Assembly: GCA_022820365.1 (NCBI GenBank)
Contig: JAJEFO010000106.1
Coordinates: forward strand, 1-46,523
DNA from: Silicimonas sp.
GTDB lineage: Bacteria; Pseudomonadota; Alphaproteobacteria; Rhodobacterales; Rhodobacteraceae
DNA length: 46,523 bases
Direction: 5' to 3'
Below are positions 1-46,523 of this stretch, piece by piece. Made by a program: the position numbers and the translations under genes. How positions within the stretch are numbered: the first letter of the stretch is position 1; each line of letters opens with the position of its first letter. Below the pieces are notes generated by a model. The model made no database searches. It saw only the letters and a program-made list of their open reading frames with translations, and was not told where the DNA came from.

Positions 1-1129
1 AAAGGGCGTCTGCCGGGAAAGAGGATCAGCCGCCTCGGAATCCCGGCTTCCCGCGTTGTCTCGGAAATCCGGCAATCCGTGCACGAAACTATCCGGGAAA
101 AAACCTGCCAGACGGATCGGATTAAAGCAGAAAACTACACCCCCGTCGGCCGCCGCGCGTGGCAACCCTCTAGACGCCTCCGGCATGACCTGCCCCCCTC
201 GACACTCGTTCGGGCCGCACCCGGACGCATCACGTCACCGCCAGCTTCACGTTCGCGGGCCGCGCGTACAATGTCCGGTCCCCGGCGAATCGCTCGCCGA
301 CGCAAAGAGGACCCGAAAGGTTGCGCGATGTCAGTGACGGAATCGTGTGGAATTCGGGAAATTGGTGAGGAGTTCGTGAATTTCGGGGGAGCCGGCCGGA
401 TCGCAAGCGCTGCGGGGCACCGCCCTTCCAACGCGGAGCGATGCGGGGCTCACTGCCGCTCTCCGAGCGAGGCGGCAAGGGGAGTGCACGTGATGGAGGA
501 CGACTGGCTTATGCAGGCTGCCAGGATGGCGCTGTGGCTCGATGATGACATGTCGCTCTCCAAGGCGGACCGGCTCGGTTTCGTTCGACGACGTGTCTCG
601 AGGGAAGGGAAGCAGCGGATTGTCGCCAAATTCCGTTAGCCGGAGGTTTGCCTGACGACGGCTGCGCGCCGCAACCGCGTTGCGTCGGACCACCTGCGTC
701 GCAGGGTTCGTCTCGTGGGGGCACCTGCGTTGCCAGGTTGGAGCCCGAAGCCCCGGCCGCACGGCCGTCCTTCGTTGCCGATCCGGTCGATGACCTGCCA
801 TCGGACCGCGCAGTGACGATCGAAGCCGACGGCGCTTGTTGTTTTTCGTGCGCCTGCCCGTCGACAGCCAGGCCGTGCGGATCGCGGCCGTGGCGGCGTA
901 CCTTGGAGGTGTAGGGTATCACACTATTTGAGCAGGAGCGTGCGGTTCTTTCCCACGCCCCAAGTGAGCGGTTTCTTCAGAGGATCGGTGACAGTCCGGA
1001 ACGGCATTCTTTCCCAGGCAGCCTTTTTCCGGTAGCGCATCCAAGGTGCGCACGGGATGGCGTCCTTCGGCCTTTCTGCTCAGGCCGACGACTTTCCCTT
1101 GCCTTCCGTTCCTTTCTTCCGAAAGTGGT
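1..1129. other. Gene-poor stretch, no supported gene
   Basis: I see no convincing gene here. An open frame from an ATG at 328 to 639 (about 103 codons) has a weak ribosome-binding site (AAAGG) but no recognisable family, and the opposite strand is open over the same bases, as expected in GC-rich DNA. The first ~160 bases resemble, in inverted orientation, the last ~140 bases of the window (see the repeat entries). I treat the rest as decayed or non-coding sequence. Confidence 0.4.
60..155 (+). repeat. Left copy of a repeat found inverted at the window's right end
   Basis: The 20-nt core at 81-100 matches the reverse complement of 46414-46433 with one mismatch, and looser similarity continues on both sides (for example the ACGGATC block and the CAGAAA..ACAAC-like segment downstream). 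No terminal inverted repeat or coding function was recognised. It may be a small dispersed repeat or the eroded end of a mobile element. Confidence 0.4.
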
Positions 1130-1492
1130 TCATTGACGACTTGAGACAGGAAAGGTCGGCCCGCGCGATTTGCCCTCGCCGGGCCATGGACGACTGGTTC
1201 GACTACGAATTGAGACAGGTCTGACCGCCGCGTCCTCGAGCGCGACGAGGGTGCCGGTCAGATGCGCCGCAAGGCAGTCCGGCAGAAGCGAGAATGTCTG
1301 CCGCCCCGCGCGGCAGTAATGCCGCGCGATCTTCGCAGGACCCCGGGGCGTGTAGCGGCTGTAGGTGCCGTGGCGGGCGAACGTCCGGCAGCCGGGACCG
1401 TGGATCGGGCAGGCATCTAGCCTTGCCTCACGCCACGCCATCGTGGCAACGTAATCCCTGCCGGTGAGTTGGGACGGAAACCGGATCTGCAC
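1130..1492 (-). pseudogene. Remnant of a transposase-associated N-terminal (DUF6431-like) protein
   Basis: A 120-codon frame resembles the N-terminal domain of transposase-associated helix-turn-helix proteins in proteobacteria: a start like SQLTGRDYVATMAWREARL, a CPIHGPGC segment, RHGTYSRYTPRGPAKIARHYC, then a TFSLLPDCLAAHLTGTL block. Similarity stops near residue 80 and the rest looks random, with no DDE domain following. I infer a truncated insertion-sequence remnant. The family call rests on remembered motif patterns, so it is moderate at best. A perfect 12-bp hairpin lies just upstream (1540-1568). Confidence 0.4.
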
Positions 1493-1825
1493 TCGTCGGC
1501 CGTGTCATCATCGTTGGTGGAACTTCGGATGATACGGAACCCCGCCCGGCCCTCAAGGCCGGGCGGGGTCTCCCAGACTGCCTGGAAAGGACCGTACTGC
1601 TTGGAAAAGAAGAAACAGGCCCCCCGGCCAAGCGACGGAATGCCCGAACCTGTTCCGCAATGATCCGACCACGCCCGAAATCGCGGACAGGATGATCCGG
1701 CACAAAACCGGCGACTCAAGTCAAAGCAATGTGGGATTCAACACTGACGCACCGATCAATCTCGCGTGATTGGGGCTGTCATGTCGCGGGACCGGATGCC
1801 ACGTTGAGCCAGAGATAAGGGAGAC
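1493..1825. other. Intergenic: hairpin and DUF3179 upstream region
   Basis: Apart from the 1540-1568 hairpin, I see no gene. The promoter of the DUF3179 gene should lie in the last ~100 bases, but I cannot point to a confident -35/-10 pair. The ribosome-binding site AAGGGAG is at 1817-1823. Confidence 0.4.
1540..1568. repeat. Perfect 12-bp GC-rich hairpin
   Basis: CCCCGCCCGGCC (1540-1551) and GGCCGGGCGGGG (1557-1568) pair perfectly around a five-base CTCAA loop. No clear T-tract follows on either strand, so an intrinsic terminator is not certain. It sits between the transposase remnant (minus strand) and the DUF3179 gene (plus strand), so it could be an element end, a REP-like hairpin or a weak terminator. 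Confidence 0.6.
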
Positions 1826-2851
1826 ATGTCGGGAATGGGGAGACGGTCCATGCAAATGATCCGCTTGTTCTGCGTCTTGGTGCTGGCTCTGGGGCTGGGC
1901 ACGGTCGGGCCTGGCTCGTTTGGCAACGGCTCGGCGAGTGCAAATCCCGCGTTTTGGAAGCACGAGTGGCCGAACACGGACTTCGAGATCACGAGCATCG
2001 AGAACTGGCGGGAGATCATGTCGGGGGGACCGCCAAGGGACGGAATCCCGGCACTCAGCGCGCCCGAGTTCATTACGGTAGCCGCAGAGGACAGGATCGG
2101 CGACCGGGAGCCAGTGATCTCGGTCGAGATCGACGGTTCCGTGCCGCGAGCCTATCCCATACGCTACCTGACGTGGCACGAGATCGTGAACGACACGGTC
2201 GGCGACGTGCCGGTGGCGGTTACGTTCTGCCCGCTGTGCAATTCGGGGCTGACCTTTGACAGGCGCGTTGACGGGCAGGTCCTGACGTTTGGGGTATCAG
2301 GCAAACTCAGGAATTCCGACATGGTGATGTTCGACCGCGAGACGGAGAGCTGGTGGCAGCAGGCGATTGGCACGGGCATCGTGGGCGAATTGACCGGAGC
2401 CGAGCTCGTGCCGTTGCCGTCATGGATGGAAAGCTGGGCAGAGTTCAAGGCCAGGAACCCGGACGGCTTGGTCATGGACCAGCCAAAATGGCCTCGGATG
2501 TACGGACGAAATCCATACGTGTCCTACGATTCCTCGCCGCGCCCGTTTCTATATGGCGGCGAACTCCCGCCTCACGACATTCCGGCGCTTGCGCGCGTGG
2601 TTCGGGTCGGCGATCAGGCCTGGCCGTTGAGCCGATTGCGCGAGGAAGGGCAGGTGACCGAGGCGGGCGTGACGATCTCGTGGACGAGCGGACAGGCCTC
2701 GGCGCTGGATTCGAGCGACATCGGAGCAGGGAAGGACGTCGGCACGATCCGGGTGCGTGATGCCCAGCTTCGGGACGTTCCGCATGACGTGATGTTCGCG
2801 TTTGCCTTTCACGCGTTCTGGCCGGACGGGAAATGGATGCTTGGCGGCTGA
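1826..2851 (+). CDS. DUF3179 domain-containing exported protein
   Basis: 341 residues. Residues ~10-38 form a hydrophobic signal sequence (LFCVLVLALGLGTVG...), so the protein is probably exported. It matches DUF3179 proteins: a VTFCPLCNSG motif with a CxxC pair (C135, C138), followed by FGVSGKLRNSDMVMFDRET and ETESWWQQ. The biochemical role of the family is not known to me; the CxxC suggests a metal or redox site but that is inference. The ATG at 1826 follows AAGGGAG with 2-nt spacing from its end; a second ATG at 1850 is a possible alternative. The gene stands alone, with about 1 kb of non-coding DNA downstream. Confidence 0.85.
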   Translation: MSGMGRRSMQMIRLFCVLVLALGLGTVGPGSFGNGSASANPAFWKHEWPNTDFEITSIENWREIMSGGPPRDGIPALSAPEFITVAAEDRIGDREPVISVEIDGSVPRAYPIRYLTWHEIVNDTVGDVPVAVTFCPLCNSGLTFDRRVDGQVLTFGVSGKLRNSDMVMFDRETESWWQQAIGTGIVGELTGAELVPLPSWMESWAEFKARNPDGLVMDQPKWPRMYGRNPYVSYDSSPRPFLYGGELPPHDIPALARVVRVGDQAWPLSRLREEGQVTEAGVTISWTSGQASALDSSDIGAGKDVGTIRVRDAQLRDVPHDVMFAFAFHAFWPDGKWMLGG

Positions 2852-3855
2852 ACCTGAATGACGCCGTCCTGTGCGTGATTGGCCCAGCCCGAACTCGTGA
2901 TGTCACGGCAGTTCCGAGGCCCGACGCGAAGGAACCGCAGGCCGGTTTCCGGAATTCAGGTCGGTCCTTGCGGCTTTGGGCCAGGGCCGCGCGAGAATCG
3001 GATGTTCGCTTCGAAACTGCCGGGCTAGCAGCAGCAATCGCGGGAAATTCGCGGCACCATTGCCTTGTCCCTATTGGGCAGGTCCAGCCAACGGTTGATC
3101 GCAACCATGAGCCACGTTTCGGCACGGGGGAGCAAGTGTTGTGAACTCACGCGCTGCGCTGGACGCATGACATTAGGAGTAGCGCATAAGGGCTTGAATA
3201 TTCAACAAGACAGGCTCTTCGAATGAGATAGGTTCCGGCCTTGTTGCAGTGTCCGTGCGTTTGTCGTGCATGTGTCATTCTGACGATTCTGGACGAGGCT
3301 CAGAGCCACGGAATCGTGGCCCGCCACTTTGCCGTGCCCGCCTCTGCCGAGTGCGACAAACTGCCCTTCACGAGATTTTTGCTCGCAAATTTGTGCCTGA
3401 TGGCGTATGGTCGAGTGGTTATGAGTTTGTCTGAAACGATTTCATCCTCAGACGTTTGTCCAAGCCGGATGCATTTGTCCAAGCCGGAGGGGCAGGTTTT
3501 CCGCCGAAGTTCGACACGGCTTTGCGCGGCCCATGCCGTGCCGCAACCGCACTCAATGCGGGAAACGATACGAGGCGTCCGGGCTCGTCGCATCTGCACT
3601 GCTTGGGGCGTAGGCCACCCCGACGAGCCGTGAATGCAGCCGTCAGGGCTGGAACGTGTTGCGCTTCAGTCGACGGCATGAATCCCTGCGACTTGGAACA
3701 TCGTGCCGGGATTTGGTTCGCCGACGCATGCATGCGCATTGCATGACCAGATGGGCGTTGCCGCCGACATGTCGGCTGGCCGTGCCCCGTGCTGATGAAG
3801 TTTAGAATCAGCCGCGGATTGCCGTTGGAAACCCAGAATCGGGAGCATTGGAATT
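2852..3855. other. One-kilobase gap without a supported gene
   Basis: Short open frames exist on both strands but none has a recognisable family, good start context or a clear advantage over its antisense partner. A 15-base tandem-like repeat (TTTGTCCAAGCCGGA) occurs at 3455-3469 and 3474-3488. The remainder looks like decayed sequence. The promoter for the downstream radical SAM gene is presumably near 3780-3840. Confidence 0.4.
3455..3488. repeat. Two copies of a 15-bp direct repeat, 19-bp period
   Basis: TTTGTCCAAGCCGGA occurs twice, at 3455-3469 and 3474-3488, separated by TGCA. No function is evident; it may be replication slippage in non-coding DNA. Confidence 0.7.
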
Positions 3856-5199
3856 ATGAGTAGACACATTGGAAAGGAACAGCCGCACGGCCGGTTTCGT
3901 GCACTGACCGCAAGGCACCTCGACAGGATTGCGGAACATGGCAGCGTGAGAGGTGAAGACCTGTTTGCGATTCGTGTTGTCAGCAAGGTGCTGCCGTTTC
4001 GCACCAACCGATATGTTCTCGAGGAACTGATCGACTGGGACAGGATCCCGGACGATCCGGTCTACCAGCTGGTGTTCCCGCAGAAAGGCATGCTTGCCGA
4101 CGAGGACTTCCATCGCATTGCTGGCCTGATGGCCCGCAAGGCACCAGAACAGGAAATCGACGGTGCAGTCGCCAAGATCCGCGCCCGTCTCAATCCCCAT
4201 CCTGCCGCGCAGCGTGAACTGAACATACCTGATGGGGCAGACGGGGCATTGGAGGGCCTCCAGCACAAGTACCGCGAGACCGTCCTGTTCTTCCCGAGCA
4301 AGGGCCAGACTTGCCATGCCTACTGCACATTTTGCTTTCGCTGGGCTCAGTTCGTCGGCGACAAGGAGATGAAAATCTCGTCAAATGATGCGCAGAGCCT
4401 GCACCGGTACCTTGCCTTTCACAGGCATGTTTCCGACCTGCTGGTCACAGGCGGCGATCCGATGGTCATGAAGACCCGGGTGCTCGCACGCTACTTGAGG
4501 CCGCTCATTGACGATCCAAAGCTTGATCATGTCCGGAACATCCGGATCGGCACCAAGGCGCTGACTTTTTGGCCGCACCGTTTCGTCAATGACAAGGATG
4601 CCGACGACCTTTTGCGCCTGTTGGAGGACATTGTGCGCTCAGGGCGTCATGTCGCCATCATGGCGCATTTCAACCACTGGCAGGAAATGCGGACCGACGT
4701 GGTTCGCGAGGCGATTCGCCGCATCCGCGACACCGGTGCGATCATTCGCAGCCAGGCGCCTCTGCTCAACCATGTCAACAACGATCCGAATGTCTGGGCG
4801 CGCATGTGGAGTACTCAGGTCGGCCTTGGCATTATCCCTTACTACATGTTCGTGGAGCGGGACACGGGTGCAAAGTGTTACTTTGAAGTGCCGCTGGTGC
4901 GCTGCCACGACGTGTTCAGGCAAGCAGTGCAACAGGTTTCCGGTCTCGGCCGCACGGTTCGCGGTCCAAGCATGAGCGCGACACCCGGAAAGGTCGAGGT
5001 GCTAGGTGTTCAGCGACTCGCCGGCGAGAAGGTCTTTATGCTGCGCTTCCTGCAGGGTCGCGATCCTGACTGGGTCGGTCGGCCGTTCTTTGCCAAATTC
5101 GATGCGCAGGCAACCTGGCTGGATGAACTCGAACCCGCTTTCGGCGAAAGCGCCTTCTTCTTTGAGGACAGGGCGGCTCCGGTCTTGCAGGCAGTGTGA
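3856..5199 (+). CDS. KamA-family radical SAM protein (lysine 2,3-aminomutase-like)
   Basis: 447 residues, about the length of lysine 2,3-aminomutase. A radical SAM CxxxCxxC cluster is present as CHAYCTFCF (C153, C157, C160), which should bind the 4Fe-4S cluster and S-adenosylmethionine. VTGGDPMVM fits the GGDP SAM-binding loop. ATPGKVEVLGV near residues 375-385 fits the position of the PLP-binding lysine of KamA (K379 here). These features support PLP- and SAM-dependent amino-group migration. The substrate cannot be read from sequence: the CHAYCTFCFRW version differs from classical KamA and EpmB, so I do not assign lysine. The start follows GGGAG at 3841-3845. It appears monocistronic, with tRNA-Ser convergent downstream. 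Confidence 0.85.
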   Translation: MSRHIGKEQPHGRFRALTARHLDRIAEHGSVRGEDLFAIRVVSKVLPFRTNRYVLEELIDWDRIPDDPVYQLVFPQKGMLADEDFHRIAGLMARKAPEQEIDGAVAKIRARLNPHPAAQRELNIPDGADGALEGLQHKYRETVLFFPSKGQTCHAYCTFCFRWAQFVGDKEMKISSNDAQSLHRYLAFHRHVSDLLVTGGDPMVMKTRVLARYLRPLIDDPKLDHVRNIRIGTKALTFWPHRFVNDKDADDLLRLLEDIVRSGRHVAIMAHFNHWQEMRTDVVREAIRRIRDTGAIIRSQAPLLNHVNNDPNVWARMWSTQVGLGIIPYYMFVERDTGAKCYFEVPLVRCHDVFRQAVQQVSGLGRTVRGPSMSATPGKVEVLGVQRLAGEKVFMLRFLQGRDPDWVGRPFFAKFDAQATWLDELEPAFGESAFFFEDRAAPVLQAV

Positions 5200-5379
5200 G
5201 AGACTGCAGGCCAGGAGGAACGCAGACCGCCGTGCGGGTATCAGGCATTGGCGACAGATTTCTTCGGTCGAATTCCATGCGCCATTCCATTGTCAACGCG
5301 GAGTTGTCCACGGAAAGCCGCATTTCAACAGCTTTTGGAAAACTACGCGCTCAAGTTCTCGGTGAGTCTCATTTGCGAG

Positions 5380-5469
5380 TGGCGGAGAGACAGGGATTCG
5401 AACCCTGGGTGGGCTTGCACCCACAACGGTTTTCGAGACCGCCCCGTTCGACCGCTCCGGCACCTCTCC
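5380..5469 (-). tRNA. tRNA-Ser (anticodon CGA)
   Basis: The minus strand reads as a class II tRNA of 90 nt including an encoded CCA (5380-5382). The acceptor stem is GGAGAGG with TCTCTCC (one G-U pair). The anticodon stem GCGGT/ACCGT encloses loop CTCGAAA, giving anticodon CGA (plus-strand positions 5433-5435), which reads UCG. A long variable arm (TGTGGGTGCAAGCCCACC) precedes the T-arm GGTTCGAATCC. The length and long variable arm are typical of tRNA-Ser. Confidence 0.97.
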
Positions 5470-5788
5470 GCTGGGTTGGAAGGGCCGGATACTTGATTAG
5501 GCAATCCGGTGCAAGGCACTTTGGCACGGTCGAAAGTTGATCTTATTCGCGTTCCGACGTGCGGAACTCTCGTAACCATCTATCCGGGGTGACGGCGTGT
5601 TACCCTGTTATGTCGGCCTCCACCGGTGCCAGACCCAGATCGGCGGCCAGGAACGCGACGCCAAGTTCAAAATGACTCTAGCCTTGAGCGGATCAACAGG
5701 CCCACTGGCAGACATCTGGGTCCGGAACTCAGCCATGACTGCGCCAGCAATTTGGTCCTTGAACTCCGGGAAGGAAAGCACTCTTGAC
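5470..5788. other. Non-coding or decayed sequence between tRNA-Ser and the TnpB remnant
   Basis: No supported gene. A minus-strand frame covers much of it, but it only continues out-of-frame from the TnpB-like remnant and shows no motifs. The tRNA promoter must lie just above 5469. Confidence 0.35.
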
Positions 5789-5982
5789 TTAAACCGCAAC
5801 GAGCGCAACTTCCGCGCCGGCCGCTTCGAAGTGGCCCAAGTCGCCGCAGAGTGCGCGCAGCATGATGCCACGTGCGCAGTTCATGTCCCGGTCGATGACG
5901 ATGCCGCCTTCCGAGACCGTCTTCGCGCCGCCCAGCATTTGGTCCACATAGCCGTCCCGTGAGCGCGTCCTGCTGGCGTCCT
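5789..5982 (-). pseudogene. C-terminal remnant of a TnpB/OrfB-like (IS200/IS605 group) protein
   Basis: Read on the minus strand from 5982 to a TAA at 5789-5791, the frame gives a peptide containing RDGYVDQMLGGAKTVSEGG and then IVIDRDMNCARGIMLRAL. This matches the end of TnpB/OrfB proteins, where DRDxNxARxI(F/L)LRAL carries the last RuvC acidic residue. No upstream TnpB domain exists: the frame enters directly from the stop codon of hipA at 5983. I infer a truncated transposon-associated nuclease, most likely inactive. The RuvC-like block is clear to me, but the subfamily is not. Confidence 0.55.
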
Positions 5983-7254
5983 TCAGAGCGCGAGGGCTTT
6001 GGTGAGATCGTCATGCTCGAACGCACTGGCCATGCGATTGATTTCAGCATTGCGAGCGCCGAGTTCTTTAGCGGTATCTCGCCAGGTCGATGTCGCGGTT
6101 GCGACTTCTTTGATGATTGCCCGCGCATCTGCGAGCGCGAGGCTGAAAAACTCCGACGCGCCTACTAGCAAGTCGAGTGAACAGGTGCCTTCGTCCAGAT
6201 CGATATTGGTAGTCAGAACACGGGCCTTGAGATCAACCGGCGTGGGATTCAAGTCATAGGCAGGAGAAAGTGTCCAACCATCTTTGCCTGCCCAGAGAAA
6301 CCCATGATTGCGCAAGTGGTCGTCGACATTGGAGATGAGGACGCTGAAGGTGACGCGACGAAAAAGCTCGGCTGCGTCGGCTTTCGCCTGTGCGCCGTGT
6401 TCGACCAAGGAGTCGACGATTTCGGGGTAGCTGCCGCGTTCGCCATCCTTTGAGCCGGTCATGGCCATCGCGGAGAGAAAGGGTATTCGCGTGGTGCCGT
6501 TTCTGTCGAAACGTCGCGACAGCAGCACCGCTTTTCCAGCGACCTCGACCAAATTGTGATTAGGCGTCGCAATGCCTGCGCGTTCCGCGAGCCGAAGTGC
6601 GATCTCCTCCCAGGTTTCCATGCTATATTCGTCTGTCTCCTTCGGAAATTTCGCGATGGAAAGATGGCCATTCTGGTCAATGATCGACGCTTTCGGGCGC
6701 GCGCCGCCGAGGGACGAACCGGGAGCGAAGATCTCTTTGAGATCTTCGTCCGTTTCTTCGTTTCGCAGGATGCGTTCGGTCACCTGCAAGAGGCGACCGA
6801 GTTCGACTGCGGCTGGCACGCCCATGCGAACGGGCGCCTGAAACGCATCCTCGCCGACGCACCGGAAGCGCAATGCGCCGAGCCGGGTCTCATCGGCAAC
6901 GCCGAGCAGAAAATCAGTTTCTGTCAGCGTACGCACCGACCGCCCTTCATGGTCGGCCAGTCGACGTTCTTTGCGTTGCATCAAGCGGCGCCCCCACGTA
7001 TCCGGCGCAGAGTCGCCCAGCGACCCGAAGATCGCCTGTCCCTGAGATGGCGCGAATCCGCCCCGGGTCAGTGCAAGCGCCGGTTCGATCGAGAAGCGTT
7101 TCGGGTCATCCAGCCATTCGTCGAGATACTCGAAAACAACTGTTTCGTTTCCGCGCGCTTGGTTCGCGTGCGCAATACCGATGGGCCGTGGTGTCCCGTC
7201 AAGATCAACATGGACTTCGATGTCAGGCACGAGACGATGATCCGGCCTTGCCAC
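5983..7254 (-). CDS. hipA: HipA-family serine/threonine kinase toxin (first HipBA pair)
   Basis: 423 residues, full length for HipA. HipA kinases phosphorylate a host target (glutamate-tRNA synthetase in E. coli) and cause growth arrest. Visible motifs: a GARPK loop at 184-188, the ATP lysine in AKFP (K202), the RRFDR segment near 247-251, the catalytic ISNVDDHLRNHGF block (D311) and SPAYDLNP (D334). The GTG at 7254 overlaps the upstream hipB by 32 bases; a second GTG at 7230 would overlap by only eight and is also possible. The antitoxin precedes it, as usual. Its stop codon directly abuts a TnpB-like remnant, so the module's 3' border looks like a recombination junction. The target is unknown. 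Confidence 0.9.
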   Translation of the reverse strand: MARPDHRLVPDIEVHVDLDGTPRPIGIAHANQARGNETVVFEYLDEWLDDPKRFSIEPALALTRGGFAPSQGQAIFGSLGDSAPDTWGRRLMQRKERRLADHEGRSVRTLTETDFLLGVADETRLGALRFRCVGEDAFQAPVRMGVPAAVELGRLLQVTERILRNEETDEDLKEIFAPGSSLGGARPKASIIDQNGHLSIAKFPKETDEYSMETWEEIALRLAERAGIATPNHNLVEVAGKAVLLSRRFDRNGTTRIPFLSAMAMTGSKDGERGSYPEIVDSLVEHGAQAKADAAELFRRVTFSVLISNVDDHLRNHGFLWAGKDGWTLSPAYDLNPTPVDLKARVLTTNIDLDEGTCSLDLLVGASEFFSLALADARAIIKEVATATSTWRDTAKELGARNAEINRMASAFEHDDLTKALAL

Positions 7255-7558
7255 CTAGACGAACGCGCTTGGGAAGGTTGGCACTGGCAAGCGATTGCCC
7301 GACTTCGTCTCGGGCAATGTCGGCGATATCGCCCAGCCCATCCAGCAGTCCAAGTGCCTGAAGCACTGAAGCATAGATGCCGATTCCGACATTCGTATCG
7401 CCCTCCTCGACCTTTTGAAGGGTTGAGCGGGACGTGAAGGCGCGCTCAGCCACAACCGCCATGGGCAGATTTCGGCGACGTCTTGCGTCACGGATGTCGG
7501 TGCCTAATTTTCGAAGCGTGCGGCGCACGGCAACTGGCGGGCGGTGAGGTGTCGGCAT
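7223..7558 (-). CDS. hipB: HipB-like antitoxin, helix-turn-helix DNA-binding protein
   Basis: 111 residues with an Xre-type helix-turn-helix: LGTDIRDARRRRNLPMAVVA then TSRSTLQKVEEGDTNVGIG. Such proteins bind the toxin and repress their own operon. The gene overlaps the start of hipA by 8-32 bases, which indicates translational coupling. GAAGG lies about 9 nt upstream of the ATG at 7558. An 11/12-matched inverted repeat (7569-7605) sits immediately upstream and is the obvious operator candidate. The protein has an Arg/Ser-rich C-terminus with no recognised domain. Confidence 0.85.
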   Translation of the reverse strand: MPTPHRPPVAVRRTLRKLGTDIRDARRRRNLPMAVVAERAFTSRSTLQKVEEGDTNVGIGIYASVLQALGLLDGLGDIADIARDEVGQSLASANLPKRVRLGGKAGSSSRA

Positions 7559-7568
7559 AGTTTGAAGC

Positions 7569-7605
7569 CTTCGCGCTACAAAATCGGCGTTTATGTAGCA
7601 CGAAG
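7569..7605. promoter_or_regulatory. Candidate HipB operator, 12-bp inverted repeat
   Basis: CTTCGCGCTACA (7569-7580) and TGTAGCACGAAG (7594-7605) form an inverted repeat matching at 11 of 12 positions with a 13-base spacer. It starts only 11 bases above the hipB ATG (7558), where an autorepressor would block transcription. The assignment to HipB is inference from position. Confidence 0.6.
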
Positions 7606-8788
7606 CTTACATTTTGTCTATCACCGACTGTGAACCACAAGTATGGCCCCATCGAATAGAATGGGAATCAATCCGCTATGGGAACCTTGAATCCCAAGTT
7701 TCTGTCATGACACGCCTTTTCCGCTGATGACGTCGGCCAAGCCGAGCAGAGAGCAGTGGAGCGTCCACGTCGCCTCATTCAGCGGGGTGAAGCGGTGGTC
7801 CAGCTTGATGTTCTCGATGCCGACCTCGCCGAGTTCCTGTTGCGGGTCGAGTGCCTTTCTCATGCCTGCCTCGCGAAGAATTGCCGAATTCGGCCCAATT
7901 CGCGCCAGAACTGCCCGAAACCGGCCTTTCCTGTTGGATCTTCGGTCCAAAGACCGTGGGATTCTCGGGCGGGAACCAGTTGGGCACTTTCCCAAATCTC
8001 TTCTGATTCGTCTTTGTCCGACGAGTTGCGCTTCTGTGGGGGAACGGTTTTGAACAAGCTGCATTTCCTCAAGTCGCTGCCACAGATTGAATGTCGGTTG
8101 CGAACCTGATTCCGTGTTGGCCTAACATTTGGAGGTCAGTGCGCATCGCGCAGATTTTAGCCCCGCAGTGTTCCGAAACCCACCCGGATGTGTACAGGTG
8201 ACGGACAGGAGATGGCTGCCGCAGCCGACATCCGTGGGTTGAGTTCCAAATGATGCTGCTCAAACGAGAAATACGTCAGTTCACGCGATGCCCCCCTCTT
8301 CGCCGCATCCGCCTTGCGGGCGATGATCATGATGCAGTCGGTACGGCTGGTCGTGAACGACGGTTTCAGAGAGAGTGTCGCCATCGCCGCCTGCTTTGTC
8401 GTCGGTTCCCGGCGGTGCACTGGGCGGAACGGCGCGTCGGCCCATGCGAGGTGAGATGTTCCGGAGCTTGGAGGCATTCAAATTCTCGTCTGCCGTGTTC
8501 ACACTGCAGCTTGCGCGATTGTACGCGCGGAACTGCCCCATGGTCTGGATTCTCTTCTGCGCGCCGGTCCTGCCCGGGATGCATGGCATCGCGTAGCGCC
8601 AGGACAATTCGCGGAGCATCACCCGATTTCGCGCATTGGCCAGAGATCCCTGCCAAAGGGAAAGGGTCTCCACGGTGCGCGGGACATTGCACCAGCAGAA
8701 TTGACCTGTGGCACGATGCCACCGCCCGTTCGCGAATTGCATGCCGCGTGACGGCCGAGGTGACCGGGTCTGGGTTCTGGAGCCGGTT
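7606..8788. other. Gap of about 1.2 kb between hipB and the RND transporter
   Basis: The only recognisable content is a possible transposase N-terminal fragment at 7705-7863 (separate entry). Other frames on both strands, including one at 8157-8477 on the minus strand, show no family I know and are not better than their antisense partners. The stretch resembles the other debris-filled gaps in this window. Confidence 0.4.
7705..7863 (-). pseudogene. Possible N-terminal fragment of an ISNCY-type transposase
   Basis: From an ATG at 7863 the minus strand reads MRKALDPQQELGEVGIENIK followed by a stop after 52 codons. The opening MRK...Q..LGEV.IE.I resembles the start of ISNCY-family transposases (pattern MRK.FE.QLKLG.VPIE.I). 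The expected continuation is absent and the frame ends at a stop. The match is short and from memory, so this is tentative. Confidence 0.3.
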
Positions 8789-11233
8789 GTGAGCCGCTCG
8801 TCCGGAAAACCGATCGCGCAAGCAGTCCGGAGATTGGAGTCGCGGCTTGGCGGTTGGGCCATCGAGCGACGGCGCATGATCATCGTCGCTGCCTTGGTGC
8901 TGTCAGGGATCGCGGCGAGTGGCACGGCGTTTCTCGAATTCTCTGCCGACAACCGGGTCTACTTCGCCAAGGACAATCCCCAGCTTGTCGCAGCCGAAGC
9001 GATGGAGAACACGTACGGCGAGACCCGAAACGTCTTTTTCGCCGTCGTGCCCGAGAACCGCGACGCCACTTCCGCCCTCGCGCTCGAGGCCACTCTCTGG
9101 CTCACTGATCGCGCTTGGCAAATTCCGTTTGCCACCCGTGTCGACTCGCTGACCAACTTCCAGCACAGCACGGCTGACGGGGACGACATTGTGGTTCGCG
9201 ATCTCGTGGAAGGCGGTGATTTGGGCGATTCCGGGGAGCGGGCACGGATTCGTGCGATCGCACTTGCGGAACCGCTCCTGGCGGGGCGCCTGATCGCGCG
9301 CGACGGAGGGGTCAGCGGCGTCAACGCCACGGTAGCGCTGCCAGGCGAGGACCAGATGCGCGAGAGTGGTCAGGTAGCCGAGGCTTCCTACGGGCTCGCC
9401 GACCAGGTTCGTGCACGGTTCCCCGGTATTGACGTGCGCGTGACCGGCCAAGTGACCTTCAACCAAGCGTTCATGCTGGTCTCTATAAGCGACCTTAAGA
9501 CACTGGTCCCTGCAAGCTTCGCGGCAATGACGCTTACGCTGCTGTACTTGACCGGGGGGTTGGGGGGAACGTTCGCGATCATGCTCGTGGCCGCGCTCTC
9601 GGCAATGGCCTCGGTGGGACTCGGCGGTTGGGTTGGGCTGCCGATGACGGCAGCGGCCGCCATCGCGCCGGTCGTCGTGCTTACGGTCGCGATCGCAAGC
9701 TGCGTTCATATCTTTTCCAGCCAGGTGCATTCCATGCAACGAGGTGCCTCCAGAGCGCTGGCGGAGAGAGGGACCGACGGTGTGCATTCGTTGCCAGGAG
9801 ATGACACCCTCCAGCGGAACGCAATCGTCGAATCGATGCGGGTCAATCTTCAACCGGTTTTCCTCGCCTGCATGACCACCGCGCTCGGATTTCTGAGCAT
9901 GAACGCCTCCGAGGTGCCGCCGCTCCGTCACTTGGGCACCTTTGTCGCGTTTGGGGTCGGCGCGGCGTTTGTTCTGTCGGTGACCCTGCTGCCCGCGCTG
10001 CTTTCGCTGATGCCGATTCGGGTGAGCACGATCGCCGACCGCCGCGATGCCGCGATGATCGCGTTAGGAGAGTTCGTGATCCGCCGACGCCGTGTGCTAG
10101 GGTGGGGGTTCGGTGCGGTCACGGTGGCGCTTCTCGCCTCGATACCTCGCAACGAGCTGAACGATGTCTTCCTCCACTATTTCGACGAGAGCGTCGAATT
10201 GCGCCGCGATGCGGAGTTCACCGTCAAGAACCTCACTGGCCTTTACACCATGGAGTACTCGCTACCCTCGGGTGAGCCGGGAGGCATCAGCGATCCTGCC
10301 TATTTGTCGGATGTCGAGGCGTTCGCCGATTGGTACCGGGAACAGCCGGAAACTATCCACGTCAGCGTCATCACCGATACGTTCCGCCAGCTCAACAGGA
10401 GCATGCACGGCGACGATCCGGCCGAGTACCGGTTGCCCGCGAGCCGGGAACTGGCTGCGCAATACTTGCTGCTCTACGAATTGTCGCTGCCCTTCGGCCT
10501 TGATCTCGACAACCAGATCGCCGTGGACAGGTCGGCAACCCGGATGACGGTGGCGACGCAGACGCTGTCGTCGAACGAGGTGATCGCGCTCGATCGGCGC
10601 GCCCTGCAGTGGCTGGCCGACCGTGCGCCGAACATCGTGAGTCCCAAGAGTGCTGGCTTCACCTTGATGTTCGCCCATCTAGGCCGACGCAACATCGTCG
10701 CGATGCTCATGGGGACCACGATTGCACTCGTTGGAATTTCCCTCGTCCTGGTGTTTGCCCTCAGATCGCTGCGCCTCGGGCTTGCCAGCCTCGTTCCGAA
10801 CCTGGTGCCAGGCGCGCTGGGCTTTGGCATCTGGGGACTGACGGTCGGGGAGGTGGGAGTTTCGCTTTCTATGGTGTCCGCAATGACGCTTGGCATAGTG
10901 GTCGACGACACAGTGCACTTCCTCAGCAAGTATCGGCGCGCCCGACGTGAGCTTGGATGCGCGCCCCCCGACGCGGTGCGCGTCGCATTTCGCAGCGTGG
11001 GCCGCGCCTTGCTCACGACCTCTCTCGTGCTCGTGGCCGGCTTCATCGTGGTCAGCCTTTCCAGCTTCGAGCTCAACGCGGGGATGGGCAAGCTCACCGC
11101 GCTCGTCATCGCCTTGGCGCTCTTCGCCGATTTCTTCCTGCTCCCCCCGCTGCTCATGAAGATCGACAAGGATTCGGATACAAGCGCGCCCTCTCCCGGC
11201 GATGTCACTGAAAGCATGTTCCGGCGAAAGTGA
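8789..11233 (+). CDS. RND/MMPL-family exporter
   Basis: 814 residues. The architecture is that of MMPL/SSD-type RND transporters: one N-terminal membrane segment (IIVAALVLSGIAASGTAFL), a large periplasmic loop, a five-helix bundle (~residues 240-420), another membrane segment with a second loop, and a final five-helix bundle (~630-790). GIVVDDTVHFLSKYRRARRE is the conserved membrane motif with the acidic pair expected to couple proton flow to export. The cargo is unknown; related proteins carry lipids or hydrophobic molecules. I chose GTG at 8789 because GGAG lies 6 nt upstream and it precedes the basic N-terminal stretch; an ATG at 8708 would add 27 unlikely residues. No membrane-fusion protein or outer-membrane channel gene lies beside it. 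Confidence 0.9.
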   Translation: MSRSSGKPIAQAVRRLESRLGGWAIERRRMIIVAALVLSGIAASGTAFLEFSADNRVYFAKDNPQLVAAEAMENTYGETRNVFFAVVPENRDATSALALEATLWLTDRAWQIPFATRVDSLTNFQHSTADGDDIVVRDLVEGGDLGDSGERARIRAIALAEPLLAGRLIARDGGVSGVNATVALPGEDQMRESGQVAEASYGLADQVRARFPGIDVRVTGQVTFNQAFMLVSISDLKTLVPASFAAMTLTLLYLTGGLGGTFAIMLVAALSAMASVGLGGWVGLPMTAAAAIAPVVVLTVAIASCVHIFSSQVHSMQRGASRALAERGTDGVHSLPGDDTLQRNAIVESMRVNLQPVFLACMTTALGFLSMNASEVPPLRHLGTFVAFGVGAAFVLSVTLLPALLSLMPIRVSTIADRRDAAMIALGEFVIRRRRVLGWGFGAVTVALLASIPRNELNDVFLHYFDESVELRRDAEFTVKNLTGLYTMEYSLPSGEPGGISDPAYLSDVEAFADWYREQPETIHVSVITDTFRQLNRSMHGDDPAEYRLPASRELAAQYLLLYELSLPFGLDLDNQIAVDRSATRMTVATQTLSSNEVIALDRRALQWLADRAPNIVSPKSAGFTLMFAHLGRRNIVAMLMGTTIALVGISLVLVFALRSLRLGLASLVPNLVPGALGFGIWGLTVGEVGVSLSMVSAMTLGIVVDDTVHFLSKYRRARRELGCAPPDAVRVAFRSVGRALLTTSLVLVAGFIVVSLSSFELNAGMGKLTALVIALALFADFFLLPPLLMKIDKDSDTSAPSPGDVTESMFRRK

Positions 11234-11782
11234 AGTTTGACGCCGCCAGCGCGCCCTGTCCGGCCTGGGCCGCGAACGGTCGCCCCGGCTGTCCACCAAC
11301 AAGATGACGGCATCCGCCAGCCAGTATGTCGACCGCTGCGTCCGGCGGAAGGAGATCGAGAACGCGATCGCCGACACGGAGGACTTCTTCCACGCGAACG
11401 AGCCGTCCGTAGTCGTGCCGATGAGGATCGTTCTTAACCTTGAACTCACTCTCATGGCCGCAGCTTGAACCGGTTCATGGCCGTCTTGTCGGACACGCCA
11501 AGCAGAAACGCGAAATTGCGCTCGCTGTTCCGGAACTTCGTCAAGGCATCAGCAGACATCACGATCAAGAGTGACAGCGTCGAAGTCCGAATCGGACGGA
11601 GGTCGAACGGCCCATTCCTTGTCAATGCCTCCTGCGACGAAGCTGGCATGGCCGTACCATGGCACGGGAACCGCCTGCTGCGGATCAGCTTCCTGCAAAC
11701 AGAGATTGCAGGATTCACGTCAATTGCTGTCGTTGGGAATCGAGGCATGTGCAGAGGACGTTCACGCAATGAAAGGGAGTCT
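11234..11782. other. Decayed stretch with possible coding remnants
   Basis: Two fragments are worth recording. A 54-codon frame at 11304-11468 begins MTASASQYVDRCVRRKEIEN and has sensible codon use but no recognised family and no good ribosome-binding site. A frame at 11477-11740 contains ADITIKSDSVEVRIGRRSNG and VPWHGNRLLRISF, a pattern I associate loosely with the C-termini of some DDE transposases. Neither is supported well enough to call a gene. Confidence 0.3.
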
Positions 11783-11895
11783 TTGCATGCCGGTGGCTAC
11801 GAACTAATCGGATAGGGAGGTTGAACCCGAAAAAAACTTCGAAAGATCGGGACGCTTGTCGCACCGACCGGACCGCTTAGGTCGCCCAGGCCTGT
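11783..11895 (-). repeat. Left copy of a 113-bp direct repeat (fragment of a ROK gene 3' end)
   Basis: This stretch aligns to 19135-19248 in the same orientation with roughly 80-85% identity by eye, including the 31-base run from GAAAAAAACTTCG to GGGACGCTT. In the right copy it encodes the last residues of the second ROK regulator (minus strand: GDLCGPVGAASVPIFRSFF). Here the same frame reads GDLSGPVGATSVPIFRSFF and then diverges. It is therefore a detached, mutated gene end. The two copies flank the Ugp-like cassette and its ROK gene. Confidence 0.85.
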
Positions 11896-11935
11896 TGTAG
11901 GGTGTCACATTAATCGAGCCGAGGGGATGTAGTAG

Positions 11936-12787
11936 TCACAGGTCCACTTCAAGAAAGCAGTTTCGAAGCAATTCCCAACTTTGCCTGTTGCGTGCGACCA
12001 GCAATTGTCCATGCGATCTCAAGGCGGAGTATGGCGCGCAATCATCAAGCATCGCGGCATGTAGACCTGCCTCTCGACAGATCAGCTCCCCGGCGGCGTG
12101 ATCCCACGGTTTCAATAGCCCCGAGATCATGAAATCGACGGCGCCCTCCGCCAAGAGCCAGTACTCGTGGCATGAGCAGCGAAATGACATGATGCGGTCA
12201 AACTCGACAAGCCGCGGAGCAAGCCAGCGCTGGGTTTCCTTCGGGTAAAGGAACAGCGGAACAAAGCCCGTCTTTGGATCGCCCTGTTGCGTTGATGAAA
12301 TCCGCACTATCGTTCCGGCGGAGGAATGGCGAAAGGCGCCTCGCCTTGCGCTCGCCGTGATCCAACCGTCGGACATGGGATCATAGAGAAGACCAAAGGC
12401 TGTGCGACCGTCAACGACGATGGCCAACATCACACCGAAGAGCGGCAAACCATTGGCGTAGTTCCAAGTTCCGTCGATTGGATCGACGATCACCGAAATC
12501 TCGCTGTCGCTCATGCGGTCCAGAAGTGTCGGGCTCTTGGCAACGGCTTCTTCCCCGACGATCAGCGCACTCGGGAAGAGCTGAGCGATCCCTTCGGCAA
12601 TGCGGGATTCGGCGACCCTGTCTGACACGGTGACCAAATCGTTGGCACCTGACTTTGTCTCGATCTCGCTTTCCGAAAGGGAGCGGAAACGAGGAAGGAT
12701 CTCGATACGCGCGGTGTCCCGGACGAGCTTGACCAGCGCGGCGGCGTGCTCCTCAGTGACGGGCGATGGAATGGGACCTCTACTCAT
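11936..12787 (-). CDS. Inositol-monophosphatase-family phosphatase (left cassette)
   Basis: 283 residues. The Mg-dependent, Li-sensitive phosphatase signature is complete: VGEE (E79/E80), DPIDGTWNYANG (D102, D105) and KPWDHAAGELICREAG (D229). The family hydrolyses inositol phosphates, fructose-1,6-bisphosphate, histidinol phosphate or PAP; which applies here cannot be read from sequence. The ATG at 12787 overlaps the stop of the DUF1868 gene by eight bases (ATGAGTAG), showing co-translation. It is the last gene of the importer operon, so it probably dephosphorylates the imported, processed compound. A 40-base gap separates it from the detached ROK gene fragment downstream. Confidence 0.9.
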   Translation of the reverse strand: MSRGPIPSPVTEEHAAALVKLVRDTARIEILPRFRSLSESEIETKSGANDLVTVSDRVAESRIAEGIAQLFPSALIVGEEAVAKSPTLLDRMSDSEISVIVDPIDGTWNYANGLPLFGVMLAIVVDGRTAFGLLYDPMSDGWITASARRGAFRHSSAGTIVRISSTQQGDPKTGFVPLFLYPKETQRWLAPRLVEFDRIMSFRCSCHEYWLLAEGAVDFMISGLLKPWDHAAGELICREAGLHAAMLDDCAPYSALRSHGQLLVARNRQSWELLRNCFLEVDL

Positions 12788-13526
12788 CGGCCTGGCTGGT
12801 CCCAAGAAATGCGACACGCTCAAACGCGTGCATCGAGTCAAAGTTGCACAATTCGACCGGTCCGAACGAAATCGTCCCGACCTCATCGCGAAATCGCTCG
12901 GTCAGGTCGCGGCTGAATTCAACAATTTCCTCCGCTGTTTCGTGCGTCACCCATTCAACGAGATAGGCGAGCGTGATGTGAAAGACATAGGCGACAAAAT
13001 CCCGTTCCTCGATCCCGGTAGCCTCCCACAGCTTGCACCTCGTCCGGCGCAGCGCATCTTCTTCGGCCTCGTCTGCGCCGGTCATCGTCACGCTTTTTCC
13101 CGCGAAGAGATCGACCATCCGCGCCCGCTGCTGGGTCGGAACATCGAGAGCGCCAGTGCGGTCCCTGAGAAAGCGGGTCCGGTCATCGCGCGACGCGTCA
13201 AGCAATTCCCTGGGGACTGCGCAGCGCGGTTGGGTAATCGAAGACAGCCCTTGAAATATGGTCATGTGGAAGCTGGACGGCGGCAAAAAGGTGTAGAAGC
13301 GCTGGAACCGGCTCTTCTTGATCTCCTCTTGCATTGCGCGCAGAGCCACATGCGCGCTCGATGCCGGGTCGACGTGGCAGAGGAAAGTGTTGCCAGGCCA
13401 GTGCTGCACGGTGCCGTCCGTGTGGAACTTGCCGCCGCCCTTGGGCACCGAAATGCCTTCCGGATGCGGATTTTCCGCGAGATTGCCGGTCAGATAGTCG
13501 ATTGGATCGGGACGCTTTGGCCTCAT
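12780..13526 (-). CDS. DUF1868 / 2H-phosphoesterase-like protein
   Basis: 248 residues. Two HxT motifs in 2H-phosphoesterase context are visible: SFHMTIFQGL (H87, T89) and FHITLAYLVEW (H183, T185). Proteins of this superfamily (2'-5' RNA ligase, cyclic phosphodiesterases) use the paired HxT motifs to open or form cyclic or 2'-5' phosphodiester bonds. I recognise the rest as DUF1868-type (HTDGTVQHWPGNTFLCHV). The substrate is unknown. AAGGAC precedes the ATG at 13526; an upstream in-frame ATG at 13592 would run into the ATPase gene. It is sandwiched between the ABC ATPase (13 bp away) and the phosphatase (8-bp overlap), so I infer a role on the imported compound. Confidence 0.8.
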   Translation of the reverse strand: MRPKRPDPIDYLTGNLAENPHPEGISVPKGGGKFHTDGTVQHWPGNTFLCHVDPASSAHVALRAMQEEIKKSRFQRFYTFLPPSSFHMTIFQGLSSITQPRCAVPRELLDASRDDRTRFLRDRTGALDVPTQQRARMVDLFAGKSVTMTGADEAEEDALRRTRCKLWEATGIEERDFVAYVFHITLAYLVEWVTHETAEEIVEFSRDLTERFRDEVGTISFGPVELCNFDSMHAFERVAFLGTSQADE

Positions 13527-13539
13527 GCTTTGTCCTTGC

Positions 13540-14601
13540 TTATGTGGATTGAAGTCGTTTTCCCGATGTCGGGTCGAACAGTCGGGCGGCATCCTCCACG
13601 AACCGGACCGAGAACGTCTCGCCAGGTGTCATGCGACGACAGAGCGGGGTCGCGACGTGCAGTTTCTGGCCGTCCGCGACTTCCGCGACGATTATGGAAT
13701 GCGATCCCAGGTCTTCGCTGTAGACGTTTCGGCAGGGAATGCCGTCGGGCACTATCTCGATGCTCTCAGGACGGATACCAAGTGTCACCGGCCCGCGAAA
13801 CGGCATTGTCGCCAAAAGGGTGCCGTTCGGGAGTCGTATCCCGGAGCCATCGCCTTCCGCATTCAGGAGGTTCATGGCGGGTGCGCCGATGAAGGTCGCG
13901 ACGAATGTGGTCGCCGGGTTTTCGTAGAGGTCCGATGGTGCGGCATATTGCTCGATCTCGCCATTGTTCAAGAGCATGATCCTGTCTGCCAACGTCATCG
14001 CCTCGACCTGATCATGGGTCACGAAGACTGACGTGGCGCCAATCCGTTCGTGCAGACGCGTCAGTTCCATGCGCATGCCTTGGCGCAGCTTTGCATCAAG
14101 GTTCGAGAGCGGCTCGTCATATAGAAGCACCGAAGGTTCCCGGACAATGGCACGGGCAACGGCCACGCGCTGCCGTTGGCCACCGGACAGTTCTGATGGG
14201 CGGCGGTCCAGGAGCCCATGTAGTCCAACGCTCTCGGCGGAGGCCTTGATTCGTTCGCAGCGCTCCCTTTTCGGAACGCCGGCGACCTTGAGGGCATACC
14301 CGATATTGTTCCGCACGGTCATGTGCGGGTAGAGCGCGTAGTTCTGGAATACCATTGCGCAGCCGCGTTCCTTGGGGGCCAAATCCTGCACTTCGCGAGC
14401 GCCGATCCGTATCGTCCCGGAAGTCACGCTTTCCAGGCCCGCAATCATGTTCAGGAGCGTCGATTTCCCGCATCCCGAAGGACCCAGGATGACCGTGAAT
14501 TTCCCGCCATCTATCTCAGCGGTAATGCCGGGTACAACGAGATTGTCGCCAAATGTCTTGCGGACTTCATGCAGAGCGATCGAATTGTCGGCCAACGTCA
14601 T
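13540..14601 (-). CDS. ugpC: ABC importer ATPase, UgpC/MalK type
   Basis: 353 residues. Walker A GPSGCGKST (40-48), Q-loop MVFQNYALYPHMTV, signature LSGGQRQRVAVARA, Walker B LLYDEPLSNLDAKLR and the switch histidine in VFVTHDQ are all present. A C-terminal regulatory (OB/TOBE) region follows (LGIRPESIEIVPDG). This is the carbohydrate/CUT1-type ATPase energising the two permeases upstream. The ATG at 14601 overlaps the stop of the preceding permease by four bases (ATGA). The symbol reflects operon context (UgpB-like binding protein); a different organophosphate or sugar is possible. Confidence 0.93.
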   Translation of the reverse strand: MTLADNSIALHEVRKTFGDNLVVPGITAEIDGGKFTVILGPSGCGKSTLLNMIAGLESVTSGTIRIGAREVQDLAPKERGCAMVFQNYALYPHMTVRNNIGYALKVAGVPKRERCERIKASAESVGLHGLLDRRPSELSGGQRQRVAVARAIVREPSVLLYDEPLSNLDAKLRQGMRMELTRLHERIGATSVFVTHDQVEAMTLADRIMLLNNGEIEQYAAPSDLYENPATTFVATFIGAPAMNLLNAEGDGSGIRLPNGTLLATMPFRGPVTLGIRPESIEIVPDGIPCRNVYSEDLGSHSIIVAEVADGQKLHVATPLCRRMTPGETFSVRFVEDAARLFDPTSGKRLQST

Positions 14602-15518
14602 TTCTCCGACAGGTTGAGGCCGCGCACGATCTGGCGCTGCATTACGCCGATCAGGACCACCGGGATGAACGATACGAAGAGAGCGCCGGCCATGAGCAGC
14701 GGGACGTCCGGAATGTCGTCCGGTTCGGCATTCGCAAGTTTTGCCAGTCCGACGACCGCTGGCTGAGCATCTGGCGTTGCGGCCGCTACCAGCGGCCAGA
14801 GATACTGTGTCCATCCCCCGATGAACCAGAACATGAATGTCGCTACGAGGGGCGTCCACGAGAGCGGCAGCAGGACGTCGACCATGAATCGGCAAGGTGA
14901 CGCTCCATCCATGGCTGCGGCGCGCGGCAGGTCCTTCGGCAGGCTGAGGAAGAACTGGCGGTAGATGAATACGGACGTGGACGATGTCGCGATGGGCAGC
15001 GCCACGCCGATATAGGTGTCAAGAAGGCTCAAATTGAAGTCGGGCATCGTGCCGAAGATCCGTTCAGAAAGCCAGGCGAGGCCAGTGATCCGAATCAGCC
15101 AGTTGAGCGGCATTGCGACATTTGCGACCACCTGGTACGTCGTGATGACCACGAGTTCGAGGGGCAGCATCACGGTCGCTATGGTCAGCGCAAATATAAT
15201 CCGGCTCCATCGGCAGTCGTAGAAGACAAGCGCGAAGGTGGCCGTGAACGCAAATGTACATTTGATCCCTGCGACGAGGATCGAAATCACGAAGGAATTC
15301 CAAAGCTGTCCCGGCAATTGGGTTTCGACGAAAATCCTTCGCATGTTGTCGAGGAAGCTCGACCCGACATTCAGCCCGATGCCGCCGGCACTGACAAACT
15401 CTTCGTAGGACAAGGTCGCCGTGAGAAATGCGATCACGATGGGCGCAAGGATGAAGGCGATGCCAACGATGAGGATCACGAGGGCGGTTCGGTCAATGCC
15501 TCGGGTGTCTTCAACCAT
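14598..15518 (-). CDS. ugpE: ABC importer permease, UgpE/MalG type
   Basis: 306 residues with about six membrane segments, starting LVILIVGIAFILAPIVIAFL. The cytoplasmic EAA-like loop AAAMDGASPCRFMVDVLLPL couples to the ATPase. The gene follows the UgpA-type permease with a 5-base gap; the ribosome-binding site GAGAGGTAG overlaps that gene's stop codon. It forms the second half of the membrane channel. Confidence 0.92.
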   Translation of the reverse strand: MVEDTRGIDRTALVILIVGIAFILAPIVIAFLTATLSYEEFVSAGGIGLNVGSSFLDNMRRIFVETQLPGQLWNSFVISILVAGIKCTFAFTATFALVFYDCRWSRIIFALTIATVMLPLELVVITTYQVVANVAMPLNWLIRITGLAWLSERIFGTMPDFNLSLLDTYIGVALPIATSSTSVFIYRQFFLSLPKDLPRAAAMDGASPCRFMVDVLLPLSWTPLVATFMFWFIGGWTQYLWPLVAAATPDAQPAVVGLAKLANAEPDDIPDVPLLMAGALFVSFIPVVLIGVMQRQIVRGLNLSEK

Positions 15519-15523
15519 CTTCG

Positions 15524-16453
15524 CTACCTCTCGTACTTGACGAATCTTTCTAGGCGGAACTGAAGGATCACCATGACAATGACGAACATCATCAGAAGCG
15601 CCGTCTGCGTCGCCGCTCCAGAAAGATCGTACGCTTTGAAGCCATCGACATATATCTTGTAAATCAGAAGGTTGGTGGCACCGCCGGGACCGCCTTCGGT
15701 CATCGTGTCGATCAGCCCGAACGCTTCAACCACGGTGCCGACAAACTCCAGAACGAACGTGAGGAAGAGCTGAGGCGTCAATAGCGGCAACTGCAGGTCG
15801 ACGATGCGTCGCCACGGTCCTGACCCGTCCATCGCGGCCGCCTTGGCGAGCATGTCTGGAATGGCCTGAAGTCCCGACAGAAGAATTATGAAGTTGAAAG
15901 GTATGCCGTTCCAGATTTGCGCGATGACGACCGTGATGAAGGCATCGGCTCCATCGATTCGGGGGTTCCAGATTCCAGGAGAGATCTCGTTCAGCGGCGC
16001 GAAGATGCCGAGAAAAGGGTTGAAGATGAAGACGAAGACCACGCCGATCGACGCTCCGGCAACCGCCTTGGGCCAGATGATGATGTTTCTCGCGGCCTGA
16101 CTGATCCGGATGCTCCTGTCAGCAGCCAGGGCGAGAATGAGCGACAGCCCGATGGCCAGCCCCGGGGCGACCACCATGAAGATCAGCGTGCGCCACATCG
16201 CGTTCCAGAACTCCGGGTCCGAAAGGACTCGACCATAGTTCTGGAAACCCACAAATTCCGATCCGCCGCCAAACGGGCGCTCGAGAAAGAATGACCAGAA
16301 GAAGGCAAGTGCCACCGGAATGTAGAAGAACATCACGATCAACACGAGAATCGGCAGGACAAGCGACCAATAGCTAAGGCGGCCCGTGTAGAAACCTCTT
16401 GTCATGGACGCAATTCTCGCAGCGCCAGCAACGAGGACGAGGCGCGAACGCAT
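15524..16453 (-). CDS. ugpA: ABC importer permease, UgpA/MalF type
   Basis: 309 residues with about six membrane segments (LVLPILVLIVMFFYIPVALA onwards) and the EAA loop KAAAMDGSGPWRRIVDLQLP. It pairs with the UgpE-type permease. The ATG at 16453 follows GAGGACG; a later ATG at 16405 fits the usual family N-terminus but has no ribosome-binding site. The gene starts 21 bases after the stop of the binding-protein gene. Confidence 0.92.
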   Translation of the reverse strand: MRSRLVLVAGAARIASMTRGFYTGRLSYWSLVLPILVLIVMFFYIPVALAFFWSFFLERPFGGGSEFVGFQNYGRVLSDPEFWNAMWRTLIFMVVAPGLAIGLSLILALAADRSIRISQAARNIIIWPKAVAGASIGVVFVFIFNPFLGIFAPLNEISPGIWNPRIDGADAFITVVIAQIWNGIPFNFIILLSGLQAIPDMLAKAAAMDGSGPWRRIVDLQLPLLTPQLFLTFVLEFVGTVVEAFGLIDTMTEGGPGGATNLLIYKIYVDGFKAYDLSGAATQTALLMMFVIVMVILQFRLERFVKYER

Positions 16454-16474
16454 CGTCCTCGCTCCATGGCCGAA

Positions 16475-17779
16475 TCACGGCAGTATGGCGCCTTGGTAGG
16501 TCTGCTCGAACCGGCGCAGAAGCTCGTTGCCGCGTGACACTGCGTTGTCGAGTGCCGTCTGCATGGTCTGGTCGCCATTGAACGCCTTCTGGGTCTCTTC
16601 CTTGAAAACTTCGCGGAACTGAACGTAGAATCCGAGACGGATGCCGCGCGAGTTCTCGTCGCCAGGCTGGTTGAGAGAGGCCACTCCCATTTCCGCCGTC
16701 GCGAATTCCAGCGTGTCCGCCTTACCGCTTTCAACGAGCGATGCAAGAGCTGCCTTGGTGACCGGCATATAGCCCGTCCGGCGGGTGAACTCGATCTGCT
16801 GATCCACGTCGCGGACAAAGTCGAGGAAAGACCGCGCCGCCTCGTAGTCGGCGTCATCGTGTCCTTTCATCACCCAGATCGATGCGCCGCCGATCAGGGT
16901 ATTGCGTCTCTCCACGCCGTCATACATCGGCGCCATCGAGATCTTGACCTTGTTTCCGAGAGCACCGTATGCGGCGCCGTACGATCCGGTCGACGCTTCC
17001 ATCATGGCGCATTCGCCTGCATTGAAGGCAGCGTTGTACTTGCCAGCTACCGTGTCTTGGTCAAGCTTCACGAGCCCCTCTTCGCGCCACGCAGCGAGGT
17101 TCAGCATGTGGTCGGCGACGGGCCCGCCGTTGAAGGTGTACTCGGCGTCGAGGCCACCGTAGCCGTTGTTGTTGGACGCGATCGGCGCACCATGGCGAGC
17201 GCTGAATTGTTCGAGCACGCGCCAAGGATGCGCATCGGTTGTGAACGGGCATGCGACGCCTGCGTCCTTCAACTGACGGGCGGCTTCCATTGCACCTTCC
17301 CAAGTTTGGGGAACCTCGTCGATGCCTGCCTCACCCAACATTTCCATGTTGGCATAGAAGATCAGGGTCGAGCCGTTATAGGGCTGGGAGATCAATTCGC
17401 CCGCAGAGGTTTCGTAATACGACCGCGCGCCATTGATATAATCGTTCCACGGCGCGTCCGGCATGATCTCCTGGACCGGTACGACGGCGTCAGAGAGCAT
17501 GAGGTCCAGTGTGCCAGCGTCGAAGAACTGGATCAAGACGGGATGCTGGCGCGAACGGTATGCAGCGATTGCCTTTTGCATGCCTGCTTCGTATCCGCCT
17601 TGGCCAACGCAAGTGATTCTATGCACCGTCTGCGCTTCGTTGAACGCCGCGCAGTGTGCTTGGATTGCTTCTTCGATTTTTCCGGTGTTACCATACCAGA
17701 ATTCGATGTTGGCAGCGTGGACGGCACTTGCGCCAACCAGAAACGCCGCCGTGCAAGTCATGGAGTGAAGTTTTGTCAT
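16475..17779 (-). CDS. ugpB: Periplasmic substrate-binding protein, UgpB-like
   Basis: 434 residues. A signal peptide (residues 1-23, cleavage probably after SAVHA) exports it to the periplasm. Several blocks resemble UgpB, the glycerol-3-phosphate / glycerophosphocholine-binding protein: EASTGSYGAAYGA, LIGGASIWVMKGHDDADYEA, FTRRTGYMPVTKAAL, SRGIRLGFYVQFREV and DNAVSRGNELLRRFEQTY. The ATG at 17779 follows AAGGTGA with 6-nt spacing. It is the first gene of the six-gene minus-strand operon and diverges from the first ROK regulator, which probably controls it. Homology supports an organophosphate ligand, but the exact ligand is not proven. Confidence 0.9.
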   Translation of the reverse strand: MTKLHSMTCTAAFLVGASAVHAANIEFWYGNTGKIEEAIQAHCAAFNEAQTVHRITCVGQGGYEAGMQKAIAAYRSRQHPVLIQFFDAGTLDLMLSDAVVPVQEIMPDAPWNDYINGARSYYETSAGELISQPYNGSTLIFYANMEMLGEAGIDEVPQTWEGAMEAARQLKDAGVACPFTTDAHPWRVLEQFSARHGAPIASNNNGYGGLDAEYTFNGGPVADHMLNLAAWREEGLVKLDQDTVAGKYNAAFNAGECAMMEASTGSYGAAYGALGNKVKISMAPMYDGVERRNTLIGGASIWVMKGHDDADYEAARSFLDFVRDVDQQIEFTRRTGYMPVTKAALASLVESGKADTLEFATAEMGVASLNQPGDENSRGIRLGFYVQFREVFKEETQKAFNGDQTMQTALDNAVSRGNELLRRFEQTYQGAILP

Positions 17780-17899
17780 GGGAATCACCTTGTGGTTCGG
17801 ATGTGAGTGGATACTAAGTTGTTACAGTATTAGTGTAAATAAAAAAACACCTAACGTGTAAAAAATTGTGGCGAGAGCAATTTGGATTCGGAGAGGGGC
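17780..17899. promoter_or_regulatory. Divergent control region of the Ugp-like operon and its ROK gene
   Basis: This 120-base AT-rich intergenic region separates the minus-strand importer operon from the plus-strand ROK gene. TTACA (17822-17826) and TGTAA (17834-17838) form an inverted repeat with a 7-base spacer, and a further GTGTAAA half-site occurs near 17856-17862. TTACA/TGTAA half-sites also occur in the control region of the second cassette (20334-20346), so they are good candidates for ROK operators. Promoter hexamers are not clear. Confidence 0.5.
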
Positions 17900-19063
17900 G
17901 TGGACGCGCGTATATACAAGCCGGAAGACCTTATCTTTGACAGATTCCTGCGCGACCAGGGTGCCGGCGAGGTTGCTTCAACAAACGAGCGTGCAATCCT
18001 GCGCCAGGTCTGGCGAAAGCCCGGATTGCAGCGGTCGGACCTGATCGGCGGGGTCGGTCTGACGCAGCAGTCGATTCACCGGATCGTCGATCAGCTGGGA
18101 AGTCGGCATCTCATCACGCTCGGCCCTCCGGTTCCCGGAACCGGTCGCGGGAAACCGAGCCCAACCATCTGGTTGAATCCCGAGTGGGGACTCTCGGCAG
18201 GCATATCGCTGGAAACCGACAGTGCCGGGGTCACGGTCATGGACGTTGCTGGTCGGAACCGCACGCGCCGCATTGATCTCGAAGGCGCGGGGCGTCTTGC
18301 CGGCCTGCGCCTGATGGATCGCGCGCTTGACGAGATCCTGGCGGAGTTTGACGCGACACGGGATGCCCTGCTCGGCATAGGATTCGGCATCACCGGATTT
18401 CGAATTGGCGGAACCCGCTTCAACCCCCCTGTGCCATTGCAGGACTGGGCCCTGATTGATTTGGGCCCATTGCTCTACGAACACTTTGGAGTACCTGTCT
18501 GGGTTGAGAATGGCGCGAACTGCTCGGCGCTTGCGGAGTCGACTCTTGGAATAGGTCGCAGGGTTGGCAATTTCGCATATCTTTCCTTCAACTACGGATT
18601 TGGCGGGGCAGTGATCTCGGAAGGAACACTTCTTCGGGGATTTCGCGGAAATGCGGGCGAGTTCTCTGCGATATTCGACATTGAAGACAACAAGCGCCGT
18701 CCGGCGCTCGGCATCCTGCTGAAGCAGCTCCGGGCACAGGGCGTCGAGATCAACACGATCACCGAACTCCGACAATCCTTCGATCCGTCTTGGCCCGGTA
18801 TCGAATCCTGGGTCGAAGAAGCGCTTCCTTGCTTCAACCGCGTGGTGAACGCGCTTTCGGCCATCGTTGATCCCGAGGTAATCGTCCTTGGCGGTCAGAT
18901 TCCGCGGGTTCTGGCTGAGACATTCGTCGCAAGAACCGAGTTTTGGAGCAATCCAAGATTTGGCGTCACGCGTGAAGTCCCGCGTCTCGAAATATCCGAA
19001 CTCGATGACGAACCGTCTTCCATTGGAAGCTCAACTCTACCGATCGCGAGTTGTTTGCTGTGA
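17900..19063 (+). CDS. ROK-family transcriptional regulator (left cassette)
   Basis: 387 residues. An N-terminal winged helix-turn-helix (NERAILRQVWRKPGLQRSDL, then LTQQSIHRIVDQL) is followed by a sugar-kinase-fold ROK domain (GIGFGITGFRIGG, LSFNYGFGGAVISEG). The ROK catalytic Asp is absent (NGAN instead of NDAN), as expected for a non-enzymatic regulator. The usual zinc motif (H..CxCGxxGC) after GNAGE is also missing. I chose GTG at 17900, which follows GGAGAGG; a TTG at 17882 would add six residues. It is divergent from the ugp-like operon and convergent with the second ROK gene (92 bp apart). It probably represses the importer until a phosphorylated or sugar ligand binds. Confidence 0.88.
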   Translation: MDARIYKPEDLIFDRFLRDQGAGEVASTNERAILRQVWRKPGLQRSDLIGGVGLTQQSIHRIVDQLGSRHLITLGPPVPGTGRGKPSPTIWLNPEWGLSAGISLETDSAGVTVMDVAGRNRTRRIDLEGAGRLAGLRLMDRALDEILAEFDATRDALLGIGFGITGFRIGGTRFNPPVPLQDWALIDLGPLLYEHFGVPVWVENGANCSALAESTLGIGRRVGNFAYLSFNYGFGGAVISEGTLLRGFRGNAGEFSAIFDIEDNKRRPALGILLKQLRAQGVEINTITELRQSFDPSWPGIESWVEEALPCFNRVVNALSAIVDPEVIVLGGQIPRVLAETFVARTEFWSNPRFGVTREVPRLEISELDDEPSSIGSSTLPIASCLL

Positions 19064-19134
19064 AGCAATGTGCGCCACAGGCAATGGTGCAGCCGAACCT
19101 GTCTGATTGGGTTGAACAGGTACCATGTGCAAAC

Positions 19135-19248
19135 TTGCATGCCGGTCGCCCCTGACTAGTCCGACAGGGAGGTTGAGCCCGGAAAAAAACTTCGAAAGAT
19201 CGGGACGCTTGCCGCACCGACCGGACCGCAAAGGTCGCCCAGGCCTGT
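19135..19248 (-). repeat. Right copy of the 113-bp direct repeat (3' end of the second ROK gene)
   Basis: This stretch covers the last ~31 codons and ~21 downstream bases of the second ROK gene. It is the source-like intact copy of the fragment at 11783-11895. Both repeats start at TTGCATGCCGGT and end at AGGCCTGT. Confidence 0.85.
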
Positions 19249-20283
19249 CGCGTACAAGGGTGCGGCCGTGAGCCCGCGTGACGGACCTTCGACCCCTTCG
19301 CGCGCGATCTCCGCTGCAATGATGTCACTTATGAAAGACGGGAGCATTCCGCCCATCACGATCACTGTTGGATCAAACAATCCGCTGACCAGGCGGACCG
19401 TCAGCTTGATCTGCTCCTTGGCCCGATTCTTCCACGCCGCAAGTTCCGGTGAAAGAGCCGTGGCGCTTCTTTCGGAGTCAAAGACAGAGGATGGTTCAAG
19501 CCCCAGGTCCTTGAGATATTCTTCCAGGTCCTGAAGGGTCGGTCGGGGCTGGCCGTATGGAAAGAGTGCTCCGGGCAGACAGGCATTCCCGTTATGCCCG
19601 CGATATGGCCGTCCGTTCAGGACCGCGCCGCCGCCGAACCCGGCGCCGATGTGCAGCATGAAGAGTGTGTCGGCATCGTGGCCGCCGAACAAGTACTCCC
19701 CGAGAGCCGCCGACGTGCCGTCGTTTTCCAGAAAGACCGGCCATTCTCCATAGTTCAGGAGCGCCTTCTGGATGGCAGAGCCGTCAAGACCCAGAAACGC
19801 CTCATGGGCTTCGACGGATTTCCCGAAGGAGCCGAAGTTTCCGGGAAGACTGAGTCCTACGCCCAAAAAGACACGCCCTGTGCCGCGGACTGCGGGCAGC
19901 AACTCCTCCGTGAGGACGTTCATGGCCTCCACGACGTTTTCGGCGGAACCCTTTCCCAATGATCTGCTGTCCTGTGCGATCACCTTGCCGCCAAAGTCGA
20001 TGAGTGCTGCCTGGATCTTGTCAGTGAAGAGATAGAACCCCAGTGAGCAGAACTGCTGCCGGCGGATCTCGAGAAGTTTCTTGGGCTGGCCGCGAGCGCC
20101 GTCCTTGAGAGTTGATTCCGAGAAAAGACGGAGTTCCATCAATCCGGCCACCAGCCTCGTGACGCTGGCCGGAGTTATGTCAGCCGCGGCCGCCAAATCG
20201 ACCCTGGCTATGCGTTCGTGCCGAAACACCAGCTCGACCAGCCTGCGTTCGTTCAGCGACAAGTTCCTGGGCAGTAGCATCAT
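19156..20283 (-). CDS. ROK-family transcriptional regulator (right cassette)
   Basis: 375 residues. The N-terminal winged helix-turn-helix (LNERRLVELVFRHERIARVD, ITPASVTRLVAGL) precedes a ROK domain (GVGLSLPGNFGSFG, ENDGTSAALGEYLFGG, LHIGAGFGGGAVLNG). Unlike the first ROK protein it keeps the ND pair, but it too lacks the CxCGxxGC zinc cluster; the corresponding region reads GHNGNACLPGALFPYG. GAGGAG lies 8 nt upstream of the ATG at 20283. It diverges from the FbpA/AfuA-like importer operon and probably regulates it. Its 3' end is duplicated at 11783-11895. Sequence identity between the two ROK proteins appears low, so they are not a recent duplication. Confidence 0.9.
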   Translation of the reverse strand: MMLLPRNLSLNERRLVELVFRHERIARVDLAAAADITPASVTRLVAGLMELRLFSESTLKDGARGQPKKLLEIRRQQFCSLGFYLFTDKIQAALIDFGGKVIAQDSRSLGKGSAENVVEAMNVLTEELLPAVRGTGRVFLGVGLSLPGNFGSFGKSVEAHEAFLGLDGSAIQKALLNYGEWPVFLENDGTSAALGEYLFGGHDADTLFMLHIGAGFGGGAVLNGRPYRGHNGNACLPGALFPYGQPRPTLQDLEEYLKDLGLEPSSVFDSERSATALSPELAAWKNRAKEQIKLTVRLVSGLFDPTVIVMGGMLPSFISDIIAAEIAREGVEGPSRGLTAAPLYATGLGDLCGPVGAASVPIFRSFFPGSTSLSD

Positions 20284-20428
20284 GTGTCATCTCCTCGATC
20301 CCGCAGGGAACACAGTGCCATGAAAATATTACTTTACACAATGTAATTTATTATGCAGACTGATTCCAGTCTGAAAGTCTCACGCAGAGACCCGTGAAAA
20401 ACACGAAACACAAAAGGAGGAATGTCCA
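20284..20428. promoter_or_regulatory. Divergent control region of the right importer cassette
   Basis: This AT-rich intergenic region lies between ROK2 (minus) and the binding protein (plus). TTACA (20334-20338) and TGTAA (20342-20346) form an inverted repeat with a 3-base spacer. The half-sites match those in the left cassette's control region (17822-17838), although the spacing differs. A near-ideal ribosome-binding site, AAAAGGAGGA, precedes the binding-protein start. Operator function is inferred. Confidence 0.5.
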
Positions 20429-21439
20429 ATGACAACGAAGGACTGGCTGACCGGCGCGACGGCATTGCTGTGCTTTCTCGGAACCTCGGCGGCAACTGCA
20501 GAGCCGCTCATCGCATACTCGCCGCAAGGTGAAGAGCGTGCCGTGTGGATCGCCGAGCAAGCCCAATCCGCCGGACACGACGTGACGATTCTGGCGGCCG
20601 GCGGCGGGGAGCTCTTTGACCGCATCCTTGCCGAAAGGGCGAACCCGCAGGCGGACGTCGTGTTTGGCCTGATCGATGCCGCAATGGCCACCTTGAAGGC
20701 CGAAGGACTGTTCCAGCCTTATGTTCCGAAATGGGCCGAGGGCCTGCCCGAGGTCTATCGCGACGATGCAGATCACATGGTCTACAAGTTCTGGCAGACG
20801 CCGGTCGTGATTGCGTACAATGCGGATGCGCTGACGGAAGCTGACGCTCCCGCGAGCTGGCTGCAACTCGTTGAGGACCGGTATGCGGGAAAGTACGTCA
20901 TCGGTCCCACGACGTGGCAAACGACGAAGACCTACCTTGTCGGGATGCTGCTTCGCTTCGCCGATGAAGACGGCGAAATCTCGGACGCGGGTTGGGACTT
21001 CATGCAAGAACTCTATGACAATGCCATCGTCGCAGACAGCGCGGATGCCAAGACCGCGGCTTTCGTCAACGACGAAGCCGTTATAGACCTGAACTGGTTC
21101 GGCGGTGTCGGGCGCTTGGCGGAAAACGTTGGCTACAAGGCCGTCATGGTGGATACCGAAGGCGGAACGCCCTTCATCGCAGAGGGAATCGCCATCATGA
21201 AGGGGACGGATCAGCTTGATGACGCCAAGGCTTTCGTGGACTGGTTCGGGTCTCCGGAATTCATGGCCGCCTATGCCGCCGAATTCGGTCAGGTTCCCGT
21301 TCACCCCGACGCGATTGCGGCAGCCCCGGACGCGGTCAGAAGGAACGCAACCCTTCTCCAGCCGCAACCGATCGACTGGGATGTCGTGGCGCCAAGGATC
21401 GACGGCTGGATCCAGCGTATTGAACTCGACATCAGGTGA
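20429..21439 (+). CDS. Periplasmic binding protein, FbpA/AfuA type
   Basis: 336 residues with a signal peptide (cleavage probably after SAATA, residue ~24) and a type-2 periplasmic-binding fold of the iron/thiamine/hexose-phosphate group: LIAYSPQGEERAV at the mature start, ADVVFGLIDAAM, TPVVIAYNADALTEADAPAS, AEGIAIMKGTDQLDDAKAF and VDWFGSPEFMAAY. FbpA proteins bind ferric ion with paired tyrosines, whereas AfuA binds sugar phosphates. I do not see the adjacent tyrosine pair, and the operon carries phosphodiesterase and phosphatase genes, so I favour an organophosphate ligand. It is the first gene of a five-gene plus-strand operon. Confidence 0.88.
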   Translation: MTTKDWLTGATALLCFLGTSAATAEPLIAYSPQGEERAVWIAEQAQSAGHDVTILAAGGGELFDRILAERANPQADVVFGLIDAAMATLKAEGLFQPYVPKWAEGLPEVYRDDADHMVYKFWQTPVVIAYNADALTEADAPASWLQLVEDRYAGKYVIGPTTWQTTKTYLVGMLLRFADEDGEISDAGWDFMQELYDNAIVADSADAKTAAFVNDEAVIDLNWFGGVGRLAENVGYKAVMVDTEGGTPFIAEGIAIMKGTDQLDDAKAFVDWFGSPEFMAAYAAEFGQVPVHPDAIAAAPDAVRRNATLLQPQPIDWDVVAPRIDGWIQRIELDIR

Positions 21440-21514
21440 TTTCGCAATCCGTCCAGACGGTCGGGCATCAGTTCTCCCCTGGTGCCCGGCCGTCAACCGG
21501 AGCAAGGCCCGCTT

Positions 21515-22513
21515 ATGATTGAACTCGACAACGTAAGCATCAGATACGGGCGGCACGAAGTCATACGGCCGATGAGTCTCAGAATTGAATCGGGCGAGTT
21601 CTTTACCCTTCTCGGCCCGTCCGGCTGCGGCAAGACAACCATCCTGCGTGCCATCGCGGGATTCGTGCCGGTCGCGTCGGGAAGGATCACGGTGGACGGA
21701 ACGGACGTAACCGACATTCCCGCGGAAAAGCGCAGCGTGGGCATGGTCTTTCAGAACTACGCATTGTTCCCGCACATGACGGTCACCGAAAACGTTGCCT
21801 TTGGGCTGAAGGTGGCGCGCAAGTCCGGAAGGGAGATTTCGCGCGCCGTCGGTGCCGTGCTCGAAGCCACCGGCATCGAGCAGCACGCCGGAAAGAAACC
21901 CGCCGAACTGTCCGGCGGACAGCAGCAACGCGTCGCCGTCGCACGATCCCTCGTCATGGGCACGCAGGTGCTGCTGTTCGATGAACCACTCTCGAATCTT
22001 GACGCGAAAGTCCGGGAAGACATGCGTCACGAGATCAAGCGGTTGCAGCGGGACATGGGGTTTACGGCCGTGTTCGTCACGCATGACCAGGAAGAGGCGC
22101 TGTCGATGTCCAGCAGGCTGATGGTCATCAACGCCGGGCACGCCGAGCAGGTTGGAACCGCCCGGGAACTGTATGATTCTCCGGCAACTCCGTTCGTCTG
22201 CCAGTTCGTGGGGGCCGCGAACGAGATTGGCCGAAATGTCGCGCGGGATCTGGGTCTCGGCGCGGGCAAACGGCATTTCATCCGTCCGGAACACGTGACC
22301 TTGGCTGAGGCCGGAGATGCGGACAGCATGCACGCGACCGTCACGGACGTCGACTATCTAGGGTCGATGACGCGGCTTTTCCTGGAGGTGTTCGGCGAGC
22401 CGCTGCAATGCCTGGTCCTGAGCGGGGCCGCCGGCAGGAACCTGAACATCGGAAAGGACGTGAATCTGAACTTGGCCCGTGAACGAATCCTCAGCTTCGA
22501 CGATCCGTCATGA
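21515..22513 (+). CDS. ABC importer ATPase, FbpC/AfuC/PotA type
   Basis: 332 residues. Walker A GPSGCGKTT (34-42), Q-loop MVFQNYALFPHMTV, signature LSGGQQQRVAVARS, Walker B LLFDEPLSNLDAKV and switch VFVTHDQEEA are complete. A C-terminal regulatory region with FIRPEHVTLAEAG follows. The ATG at 21515 follows AAGG; in-frame codons upstream lack a family N-terminus. It overlaps the permease gene by four bases (ATGA), so both are translated together. Confidence 0.92.
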   Translation: MIELDNVSIRYGRHEVIRPMSLRIESGEFFTLLGPSGCGKTTILRAIAGFVPVASGRITVDGTDVTDIPAEKRSVGMVFQNYALFPHMTVTENVAFGLKVARKSGREISRAVGAVLEATGIEQHAGKKPAELSGGQQQRVAVARSLVMGTQVLLFDEPLSNLDAKVREDMRHEIKRLQRDMGFTAVFVTHDQEEALSMSSRLMVINAGHAEQVGTARELYDSPATPFVCQFVGAANEIGRNVARDLGLGAGKRHFIRPEHVTLAEAGDADSMHATVTDVDYLGSMTRLFLEVFGEPLQCLVLSGAAGRNLNIGKDVNLNLARERILSFDDPS

Positions 22514-24204
22514 CGCTGTCAGGCATCGGTCGAGTTCCCCTGGTTCGTTCGATCCTGCTCACCGTCGTGATCTGGTGCGCAGTCAGCTTCATCTATGCAC
22601 CCATCTTTTCGGTCCTCCGGTTTGCATTCGCGCCCGAAGGGGACATCAGCCTTGGGGCGGTCGGCGAACTGGCCGGATCCCGGAGGGTTCGAACAGCCAT
22701 CGTCAATACGCTCATTGTAACTGGCCTTTCGATCATCACGGTAAATGTCGTCGGAATCTTTCAGGTCGCGGTTCTGGAATACCTCAAGATCGGCGGCAGG
22801 GGATTTCTCCGTTTCGCCTATTCGACCCCGCTGATATTCGTTTCCGTGGCTGCGGCGACCGGTTACGGATTCGTTTACGGCCAGACCGGCGCGCTCACAA
22901 GGTTGCTGCAGTCCGCGTGGCCCGCTCTGCCGAACGACTGGTTTGCCGGCATCCAGGCGGTTGTCTTTGCGCACACATTCCTTCTGACGAGTTTCCATTT
23001 TCTCTTCCTGAGGGCGGCGATTCGACGGGTCGACTATTCGACCGTTGAGGCTGCAAGAGGCCTCGGTGCCACCAACCTGGAAGCATTTGTCAGGGTCGTG
23101 CTTCCCGTCTTGTTGCCGACGGTCTTCGCGACGACCCTGCTTGTCACCTACAAGTCTCTCGGCTCGTTCGCGATTCCGGCGGTCCTGGGCGGTCGCCGCT
23201 TCGACATGGTCACGGAGCTGATCCTGACGTTGAACGCGCTCAGGCGGCCAGACATGGCCGCCATGCTGTCGATCGGGCTTGGAATCGCCGTAATCCTCTG
23301 CATTGCCGCCATGCAGTACGTTGAACGGCGGGGCAGCTATATCGGGGGCTCGAAGACTCCTGTTCCCATCGAACGCATCCGCATAGCCAATCCCGTCGTA
23401 AACGTGGCGGTTCACGCTGCCGCCTATGCCATTGCGGTCATCCAGCTGGTCCCCATTGCGCTGGTCATTCTCTTTTCGCTGGCGCCAGCCAGGTCCATCG
23501 GAACGGAGGTGCTGCCCAGCAGCCTGACGCTGAAGAACTATGTCACCGTGTTCTCGCAGAACACGGCGTTTGTCCCGCTCAAGAACAGCCTGCTCATGGG
23601 CGCCAGCGCCACCGTTGCCGGGATCCTGATCAGCCTGTTCGTCGTCAATCTCGCGCACAGATACACGAATATCGGCACGACTTCTCTCGATCTTTCGTTC
23701 ATGGTGCCGTGGATCCTGCCCGCCCCCTTCATCGCGGTCGGGTTGATCCTGACCTATGACGAACCGAACCTGCTCGTCGCAAACAGGGTCCTCCTTGGCG
23801 GGTTCTGGATCCTGCCGATCGGCTACGCGATCGTAAGCATCCCCATCATGATGCGCTTCCTGCGGGCCGCGTTCTTTTCCCTCGATCCCGCACTGAACGA
23901 AGCCGCGCAATCATTGGGCGCGCCTGCGCATTACCGGTTCCTGCGGGTGACCATGCCTCTGGTCCTGCCGGTCGTCATCCTCATCGGAGCGATGACGCTG
24001 AACGGCATCCTGAGCGAGTACTCCATGTCTGCGTTCCTGTTCAACGTGAACAACAAGCCGCTGTCCATCGCACTGTTCGAAGGCGCCAGGTCGTCGAACC
24101 CGGAGCAGGCAGCGATCAACCTGGTATACATCACTCTCATCATGGCCTTTTCGCTCGTCATAATCACGCTTGCCGACAAGTATGGACTGGGCGGCGGGAA
24201 ATGA
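22510..24204 (+). CDS. Fused double ABC permease, FbpB/AfuB type
   Basis: 564 residues with about twelve membrane segments. Two complete permease halves are fused, each with its own EAA loop: EAARGLGATNLEAFVRVVLP (first half) and EAAQSLGAPAHYRFLRVTMP (second half). This double-length form is characteristic of FbpB/AfuB-type importers, so one gene supplies the whole channel. It starts within the ATPase stop codon and is followed after 14 bases by the phosphodiesterase gene. Confidence 0.93.
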   Translation: MTLSGIGRVPLVRSILLTVVIWCAVSFIYAPIFSVLRFAFAPEGDISLGAVGELAGSRRVRTAIVNTLIVTGLSIITVNVVGIFQVAVLEYLKIGGRGFLRFAYSTPLIFVSVAAATGYGFVYGQTGALTRLLQSAWPALPNDWFAGIQAVVFAHTFLLTSFHFLFLRAAIRRVDYSTVEAARGLGATNLEAFVRVVLPVLLPTVFATTLLVTYKSLGSFAIPAVLGGRRFDMVTELILTLNALRRPDMAAMLSIGLGIAVILCIAAMQYVERRGSYIGGSKTPVPIERIRIANPVVNVAVHAAAYAIAVIQLVPIALVILFSLAPARSIGTEVLPSSLTLKNYVTVFSQNTAFVPLKNSLLMGASATVAGILISLFVVNLAHRYTNIGTTSLDLSFMVPWILPAPFIAVGLILTYDEPNLLVANRVLLGGFWILPIGYAIVSIPIMMRFLRAAFFSLDPALNEAAQSLGAPAHYRFLRVTMPLVLPVVILIGAMTLNGILSEYSMSAFLFNVNNKPLSIALFEGARSSNPEQAAINLVYITLIMAFSLVIITLADKYGLGGGK

Positions 24205-24218
24205 ACTGAGGAGAACCA

Positions 24219-25184
24219 ATGCCGCAGCCGACAACCAGCCTGGCCGAACGTTTCCGCAATCCCAACGACCATCCCGGAGAGGTGTTCGTGGTGGCTCACC
24301 GTGGCGTGTTCCTCGATGTGGACCGTGTCATCCTGCCCGAGAATTCCGTGCCCGCGGTCGAACGCGCCCGTCGGATCGGCTGCGACTTCGTCGAGATCGA
24401 CGTGCAGTTCACCTCCGACGGTACCGCTGTCGTCATGCACGACGCGACCTTGGACCGGACGACGGCGGCCACGGGTGAAATCGCGTCCTTCAGTTATTCG
24501 GAACTCAAGGAGATTCCGCTGGTTCATCCGGAAACACGACAGGAATTCCTCGCAAGGATTCCAAGCCTCGAAGAGGTGTTCCAGGCATTGGGCGACAAGA
24601 TGCTCGTGAACGTGGAACTGAAGACGGGCATCGAGGCGATCCCGGAAGTCGCGCGAATCGCTGCAGAAGCTGGCGTTTCGAGTCAGCTTACGATCAAGTC
24701 GAACCTGGGAGACGCCACCCGGTTCGAACGCGTGGCCGAAATTCTTTCACTGACCCCGGATCCGGTCGAATTCATTCCCGTCCTGATCGACAGTCGGGAC
24801 GGTCTTGAAGACATGAAGTCAGCCTGCGACCTCCTGTCTCCGGCCTGCATCGAGTGCATAGTCGACTACGGCTACGGCAATGATGCGGGTTACAATCTAC
24901 TGGCCCGCAGAGGCATGACGATTGATGGCGGCCCTCTGTTCTCGTTGGAAGCCCGCAGGATCGCAGCCGAAAACAACATGCGCCTCTTCGTGAACACGCT
25001 CTTCGTCAATCCGCACATTCCCGGGCACCACCAATGGAACGGCGGGCGAAGTTGTGAACTCGGCAGAATCGCCCCGGACAGCGTCTACGGATTCTGGATC
25101 GCGCATGGTGCAACCGTCATCCAGACAGACGATGCGCCGTTCGTTCTGGACTGGTTGAAGGCATCAGGGTTCCGCGGATGCTGA
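24219..25184 (+). CDS. Glycerophosphodiester phosphodiesterase family protein
   Basis: 321 residues. The GDPD signature is complete: VVAHRG (H27, R28), LPENS (E41), FVEIDVQFTSDG (E59, D61) and MHDATLDRTT (H74). The family hydrolyses glycerophosphodiesters to glycerol-3-phosphate and an alcohol. No signal peptide is seen, so it should act in the cytoplasm on imported substrate, as UgpQ does. GAGGAG precedes the ATG. Its stop overlaps the start of the phosphatase gene by seven bases. The C-terminal part (SVYGFWIAHGATVIQTDDAP) fits the TIM-barrel end. Confidence 0.93.
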   Translation: MPQPTTSLAERFRNPNDHPGEVFVVAHRGVFLDVDRVILPENSVPAVERARRIGCDFVEIDVQFTSDGTAVVMHDATLDRTTAATGEIASFSYSELKEIPLVHPETRQEFLARIPSLEEVFQALGDKMLVNVELKTGIEAIPEVARIAAEAGVSSQLTIKSNLGDATRFERVAEILSLTPDPVEFIPVLIDSRDGLEDMKSACDLLSPACIECIVDYGYGNDAGYNLLARRGMTIDGGPLFSLEARRIAAENNMRLFVNTLFVNPHIPGHHQWNGGRSCELGRIAPDSVYGFWIAHGATVIQTDDAPFVLDWLKASGFRGC

Positions 25185-25939
25185 CCGGCCGGCAAGTGAC
25201 TTCCGGGCAGGAGGACATCGAGACTGTCATGGCGATCCTGGACGCCTCCGGAAAGCGTGCACTCGCCATGTTTGAGCGGATCGACAAACGTCGTGTACGG
25301 GAAAAGTCGCCTGGTGATTTCGTCTCCGATGCCGACCAAGCGCTGGAGCGGGCGCTGTGCAAGCAGCTGGCCCTGGCATTTCCCGGTGACGGCCTGACCG
25401 GGGAAGAGTTCGGCGGCAGCCCGACGGGGACATACTGGACAATTGACCCCATTGACGGGACGTCGAACTTCCTTTCCGGACTCCCGCTCTGGTGCATTTC
25501 CATTGCCCGGATGAAGGGTGACTTGCCGCAGCTGGGCGGCATTCACGCACCGGCCCTTGGATTGACTGCGGCCGGCGGACCCGGACTCGGATTTGCGGTC
25601 CGCGGAACGACCTTTTTTCCGAGCAAGCAGGTACGACCATGTTTTGGCGTCGGACGGAATGCGAACTGGAACGGCACCGAACGTGGATTGCTGGAAGACG
25701 TGATCGAATCTCGGGGCTTCAACATCGTGTCACTGGGCTCCTGTGCAATCTCCCTCCTCTTTGTCGCGCTTGGTCGGTTGTCGGGATATCTGGAGGTTGG
25801 CTGCAAGGGTATCTGGGATTGCGCCGGTGGCATCGCACTTTGCCGCGCAAACGGGATTTCAGCTGATTTCCGGATTGCCGAGGATTCAACCGTCGATGTG
25901 GAAGCCGGATTGTCAACAAACTTGCTGTCCACCGCCTGA
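25178..25939 (+). CDS. Inositol-monophosphatase-family phosphatase (right cassette)
   Basis: 253 residues. The signature residues are present: TGEEFG (E76/E77), IDPIDGTSNFLSG (D90, D93) and IWDCAGGIALCRANG (D214). It should be a Mg-dependent phosphomonoesterase acting on a small phosphorylated metabolite in the cytoplasm. The ATG overlaps the GDPD stop by seven bases (ATGCTGA). If GDPD releases a phosphorylated head group or glycerol phosphate, this enzyme would provide the last dephosphorylation. It is distinct in sequence from the phosphatase at 11936-12787, so the pair looks like convergent recruitment rather than recent duplication. Confidence 0.9.
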   Translation: MLTGRQVTSGQEDIETVMAILDASGKRALAMFERIDKRRVREKSPGDFVSDADQALERALCKQLALAFPGDGLTGEEFGGSPTGTYWTIDPIDGTSNFLSGLPLWCISIARMKGDLPQLGGIHAPALGLTAAGGPGLGFAVRGTTFFPSKQVRPCFGVGRNANWNGTERGLLEDVIESRGFNIVSLGSCAISLLFVALGRLSGYLEVGCKGIWDCAGGIALCRANGISADFRIAEDSTVDVEAGLSTNLLSTA

Positions 25940-26140
25940 GCATCTCAAGTTGAATAGATCTGTCGATCAACTAGAAGCGTGTCCGGAGCCGCAATGTCTT
26001 CGAATGCTCGATTACGTAATCGATCACGCAGGCTTCCAGTTTCCCATTCAAGCTGCGTATGGAAGCCAGATCGCTGGGAGATGAGCCAGGCGGACTCCAG
26101 TAGCAGCAAGAACTTGAAGAGAGTTGTCCTGGTCCATCAG

Positions 26141-27220
26141 CTATGCAGCAGACCGATTCGCGGTTTCTAACTGTTCCAAAGCAATCGAAACCAAGCGCTG
26201 GTCGAAAATTTTCGACTTGCGCTGACCGGCTTCCCTCCCTCCCGGCCAATCTTTCAGTCCCTCGATTATTCCATTGACTGTAGGCTCTGTTCCACCACGT
26301 TGGATCATCCAGTCCACAGTCGCCAGAAGCTCCATGCCAAGAGGAGACTCGAACCCGTCGACGGTACTCGAAGCCCATTCCAAGGCGAGTGAATACACCT
26401 TACCTTCGCCGGAGTTCAGGTACGCTTGCACCCGGTCATGCATTGCTTCGTTGAACCAGATGAGATCCGTCGGACCCGCATCTGCCAAGCGCTTGTCGCA
26501 CCGCAAATAGCTTCCATCAAGGCTGTCCAGCAGCTTCGTCAAATTGTGCGAGTAGGGGCCATACTTGTTCGCTTGAAACCTGAAGTTGAGCGGGTCGGCG
26601 ACCTGGAATATCCTGGCACCACGCTCGATGAACCATCCAAGCTTCTGGATTTCGAGAATCGAACAGTCAATTCCGAGCAGGCAGTACCGCCGAACCATCT
26701 CGGCAACCAATGCACGCGCCGGCGTCAGTTTCTCAACCCCCGTGCGTTTCGCCACGTTCAGATATTGCGATGTCGGTTCGTAGACTATGGCGTTGAGATC
26801 TTCGATTTCCTCGAGTCCAGATACGATGACCGGACGTACTGCATGCCACTCCAGACCTCCGTTGCCGCAGCCAAGTGGGGGGATCGCAATTGAACGGATG
26901 TTCTTCTCTCGAATTGTCCGAACAAGATCCTTCACTCCCTCCTCAATCCACTCAATCCTGGTCTTGACCCGCCAGTGGGTCTTGGTTGGGAAGTTGATGA
27001 TCCATCGAGGCCCGAAGAGTTCCGTGCTTTCGGTCACGAACATCTTTCCGATTACAACTCCACCTGCGCTGCAGGCGCGCGCGTAATTATCGAAATTGTC
27101 CGGGAACTGCTCCTTAAACATCAAGGCGATTCCTTTACCCATGATACCGACCGTGTTCACGGTATTCACTACCGCATCCACATCGGCTTCGAGCAGATTG
27201 CCTTGAGTGAAGGTAATCAT
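26141..27220 (-). CDS. darG: DarG antitoxin, macrodomain DNA ADP-ribosyl glycohydrolase
   Basis: 359 residues. The N-terminal macrodomain (1-~155) has the DarG pattern: ITFTQGNLLEADVDAVVNTV, GIMGKGIALMFKEQFP, WIINFPTKTHWR with the catalytic lysine (K80) and IPPLGCGNGGLEW. DarG removes ADP-ribose from thymidine in DNA. The C-terminal domain (~165-359) is the part that binds and neutralises DarT in characterised systems. I chose ATG at 27220, which overlaps the darT stop by four bases (ATGA); an upstream GTG at 27232 is unlikely. The gene order, toxin then antitoxin, is standard. Confidence 0.93.
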   Translation of the reverse strand: MITFTQGNLLEADVDAVVNTVNTVGIMGKGIALMFKEQFPDNFDNYARACSAGGVVIGKMFVTESTELFGPRWIINFPTKTHWRVKTRIEWIEEGVKDLVRTIREKNIRSIAIPPLGCGNGGLEWHAVRPVIVSGLEEIEDLNAIVYEPTSQYLNVAKRTGVEKLTPARALVAEMVRRYCLLGIDCSILEIQKLGWFIERGARIFQVADPLNFRFQANKYGPYSHNLTKLLDSLDGSYLRCDKRLADAGPTDLIWFNEAMHDRVQAYLNSGEGKVYSLALEWASSTVDGFESPLGMELLATVDWMIQRGGTEPTVNGIIEGLKDWPGGREAGQRKSKIFDQRLVSIALEQLETANRSAA

Positions 27221-27861
27221 CGGAAATACCACCCCGGCCGCGCTGCGATCGTAAGATCTAGCCCGGCCTCCTCCCGTTCCTGTTCGAGTGTTCGCTTTTC
27301 ATTCTCACTCAGGCACACTATGCCCGCCAGATGCTCGACTGGCAAGTGCCAGTGTACGAGGGCCTCGGCTTGGTAGCGATCCGTCTTCTCGGGGTCGTCA
27401 ACATCCCGCTTGAAATCTCGTTTCTCCAGGATGTCCCAGTCAATCTTGTCCAAATCATCCAGAGACGTGTAGAACTGCGCGGTCCGCAGATACGCGTGCC
27501 GGTCTGAGAACACGGTCGACACACCGCTCTCGGCCAGTCCCCGAAGGGTCGACGCCAGTATGACAATCTCCGAATTCGGGAAGCGGTGGACGCTCCCATA
27601 TCCGGTTCTAATGTTGTACATCATCATGGAAAATGGCGTGAAGTAGAATGGAATGTAATCGGACAGCGTCCCGCCCGGTGGCACCGGAACGCTTTTGCTT
27701 GACCGCCGCTGAATCAGTTCCATGTTGCCGATCCTGACGAAATCCGGATCGCGAATGTCGGAGTTCTTGCAGTGCAAGCCGTTGCGAAGGATCCACGGCA
27801 TATTGCGAATGTGCGTGATCCTGAAGATTCCTGCTCTCTCCTTGTCTAACGTATAGGCCAT
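27217..27861 (-). CDS. darT: DarT toxin, DNA ADP-ribosyltransferase
   Basis: 214 residues, normal for DarT (DUF4433). DarT ADP-ribosylates thymidine in single-stranded DNA using NAD+. Seen here: FRITHIRNMPWILRNGLHC (NAD-binding region with H17), QRRSSKSVPVPPGGTLSDY, IPFYFTPFSMMMYNI and the catalytic glutamate in RYQAEALVHWHLP (E166). An ATG at 27861 has no clear ribosome-binding site, and a perfect 6-bp-arm palindrome spans it. DarTG modules act in phage defence and are often mobile; this one is more AT-rich by eye than the core block next to it. Confidence 0.93.
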   Translation of the reverse strand: MAYTLDKERAGIFRITHIRNMPWILRNGLHCKNSDIRDPDFVRIGNMELIQRRSSKSVPVPPGGTLSDYIPFYFTPFSMMMYNIRTGYGSVHRFPNSEIVILASTLRGLAESGVSTVFSDRHAYLRTAQFYTSLDDLDKIDWDILEKRDFKRDVDDPEKTDRYQAEALVHWHLPVEHLAGIVCLSENEKRTLEQEREEAGLDLTIAARPGWYFR

Positions 27862-27873
27862 GATTTGTCATGG
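27858..27873. promoter_or_regulatory. Palindrome overlapping the darT start codon
   Basis: CCATGATTTGTCATGG has perfect 6-base arms (CCATGA/TCATGG) around TTTG. It includes the darT start codon and the bases just upstream, a position suited to autoregulation or to a translation-limiting hairpin. The function is inferred from position only. Confidence 0.4.
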
Positions 27874-28729
27874 ATACAGATCGACAAGTTCATGCTCAAG
27901 CGTGTGCACCAGTACCGGAGTTGGAACGAGCGGCCGCTTGGCACCAAGGACCTTGGTGGTCACCATTGAGCCATGACATGCTGCTTGCGCAATGGCGCGC
28001 TATTTCCTGAACTCATCCTTGAGCAGCGCCTTGTGGGGACCGACCCGTTCGCCATGTTCGAGGAAACGCGCCAGATCTATGGCCACACGCATTGTGGCTG
28101 GAATTGCGGGAAACCGGACTCATACGCAAGGATGCTCCAATTCCCGCTTGTGGTGAAAGTGCTGTTCAGCAATGATGCGCAGTCTTCCCTTGGAGTCATT
28201 CGCACACTCCGAGACGCATGTCGCGGGAGTGGCAGCGAAATCGTGTGTGCCAGAAATTCAGCGAATTCGACAATCGCTTCGAATTGCGCTCCGAAGGAAT
28301 GTCTGGTCGCCGCACATCAAGGGCGACTTCATCGCTGATGAGGTTCGACGTTCATTTCCCCGGTTCGCAGGCTCCTTGCCATAAGTCGGAAACGCCCGAA
28401 GGTGCACACTGGTGCGGCAACTGTTCATTCGGCAATCGACAATGGATGTGCGAGACACGTGTGCGCAACTGCAATCGGACATCAGATGGTCCATGATTGA
28501 CCACGTGCCGATACGTCCTTCCGTTCGTCAGCGAACGCCACGGTGCCGCATTTTGAATGAGGGGCTTGACTTGCGAGGCATCGCCGACGATAAGCCGGGC
28601 CTCTGGCGGGCGATGCCCGCCATTGACGTTTGAATGACGCCCGCATCGGGCGCGCAGTTCGAGGCGGCAGATGTCGAGAACGCCGGGGTGACCGGGGCCG
28701 AAGAACGCGGGAAGATGGAAGGAAAGCTG
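27874..28729. other. Gap of about 850 bases upstream of rplU
   Basis: I see no supported gene. A plus-strand frame at 27973-28338 has no recognisable family. The promoter and leader of the rplU-rpmA operon should lie near the right end, but I cannot place hexamers with confidence. Confidence 0.4.
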
Positions 28730-29455
28730 ATGTTTGCGGTTCTCAAGACCGGTGGCAAGCAATACCGGGTCAAGGCGGGCGACATGCTCCGCGTGGAGAA
28801 ACTCGCTGCCGGTGCCGGCGACGTGATTCAATTCAACGAAGTCCTGATGGTGGGAGCGAATGTCGGCGCGCCCTTTGTCGAAGGGGCCGCCGTGCAGGCC
28901 GAGGTCGTTGACCAGATCAAGGGCGAGAAGGTCATCAACTTTGTTCGCCGTCGCCGCAAGAGTTCCTCGAAGCGCACAATGGGTCATCGCCAGCAACTGA
29001 CGCTCGTGCGCGTGACGAACATCCTCGCAGAGGGAGCGGGCAAGTCGGGCGTCAAGCCCGCCGTTGGAGCCAGATCCGCCGCAAAGGCGGCAGACTCCGC
29101 GGCGAAGCCGACGAAACCCGCCAAGAAGGCCGACGATCAAAAGGTTGGCAAGCAGGCTGCTGCGAAGCCCGAACCAAAGGCCAAGGCTGCGCCAAAGGCC
29201 AAGGCTGCACCAAAGACTGAGGGAACGGATGCGCCAGCGAAGGCTGCGCAGAAGGACGATCTCAAGAAACTTGCTGGCCTGGGCCCGGCCCTCGAGAAGA
29301 AACTGAACGAGGCCGGCATCACCACATTTGCACAGATTGCTGCATGGAATGCCGATGACGTCGTCGAGATCGACGAAAGGCTGGCCCTCAAGGGCCGAGT
29401 CGAGCGCGACGACTGGGTTGGTCAGGCCAAGGCCCTGATGTCCGGAAAGGAGTAA
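28730..29455 (+). CDS. rplU: 50S ribosomal protein L21 with C-terminal extension
   Basis: 241 residues, more than twice the usual ~103. Residues 1-~103 are canonical L21 ([50 protein letters not shown]). Residues ~105-175 are an Ala/Lys/Pro-rich linker with repeats of PKAKAA. Residues ~176-241 form a helix-hairpin-helix-like domain ([20 protein letters not shown], then [16 protein letters not shown] and [13 protein letters not shown]), of the type also seen at the ends of some alphaproteobacterial NuoE and L21 proteins. The tail could contact rRNA or other nucleic acid; that is inference. The ATG at 28730 follows AAGGAAAG. It forms an operon with rpmA five bases downstream. Confidence 0.95.
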
Positions 29456-29460
29456 GCGGG

Positions 29461-29730
29461 ATGGCACACAAGAAGGCAGGCGGATCCAGCCGAAATGGCC
29501 GTGATTCAGCCGGACGTCGGCTCGGCGTGAAGAAGTTCGGCGGAGAGGCCGTCATTCCGGGAAACATCATCGTGCGCCAGCGCGGCACCAGGTGGTGGCC
29601 GGGCGAGGGCGTCGGCATTGGACGGGACCACACGATCTTTGCGACCGTCACGGGCAACGTGGCGTTTCACAAGGGTCTCAAGGGGCGCACGTTCATCTCT
29701 GTGCATCCAGAGGCAAGTCCCGCCGAGTAG
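29461..29730 (+). CDS. rpmA: 50S ribosomal protein L27
   Basis: 89 residues, full length. [40 protein letters not shown] and [20 protein letters not shown] are canonical. The N-terminus lies near the peptidyl-transferase centre. AAAGGAG precedes the ATG, overlapping the end of rplU. A rho-independent terminator follows at 29754-29787. Confidence 0.98.
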
Positions 29731-29753
29731 CCGACGACACAGACAAGGCGTTC

Positions 29754-29787
29754 AGGGGTCGGCACATGCACCGGCCCCTTTGTTTTT
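29754..29787 (+). terminator. Rho-independent terminator after rpmA
   Basis: AGGGGTCGG (29754-29762) pairs with CCGGCCCCT (29771-29779) with one G-U pair around an 8-base loop, followed by TTGTTTTT. It ends the rplU-rpmA transcription unit, 23 bases after the rpmA stop. Confidence 0.85.
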
Positions 29788-29888
29788 GAAGTGCCGGTTG
29801 CGCCAATGCATTGGCAAGCCCATTTGACAAGAGGCTGATCGTTCAATTGGTCGCGGACGATCTGCCTGATACCAGGGAGGAGCGTCCA

Positions 29889-30428
29889 GTGAAACTCGAC
29901 ACGATCGCCAACCAGCCCGTGATTCAGACAGAGCGCTTGATCCTGCGCCCGCTGCGCCGCTCGGACGCGGCCTTCCTGGAACTCTTCGGGGCTGACGCCC
30001 GCGTGGCGAGAATGACCCGCAACATTCCGCACCCCCAGCCGCCGGGGGGCGCAGAGGCGTTCGTGGAGCGCGCACTGGCCGATGACAGGACGGAGGATGT
30101 CTGGGCACTGGACGGCAAGCCTTTCGGCCAAGGTGCCGTGCTGGGACTGATCAGTCTCGAGCAGATGGATCGCGAGCAGTCGGAAGTCTCGTACTGGGTC
30201 GTGCCCGCGTTCTGGAACTCCGGCCTTGCGACGGAAGCCTTGCAAGCCCTGATCGACGCTAATCCCCACAGCGACAAGACAATGTTTGCCAGCGTGTTCC
30301 AGGACAACCCGGCATCGGAAAGCGTGTTGCGCAACACGGGTTTCCAGTATCTCGGCGATGCCGAGACGTTTTCCGTGGCGCGCGGCACGACCGTTCCGAC
30401 CTGGACCTACTTGAGGCGTCTTAGGTGA
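29889..30428 (+). CDS. GNAT-family N-acetyltransferase (RimJ/RimL-like)
   Basis: 179 residues. Typical RimJ/RimL-type start QTERLILRPLRRSDAAFLEL, then VSYWVVPAFWNSGLATEALQ (acetyl-CoA-binding helix region) and SVFQDNPASESVLRNTGFQY. It should transfer an acetyl group from acetyl-CoA to a protein N-terminus or small amine; the substrate is unknown. I chose GTG at 29889 because GGGAGG lies 8 nt upstream and the family N-terminus starts there. It sits between the terminator of rpmA and obgE, possibly in the obgE transcription unit. Confidence 0.85.
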   Translation: MKLDTIANQPVIQTERLILRPLRRSDAAFLELFGADARVARMTRNIPHPQPPGGAEAFVERALADDRTEDVWALDGKPFGQGAVLGLISLEQMDREQSEVSYWVVPAFWNSGLATEALQALIDANPHSDKTMFASVFQDNPASESVLRNTGFQYLGDAETFSVARGTTVPTWTYLRRLR

Positions 30429-32602
<2,174 letters not shown>

Positions 32603-32665
32603 GCGCTGATTGGACAACTGCATCGGAGAAGTGTATCGATTGCCGATGCCGGAAAGGAGCGAGCG

Positions 32666-33931
32666 ATGAAAGACCTTACGGATGTCCAGGAGGTCATGTC
32701 GGACATCGGCCGACGTGCCCGGGTTGCCGCCATGGAACTTGCCGTAGCGTCGTCCGAGGCAAAACGGAGGGCCATCGAAGGTGCTGCCGATGCCATCTGG
32801 AAGCGTCGTGAGGAGATTTTCGCCGCAAATGCGGAAGACATCGCCTACGGTCGCGAGAAGAGCCTTTCTGCGGCCATGATGGACAGGCTTCTGCTGGACG
32901 AGGGTCGCATCAAGGGAATTTGTGACAGCCTGCAGGATGTGGCTGCGCAGCCCGATCCGGTGGGCGAGGTCATGGACGAGTGGGACAGGCCAAACGGGCT
33001 GCATGTCAGGCGGGTCCGGACGCCGCTCGGTGTTGTCGGTGTCATTTACGAGAGCAGGCCCAACGTCACGTCGGACGCGGCCTCGCTTTGCCTGAAATCC
33101 GGAAATGCCGTGATTCTGCGGAGCGGTTCCGAGAGCTTCCACTCTGCGGGTGCCATTCACGCATGCCTTTTGGACGGCCTTGATGCCGCAGGCCTGCCCC
33201 GGGATTCCGTGCAGCGTGTTCCGACCCGCGACCGCGCCGCCGTGTCCGAACTGCTGCGCATGACGGATCATGTCGATGTCATCGTGCCGAGAGGGGGCAA
33301 GGGCCTCGTAAGCGTCGTGCAGCAGGAAGCCCGGGTTCCGGTTTTTGCCCACCTTGAAGGGATCGTGCATGTCTATGTCGATGCGGCCGCTGACAAGGAA
33401 ACCGCTCTTCGCGTGGTGCTGAATGCCAAGACCCGGCGTACCGGCATCTGCGGCGCGGCCGAATGCCTCTTGATTCACAGGAATGCATTCAAGGAGGTTG
33501 GACAACCCGTCATCAAGGCATTGCAGGAAGCCGGGGTCGAGGTCAGGGGAGACGAGGCTGCGCAAGCCGTTGAAGGCGTCGTGCCCGCAACCGCCGAGGA
33601 TTGGGGCCGCGAGTACCTGGACATGAAGATGGCCGCCAAGGTCGTTGAGTCGATTGACCTCGCCATTGAGCACATCCGCACCCATGGCTCTTCGCACACC
33701 GATTGCATCATCACTGCGGATGAAGGCGCAACGGAGAAATTCTTCCGAAATCTCGACAGCGCAATTCTCATGCAGAACGCGTCAACCCAATTCGCCGACG
33801 GAGGCGAGTTCGGAATGGGTGCAGAGATCGGAATTGCCACCGGCAAGCTCCACGCGCGCGGTCCTGTCGGTGCCGTCCAGCTTACCAGCTTCAAGTACCT
33901 GGTGACTGCAGAGGGTGCAGTCAGGAGCTGA
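32666..33931 (+). CDS. proA: Gamma-glutamyl phosphate reductase
   Basis: 421 residues, normal length. It reduces gamma-glutamyl phosphate to glutamate semialdehyde with NADPH, the second proline step. The signature [30 protein letters not shown] and the catalytic cysteine in [17 protein letters not shown] (C262) are present, followed by [28 protein letters not shown] precedes the ATG. It completes the obgE-proB-proA unit. Confidence 0.97.
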
Positions 33932-34205
33932 CCTCCGTGCCTTGCTTGTCAGCACGCCGCCAGGCAACCGGTCGGAGCTGGCGTTGCCAGTCGCATCCCG
34001 CCAGGCAATCGTCAGTGATCATCCAGGCTGAAACAATCCGTGGATTGCGGGCGAGCAGCGAAGTCAAAGCGACCCAAAGCTTGCGCGAAGGTGCAGCCAC
34101 GGCGAGCGCAAATCCGGTCTCAGGCGATTCTTGTGCGCGCAAAGGAATGTGGTATCGTCCCGGCCTGACATGGAAGGGCTGCGCACCCCGAAAGTTCAAA
34201 GTGCC

Positions 34206-34391
34206 ATGACAGACGTTTCGTTCCTGCTGACCCCCGGCAATCTCGTCCGGCACCCCCAGCGCCCGGATTGGGGGACCGGCCAGGTGCAGTCCAACATCAA
34301 CGGGCGCGTCACCGTGAATTTCCCAGACGAGGGAAAGGTCGTCATCGACAGCAGCCGGGTCGAGCTGATCCCGGTCTTTCGCTCCGAATGA
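34206..34391 (+). CDS. DUF3553 small protein
   Basis: 61 residues. The pattern LTPGNLVRHPQRPDWGTGQV, INGRVTVNFPDEGKVVID and a final LIPV matches the small DUF3553 proteins common in alphaproteobacteria. It resembles an SH3-like or CarD/Tudor-type barrel, but its role is not known to me. Translation from the ATG at 34206 fits the family length; a longer frame from 34131 adds unrelated residues. The 274-base gap after proA holds no gene I recognise. Confidence 0.8.
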   Translation: MTDVSFLLTPGNLVRHPQRPDWGTGQVQSNINGRVTVNFPDEGKVVIDSSRVELIPVFRSE

Positions 34392-34514
34392 TGGCAGGCA
34401 CCGTCTCCACGGACTTGCCGGCGTTCGGTTGTTCATTGGCGCCAGCCCGGCCTTGTGCACTTCCGGAGCTTCTTTCGACGTGGACAACCGGCAGCGCGAG
34501 ACGCCCAGCGGTCC

Positions 34515-35285
34515 ATGGAACTTGAAGCGGCACATCTGACGCTGCGCCTTGCCACGACGGAAGAGGATCGTCTGGCAGCCGAGCGCCTGCGCTACGAAGT
34601 GTTCGTCGAGGAACTGGGCGGTGACGGCGACATGGTCGATCATGAAGGCCGGTTCGAGAGGGACCATTTCGATCCGGATTTCGATCACCTGGTCCTGGTG
34701 GACGGCAACCGGGACCGCGCGGCCCTCGATCACGTGGTGGGGGTCTACCGCCTGCTGCCGGGAGGTCTTCGGGACAGGTTCTATTCCGAGGACGAGTACG
34801 ACGTCTCCCTGCTCGTCGAAAGCGGCAGGAAGCTTCTTGAGCTTGGCCGCTCATGCGTGCGCCAGGGGTACCGGGGCGGCATCGCGCTGCACCTCCTTTG
34901 GACCGGCCTTGCCGACTACGTGCGCGAACGGGACATCGAGATCCTCTTCGGCGTCGCGAGTCTCCATGGTACGGACATCGACGCGCTTGCCGAACCATTG
35001 TCGCACCTGCACCACTCGCACCTGGCGCCGCCCGAACTCAGGGTGCGTGCGCGGGAGGACGTCTACCAGCCTATGGACTTGCTCGCACCGGAAGAGATCG
35101 ACAGGGTTGCAGCAATGCGAGCCACGCCGGCATTGATCAAGTCCTACCTGAAGCTCGGCGGATTCGTCGGGGATGGCGCCTTCGTGGATCACAAGTTCAA
35201 CACGACAGACGTATGCCTGGTGATCGACATCGAACTGATGAAACCCGCTGCGCGCATCCGCTACTCGAAGGGCTCCGGAGCATGA
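34515..35285 (+). CDS. olsB: Ornithine N-acyltransferase (OlsB-like)
   Basis: 256 residues. It matches OlsB, which transfers a 3-hydroxyacyl group from acyl carrier protein to ornithine to make lyso-ornithine lipid. Visible: LRLATTEEDRLAAERLRYEV then FVEELGGDGDMVDHEGRFER with FDPDFDHLVLVD, the GVYRLLP block, LLELGRSCVRQGYRGG and ILFGVASLHGTDIDALAEPL. It is cytoplasmic or membrane-associated. The ATG at 34515 has a weak ribosome-binding site, and a GTG at 34455 is an alternative. It overlaps olsA by four bases (ATGA), so the two enzymes are translationally coupled. Confidence 0.93.
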   Translation: MELEAAHLTLRLATTEEDRLAAERLRYEVFVEELGGDGDMVDHEGRFERDHFDPDFDHLVLVDGNRDRAALDHVVGVYRLLPGGLRDRFYSEDEYDVSLLVESGRKLLELGRSCVRQGYRGGIALHLLWTGLADYVRERDIEILFGVASLHGTDIDALAEPLSHLHHSHLAPPELRVRAREDVYQPMDLLAPEEIDRVAAMRATPALIKSYLKLGGFVGDGAFVDHKFNTTDVCLVIDIELMKPAARIRYSKGSGA

Positions 35286-36130
35286 ACAGCCCGACCTGGC
35301 GTTCCGAGGAGGCACCTGAAGTGTTCAGGCCCGGCCTTCTTGGCTGGTTTCTCGTCGCTTTCAGGGGGATAGCTCTGGGCGCGCTGGTGTTCGGCTGTTT
35401 CGGAATCCTGCTGCTGGTCAGGCTGTTTGAGCGTCCGCTCTTCGGCAGTCGTCGGCCCTGGACGCCCCAGATTGTCGTCTTCGTCTGCCGCAACGCGTTT
35501 CGCGTCCTCGGGATGCGCCTGGAGATCATCGGTTCACCGGTGAATCGTCCTGGCGTGATTGTTTCGAATCACAGTTCGTGGCTGGACATCTTCACGCTCA
35601 ATGCGGCGGGACCGCTCTACTTTGTCTCAAAGGCCGAAGTGGCCAGCTGGCCCGGAATCGGTTGGCTGGCGCGCGGCACGGGAACCGTCTTCGTCCAGCG
35701 GGAAAGGCGGGAGGCCGGGAACCAGAAGTCGGCATTCGAAGAGCGCCTCGCGGCCGGGCACCGGATCCTGTTCTTTCCGGAGGGCACGTCCAGCGATGGC
35801 CGGCGCGTCCTGCCGTTCAAGTCGACGCTCTTCGCCGCTCTCTTCTCGAATCGCCTGCCAGAACTCTGGGTCCAGCCAGTCACGGTCGTCTATCACGCAC
35901 CGGAAGGTGCCGACCCGCGCTATTACGGATGGTGGGGCAACATGGAATTCGGCTCTCATGTGGTGAAGACGCTCGGGACACGTCGCCATGGAAAGGTTGA
36001 GGTGACGTGGCACGAGCCGCTGCGTGTCGCGGACTTCGCGGAACGAAAGGCGCTTGCGGCAGAGGCTGAAGTGCGGGTGCGATCGGTGCATCCCCAGGGG
36101 TCAGCCGAAGGCGCGGACGAATCCGGCTAG
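35282..36130 (+). CDS. olsA: Lyso-ornithine lipid acyltransferase (OlsA/PlsC-like)
   Basis: 282 residues. A membrane segment near residues 20-45 (FLVAFRGIALGALVFGCFGI) anchors a PlsC-type acyltransferase domain with the HX4D motif NHSSWLDI and the FFPEGTSSDG motif. It adds the second acyl chain to lyso-ornithine lipid; PlsC-type acyl-glycerophosphate activity is the alternative, but coupling to olsB supports OlsA. Its 3' end overlaps the convergent thiE-like gene by 30 bases. Confidence 0.92.
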   Translation: MNSPTWRSEEAPEVFRPGLLGWFLVAFRGIALGALVFGCFGILLLVRLFERPLFGSRRPWTPQIVVFVCRNAFRVLGMRLEIIGSPVNRPGVIVSNHSSWLDIFTLNAAGPLYFVSKAEVASWPGIGWLARGTGTVFVQRERREAGNQKSAFEERLAAGHRILFFPEGTSSDGRRVLPFKSTLFAALFSNRLPELWVQPVTVVYHAPEGADPRYYGWWGNMEFGSHVVKTLGTRRHGKVEVTWHEPLRVADFAERKALAAEAEVRVRSVHPQGSAEGADESG

Positions 36131-36721
36131 GGCCTTGGCAGGATCTTCCTTCCGCCAGATTTCCTCGCCGATGCCGAAGAAGTCGGTGACCGGGGCGAGG
36201 CTTGCAGCAAGGCCGGTGTCGAGATTGCCTTCCGCCACGACAGGCAGTTCGATCATCTCGGACCACCAGGCAAAGAGATCACGTTCTGCCAACGTGCCGT
36301 CACCAAGCGCCGACGCGCCGACGGGTCCGAAGGCCACGTAATTGGCGCCAGCCTCGGCTGCATTCATTCCGTCATGACGGGAGGCGTGGCAGTAGGTTCC
36401 GACGATGGCGTCCTTGCCCAGCGCACTGCGTGCCTTCCTGACTGATCGTGCCCCGTCGACAAGGTGCACGCCGTCAAGCCCAAGATCCCGGGCGAGGGCA
36501 AGATGCAATTCGATGACTATGGCCACGTCGCGCGCATGTGCCGCCTCTCGCAATGCGTCGGCTGCGCGCGACAGCCGGACCTCGTCCCGCGTCGCCATGG
36601 AAAGCCGAAGGCAGGCGACCTCATGCGCGTCCATGACTGCGGCCAACTGGTCCCGAAACGTCGGGAGTTCAAACTCCGGCGGAGTCAGCAAGTATATCTG
36701 CGGCTTGTCCGATCCGGCCAT
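36101..36721 (-). CDS. Thiamine-phosphate-synthase-like protein, probably divergent
   Basis: 206 residues, ThiE length, with a ThiE-like barrel: QIYLLTPPEFELPTF, IELHLALARDLGLDGVHLVD, IVGTYCHASRHDGMNAAEAG, ANYVAFGPVG. However, key ThiE positions differ: the NDR pyrimidine-site segment is ELHL-like, and the FGPVFxTxTK phosphate loop reads FGPVGASALGDGTL without the lysine. I therefore hesitate to assign thiamine phosphate synthesis. No other thi genes are nearby. GGAG precedes the ATG at 36721. The 3' end overlaps olsA by 30 bases. Confidence 0.8.
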   Translation of the reverse strand: MAGSDKPQIYLLTPPEFELPTFRDQLAAVMDAHEVACLRLSMATRDEVRLSRAADALREAAHARDVAIVIELHLALARDLGLDGVHLVDGARSVRKARSALGKDAIVGTYCHASRHDGMNAAEAGANYVAFGPVGASALGDGTLAERDLFAWWSEMIELPVVAEGNLDTGLAASLAPVTDFFGIGEEIWRKEDPAKALAGFVRAFG

Positions 36722-37142
36722 CCGGCGTCTCCAAGGGTTCGCGCCCGAGCCTATAGCCGTATGTGGACGCCCCCTGTGGTGCAAGCTGGAATTCGGACAA
36801 CGTGTGACATGCGATCAAGGTACTGTCGTATGTCCGGCCTCTGAGATGCAGCATTCATCCGCTGCGGGCCCATATGGTGTACGTGGATCGGATCCAAATC
36901 GCTTACGCGGGCTCGAAGCCCTGCGGCTATAACTGGTTCTTCCGACCCCGACCCTTCGACCTTTGCCCCTATCCTGTCTTTCGTCCCATCGCTTGCCGCC
37001 TGCGGGGGAAGGCGGGCGATCCTCTCTCGTGCCGTGTCAAGGCCCAAGTCAGCTTTGCGCGCGCACCGCAACTCCTGCCAATCTGCAGCCGGTTTTCGCT
37101 GCCTGCTTGTGCCCGCTTCAGAGGCGTCCTATTTGCGCAATC
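36722..37142. other. Intergenic region before trmJ
   Basis: This is about 420 bases separating divergent thiE-like and trmJ genes. It should hold promoters for both, but I cannot place hexamers reliably. No gene, RNA structure or repeat is recognised. The frames crossing it belong to antisense or extended shadow frames. Confidence 0.4.
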
Positions 37143-37877
37143 GTGAGCCAACCCCTCTTTGTCCTTGTAGAGCCCCAGATGGGCGAAAACATCGGCGCCG
37201 CTGCGCGCGCAATGTGGAATTTCGGTCTGGAACGCATGGTGATCGTCGCGCCGAGGGACGGCTGGCCAAACCCCAGGGCGATTGCCATGGCAACCGGTGC
37301 GGGCCGGCTTCTCGACGACGCGAGGCTGGTCGGGTCAGTTTCCGAAGCGGTCGCCGGCTCGACATTCGTGTATGCGACCACTGCGCGCAGCCGGGAACTC
37401 AAGAAAGATGTCCTCACGCCCCAGGCCGCGATGCAGGATGCGGCGGCAAGGATTTCAGGAGGGCAGGATGTGGCCGTGCTGTTCGGACCGGAGCGCGCCG
37501 GCCTTCAGAACGACGATGTCGCGCGGGCAAATGCGATCGTTTCGGTTCCCGTGAATCCGGAGTTCCCTTCCCTCAACCTTGCGCAATGCGTGCTTCTGAC
37601 TGCATACGAATGGCGTCGAGCAGCGCGCAGCGTTTCGCGCCGGGAGCGCGATTCCTCGGATCCATTGCCAGCCTCGCATGCGGAAGTGGAACATTTGGCA
37701 TCCCACTACGAGGACTGTCTTCAGGATGCCGGTTTCTTCTTCCCTCCCGAGAAGGCTTCCGGGATGAAGCTGGTGCTCAGGAACCTTTGGTCGCGCATGC
37801 CGCTCACGTCGGCGGACGTGCAGGTCTTTCACGGCATCTTGCGCCAGATGGTTCGCTGGAAGGAGCGCGGCGACTGA
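37143..37877 (+). CDS. trmJ: tRNA 2'-O-methyltransferase, TrmJ family
   Basis: 244 residues. SPOUT-fold methyltransferase: LFVLVEPQMGENIGAAARAM at the start, then DVAVLFGPERAGLQNDDVAR and PVNPEFPSLNLAQCVLLTAY, which form the knotted SAM site. TrmJ methylates the ribose at position 32 of tRNAs. The GTG at 37143 is the family-typical start although the ribosome-binding site is weak; a longer upstream extension has no homology. It lies 53 bases before ctaA. Confidence 0.9.
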   Translation: MSQPLFVLVEPQMGENIGAAARAMWNFGLERMVIVAPRDGWPNPRAIAMATGAGRLLDDARLVGSVSEAVAGSTFVYATTARSRELKKDVLTPQAAMQDAAARISGGQDVAVLFGPERAGLQNDDVARANAIVSVPVNPEFPSLNLAQCVLLTAYEWRRAARSVSRRERDSSDPLPASHAEVEHLASHYEDCLQDAGFFFPPEKASGMKLVLRNLWSRMPLTSADVQVFHGILRQMVRWKERGD

Positions 37878-37930
37878 CTGGACGGGTTGGGGGTGCCGAT
37901 TTACATTTCGCGCGAGGCAAGAGGATTGAG

Positions 37931-39076
37931 ATGAGCCGGAAACGCAGCATTTTCGAGGAGGTCGACGAAGGCACGAAACGGGCTGCCGCGCCCGCAGGCG
38001 GCGTCATAGACGGCGCCAGGAAGGGAGCCAGGCGCGCCATTCGCATCTGGCTGTCAGCGCTTGGCGTTCTGGTTGTGTTGATCATCGTCGTGGGCGGGCT
38101 GACGCGGCTGACCGACAGCGGGCTTTCGATCACGGAATGGCAGCCGATTTCCGGTGCCCTTCCTCCCATGAGCGCCGAAGCTTGGGAGGCCGAGTTCGAG
38201 AAATACCGGCAGCTTCCCGAGTACCAGCTTCAGAACGAAGGCATGACCCTTGCCGAATTCAGGACCATTTACTGGTGGGAGTGGGGGCATCGGCAGCTTG
38301 GTCGCGTCACGGGCCTCGTCTGGGCCGTCGGGTTCCTGTTCTTTCTTGCCGCGCGCCGCATTCCTGCCGGCTGGACAGGACGTTTGCTGCTGCCCGGCGT
38401 TCTTGGCGGCGTTCAGGGCGCGATAGGGTGGTGGATGGTTTCGTCCGGCCTTTCCGGCGACGCGCTGGACGTCGCGTCCTACAGGCTTGCCTTGCATCTC
38501 GGCCTGGCCTTCGTGATCCTCGGCATCATTGCGTGGCAAGTGATGCTTCTCGGGCGGAGCGAGGCCGGACTCCTGCAAGCGAGGCGGATGCGAGACGCTC
38601 GACTCCTGTCGGCAGCCACGGGTCTGATGCACCTCGCGTTCCTGCAGATCCTGCTCGGGGCGCTCGTGGCCGGAATCGACGCAGGCCGCACGTTCAATGA
38701 CTGGCCGGGTATGGCAGGGCAGTTTTTCCCGCCTGCCGCCTTTGACCTCGAACCCGCATGGCGGAACTTCATGGAGAATGCCGGGCTGGTGCAGTTCATG
38801 CACAGAATTGCAGGCTATCTGCTGCTGGCCCTTGGCATCGCATTCTGGCTGCGAGCCCGAAGATCGGGCAACAGGGCGACCCGCGGGGCGTTCGCGGCGG
38901 TTCTCGCAATGCTGGTCCTTCAGTTGCTGCTTGGGATCGTGACCGTGCTCTACGTTGCTCCGCTTGAACTGGCGATCCTGCACCAGCTTGGCGCGGTGCT
39001 GCTGTTCTACCTGATACTTCGCGCACGGTTCCTGGCGAGCTATCCGCTCGATCAATCTGTGAGGGATGCGGGATGA
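37931..39076 (+). CDS. ctaA: Heme A synthase
   Basis: 381 residues. It oxidises heme O to heme A for cytochrome c oxidase. About eight membrane segments are seen, with the conserved LVVLIIVVGGLTRLTDSGLS, EWQPISGALPPMS, WWEWGHRQLGRVTG and FMHRIAGYLLL blocks carrying heme-ligand histidines, and ILHQLGAVLLFY near the end. AGAGGATTGAG precedes the ATG at 37931. It overlaps the M32 carboxypeptidase gene by four bases (ATGA). Presence implies aerobic respiration with an aa3-type oxidase. Confidence 0.96.
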   Translation: MSRKRSIFEEVDEGTKRAAAPAGGVIDGARKGARRAIRIWLSALGVLVVLIIVVGGLTRLTDSGLSITEWQPISGALPPMSAEAWEAEFEKYRQLPEYQLQNEGMTLAEFRTIYWWEWGHRQLGRVTGLVWAVGFLFFLAARRIPAGWTGRLLLPGVLGGVQGAIGWWMVSSGLSGDALDVASYRLALHLGLAFVILGIIAWQVMLLGRSEAGLLQARRMRDARLLSAATGLMHLAFLQILLGALVAGIDAGRTFNDWPGMAGQFFPPAAFDLEPAWRNFMENAGLVQFMHRIAGYLLLALGIAFWLRARRSGNRATRGAFAAVLAMLVLQLLLGIVTVLYVAPLELAILHQLGAVLLFYLILRARFLASYPLDQSVRDAG

Positions 39077-40545
39077 GTGCATATGACGAACTGATGGCGT
39101 TTCAACGCGAGACCGAAGCGTTGGGCCAGATCATGGGACGGCTGTCCTGGGACCAGGAAACCGTCATGCCGTCCGGTGCAGGCGAGCAGAGAGCGGAGGA
39201 AGTCGCCGCCCTCGAAGGTGTCCTGCACCGTCGGCGCACCGAATCCCGCATCGGAGACTGGCTTGAATCGGCGCGCCCGGAAGACGAAGTGCAATGTCGG
39301 CAGGTCGAGTTGATTCGCCGAAGCTACGAACGCAACCAGCGCGTTCCCGAGGCGCTTTCTGCGGCACTCGCGCGAACCGGATCGATTTCGCGGCGCGTAT
39401 GGGCCGAGGCGCGGCGGACGGACGACTTTGGCATGTTCGCGCCGATGCTTGGCGAGGTCGTGGCGCTGGTGCGCGAGAAGGCGGCGGCGCTTGCCGACGG
39501 CGGCAATCTCTATGACGCCCTGCTCGATGGATTCGAACCAGAGATGACCGAGGTTGAGCTTGACAGGATGTTCGGCGCGCTGCGCCCGCGCCTCGTGAAC
39601 TTGCGCGATCGCATCATGGGCTCGGAGCGAATGGTTCCGGAACTCGATCACGATTTTGACGAATCAGGCCAGCTCCGGCTTTCGGCCGAGCTTGCAGAGG
39701 TGTTCGGCTATGACAGGACGCGCGGCCGCATAGACAAGGCGGTGCATCCATTTTCTTCCGGATCCGGCCTTGACGTGCGAATCACGATGCGGACGGATGC
39801 GAGGGATCCGTTCAATTGCATCTATTCGACGATCCACGAAGCCGGCCATGCCTGCTACGAGCAGGGAATCGATCGGGCCTATCTCCTGACGCCGCTTGGT
39901 GACGGCGTGTCAACGGGCGTGCACGAAAGCCAGAGCCGCATCTACGAGAACCAGATCGGCCGCAGCAGGGAATTCACCGGCTGGCTCTTCCGGAGAATGC
40001 GGGACATTTTCGGGGACTTCGGCATCGCGGACGAGGATTCGTTTTTCGCCACGGTCAACAGGTTTTCTTCCGGATTCATCCGGACAGAGGCGGACGAGGT
40101 CGATTACAATCTCCACGTGCTGCTCCGGTTTGACCTGGAGCGCGACCTGGTCAACGGGCGGCTCGAGGCCTGTGATGTCAACGAAGCATGGAACGAGAGA
40201 TTCCAGGCGGACTTCGGGGTCAGCGTCGACAAGCCGTCCAATGGCGTTCTGCAGGACGTGCACTGGTCCGAAGGCCTCATGGGCTATTTCCCGACCTACA
40301 CGCTGGGCAACGTCTATGCGGGCTGTCTGCACGCTGCCATGAAGCGCGAGGTGTCCGGATTGGGCGAAGCGTTGGCGGAGGGCGAGACTGAGCCCGCCCG
40401 TCGCTGGCTCAGCGAGCGCATCCACCGCTTTGGCGGCCTGTTGAAGCCCCGCGACCTCATGGAGCGCGCGATTGGGGAAGCGCCCTCGGAAGCTCCCCTT
40501 CTCGACTATCTCGACGCGAAGTTCGGCGAGATCTACTGCACGTAG
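39073..40545 (+). CDS. M32-family metallocarboxypeptidase
   Basis: 490 residues, family length. The zinc-binding HEXXH motif is HEAGH (H255-H259) in IYSTIHEAGHACYEQGI, followed by HESQSRIYENQIGRS and the later glutamate region. IRTEADEVDYNLHVLLRFDL is also characteristic. It removes C-terminal residues from peptides in the cytoplasm; no signal peptide is seen. It starts inside the ctaA stop codon, so both are co-translated, although no functional link to heme is obvious. Confidence 0.95.
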   Translation: MSAYDELMAFQRETEALGQIMGRLSWDQETVMPSGAGEQRAEEVAALEGVLHRRRTESRIGDWLESARPEDEVQCRQVELIRRSYERNQRVPEALSAALARTGSISRRVWAEARRTDDFGMFAPMLGEVVALVREKAAALADGGNLYDALLDGFEPEMTEVELDRMFGALRPRLVNLRDRIMGSERMVPELDHDFDESGQLRLSAELAEVFGYDRTRGRIDKAVHPFSSGSGLDVRITMRTDARDPFNCIYSTIHEAGHACYEQGIDRAYLLTPLGDGVSTGVHESQSRIYENQIGRSREFTGWLFRRMRDIFGDFGIADEDSFFATVNRFSSGFIRTEADEVDYNLHVLLRFDLERDLVNGRLEACDVNEAWNERFQADFGVSVDKPSNGVLQDVHWSEGLMGYFPTYTLGNVYAGCLHAAMKREVSGLGEALAEGETEPARRWLSERIHRFGGLLKPRDLMERAIGEAPSEAPLLDYLDAKFGEIYCT

Positions 40546-40748
40546 AGTGACTTTGCCGGACAGCGCCTCCGGCTTGATGCGGGCGGCGGCTTCGGGTTCC
40601 GTCAACCATTTTCGGACGCCCATCAAGGAAGGTCGCCGGCCGACATCGCTGAACATTGGGTGCACACGTCTGCTGGCGGGGGTGCATCGGCGAAGATGCA
40701 GCACTGCCCCGATCGCCCGCTGTCAGGACGAAAGGTCGGCCCAGATGC

Positions 40749-41756
40749 TCAACCGCCCGTGTGGCTCATGTGACGGCTGACCTGTCCGTCCGCGCGCTGG
40801 CGCGAATAATCGAAGTCGTGGCCCTTTGGCTTGCGCCCGATGGCTGCCCGAATCGCGTCATCCAGCAGCCCGTCGCTCTCCGAGGCCCGAAGAGGAGCTC
40901 GGAGGTCCGCCATGTCCTCCTGTCCGAGGCACATGTAGAGTTCGCCGGTGCACGTCAGTCGCACCCGGTTGCACGATTCGCAGAAGTTGTGCGTCAGGGG
41001 CGTGATGAAGCCCACTTGCTGGCCAGTCTCCTCGACGCGCACGTATCGTGCGGGCCCTCCAGTCCGGTGGGCCAGGTCGACAAGCGTGTAGTGCTCTTCG
41101 AGCCGGCTGCGCAGATCCTTCAGGCTCCAGTATTGGCCAACGCGGTCTTCGCCGCCGAGGTCGCCCATAGGCATGACCTCGATGAAGGTCAGGTCCATGT
41201 CACGTGAAGCGCACCATTCCGCTAGCCGAAAGAGCTCGTCTTCATTGAATCCCTTGAGCGCAACCGTATTGATCTTGACGCGCAGCCCGGCATTCTGCGC
41301 CGCATCAATGCCGTTCAGCACCTGGGGCAGGCGACCCCAGCGAGTGACGCGGGCGAACTTCTCCTCGTCCAGCGTGTCAAGCGAGACGTTTATTCGCCTC
41401 ACTCCGGCATCGACAAGGTCATCCGCAAACCGTGCGAGCTGGCTGCCATTGGTCGTGACGGTCAGTTCCTTGAGGGCGCCCCGCTCCACGTGTCTGGTCA
41501 TGGCGCGGAAAAACGTGAGAATGTCGCGCCTGACGAGAGGTTCGCCGCCGGTGATCCTGAGTTTCTTGACGCCCAGGCGAATGAATGCCGAGCACATCCG
41601 GTCCAGCTCTTCAAGAGTCAGCAGATCCCGCTTCGGCAGGAATGTCATGTGTTCCGACATGCAATACACGCAACGGAAATCGCAGCGGTCAGTGACCGAA
41701 ACGCGCAAATACGTGATTGCGCGCTGAAACGGATCTATGAGAGGCGCGTCTGGCAT
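40749..41756 (-). CDS. moaA: GTP 3',8-cyclase, molybdopterin biosynthesis
   Basis: 335 residues. Radical SAM enzyme converting GTP to cyclic dehydro-GTP in the first step of molybdenum cofactor synthesis. The N-terminal cluster CDFRCVYC (C25, C29, C32) and the C-terminal cluster [20 protein letters not shown] are present, and the protein ends in the functional diglycine tail (MSHTGG). [12 protein letters not shown] is the SAM-binding loop. No good ribosome-binding site is seen at 41756. The 5' end (41701-41749) has a 49-bp copy at 44515-44563. Confidence 0.97.
41701..41749 (-). repeat. moaA 5' segment duplicated at 44515-44563
   Basis: This 49-bp segment near the start of moaA matches 44515-44563 in the same orientation at 45 of 49 positions, including a 26-base identical run. 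Confidence 0.9.
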
Positions 41757-42228
41757 GGAGTGAAGTTAGGCCGCGAGACGCGTTTCCGCAAGTGGGAAGC
41801 GAGTACGGGCACAGCGGTCGCAAGGCCATCGCGCCTGGCTTCTTCATGGCCCCGCACCCAGGTCGTGCCAGCTTGCGGCACGGCAGGATTGGCTACAAGT
41901 TGTGCAAGGTGCAATTGGCGGCGTTCCGTTCCACCGCTTGGATCCAGAGCACAGGCCGAACTGGTTTCATGCGGCATGGCACTGTTCTCGCCCTTGATGA
42001 TCGGCCGCGAATGCCGTCCTGCCCTGAAGTCCTTTCAGGCGACCGTTCGCGGGCAGACTTCGACAGAACGCAGCGACCCAACCGTGTGTGTCTGCGACCC
42101 AAGGCGTTGAGAGCAGCATAGGATGGTCCCAAGTTCGACCGTGTATCTGGCCTGTTGGCCCAGCCGGCGAAAACAAGCGAGAGGGAACAGCTCTTGTGAC
42201 CGCCTAGTGCTGAGGGACCGCCCCGACT
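41757..42228. other. Gap of about 470 bases between moaA and the EF-G-like gene
   Basis: No gene, RNA or repeat is recognised. Short frames on both strands show no homology pattern. The moaA promoter should lie within the first ~100 bases. Confidence 0.4.
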
Positions 42229-44169
42229 TTATCGACGCGCGTTTTCCTTGGCGCGTGCCTCGACGATTTCATCGGCTTCGCGACCGTACAATTCCTGAAA
42301 ATGCGCAAAGTCAGCTTCGTACCTGCCAACACCCTGGGTTGCCGACCTAAGATTGTTGATCAGGCCTTCCAGGGAAGTGCCGGGCATGAGTGCACGAACA
42401 ACATCCCAGCCCTCTGCATCGGCTTCACGATCAAATCCAAGAATCTGGCCGCGCATGGACGAGATCATCGGATTGAGAGCGCCCGTAAAAACAGATGGCG
42501 CCCGGAACCGGACCTCGAATGTCGGTTCCAGCAATACCGGCTGTGCCTTGCTCAATCCTTCGGAAACTCCGCCGCGGCCGGCGATCCTGAAAGCCATGTC
42601 TGACGAATCGACCGAATGGTGCTGGCCGTCGTACAACTGGACCAGCACATCAATGACAGGGAATCCAAGCGGTCCTCGCGCCATGGCCTCTTCGGCGCCC
42701 AACTTAACCGCGGGAATGTAGTTCCTGGGGACCGATCCACCATGAATCTTCTCCGAAAAGGCGAAACCGTCTCCACGCTTGGCAGGCCCAACCGTCAGCT
42801 TGACGTCGGCAAACTGTCCCGCACCCCCTGACTGTTTCTTGTGACGGAAGTGTATGTCGGTCTTCCGAGTAATCGTTTCCCGATAGTGGGCAACGAACGA
42901 TCCGGTGTCCGTTTCGACACCGAAGACATCGGACAGTGTCTGCTGGATTCTTCGTAGATGCTGCGATCCCTGGGTGCCAAGGATGACTTGGCCGCTCTCC
43001 TGGTCGAGAATCACCTTCAGCGACAGGTCTTCCGCGGCAATCTGGTGCAACGATTCAGAAAGCTTGACTTCATCCCGATCGTTCATCGCTGAAATGGACC
43101 GGTTCCAGACCGCGGGAAATGGCTTGTACCATTCGGGGGATTCGATCTGACCGGAATCGGAATACAGGCATCCGGCATTCAGATGGTCCGACTTCACGGC
43201 CGCGGCGACCCCGCCGGCATCGATAGACTTTTTGGCAGAAGGCCTCTCTCCGAATGGCTCGACCAGCCCGCCTATCGAATTTCCGCCGACCGTTGCTCCC
43301 GAACTCAATTCGTCAGCAAAACTGCGCAGCCAGACAAACTTGCCCACGTGCTTCCGGGTGCGGCTCATGAATGCGGATGCGACAGCGCCGTTCAGGCGGG
43401 AAGACGTGTCACCGGGCTGGGGCGCTTCGTGGCGGAGGGCTTTCATCAACCGGCGGATGCCGTTTCCGGACGCGGCGGATCCGAAAAAGGCCGGGACCGT
43501 CAGATTCTCGGCAAGTGTCCGCGCGCAGATTCCGTAAACCGCACCCGTCGCGGGCGTTCGATCTTCAATTATTTCCTCGAGAAGCCAGTCATCGTGTTCC
43601 GAAAGGGTTTCAAGCAGTTCTTCACGACCCTCTGCCTGCCTGTCCTGAAGTTCATCCGGCACCTCGATGAGTTCGGACGGTTCACCATCTCGATAACGCC
43701 AGGCCCGGTCGGACACGAGATCGACCGCGCCGACGACACGTTCGCCATCACGAATTGGAACCTGCCTCAGGATGATCGGATTGGCAGAATAGGATTGAAT
43801 GGCAGACATGATGCTGCGGGCGTCGTGGCGGCACTCGTCGATACGGTTCACGAAGACAAAGTGAGGAACGTTGCCCGTCTCGGCGAGACGAATCCAGGGC
43901 GCAGCAAGGACGGCCTGGTCGGGGTCAGGAGACGCTACGATGACGACGGCGTCGGCACAGAGAATGGCATCAAGCGCAGTTTGAGCAAACTCGAGCGATC
44001 CCGGGCAGTCCAGTGCGACCCAGTCTTCACCGAGGTAGGAAAATTCCGCGCAGCGCAGGTCGACAGGCGGTGCGGCAGGCGGCCTTTTGCCTTCGAGCAT
44101 TGTCATCTGGTCTATGAGTTCGGACTTGCCAACTGCTGACGGTCCGATGACAGCGATACATCTAGTAAT
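42229..44169 (-). CDS. EF-G-like translational GTPase paralogue, degenerate G domain
   Basis: 646 residues, shorter than EF-G (~700). Domain order follows EF-G: G domain (1-~255), domain II, domain III (~RDEVKLSESLHQIAAEDLSL), domain IV (GGAGQFADVKLTVGPA, GGSVPRNYIPAVKLGAEEAM) and domain V (FEVRFRAPSVFTGALNPMIS). The G motifs deviate: GPSAVGKS at 9-16 instead of GHVDAGKT, DCPG instead of DTPG, NRID instead of NKxD, and no normal switch I. It is therefore not housekeeping EF-G. I chose an ATT start at 44169: GGAGGA lies 7 nt upstream and the family N-terminus begins there. A GTG at 44211 has no ribosome-binding site and lies in IS4 remnant sequence. Function unknown. Confidence 0.85.
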   Translation of the reverse strand: MTRCIAVIGPSAVGKSELIDQMTMLEGKRPPAAPPVDLRCAEFSYLGEDWVALDCPGSLEFAQTALDAILCADAVVIVASPDPDQAVLAAPWIRLAETGNVPHFVFVNRIDECRHDARSIMSAIQSYSANPIILRQVPIRDGERVVGAVDLVSDRAWRYRDGEPSELIEVPDELQDRQAEGREELLETLSEHDDWLLEEIIEDRTPATGAVYGICARTLAENLTVPAFFGSAASGNGIRRLMKALRHEAPQPGDTSSRLNGAVASAFMSRTRKHVGKFVWLRSFADELSSGATVGGNSIGGLVEPFGERPSAKKSIDAGGVAAAVKSDHLNAGCLYSDSGQIESPEWYKPFPAVWNRSISAMNDRDEVKLSESLHQIAAEDLSLKVILDQESGQVILGTQGSQHLRRIQQTLSDVFGVETDTGSFVAHYRETITRKTDIHFRHKKQSGGAGQFADVKLTVGPAKRGDGFAFSEKIHGGSVPRNYIPAVKLGAEEAMARGPLGFPVIDVLVQLYDGQHHSVDSSDMAFRIAGRGGVSEGLSKAQPVLLEPTFEVRFRAPSVFTGALNPMISSMRGQILGFDREADAEGWDVVRALMPGTSLEGLINNLRSATQGVGRYEADFAHFQELYGREADEIVEARAKENARR

Positions 44170-44485
44170 CTTTGATCCTCCTATATCCGGATATTTCAGA
44201 CAGCGCGCCACTACTGTCTAATGAAAAGCTGGACAGATTCAATTGCTTGCTTTGGCCGTCCGGTTGAATCTGGTGTTTCGTCGTGTCAATCAGTTGATTC
44301 AACGGGGTTTTCTTGATGATCGTGGGAACCAGAAATTGCAGGATTGTGTGAATGCTCTCCTCGAATTTCGGATGGCTGCGCATGATCGCGACGATCACGT
44401 AGACCGACGCAGCGATCCAGGTCCGGTTCTTCGCGGCGTTCTCCGAGGTGCCGAAGAATGATTCGATCCGAAGGTGCTGCTTGAT
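44162..44485 (-). pseudogene. 3' remnant of an IS4-family (DUF4372-type) transposase
   Basis: The minus strand reads IKQHLRIESFFGTSENAAKN, then IAASVYVIVAIMRSHPKFEE, ILQFLVPTIIKKTPLNQLID and SKQLNLSSF. This is the characteristic C-terminus of IS4-family transposases with DUF4372 (FFGTSENAVKTQIW..VYVLVAI, KTPL.QL, KQLNLF.F). Only the last ~85 residues survive and the frame opens after a TGA. After the family's normal end (near 44225) it reads on for 20 codons to 44162, over the ribosome-binding site and start of the EF-G-like gene. Confidence 0.8.
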
Positions 44486-44514
44486 TCACCTAAGGTGCAG
44501 CTTGACCCACATCA

Positions 44515-44563
44515 ACACGCAGATACGTGATTGCGCGCTGAAACGGATCCATGAGTGGCGCGT
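44515..44563 (-). pseudogene. Detached 5' fragment of moaA
   Basis: 45 of 49 bases match the start of moaA (41701-41749), same orientation. Read on the minus strand it gives [16 protein letters not shown] before diverging and ending at a stop near 44490. It is immediately upstream of the IS4 remnant, so the moaA fragment, the IS4 piece and the EF-G-like gene form one rearranged block. Confidence 0.85.
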
Positions 44564-44628
44564 TACCTGCGCTATCCGCGCGGGAGCCGCAACCTCGGGG
44601 TGCGGCGGGGAACCTCGATCGCATGCGC

Positions 44629-45885
44629 CTATTTGGCCAATGTGTTCTGGATTGTCCGGCATCGCGCGTGGATCGCCTCCATCACGTCGTCGAGCACGGC
44701 GTGAGTTCCAGCCGGCATCGCCGCGACCTCGTCAGCCGTGGCGGTCAGCTCTGCCTGAACCTGACTGGCCAATTGGTCGACGCGCGCGCGCGCCCGGCGC
44801 GGCGCCAGTCCGCAGGCCTCGGCTTCGCGCGCCCAGTGACGGCCTTCAATATACCCGCCATCGCGCTTGCCGCCGACATCGAGCGCGAGGTTGCGCGTGA
44901 TGCTTGCCCAGGCCGCGGCGCACATCACGTCGTAGAGCGGGGCAAGCTGCACGCCGTCGGCACTCAAGAGCAGCGAGTGGTTTTTCATGTGCGCGTCAGT
45001 GTTGCAGCAGAGCACGTTGAAGACCAGCATATCCCAAAGATGCATGACCTCGGTGCCGCCGCCGACCGCGCGCAGACGGTCCATCATGCGAGCGAAACTC
45101 CCCTTCGCAGCGCGATATTGCGAGTGCTGGTATTTCGCCGCCGGCGGCAAGCCAAGCGCCTGGCAGAAGTCTTCCTGGTGCAGCCGACGCAAGCTATCGC
45201 CGTCCTGCAGGCGATCATGGCGCTCCACCAGCAAGTAACTCCGCGCCCCCGCGCACCCCGTTGTGACCGAGGCAGCGGGTAGACCCACGCGCCGCGCGAG
45301 CGTCAAGCAGAAGGCCTCATTCTGCACGCTGCCGTGGAGGCGCTCGCGACTGTCGGGCTTCAGAACATGACCCGATGGTGCACCATTGATGGGGATGGCA
45401 AGCTGACCATCGTCGAGCAGGCGCACGGAGAGCTTGGATTGCACGCCCGCGAGCGACATCGACACGCCTTCTTCGCCCGCCAGGTATGGCTTGGCAGGCA
45501 AGTCATTGAGAATGCGCTCGAGGTCGGCTTCCGAGGCAATCGGGCGCACTGTGCAAGCCGTCGTGCCGCGTTCGGAAAATGACAGGGCGCCAGAGGTATC
45601 TCGCCCCACCTTGCCTAGCAGGGCGAGCACGTCGGTATGCGGCACATCGAGAATCCGCGCCATCATGCGGAGATCATCGTCATCCTCGGGCAGCAGATTG
45701 ATCAGCCAGGGCGCGAGGATGTCCCATTCGAAGTCTCGGTCTGAGAGCGGCAGCGTTGTCGACACCGGGAAAGCGCCCGGCAGAGTCAGCCAGTCCGTCG
45801 CATAACGAAAGACCGGGGCTGTATCCGGTGCGGTGTCGATTGTACCGACGAGGTGTCGTTCGAAGAAAATGTCCACGCGGTTCAC
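44629..45885 (-). CDS. hipA: HipA-family serine/threonine kinase toxin (second HipBA pair)
   Basis: 418 residues, classical HipA architecture. N-terminal subdomain VDIFFERHLVGTIDTAP; nucleotide loop AGVQSKLS (146-152); ATP lysine in HVLKP (K176); QNEAFCLTLARRVGLPAA; catalytic CNTDAHMKNHSLLL (D297) and APLYDVMCA (D319). It should phosphorylate a host protein to arrest growth. It is not close to the first HipA (5983-7254), whose loops differ. A GTG at 45885 overlaps the hipB stop by four bases (GTGA); GTG at 45876 is possible because GGAGG is 10 nt upstream of it. It is the last gene of the operon, with the moaA/IS4 remnants downstream. Confidence 0.92.
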   Translation of the reverse strand: MNRVDIFFERHLVGTIDTAPDTAPVFRYATDWLTLPGAFPVSTTLPLSDRDFEWDILAPWLINLLPEDDDDLRMMARILDVPHTDVLALLGKVGRDTSGALSFSERGTTACTVRPIASEADLERILNDLPAKPYLAGEEGVSMSLAGVQSKLSVRLLDDGQLAIPINGAPSGHVLKPDSRERLHGSVQNEAFCLTLARRVGLPAASVTTGCAGARSYLLVERHDRLQDGDSLRRLHQEDFCQALGLPPAAKYQHSQYRAAKGSFARMMDRLRAVGGGTEVMHLWDMLVFNVLCCNTDAHMKNHSLLLSADGVQLAPLYDVMCAAAWASITRNLALDVGGKRDGGYIEGRHWAREAEACGLAPRRARARVDQLASQVQAELTATADEVAAMPAGTHAVLDDVMEAIHARCRTIQNTLAK

Positions 45886-46142
45886 ACCTCCGGCAGCTTG
45901 GAGGTTGTACGGGGCCGTTCTTCGAAGAGGCTCGAGAGCCTGACGCCCAGAGCTTCGGCTGCAGCCAGTGCCGGGCCGATGTAACTCGTGCCCTTGCCGC
46001 GTTCGAGCTCGCTGACAAAGCGGCGGTTTGTGCCGATCATTGCGGCCAGATCTTCTTGGGTCAGCCCGAGCGCCTTGCGGCGACCTCGGACGCCATCTCC
46101 GAACTCCTGCGCGAGGCGCTGTTCTGCCAGTTTCAAGTCCAT
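45882..46142 (-). CDS. hipB: HipB-like antitoxin, Xre-family DNA-binding protein
   Basis: 86 residues. An Xre-type helix-turn-helix is clear: FGDGVRGRRKALGLTQEDLA, then MIGTNRRFVSELERGKGTSY and ALAAAEALGVRLSSLFE. It should bind hipA and repress the operon. I chose ATG at 46142 because AGGAGCG lies 9-15 nt upstream and the fold begins soon after; a longer frame from 46229 would run through the operator repeats. Three similar 16-base sites lie at 46159-46252. Confidence 0.9.
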   Translation of the reverse strand: MDLKLAEQRLAQEFGDGVRGRRKALGLTQEDLAAMIGTNRRFVSELERGKGTSYIGPALAAAEALGVRLSSLFEERPRTTSKLPEV

Positions 46143-46158
46143 TGCGACAAGCGCTCCT

Positions 46159-46252
46159 GTTACAAGACGGTATCGCAGTTGCGGTGTTGGGATGCGTGAT
46201 ACCGATCTGTAGCTTTTCCGGCTGCGCATTGCCAGAGTTACAAGACTGTATC
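46159..46252. promoter_or_regulatory. Three operator-like repeats upstream of the second hipBA
   Basis: GTTACAAGACGGTATC (46159-46174) and GTTACAAGACTGTATC (46237-46252) are direct repeats differing at one base, 78 bp apart. A third copy in inverted orientation, GATACCGATCTGTAGC, lies at 46198-46213. Each is roughly palindromic (GTTAC-6-GTATC). The 39-bp centre spacing is close to four helical turns, fitting cooperative binding of a HipB dimer array. Regulatory function is inferred. Confidence 0.7.
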
Positions 46253-46523
46253 ATTTTGCGCTTGTGGAGCTAAATTAGAGTGATGCGTAACACTGGGTTG
46301 GGGCGTGGGTGGCGCGACCCGTGGGCGCGACCGGTCCGGACCAGGACGCGCGGCGGGGCAACCCGGCATGACGGGTATGCCTAGTGTTGTATTTCTGATT
46401 GATCCGTTGCGGATTTCCCGGATTGTTTCGTGCGGGATTGGGTGTTTCTTCCCACGGTCTTCCGACATTGCTGGTCATTCAGGGACGGGTTGCGTTTCGG
46501 CCGCGTACTTCCCTTCCCGACAG
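46253..46523. other. Right end of the window, no supported gene
   Basis: Apart from the inverted repeat described separately I see no gene. A minus-strand frame at 46238-46468 is unsupported by any motif. The hipBA promoter may begin just inside this stretch. Confidence 0.4.
46385..46523 (-). repeat. Right copy of the repeat found inverted at the window's left end
   Basis: The core at 46414-46433, read on the minus strand, matches 81-100 with one mismatch in 20. Looser similarity continues to the window edge, so the repeat may extend beyond it. Confidence 0.4.

Follow-up and report, generated by a model that had tools for sequence, protein, structure and literature searches.

Two importer cassettes, each with a candidate phosphodiesterase, an inositol-monophosphatase-family enzyme, and a ROK regulator, at one Silicimonas locus

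Results

Two operons around convergent ROK genes

The window analyzed here is a stretch of 46,523 nucleotides from a Silicimonas sp. genome assembly, and the locus under study comprises thirteen genes in all: two operons (11936-17788, minus strand; 20429-25939, plus strand), both transcribed away from a ROK gene of their own, with the two ROK genes converging at the centre (Table 1). Coordinates and strands thus bear out this arrangement as originally predicted, and every named part of both cassettes was found in its place. Gene ends overlap as operons would show (ATGA twice, ATGAGTAG, and ATGCTGA). The reading frame of the left inositol-monophosphatase (IMPase)-family gene reaches 12886 with a probable start at 12787 that overlaps the DUF1868 stop, and that of the left ATPase reaches 14895 with a probable start at 14601 (ATGA overlap with ugpE). 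The UgpE-like assignment is also backed by identical gene order in relatives.

Table 1. Genes and predicted operators of the two cassettes (positions in the window)
Feature	Position	Strand	Evidence
IMPase-family phosphatase, left	11936..12787	minus	PF00459 136.7 bits; GEE, DPIDGTWNY, WDHAA motifs
DUF1868, predicted 2H-fold phosphoesterase, left phosphodiesterase slot	12780..13592	minus	PF08975 80.2 bits, cut-off 21
UgpC-like ATPase, left	13540..14601	minus	ABC_tran 116.7 bits, TOBE_2
UgpE-like permease, left	14598..15518	minus	BPD_transp_1 25.7 bits, just under Pfam cut-off 26.4
UgpA-like permease, left	15524..16453	minus	BPD_transp_1 47.5 bits
UgpB-related binding protein, altered pocket, left	16475..17788	minus	SBP_bac_8; PDB 9lff/4aq4 relatives
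Predicted operator of left ROK	17820..17840		ATTTACACTAATACTGTAACA on minus strand
ROK-family regulator, left	17882..19063	plus	PF00480 61.4 bits
ROK-family regulator, right	19156..20283	minus	PF00480 58.9 bits
Predicted operator of right ROK	20331..20349		ACTTTACACAATGTAATTT
FbpA/AfuA/PhnS-like binding protein, right	20429..21439	plus	SBP_bac_8/SBP_bac_6
ATPase, right	21482..22513	plus	ABC_tran 121.5 bits; PhnT2 340 bits, below cut-off 457.7
Fused two-domain permease, right	22510..24204	plus	BPD_transp_1, two stretches
GDPD-family phosphodiesterase, right	24219..25184	plus	PF03009 83 bits, cut-off 23.6
IMPase-family phosphatase, right	25178..25939	plus	PF00459 114.9 bits; GEE, DPIDGTSNF, WDCAG motifs

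Both phosphatases score above the Pfam cut-off for PF00459, and their GEE, DPIDGT-, and WD- motifs are metal-site motifs of this family; the right GDPD-family protein carries HRG, PEN, EID, and HD, the motif residues of its family (HRG / PEN / ExD / HD). Left and right IMPase-family proteins score only 81.8 and 60.7 bits against NCBIfam model NF008027 (inositol-1-monophosphatase, cut-off 332) and reach no NCBIfam equivalog cut-off; their best-scoring model is HisN, far below its cut-off. Enzymes of the IMPase family act on many substrates.

Between the two cassettes, amino acid identity is 27% for the ROK proteins, 24% for the IMPase-family proteins, and 48% for the ATPases, and neither the binding proteins nor the phosphodiesterases give a significant alignment. 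Among four IMPase-family proteins compared, the nearest to the left one are left-type L016 (78%) and L083 (42%), and the nearest to the right one is right-type L081 (40%). The 24% to 27% identity of ROK and IMPase-family proteins, the unalignable binding proteins and phosphodiesterases, and this kinship by cassette type rule out that one cassette was copied from the other, and a recent duplication is excluded as the original prediction had held.

The palindrome between ROK gene and importer differs by clade, with one per clade. The left predicted operator matches its clade consensus TGTNACAC-N5-GTGTNACA at 11/14 positions (shuffle frequency 0.004), and the right one matches AAATTACNCAATGTAATTT at 16/18, which was equalled by 0/500 shuffles. 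The own-clade motif was found in all intergenic regions tested (15/15 left, 7/7 right). Applied to the 15 left regions, the right motif never beat shuffles at 0.05, and the left motif did better than shuffles in one of the 7 right regions (L151, 0.034). With these cross-tests near shuffle level, a common operator for both ROK proteins is unsupported.

DUF1868 as a putative 2H phosphoesterase

The two HxT motifs that had been noted in the window DUF1868 lie at residues 109 and 205, and two HxT/S motifs are present in 48/49 copies (45 by pattern match and three by eye; L072 is ambiguous). Sequence comparison turned up a single solved relative, 2fsq (Atu0111), whose title calls it a protein of unknown function and which is also the top structural match (1.7e-12) of an AlphaFold2 model with a mean pLDDT of 73 and 55 residues under 50. 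Next follow mitoribosomal chains, AKAP18, a phage phosphodiesterase, and Usb1, all below 1e-3, and then more weakly CPDases (including AppR>p CPDase) and LigT. Judging by motifs and model, DUF1868 is a putative phosphoesterase with a predicted 2H fold, sharing both traits with 2H phosphoesterases like LigT, CPDase, Usb1, and AKAP18 but forming a Pfam family of its own. A search of the open-licence literature by the name DUF1868 returned no paper.

The nearest relative (80% identical) comes from a Boseongicola MAG (L016). By scripted count, same-strand importer genes lie within 2.5 kb upstream in 18/48 DUF1868 loci read. DUF1868 therefore has no general tie to import and is ruled out as an obligate importer partner; L052 is a 19th importer-linked locus, with another enzyme gene in between. 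At L072, DUF1868 is flanked by a phnL-like and a phnC-like gene within a C-P lyase cluster (phnG and phnI Pfam-confirmed), four further loci have this order by similarity, and in genome G127 it stands beside phn-like genes. The C-P lyase pathway requires a 1,2-cyclic phosphodiesterase, PhnP, and none over the cut-off was found in these 6/6 genomes. DUF1868 as sole replacement of PhnP is nevertheless unsupported since all six encode DUF1045, a further 2H-type protein, either on a different contig or more than 1 Mb away.

An exchangeable slot behind the left-type importer

The left importer clade consists of the window and 19 loci at 56% to 89% identity. Behind ugpC, DUF1868 is found in 8 of these 20 loci, GDPD in 10, and both in 2, so that one or the other lies downstream in 20/20 (at L121, with the GDPD in pieces), and an IMPase-family gene comes next in 19/20 (all but L019). 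The question raised with the original prediction, whether DUF1868 and IMPase genes stand merely incidentally beside such transporters, is thereby answered in the negative. Part of the clade was found by UgpB alone, a sampling blind to slot content; GDPD or DUF1868 was present in 13/13 plasmid records found in this way at no less than 56% identity and in 3/3 family genomes other than the window's own.

In a UgpB tree, a 100/100 branch sets the 20 clade loci apart, and at least 4 changes are needed to account for the slot labels; the well-supported branches alone are compatible with a single origin of each label. The slot enzyme behind the left-type importer is exchangeable, and the alternation of GDPD and DUF1868 behind one importer type argues that the two share a substrate or act on closely similar ones. 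Cassettes of this kind, drawing on five different phosphoesterase families, were met repeatedly among the alphaproteobacteria sampled, which makes the scheme wider than the window. Its being built twice here, from import, phosphodiester cleavage, dephosphorylation, and ROK control, is well supported by this conservation.

An altered pocket in the left binding protein

With 279.5 bits, the left binding protein misses the cut-off of the NCBIfam UgpB equivalog NF008211 (411). At the UgpB pocket positions given in PMC12718374 (Phaeobacter UgpB numbering), its residues read Y D S A W S G Y R. All four phosphate ligands (Tyr64, Ser143, Ser266, Tyr342) are kept together with Gly303 and Arg393; in the clamp, Trp188 is replaced by Ala and Trp191 is kept, and Glu88 is replaced by Asp. 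Asp88 with Ala or Gly at position 188 is found in 20/20 clade members, two of which (L022 and L062) have lost Tyr342. Glu88 and Trp188 are present in 7 canonical UgpB proteins, and the window's own genome encodes a canonical UgpB elsewhere (C97).

Across 40 UgpB loci, a downstream phosphodiesterase-family gene accompanies 0/25 with the canonical pair versus 9/15 non-canonical ones (1.8e-5 by Fisher test, which takes as independent these loci that share kinship and of which two had already been read earlier). Six of the 15 non-canonical loci are without a downstream slot gene, with a metallophosphoesterase gene upstream in one of them and an IMPase gene in one, and among those pairing Trp188 with Asp88, only 1/3 has a slot gene downstream.

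The right importer and its relatives

The right importer shares its superfamily with AfuABC (hexose-phosphate) and PhnSTU (2-aminoethylphosphonate) but stays under the NCBIfam equivalog cut-offs listed. Its binding protein scores 83 bits with PhnS2, below the cut-off, and has profile matches to P5PA, FbpA-like proteins, and AfuA (4r72, tenth-ranked), whose sugar contacts are His205, Asp206, and Glu229 according to PMC4546632. A class-sample search with this protein returned its own genome only (1/385). In 6/6 right-importer relatives opened, the position of GDPD is taken by a PF01261 TIM-barrel protein, and IMPase is absent from 3/6. A PF01261 TIM barrel can act as a small-molecule phosphodiesterase, as described for CbiR in PMC7733943. 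The right-clade slot proteins have weak NCBIfam similarity to CbiR (20-52 bits, cut-off 105), and the substrate of CbiR is a cobamide.

Inositol genes near relatives of the left cassette

At L153, a member of the left clade, ROK-iolC-iolB-aldolase genes are divergent from ugpBAEC-GDPD-IMPase, and at L058, DUF1868 adjoins aldolase-iolB-C-D-E. Such adjacency occurs in 1/20 clade loci and 1/48 DUF1868 loci, and the window's own genome has its iol cluster elsewhere. These neighbors favor, circumstantially, an inositol phosphodiester as substrate of the left cassette. This part of the proposed substrates has thus gained some ground, but the assignment of linear glycerophosphodiesters to the right cassette and cyclic ones to the left is not established, given that GDPD and DUF1868 alternate behind the left-type importer and that right-type relatives carry PF01261. 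The literature listings searched showed nothing on point about uptake of glycerophosphoinositol or inositol cyclic phosphate, nor about ROK with ugpB and IMPase or the operon parts together.

Known systems of similar composition

The Agrobacterium acc operon for agrocinopine encodes an importer (AccA-E), a cytoplasmic phosphodiesterase (AccF), a putative phosphatase (AccG), and its own repressor (AccR), as described in PMC4526662. By family, both window cassettes match this set of importer, phosphodiesterase, phosphatase, and own regulator, and by analogy the presumed scheme of import, cleavage, and dephosphorylation has a known precedent in acc. An acc-like operon with GDPD and IMPase family genes lies beside a left-type cassette at L122. 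AccA is of the oligopeptide type, and the gene annotation at L122 agrees with this; the window importers are instead CUT1-like (left) and FbpA/AfuA-like (right). The window cassettes further differ from acc in having ROK regulators, which to our knowledge AccR is not, and DUF1868 in the left slot. The Ugp system for glycerol phosphate uptake (UgpBAEC) shares its importer family with the left cassette, but the latter is ROK-controlled and has built-in phosphodiesterase and IMPase genes.

Discussion

The best explanation is that each cassette is probably a catabolic module under its own control, devoted to one class of small phosphodiesters, and the module reading in general appears quite probable. 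A periplasmic protein would bind the intact diester and the ABC importer would carry it into the cytoplasm, where the slot enzyme (DUF1868 left, GDPD right) would hydrolyze it, giving an alcohol plus a phosphomonoester. The IMPase-family enzyme would then release phosphate, so that an alcohol, polyol, or sugar is left to support growth. Sitting on its own palindrome, the ROK protein would act as a repressor until it binds a metabolite of the pathway. The order of reactions, the cytoplasmic location of the enzymes, and both the effector of ROK and the way it acts are what we infer. For the left cassette, we tentatively propose an inositol-containing diester (glycerophospho-myo-inositol or myo-inositol cyclic phosphate), with the pathway ending in myo-inositol.

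A possible though somewhat doubtful alternative is that both cassettes salvage the head groups of deacylated lipids (glycerophosphocholine, -ethanolamine, -glycerol) as a source of carbon or phosphorus, with the IMPase acting on glycerol phosphate. It would fit the UgpB kinship with its retained glycerol-side residues, as well as the mycobacterial UgpB, a glycerophosphocholine binder that uses Asp102, which would be equivalent to position 88, among its glycerol ligands (PMC12718374). Occupation of the slot by GDPD points the same way, but glycerol 3-phosphate is normally used directly, so a dedicated phosphatase is unexpected; moreover, ROK control would suggest carbon catabolism over Pho control, and the iol linkage at L153 and L058 is left unaccounted for.

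More doubtful still is a joint proposal in which DUF1868 would be a cyclic-phosphodiester hydrolase for polyol phosphates and the Trp188/Glu88 pair would split UgpB-type importers into monoester and diester branches. The first DUF1868 substrate could then be myo-inositol 1,2-cyclic phosphate, with DUF1868 either working by itself in cassettes with Ugp-type importers or following a GDPD whose product is cyclic, and the diester branch would carry whichever of several phosphoesterase families it acquired. The occurrence of DUF1868 inside C-P lyase clusters counts in favor of such a hydrolase.

Opine-like substrates, sugar-phosphate-sugar or sugar-phosphate-polyol diesters resembling agrocinopine with a sugar as the alcohol part, seem unlikely. 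The acc operon follows the same logic, the corresponding pocket positions of the trehalose-binding protein are occupied by Asp70, Gly286, and Arg356 (PMC12718374), and in Agrobacterium vaccinii, genes for an oligopeptide-type importer, GDPD, and IMPase lie some 3 kb away from a left-type cassette. Yet both window importers belong to other families than the acc-like one at L122. The nearest DUF1868 relative comes from the Boseongicola group, for which we know of no opine source.

It is very improbable that DUF1868 acts on nucleotides as a 2',3'-cyclic phosphodiesterase and that nucleotide breakdown products are what the left cassette imports. Well-studied 2H enzymes do act on 2',3'-cyclic nucleotides, and the predicted DUF1868 fold matches those of Usb1, LigT, and AppR>p CPDase, but DUF1868 is replaced by GDPD behind the same importer, and we know of no nucleotide binders among UgpB-type proteins with conserved glycerol-side residues. 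Finally, we give hardly any credence to the phosphoesterases being incidental neighbors, which would suit the 30/48 DUF1868 loci without same-strand importer genes within 2.5 kb upstream but not the conservation of gene order, the overlapping gene ends, the exchange of slot enzymes, or the correlation with the pocket.

Taking the cassettes as phosphodiester modules, a testable function can be proposed for DUF1868, a family of unknown function, and a PF01261 subfamily may consist of phosphodiesterases despite its annotation as sugar-phosphate isomerases/epimerases. A two-residue rule (Trp188 and Glu88, UgpB numbering) would tell glycerol phosphate importers from probable diester importers, which bears on the recycling of lipid head groups and inositol by marine and plant-associated bacteria.

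Gene content of the two importer cassettes

Pfam and NCBIfam scans confirmed all genes that the original prediction had named in the two importer cassettes, and sequence comparison bore out its view that these are not a duplication, since the left and right sides differ in origin. The two ROK genes are convergent, each divergent from its own importer operon, and several junctions overlap: by ATGA at ugpE/ugpC and at the right ATPase/permease boundary, by ATGAGTAG at DUF1868/IMPase and by ATGCTGA at GDPD/IMPase. Expected catalytic motif residues are present in the DUF1868 protein (His109 and His205 among them) and in GDPD, as are the metal-site motifs in the two IMPase-family proteins. An MMPL-family (RND-like; Pfam) gene lies immediately left of the cassettes. 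The right cassette is directly adjoined by DarT/DarG, a toxin-antitoxin system in which a DNA ADP-ribosyltransferase is paired with a macrodomain antitoxin (PADLOC and Pfam concur); its G+C content of 0.545 is below that of its flanks. The same genome carries one DUF1868 gene, four GDPD matches at three places and, on contig C97, a second, canonical UgpB (pocket Glu/Trp/Trp).

Coordinates of features in the window and at related loci (L-numbers denote individual loci; the slot is the gene position after the importer genes)
Location	Coordinates	Strand	Feature
Window	8708-11233	+	MMPL-family gene
Window	11936-17788	-	Left operon: ugpB-A-E-C-like, DUF1868, IMPase family (Pfam/NCBIfam)
Window	20429-25939	+	Right operon: binding protein, ATPase, fused permease, GDPD, IMPase family (Pfam/NCBIfam)
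Window	26141-27861		DarT/DarG pair
L121	6705-14354		Left-type cassette, apparently decayed
L072	9066-9776		DUF1868 in C-P lyase cluster
L065	9030-9848		DUF1868 with signal sequence
L066	9411-10184		DUF1868 with signal sequence
L081	11688-12623		PF01261-type slot protein
L082	11772-12695		PF01261-type slot protein
L152	6113-7021		PF01261-type slot protein
L149	11579-12571		PF01261-type slot protein
L124	12334-13254		PF01261-type slot protein

DUF1868 and GDPD exchange within one importer clade

In a UgpB tree that includes six outgroup rows, a branch supported at 100/100 sets apart the window UgpB together with 19 relatives (56-89% identity). The slot after ugpC holds DUF1868 in the window, L016, L018, L019, L021, L022, L024 and L062, GDPD in L083, L085, L117-L123 and L153, and both in L023 and L053. 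Every locus except L019 then has an IMPase gene, whose reading frame is interrupted in L153. L022 comes from R. etli 8C-3, a laboratory Rhizobium strain. The UgpB sequences of L119 and L120 are identical. Because this set was partly gathered via DUF1868 or GDPD, we made a separate count by UgpB search blind to the slot, in which 13/13 loci from plasmid records (at least 56% identity) and 3/3 from other family genomes carried one or the other. The slot labels need at least four changes on the tree, while its well-supported branches alone force no more than one origin per label. In four left-type loci the gene after IMPase encodes a Na/Pi-cotransporter, as annotated in L083, L122 and L123 and as judged by eye in L153; this would be consistent with export of the released phosphate. 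The left-type cassette of a Devosia plasmid (L121) appears to be degenerate, its ROK, ATPase, GDPD and IMPase genes being fragmented.

Between ROK gene and importer, the palindrome TGTNACAC-N5-GTGTNACA matches at 11-14 of 14 positions in 15/15 regions, taken from 15 of the 20 left-clade loci and scored with a consensus derived from L018 and L062. Shuffle frequencies are at most 0.022 (window: 11/14, 0.004), with shuffles preserving single-base composition only. The right clade has AAATTACNCAATGTAATTT, with 14-18 of 18 positions in 7/7 regions (window 16/18) for a consensus likewise derived from the regions scored.

Phosphoesterase genes beside other importers

Relatives of the right importer (n=6: three from 40 plasmid records listed of 290, and three family genomes) all have a divergent ROK gene and a PF01261-type gene replacing GDPD at the slot, assigned by Pfam in L081 and L152 and by similarity or annotation elsewhere. 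IMPase is present in three of them (L081, L151, L152), and L080 and L081 also have an annotated GDPD-family gene roughly 1.2-1.4 kb past the operon end, in opposite orientation. Some PF01261-type slot proteins are annotated as sugar-phosphate isomerase/epimerase; as described in PMC7733943, PF01261 includes a proven phosphodiesterase, CbiR, to which those of the right relatives show weak similarity, under cut-off. PF01261-type slot proteins may be phosphodiesterases. In A. larrymoorei (L084), GDPD and IMPase accompany an FbpA/AfuA-type importer of another kind.

Nine loci with 38-41% identity form a second UgpB group (Pfam check for L124 and L126 only), and six of them, L050, L052, L056, L126, L149 and L154, have a calcineurin-type gene upstream. 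Downstream lie DUF1868 (L050, L056), EEP plus DUF1868 (L052), EEP (L126, L149; on the opposite strand in L125) or PF01261 (L124), with no recognised gene downstream in L154 and L155.

UgpB pocket residues and downstream genes

Phaeobacter UgpB, as described in PMC12718374, contacts the phosphate through Tyr64, Ser143, Ser266 and Tyr342 and hydroxyls through Glu88, Gly303 and Arg393, with Trp188 and Trp191 as clamp. We placed these contacts by phmmer alignment to 9lff (offset 20, counted by hand; all nine letters agree). In positional order, the window UgpB has Tyr, Asp, Ser, Ala, Trp, Ser, Gly, Tyr and Arg. All 20 left-clade proteins have Asp at 88 and Ala or Gly at 188, with further changes in L022 (Thr143, Asn342), L062 (Asn342) and L121 (Arg191). 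In the second group, position 188 is Pro or Phe and position 88 is Asp in 8/9. Seven canonical proteins have Glu88 and Trp188, and L059, with DUF1868, has Asp and His.

For a census, we took every second of 82 UgpB match rows from family genomes (41 rows, of which 40 loci were analysed, including the earlier-examined L158 (= L154) and L159 (= L157)) and scored same-strand GDPD, DUF1868, EEP, PF01261 or calcineurin-type genes up to 6.5 kb downstream. Such a gene follows 0/25 canonical Glu88/Trp188 loci and 9/15 with non-canonical pockets (eight EEP and one weak GDPD, L167, 35 bits; Fisher 1.8e-5, ignoring relatedness), or 0/24 versus 9/14 minus the two earlier loci (1.2e-5, likewise ignoring relatedness). 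Among the six non-canonical misses, L158 has a calcineurin-type gene upstream, on a contig that stops less than 1 kb from the ATPase gene, L193 has IMPase, and L192 and L195 combine Asp88 with a retained Trp188, a pairing shared by L167. IMPase is also present at one canonical locus, L175. A third UgpB group (L183-L186, L188, L190, L196, L197) combines Asp88 with His or Gln at 188 and, by similarity, has an endonuclease/exonuclease/phosphatase-like gene downstream in eight same-family genomes.

Distribution and neighbours of DUF1868

Counting our own genome, DUF1868 occurs in 15/198 same-family, 4/385 class-sample and 15/299 phylum-sample genomes, and in 14/72,556 plasmid records, 11 of which were examined. 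Across 48 loci with 49 copies, a scripted count found 18 with same-strand importer genes no more than 2.5 kb upstream; additionally, L052 has an importer upstream with the EEP gene in between, and importers adjoin on the other strand in L017 and L026 (one gene between in L026). These importers are varied, being Ugp-like, FbpA/AfuA-like (L027, L028, L063) or a LacI-linked set in Deinococcus (L025). Five loci (L069, L070, L072, L074, L075) have ABC genes in phn-like order. There, DUF1868 is part of a C-P lyase cluster and is flanked by phnL-like and phnC-like genes (phnG and phnI confirmed by Pfam in L072; in L057, DUF1868 lies nearby), a position at which a cyclic phosphodiesterase would be expected. 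The remaining loci have neighbours of other kinds. By eye, some DUF1868 proteins (L065, L066) start with Tat-like or other signal sequences, unlike the window's, and would be exported.

Clustering of cassettes and the iol genes

Left-type UgpB occurs in 4/149 family genomes (G000, G014, G020, G080) and the right-type binding protein in 4/179, own genome included (G000, G020, G080, G151). Own genome aside, both right-type genomes covered by both searches (G020, G080) are left-type, with a chance of 2.8e-4 under independence if the 149 genomes lie within the 179. Cassettes of this kind cluster: G020 has right-type and second-group cassettes a few kb apart and a left-type one ~38 kb on along the same contig, and in A. 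vaccinii (L122) the left-type cassette lies ~3 kb from GDPD and IMPase genes that accompany an acc-like oligopeptide importer. The window's side-by-side arrangement was seen at none of the loci examined, and L016, the left cassette's closest relative, has no right cassette inside its 18.8 kb.

Neighbouring iol genes give a hint at the substrate. In L153 (G014), the genes that come after ROK in its own orientation are iolC (321.8 bits, passing its cut-off), iolB (147 bits, short of its cut-off of 205) and one resembling an aldolase, a set divergent from ugpBAEC-GDPD-IMPase. In L058 (G082), DUF1868 adjoins a cluster of an aldolase gene, iolB (145 bits), iolC (310.8 bits, again passing) and genes resembling iolD and iolE. 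Our own genome has an iol cluster on contig C104, in which iolC (301.7 bits, cut-off 300) and iolD (768, cut-off 715) pass and iolB (148, cut-off 205) and iolE (175, cut-off 290) fall under cut-off. An iolB-E similarity search (E 1e-30) over examined loci above 6 kb matched, besides L153 and L058, only L167 (weak), L195 (iolD) and our own iol locus; the 25 canonical UgpB loci gave no match.

As a set of genes, the module proposed to carry out phosphodiester import, cleavage and dephosphorylation under ROK control is confirmed and conserved. The agrocinopine system is a known precedent for its logic; DUF1868 and the slot exchange are new.
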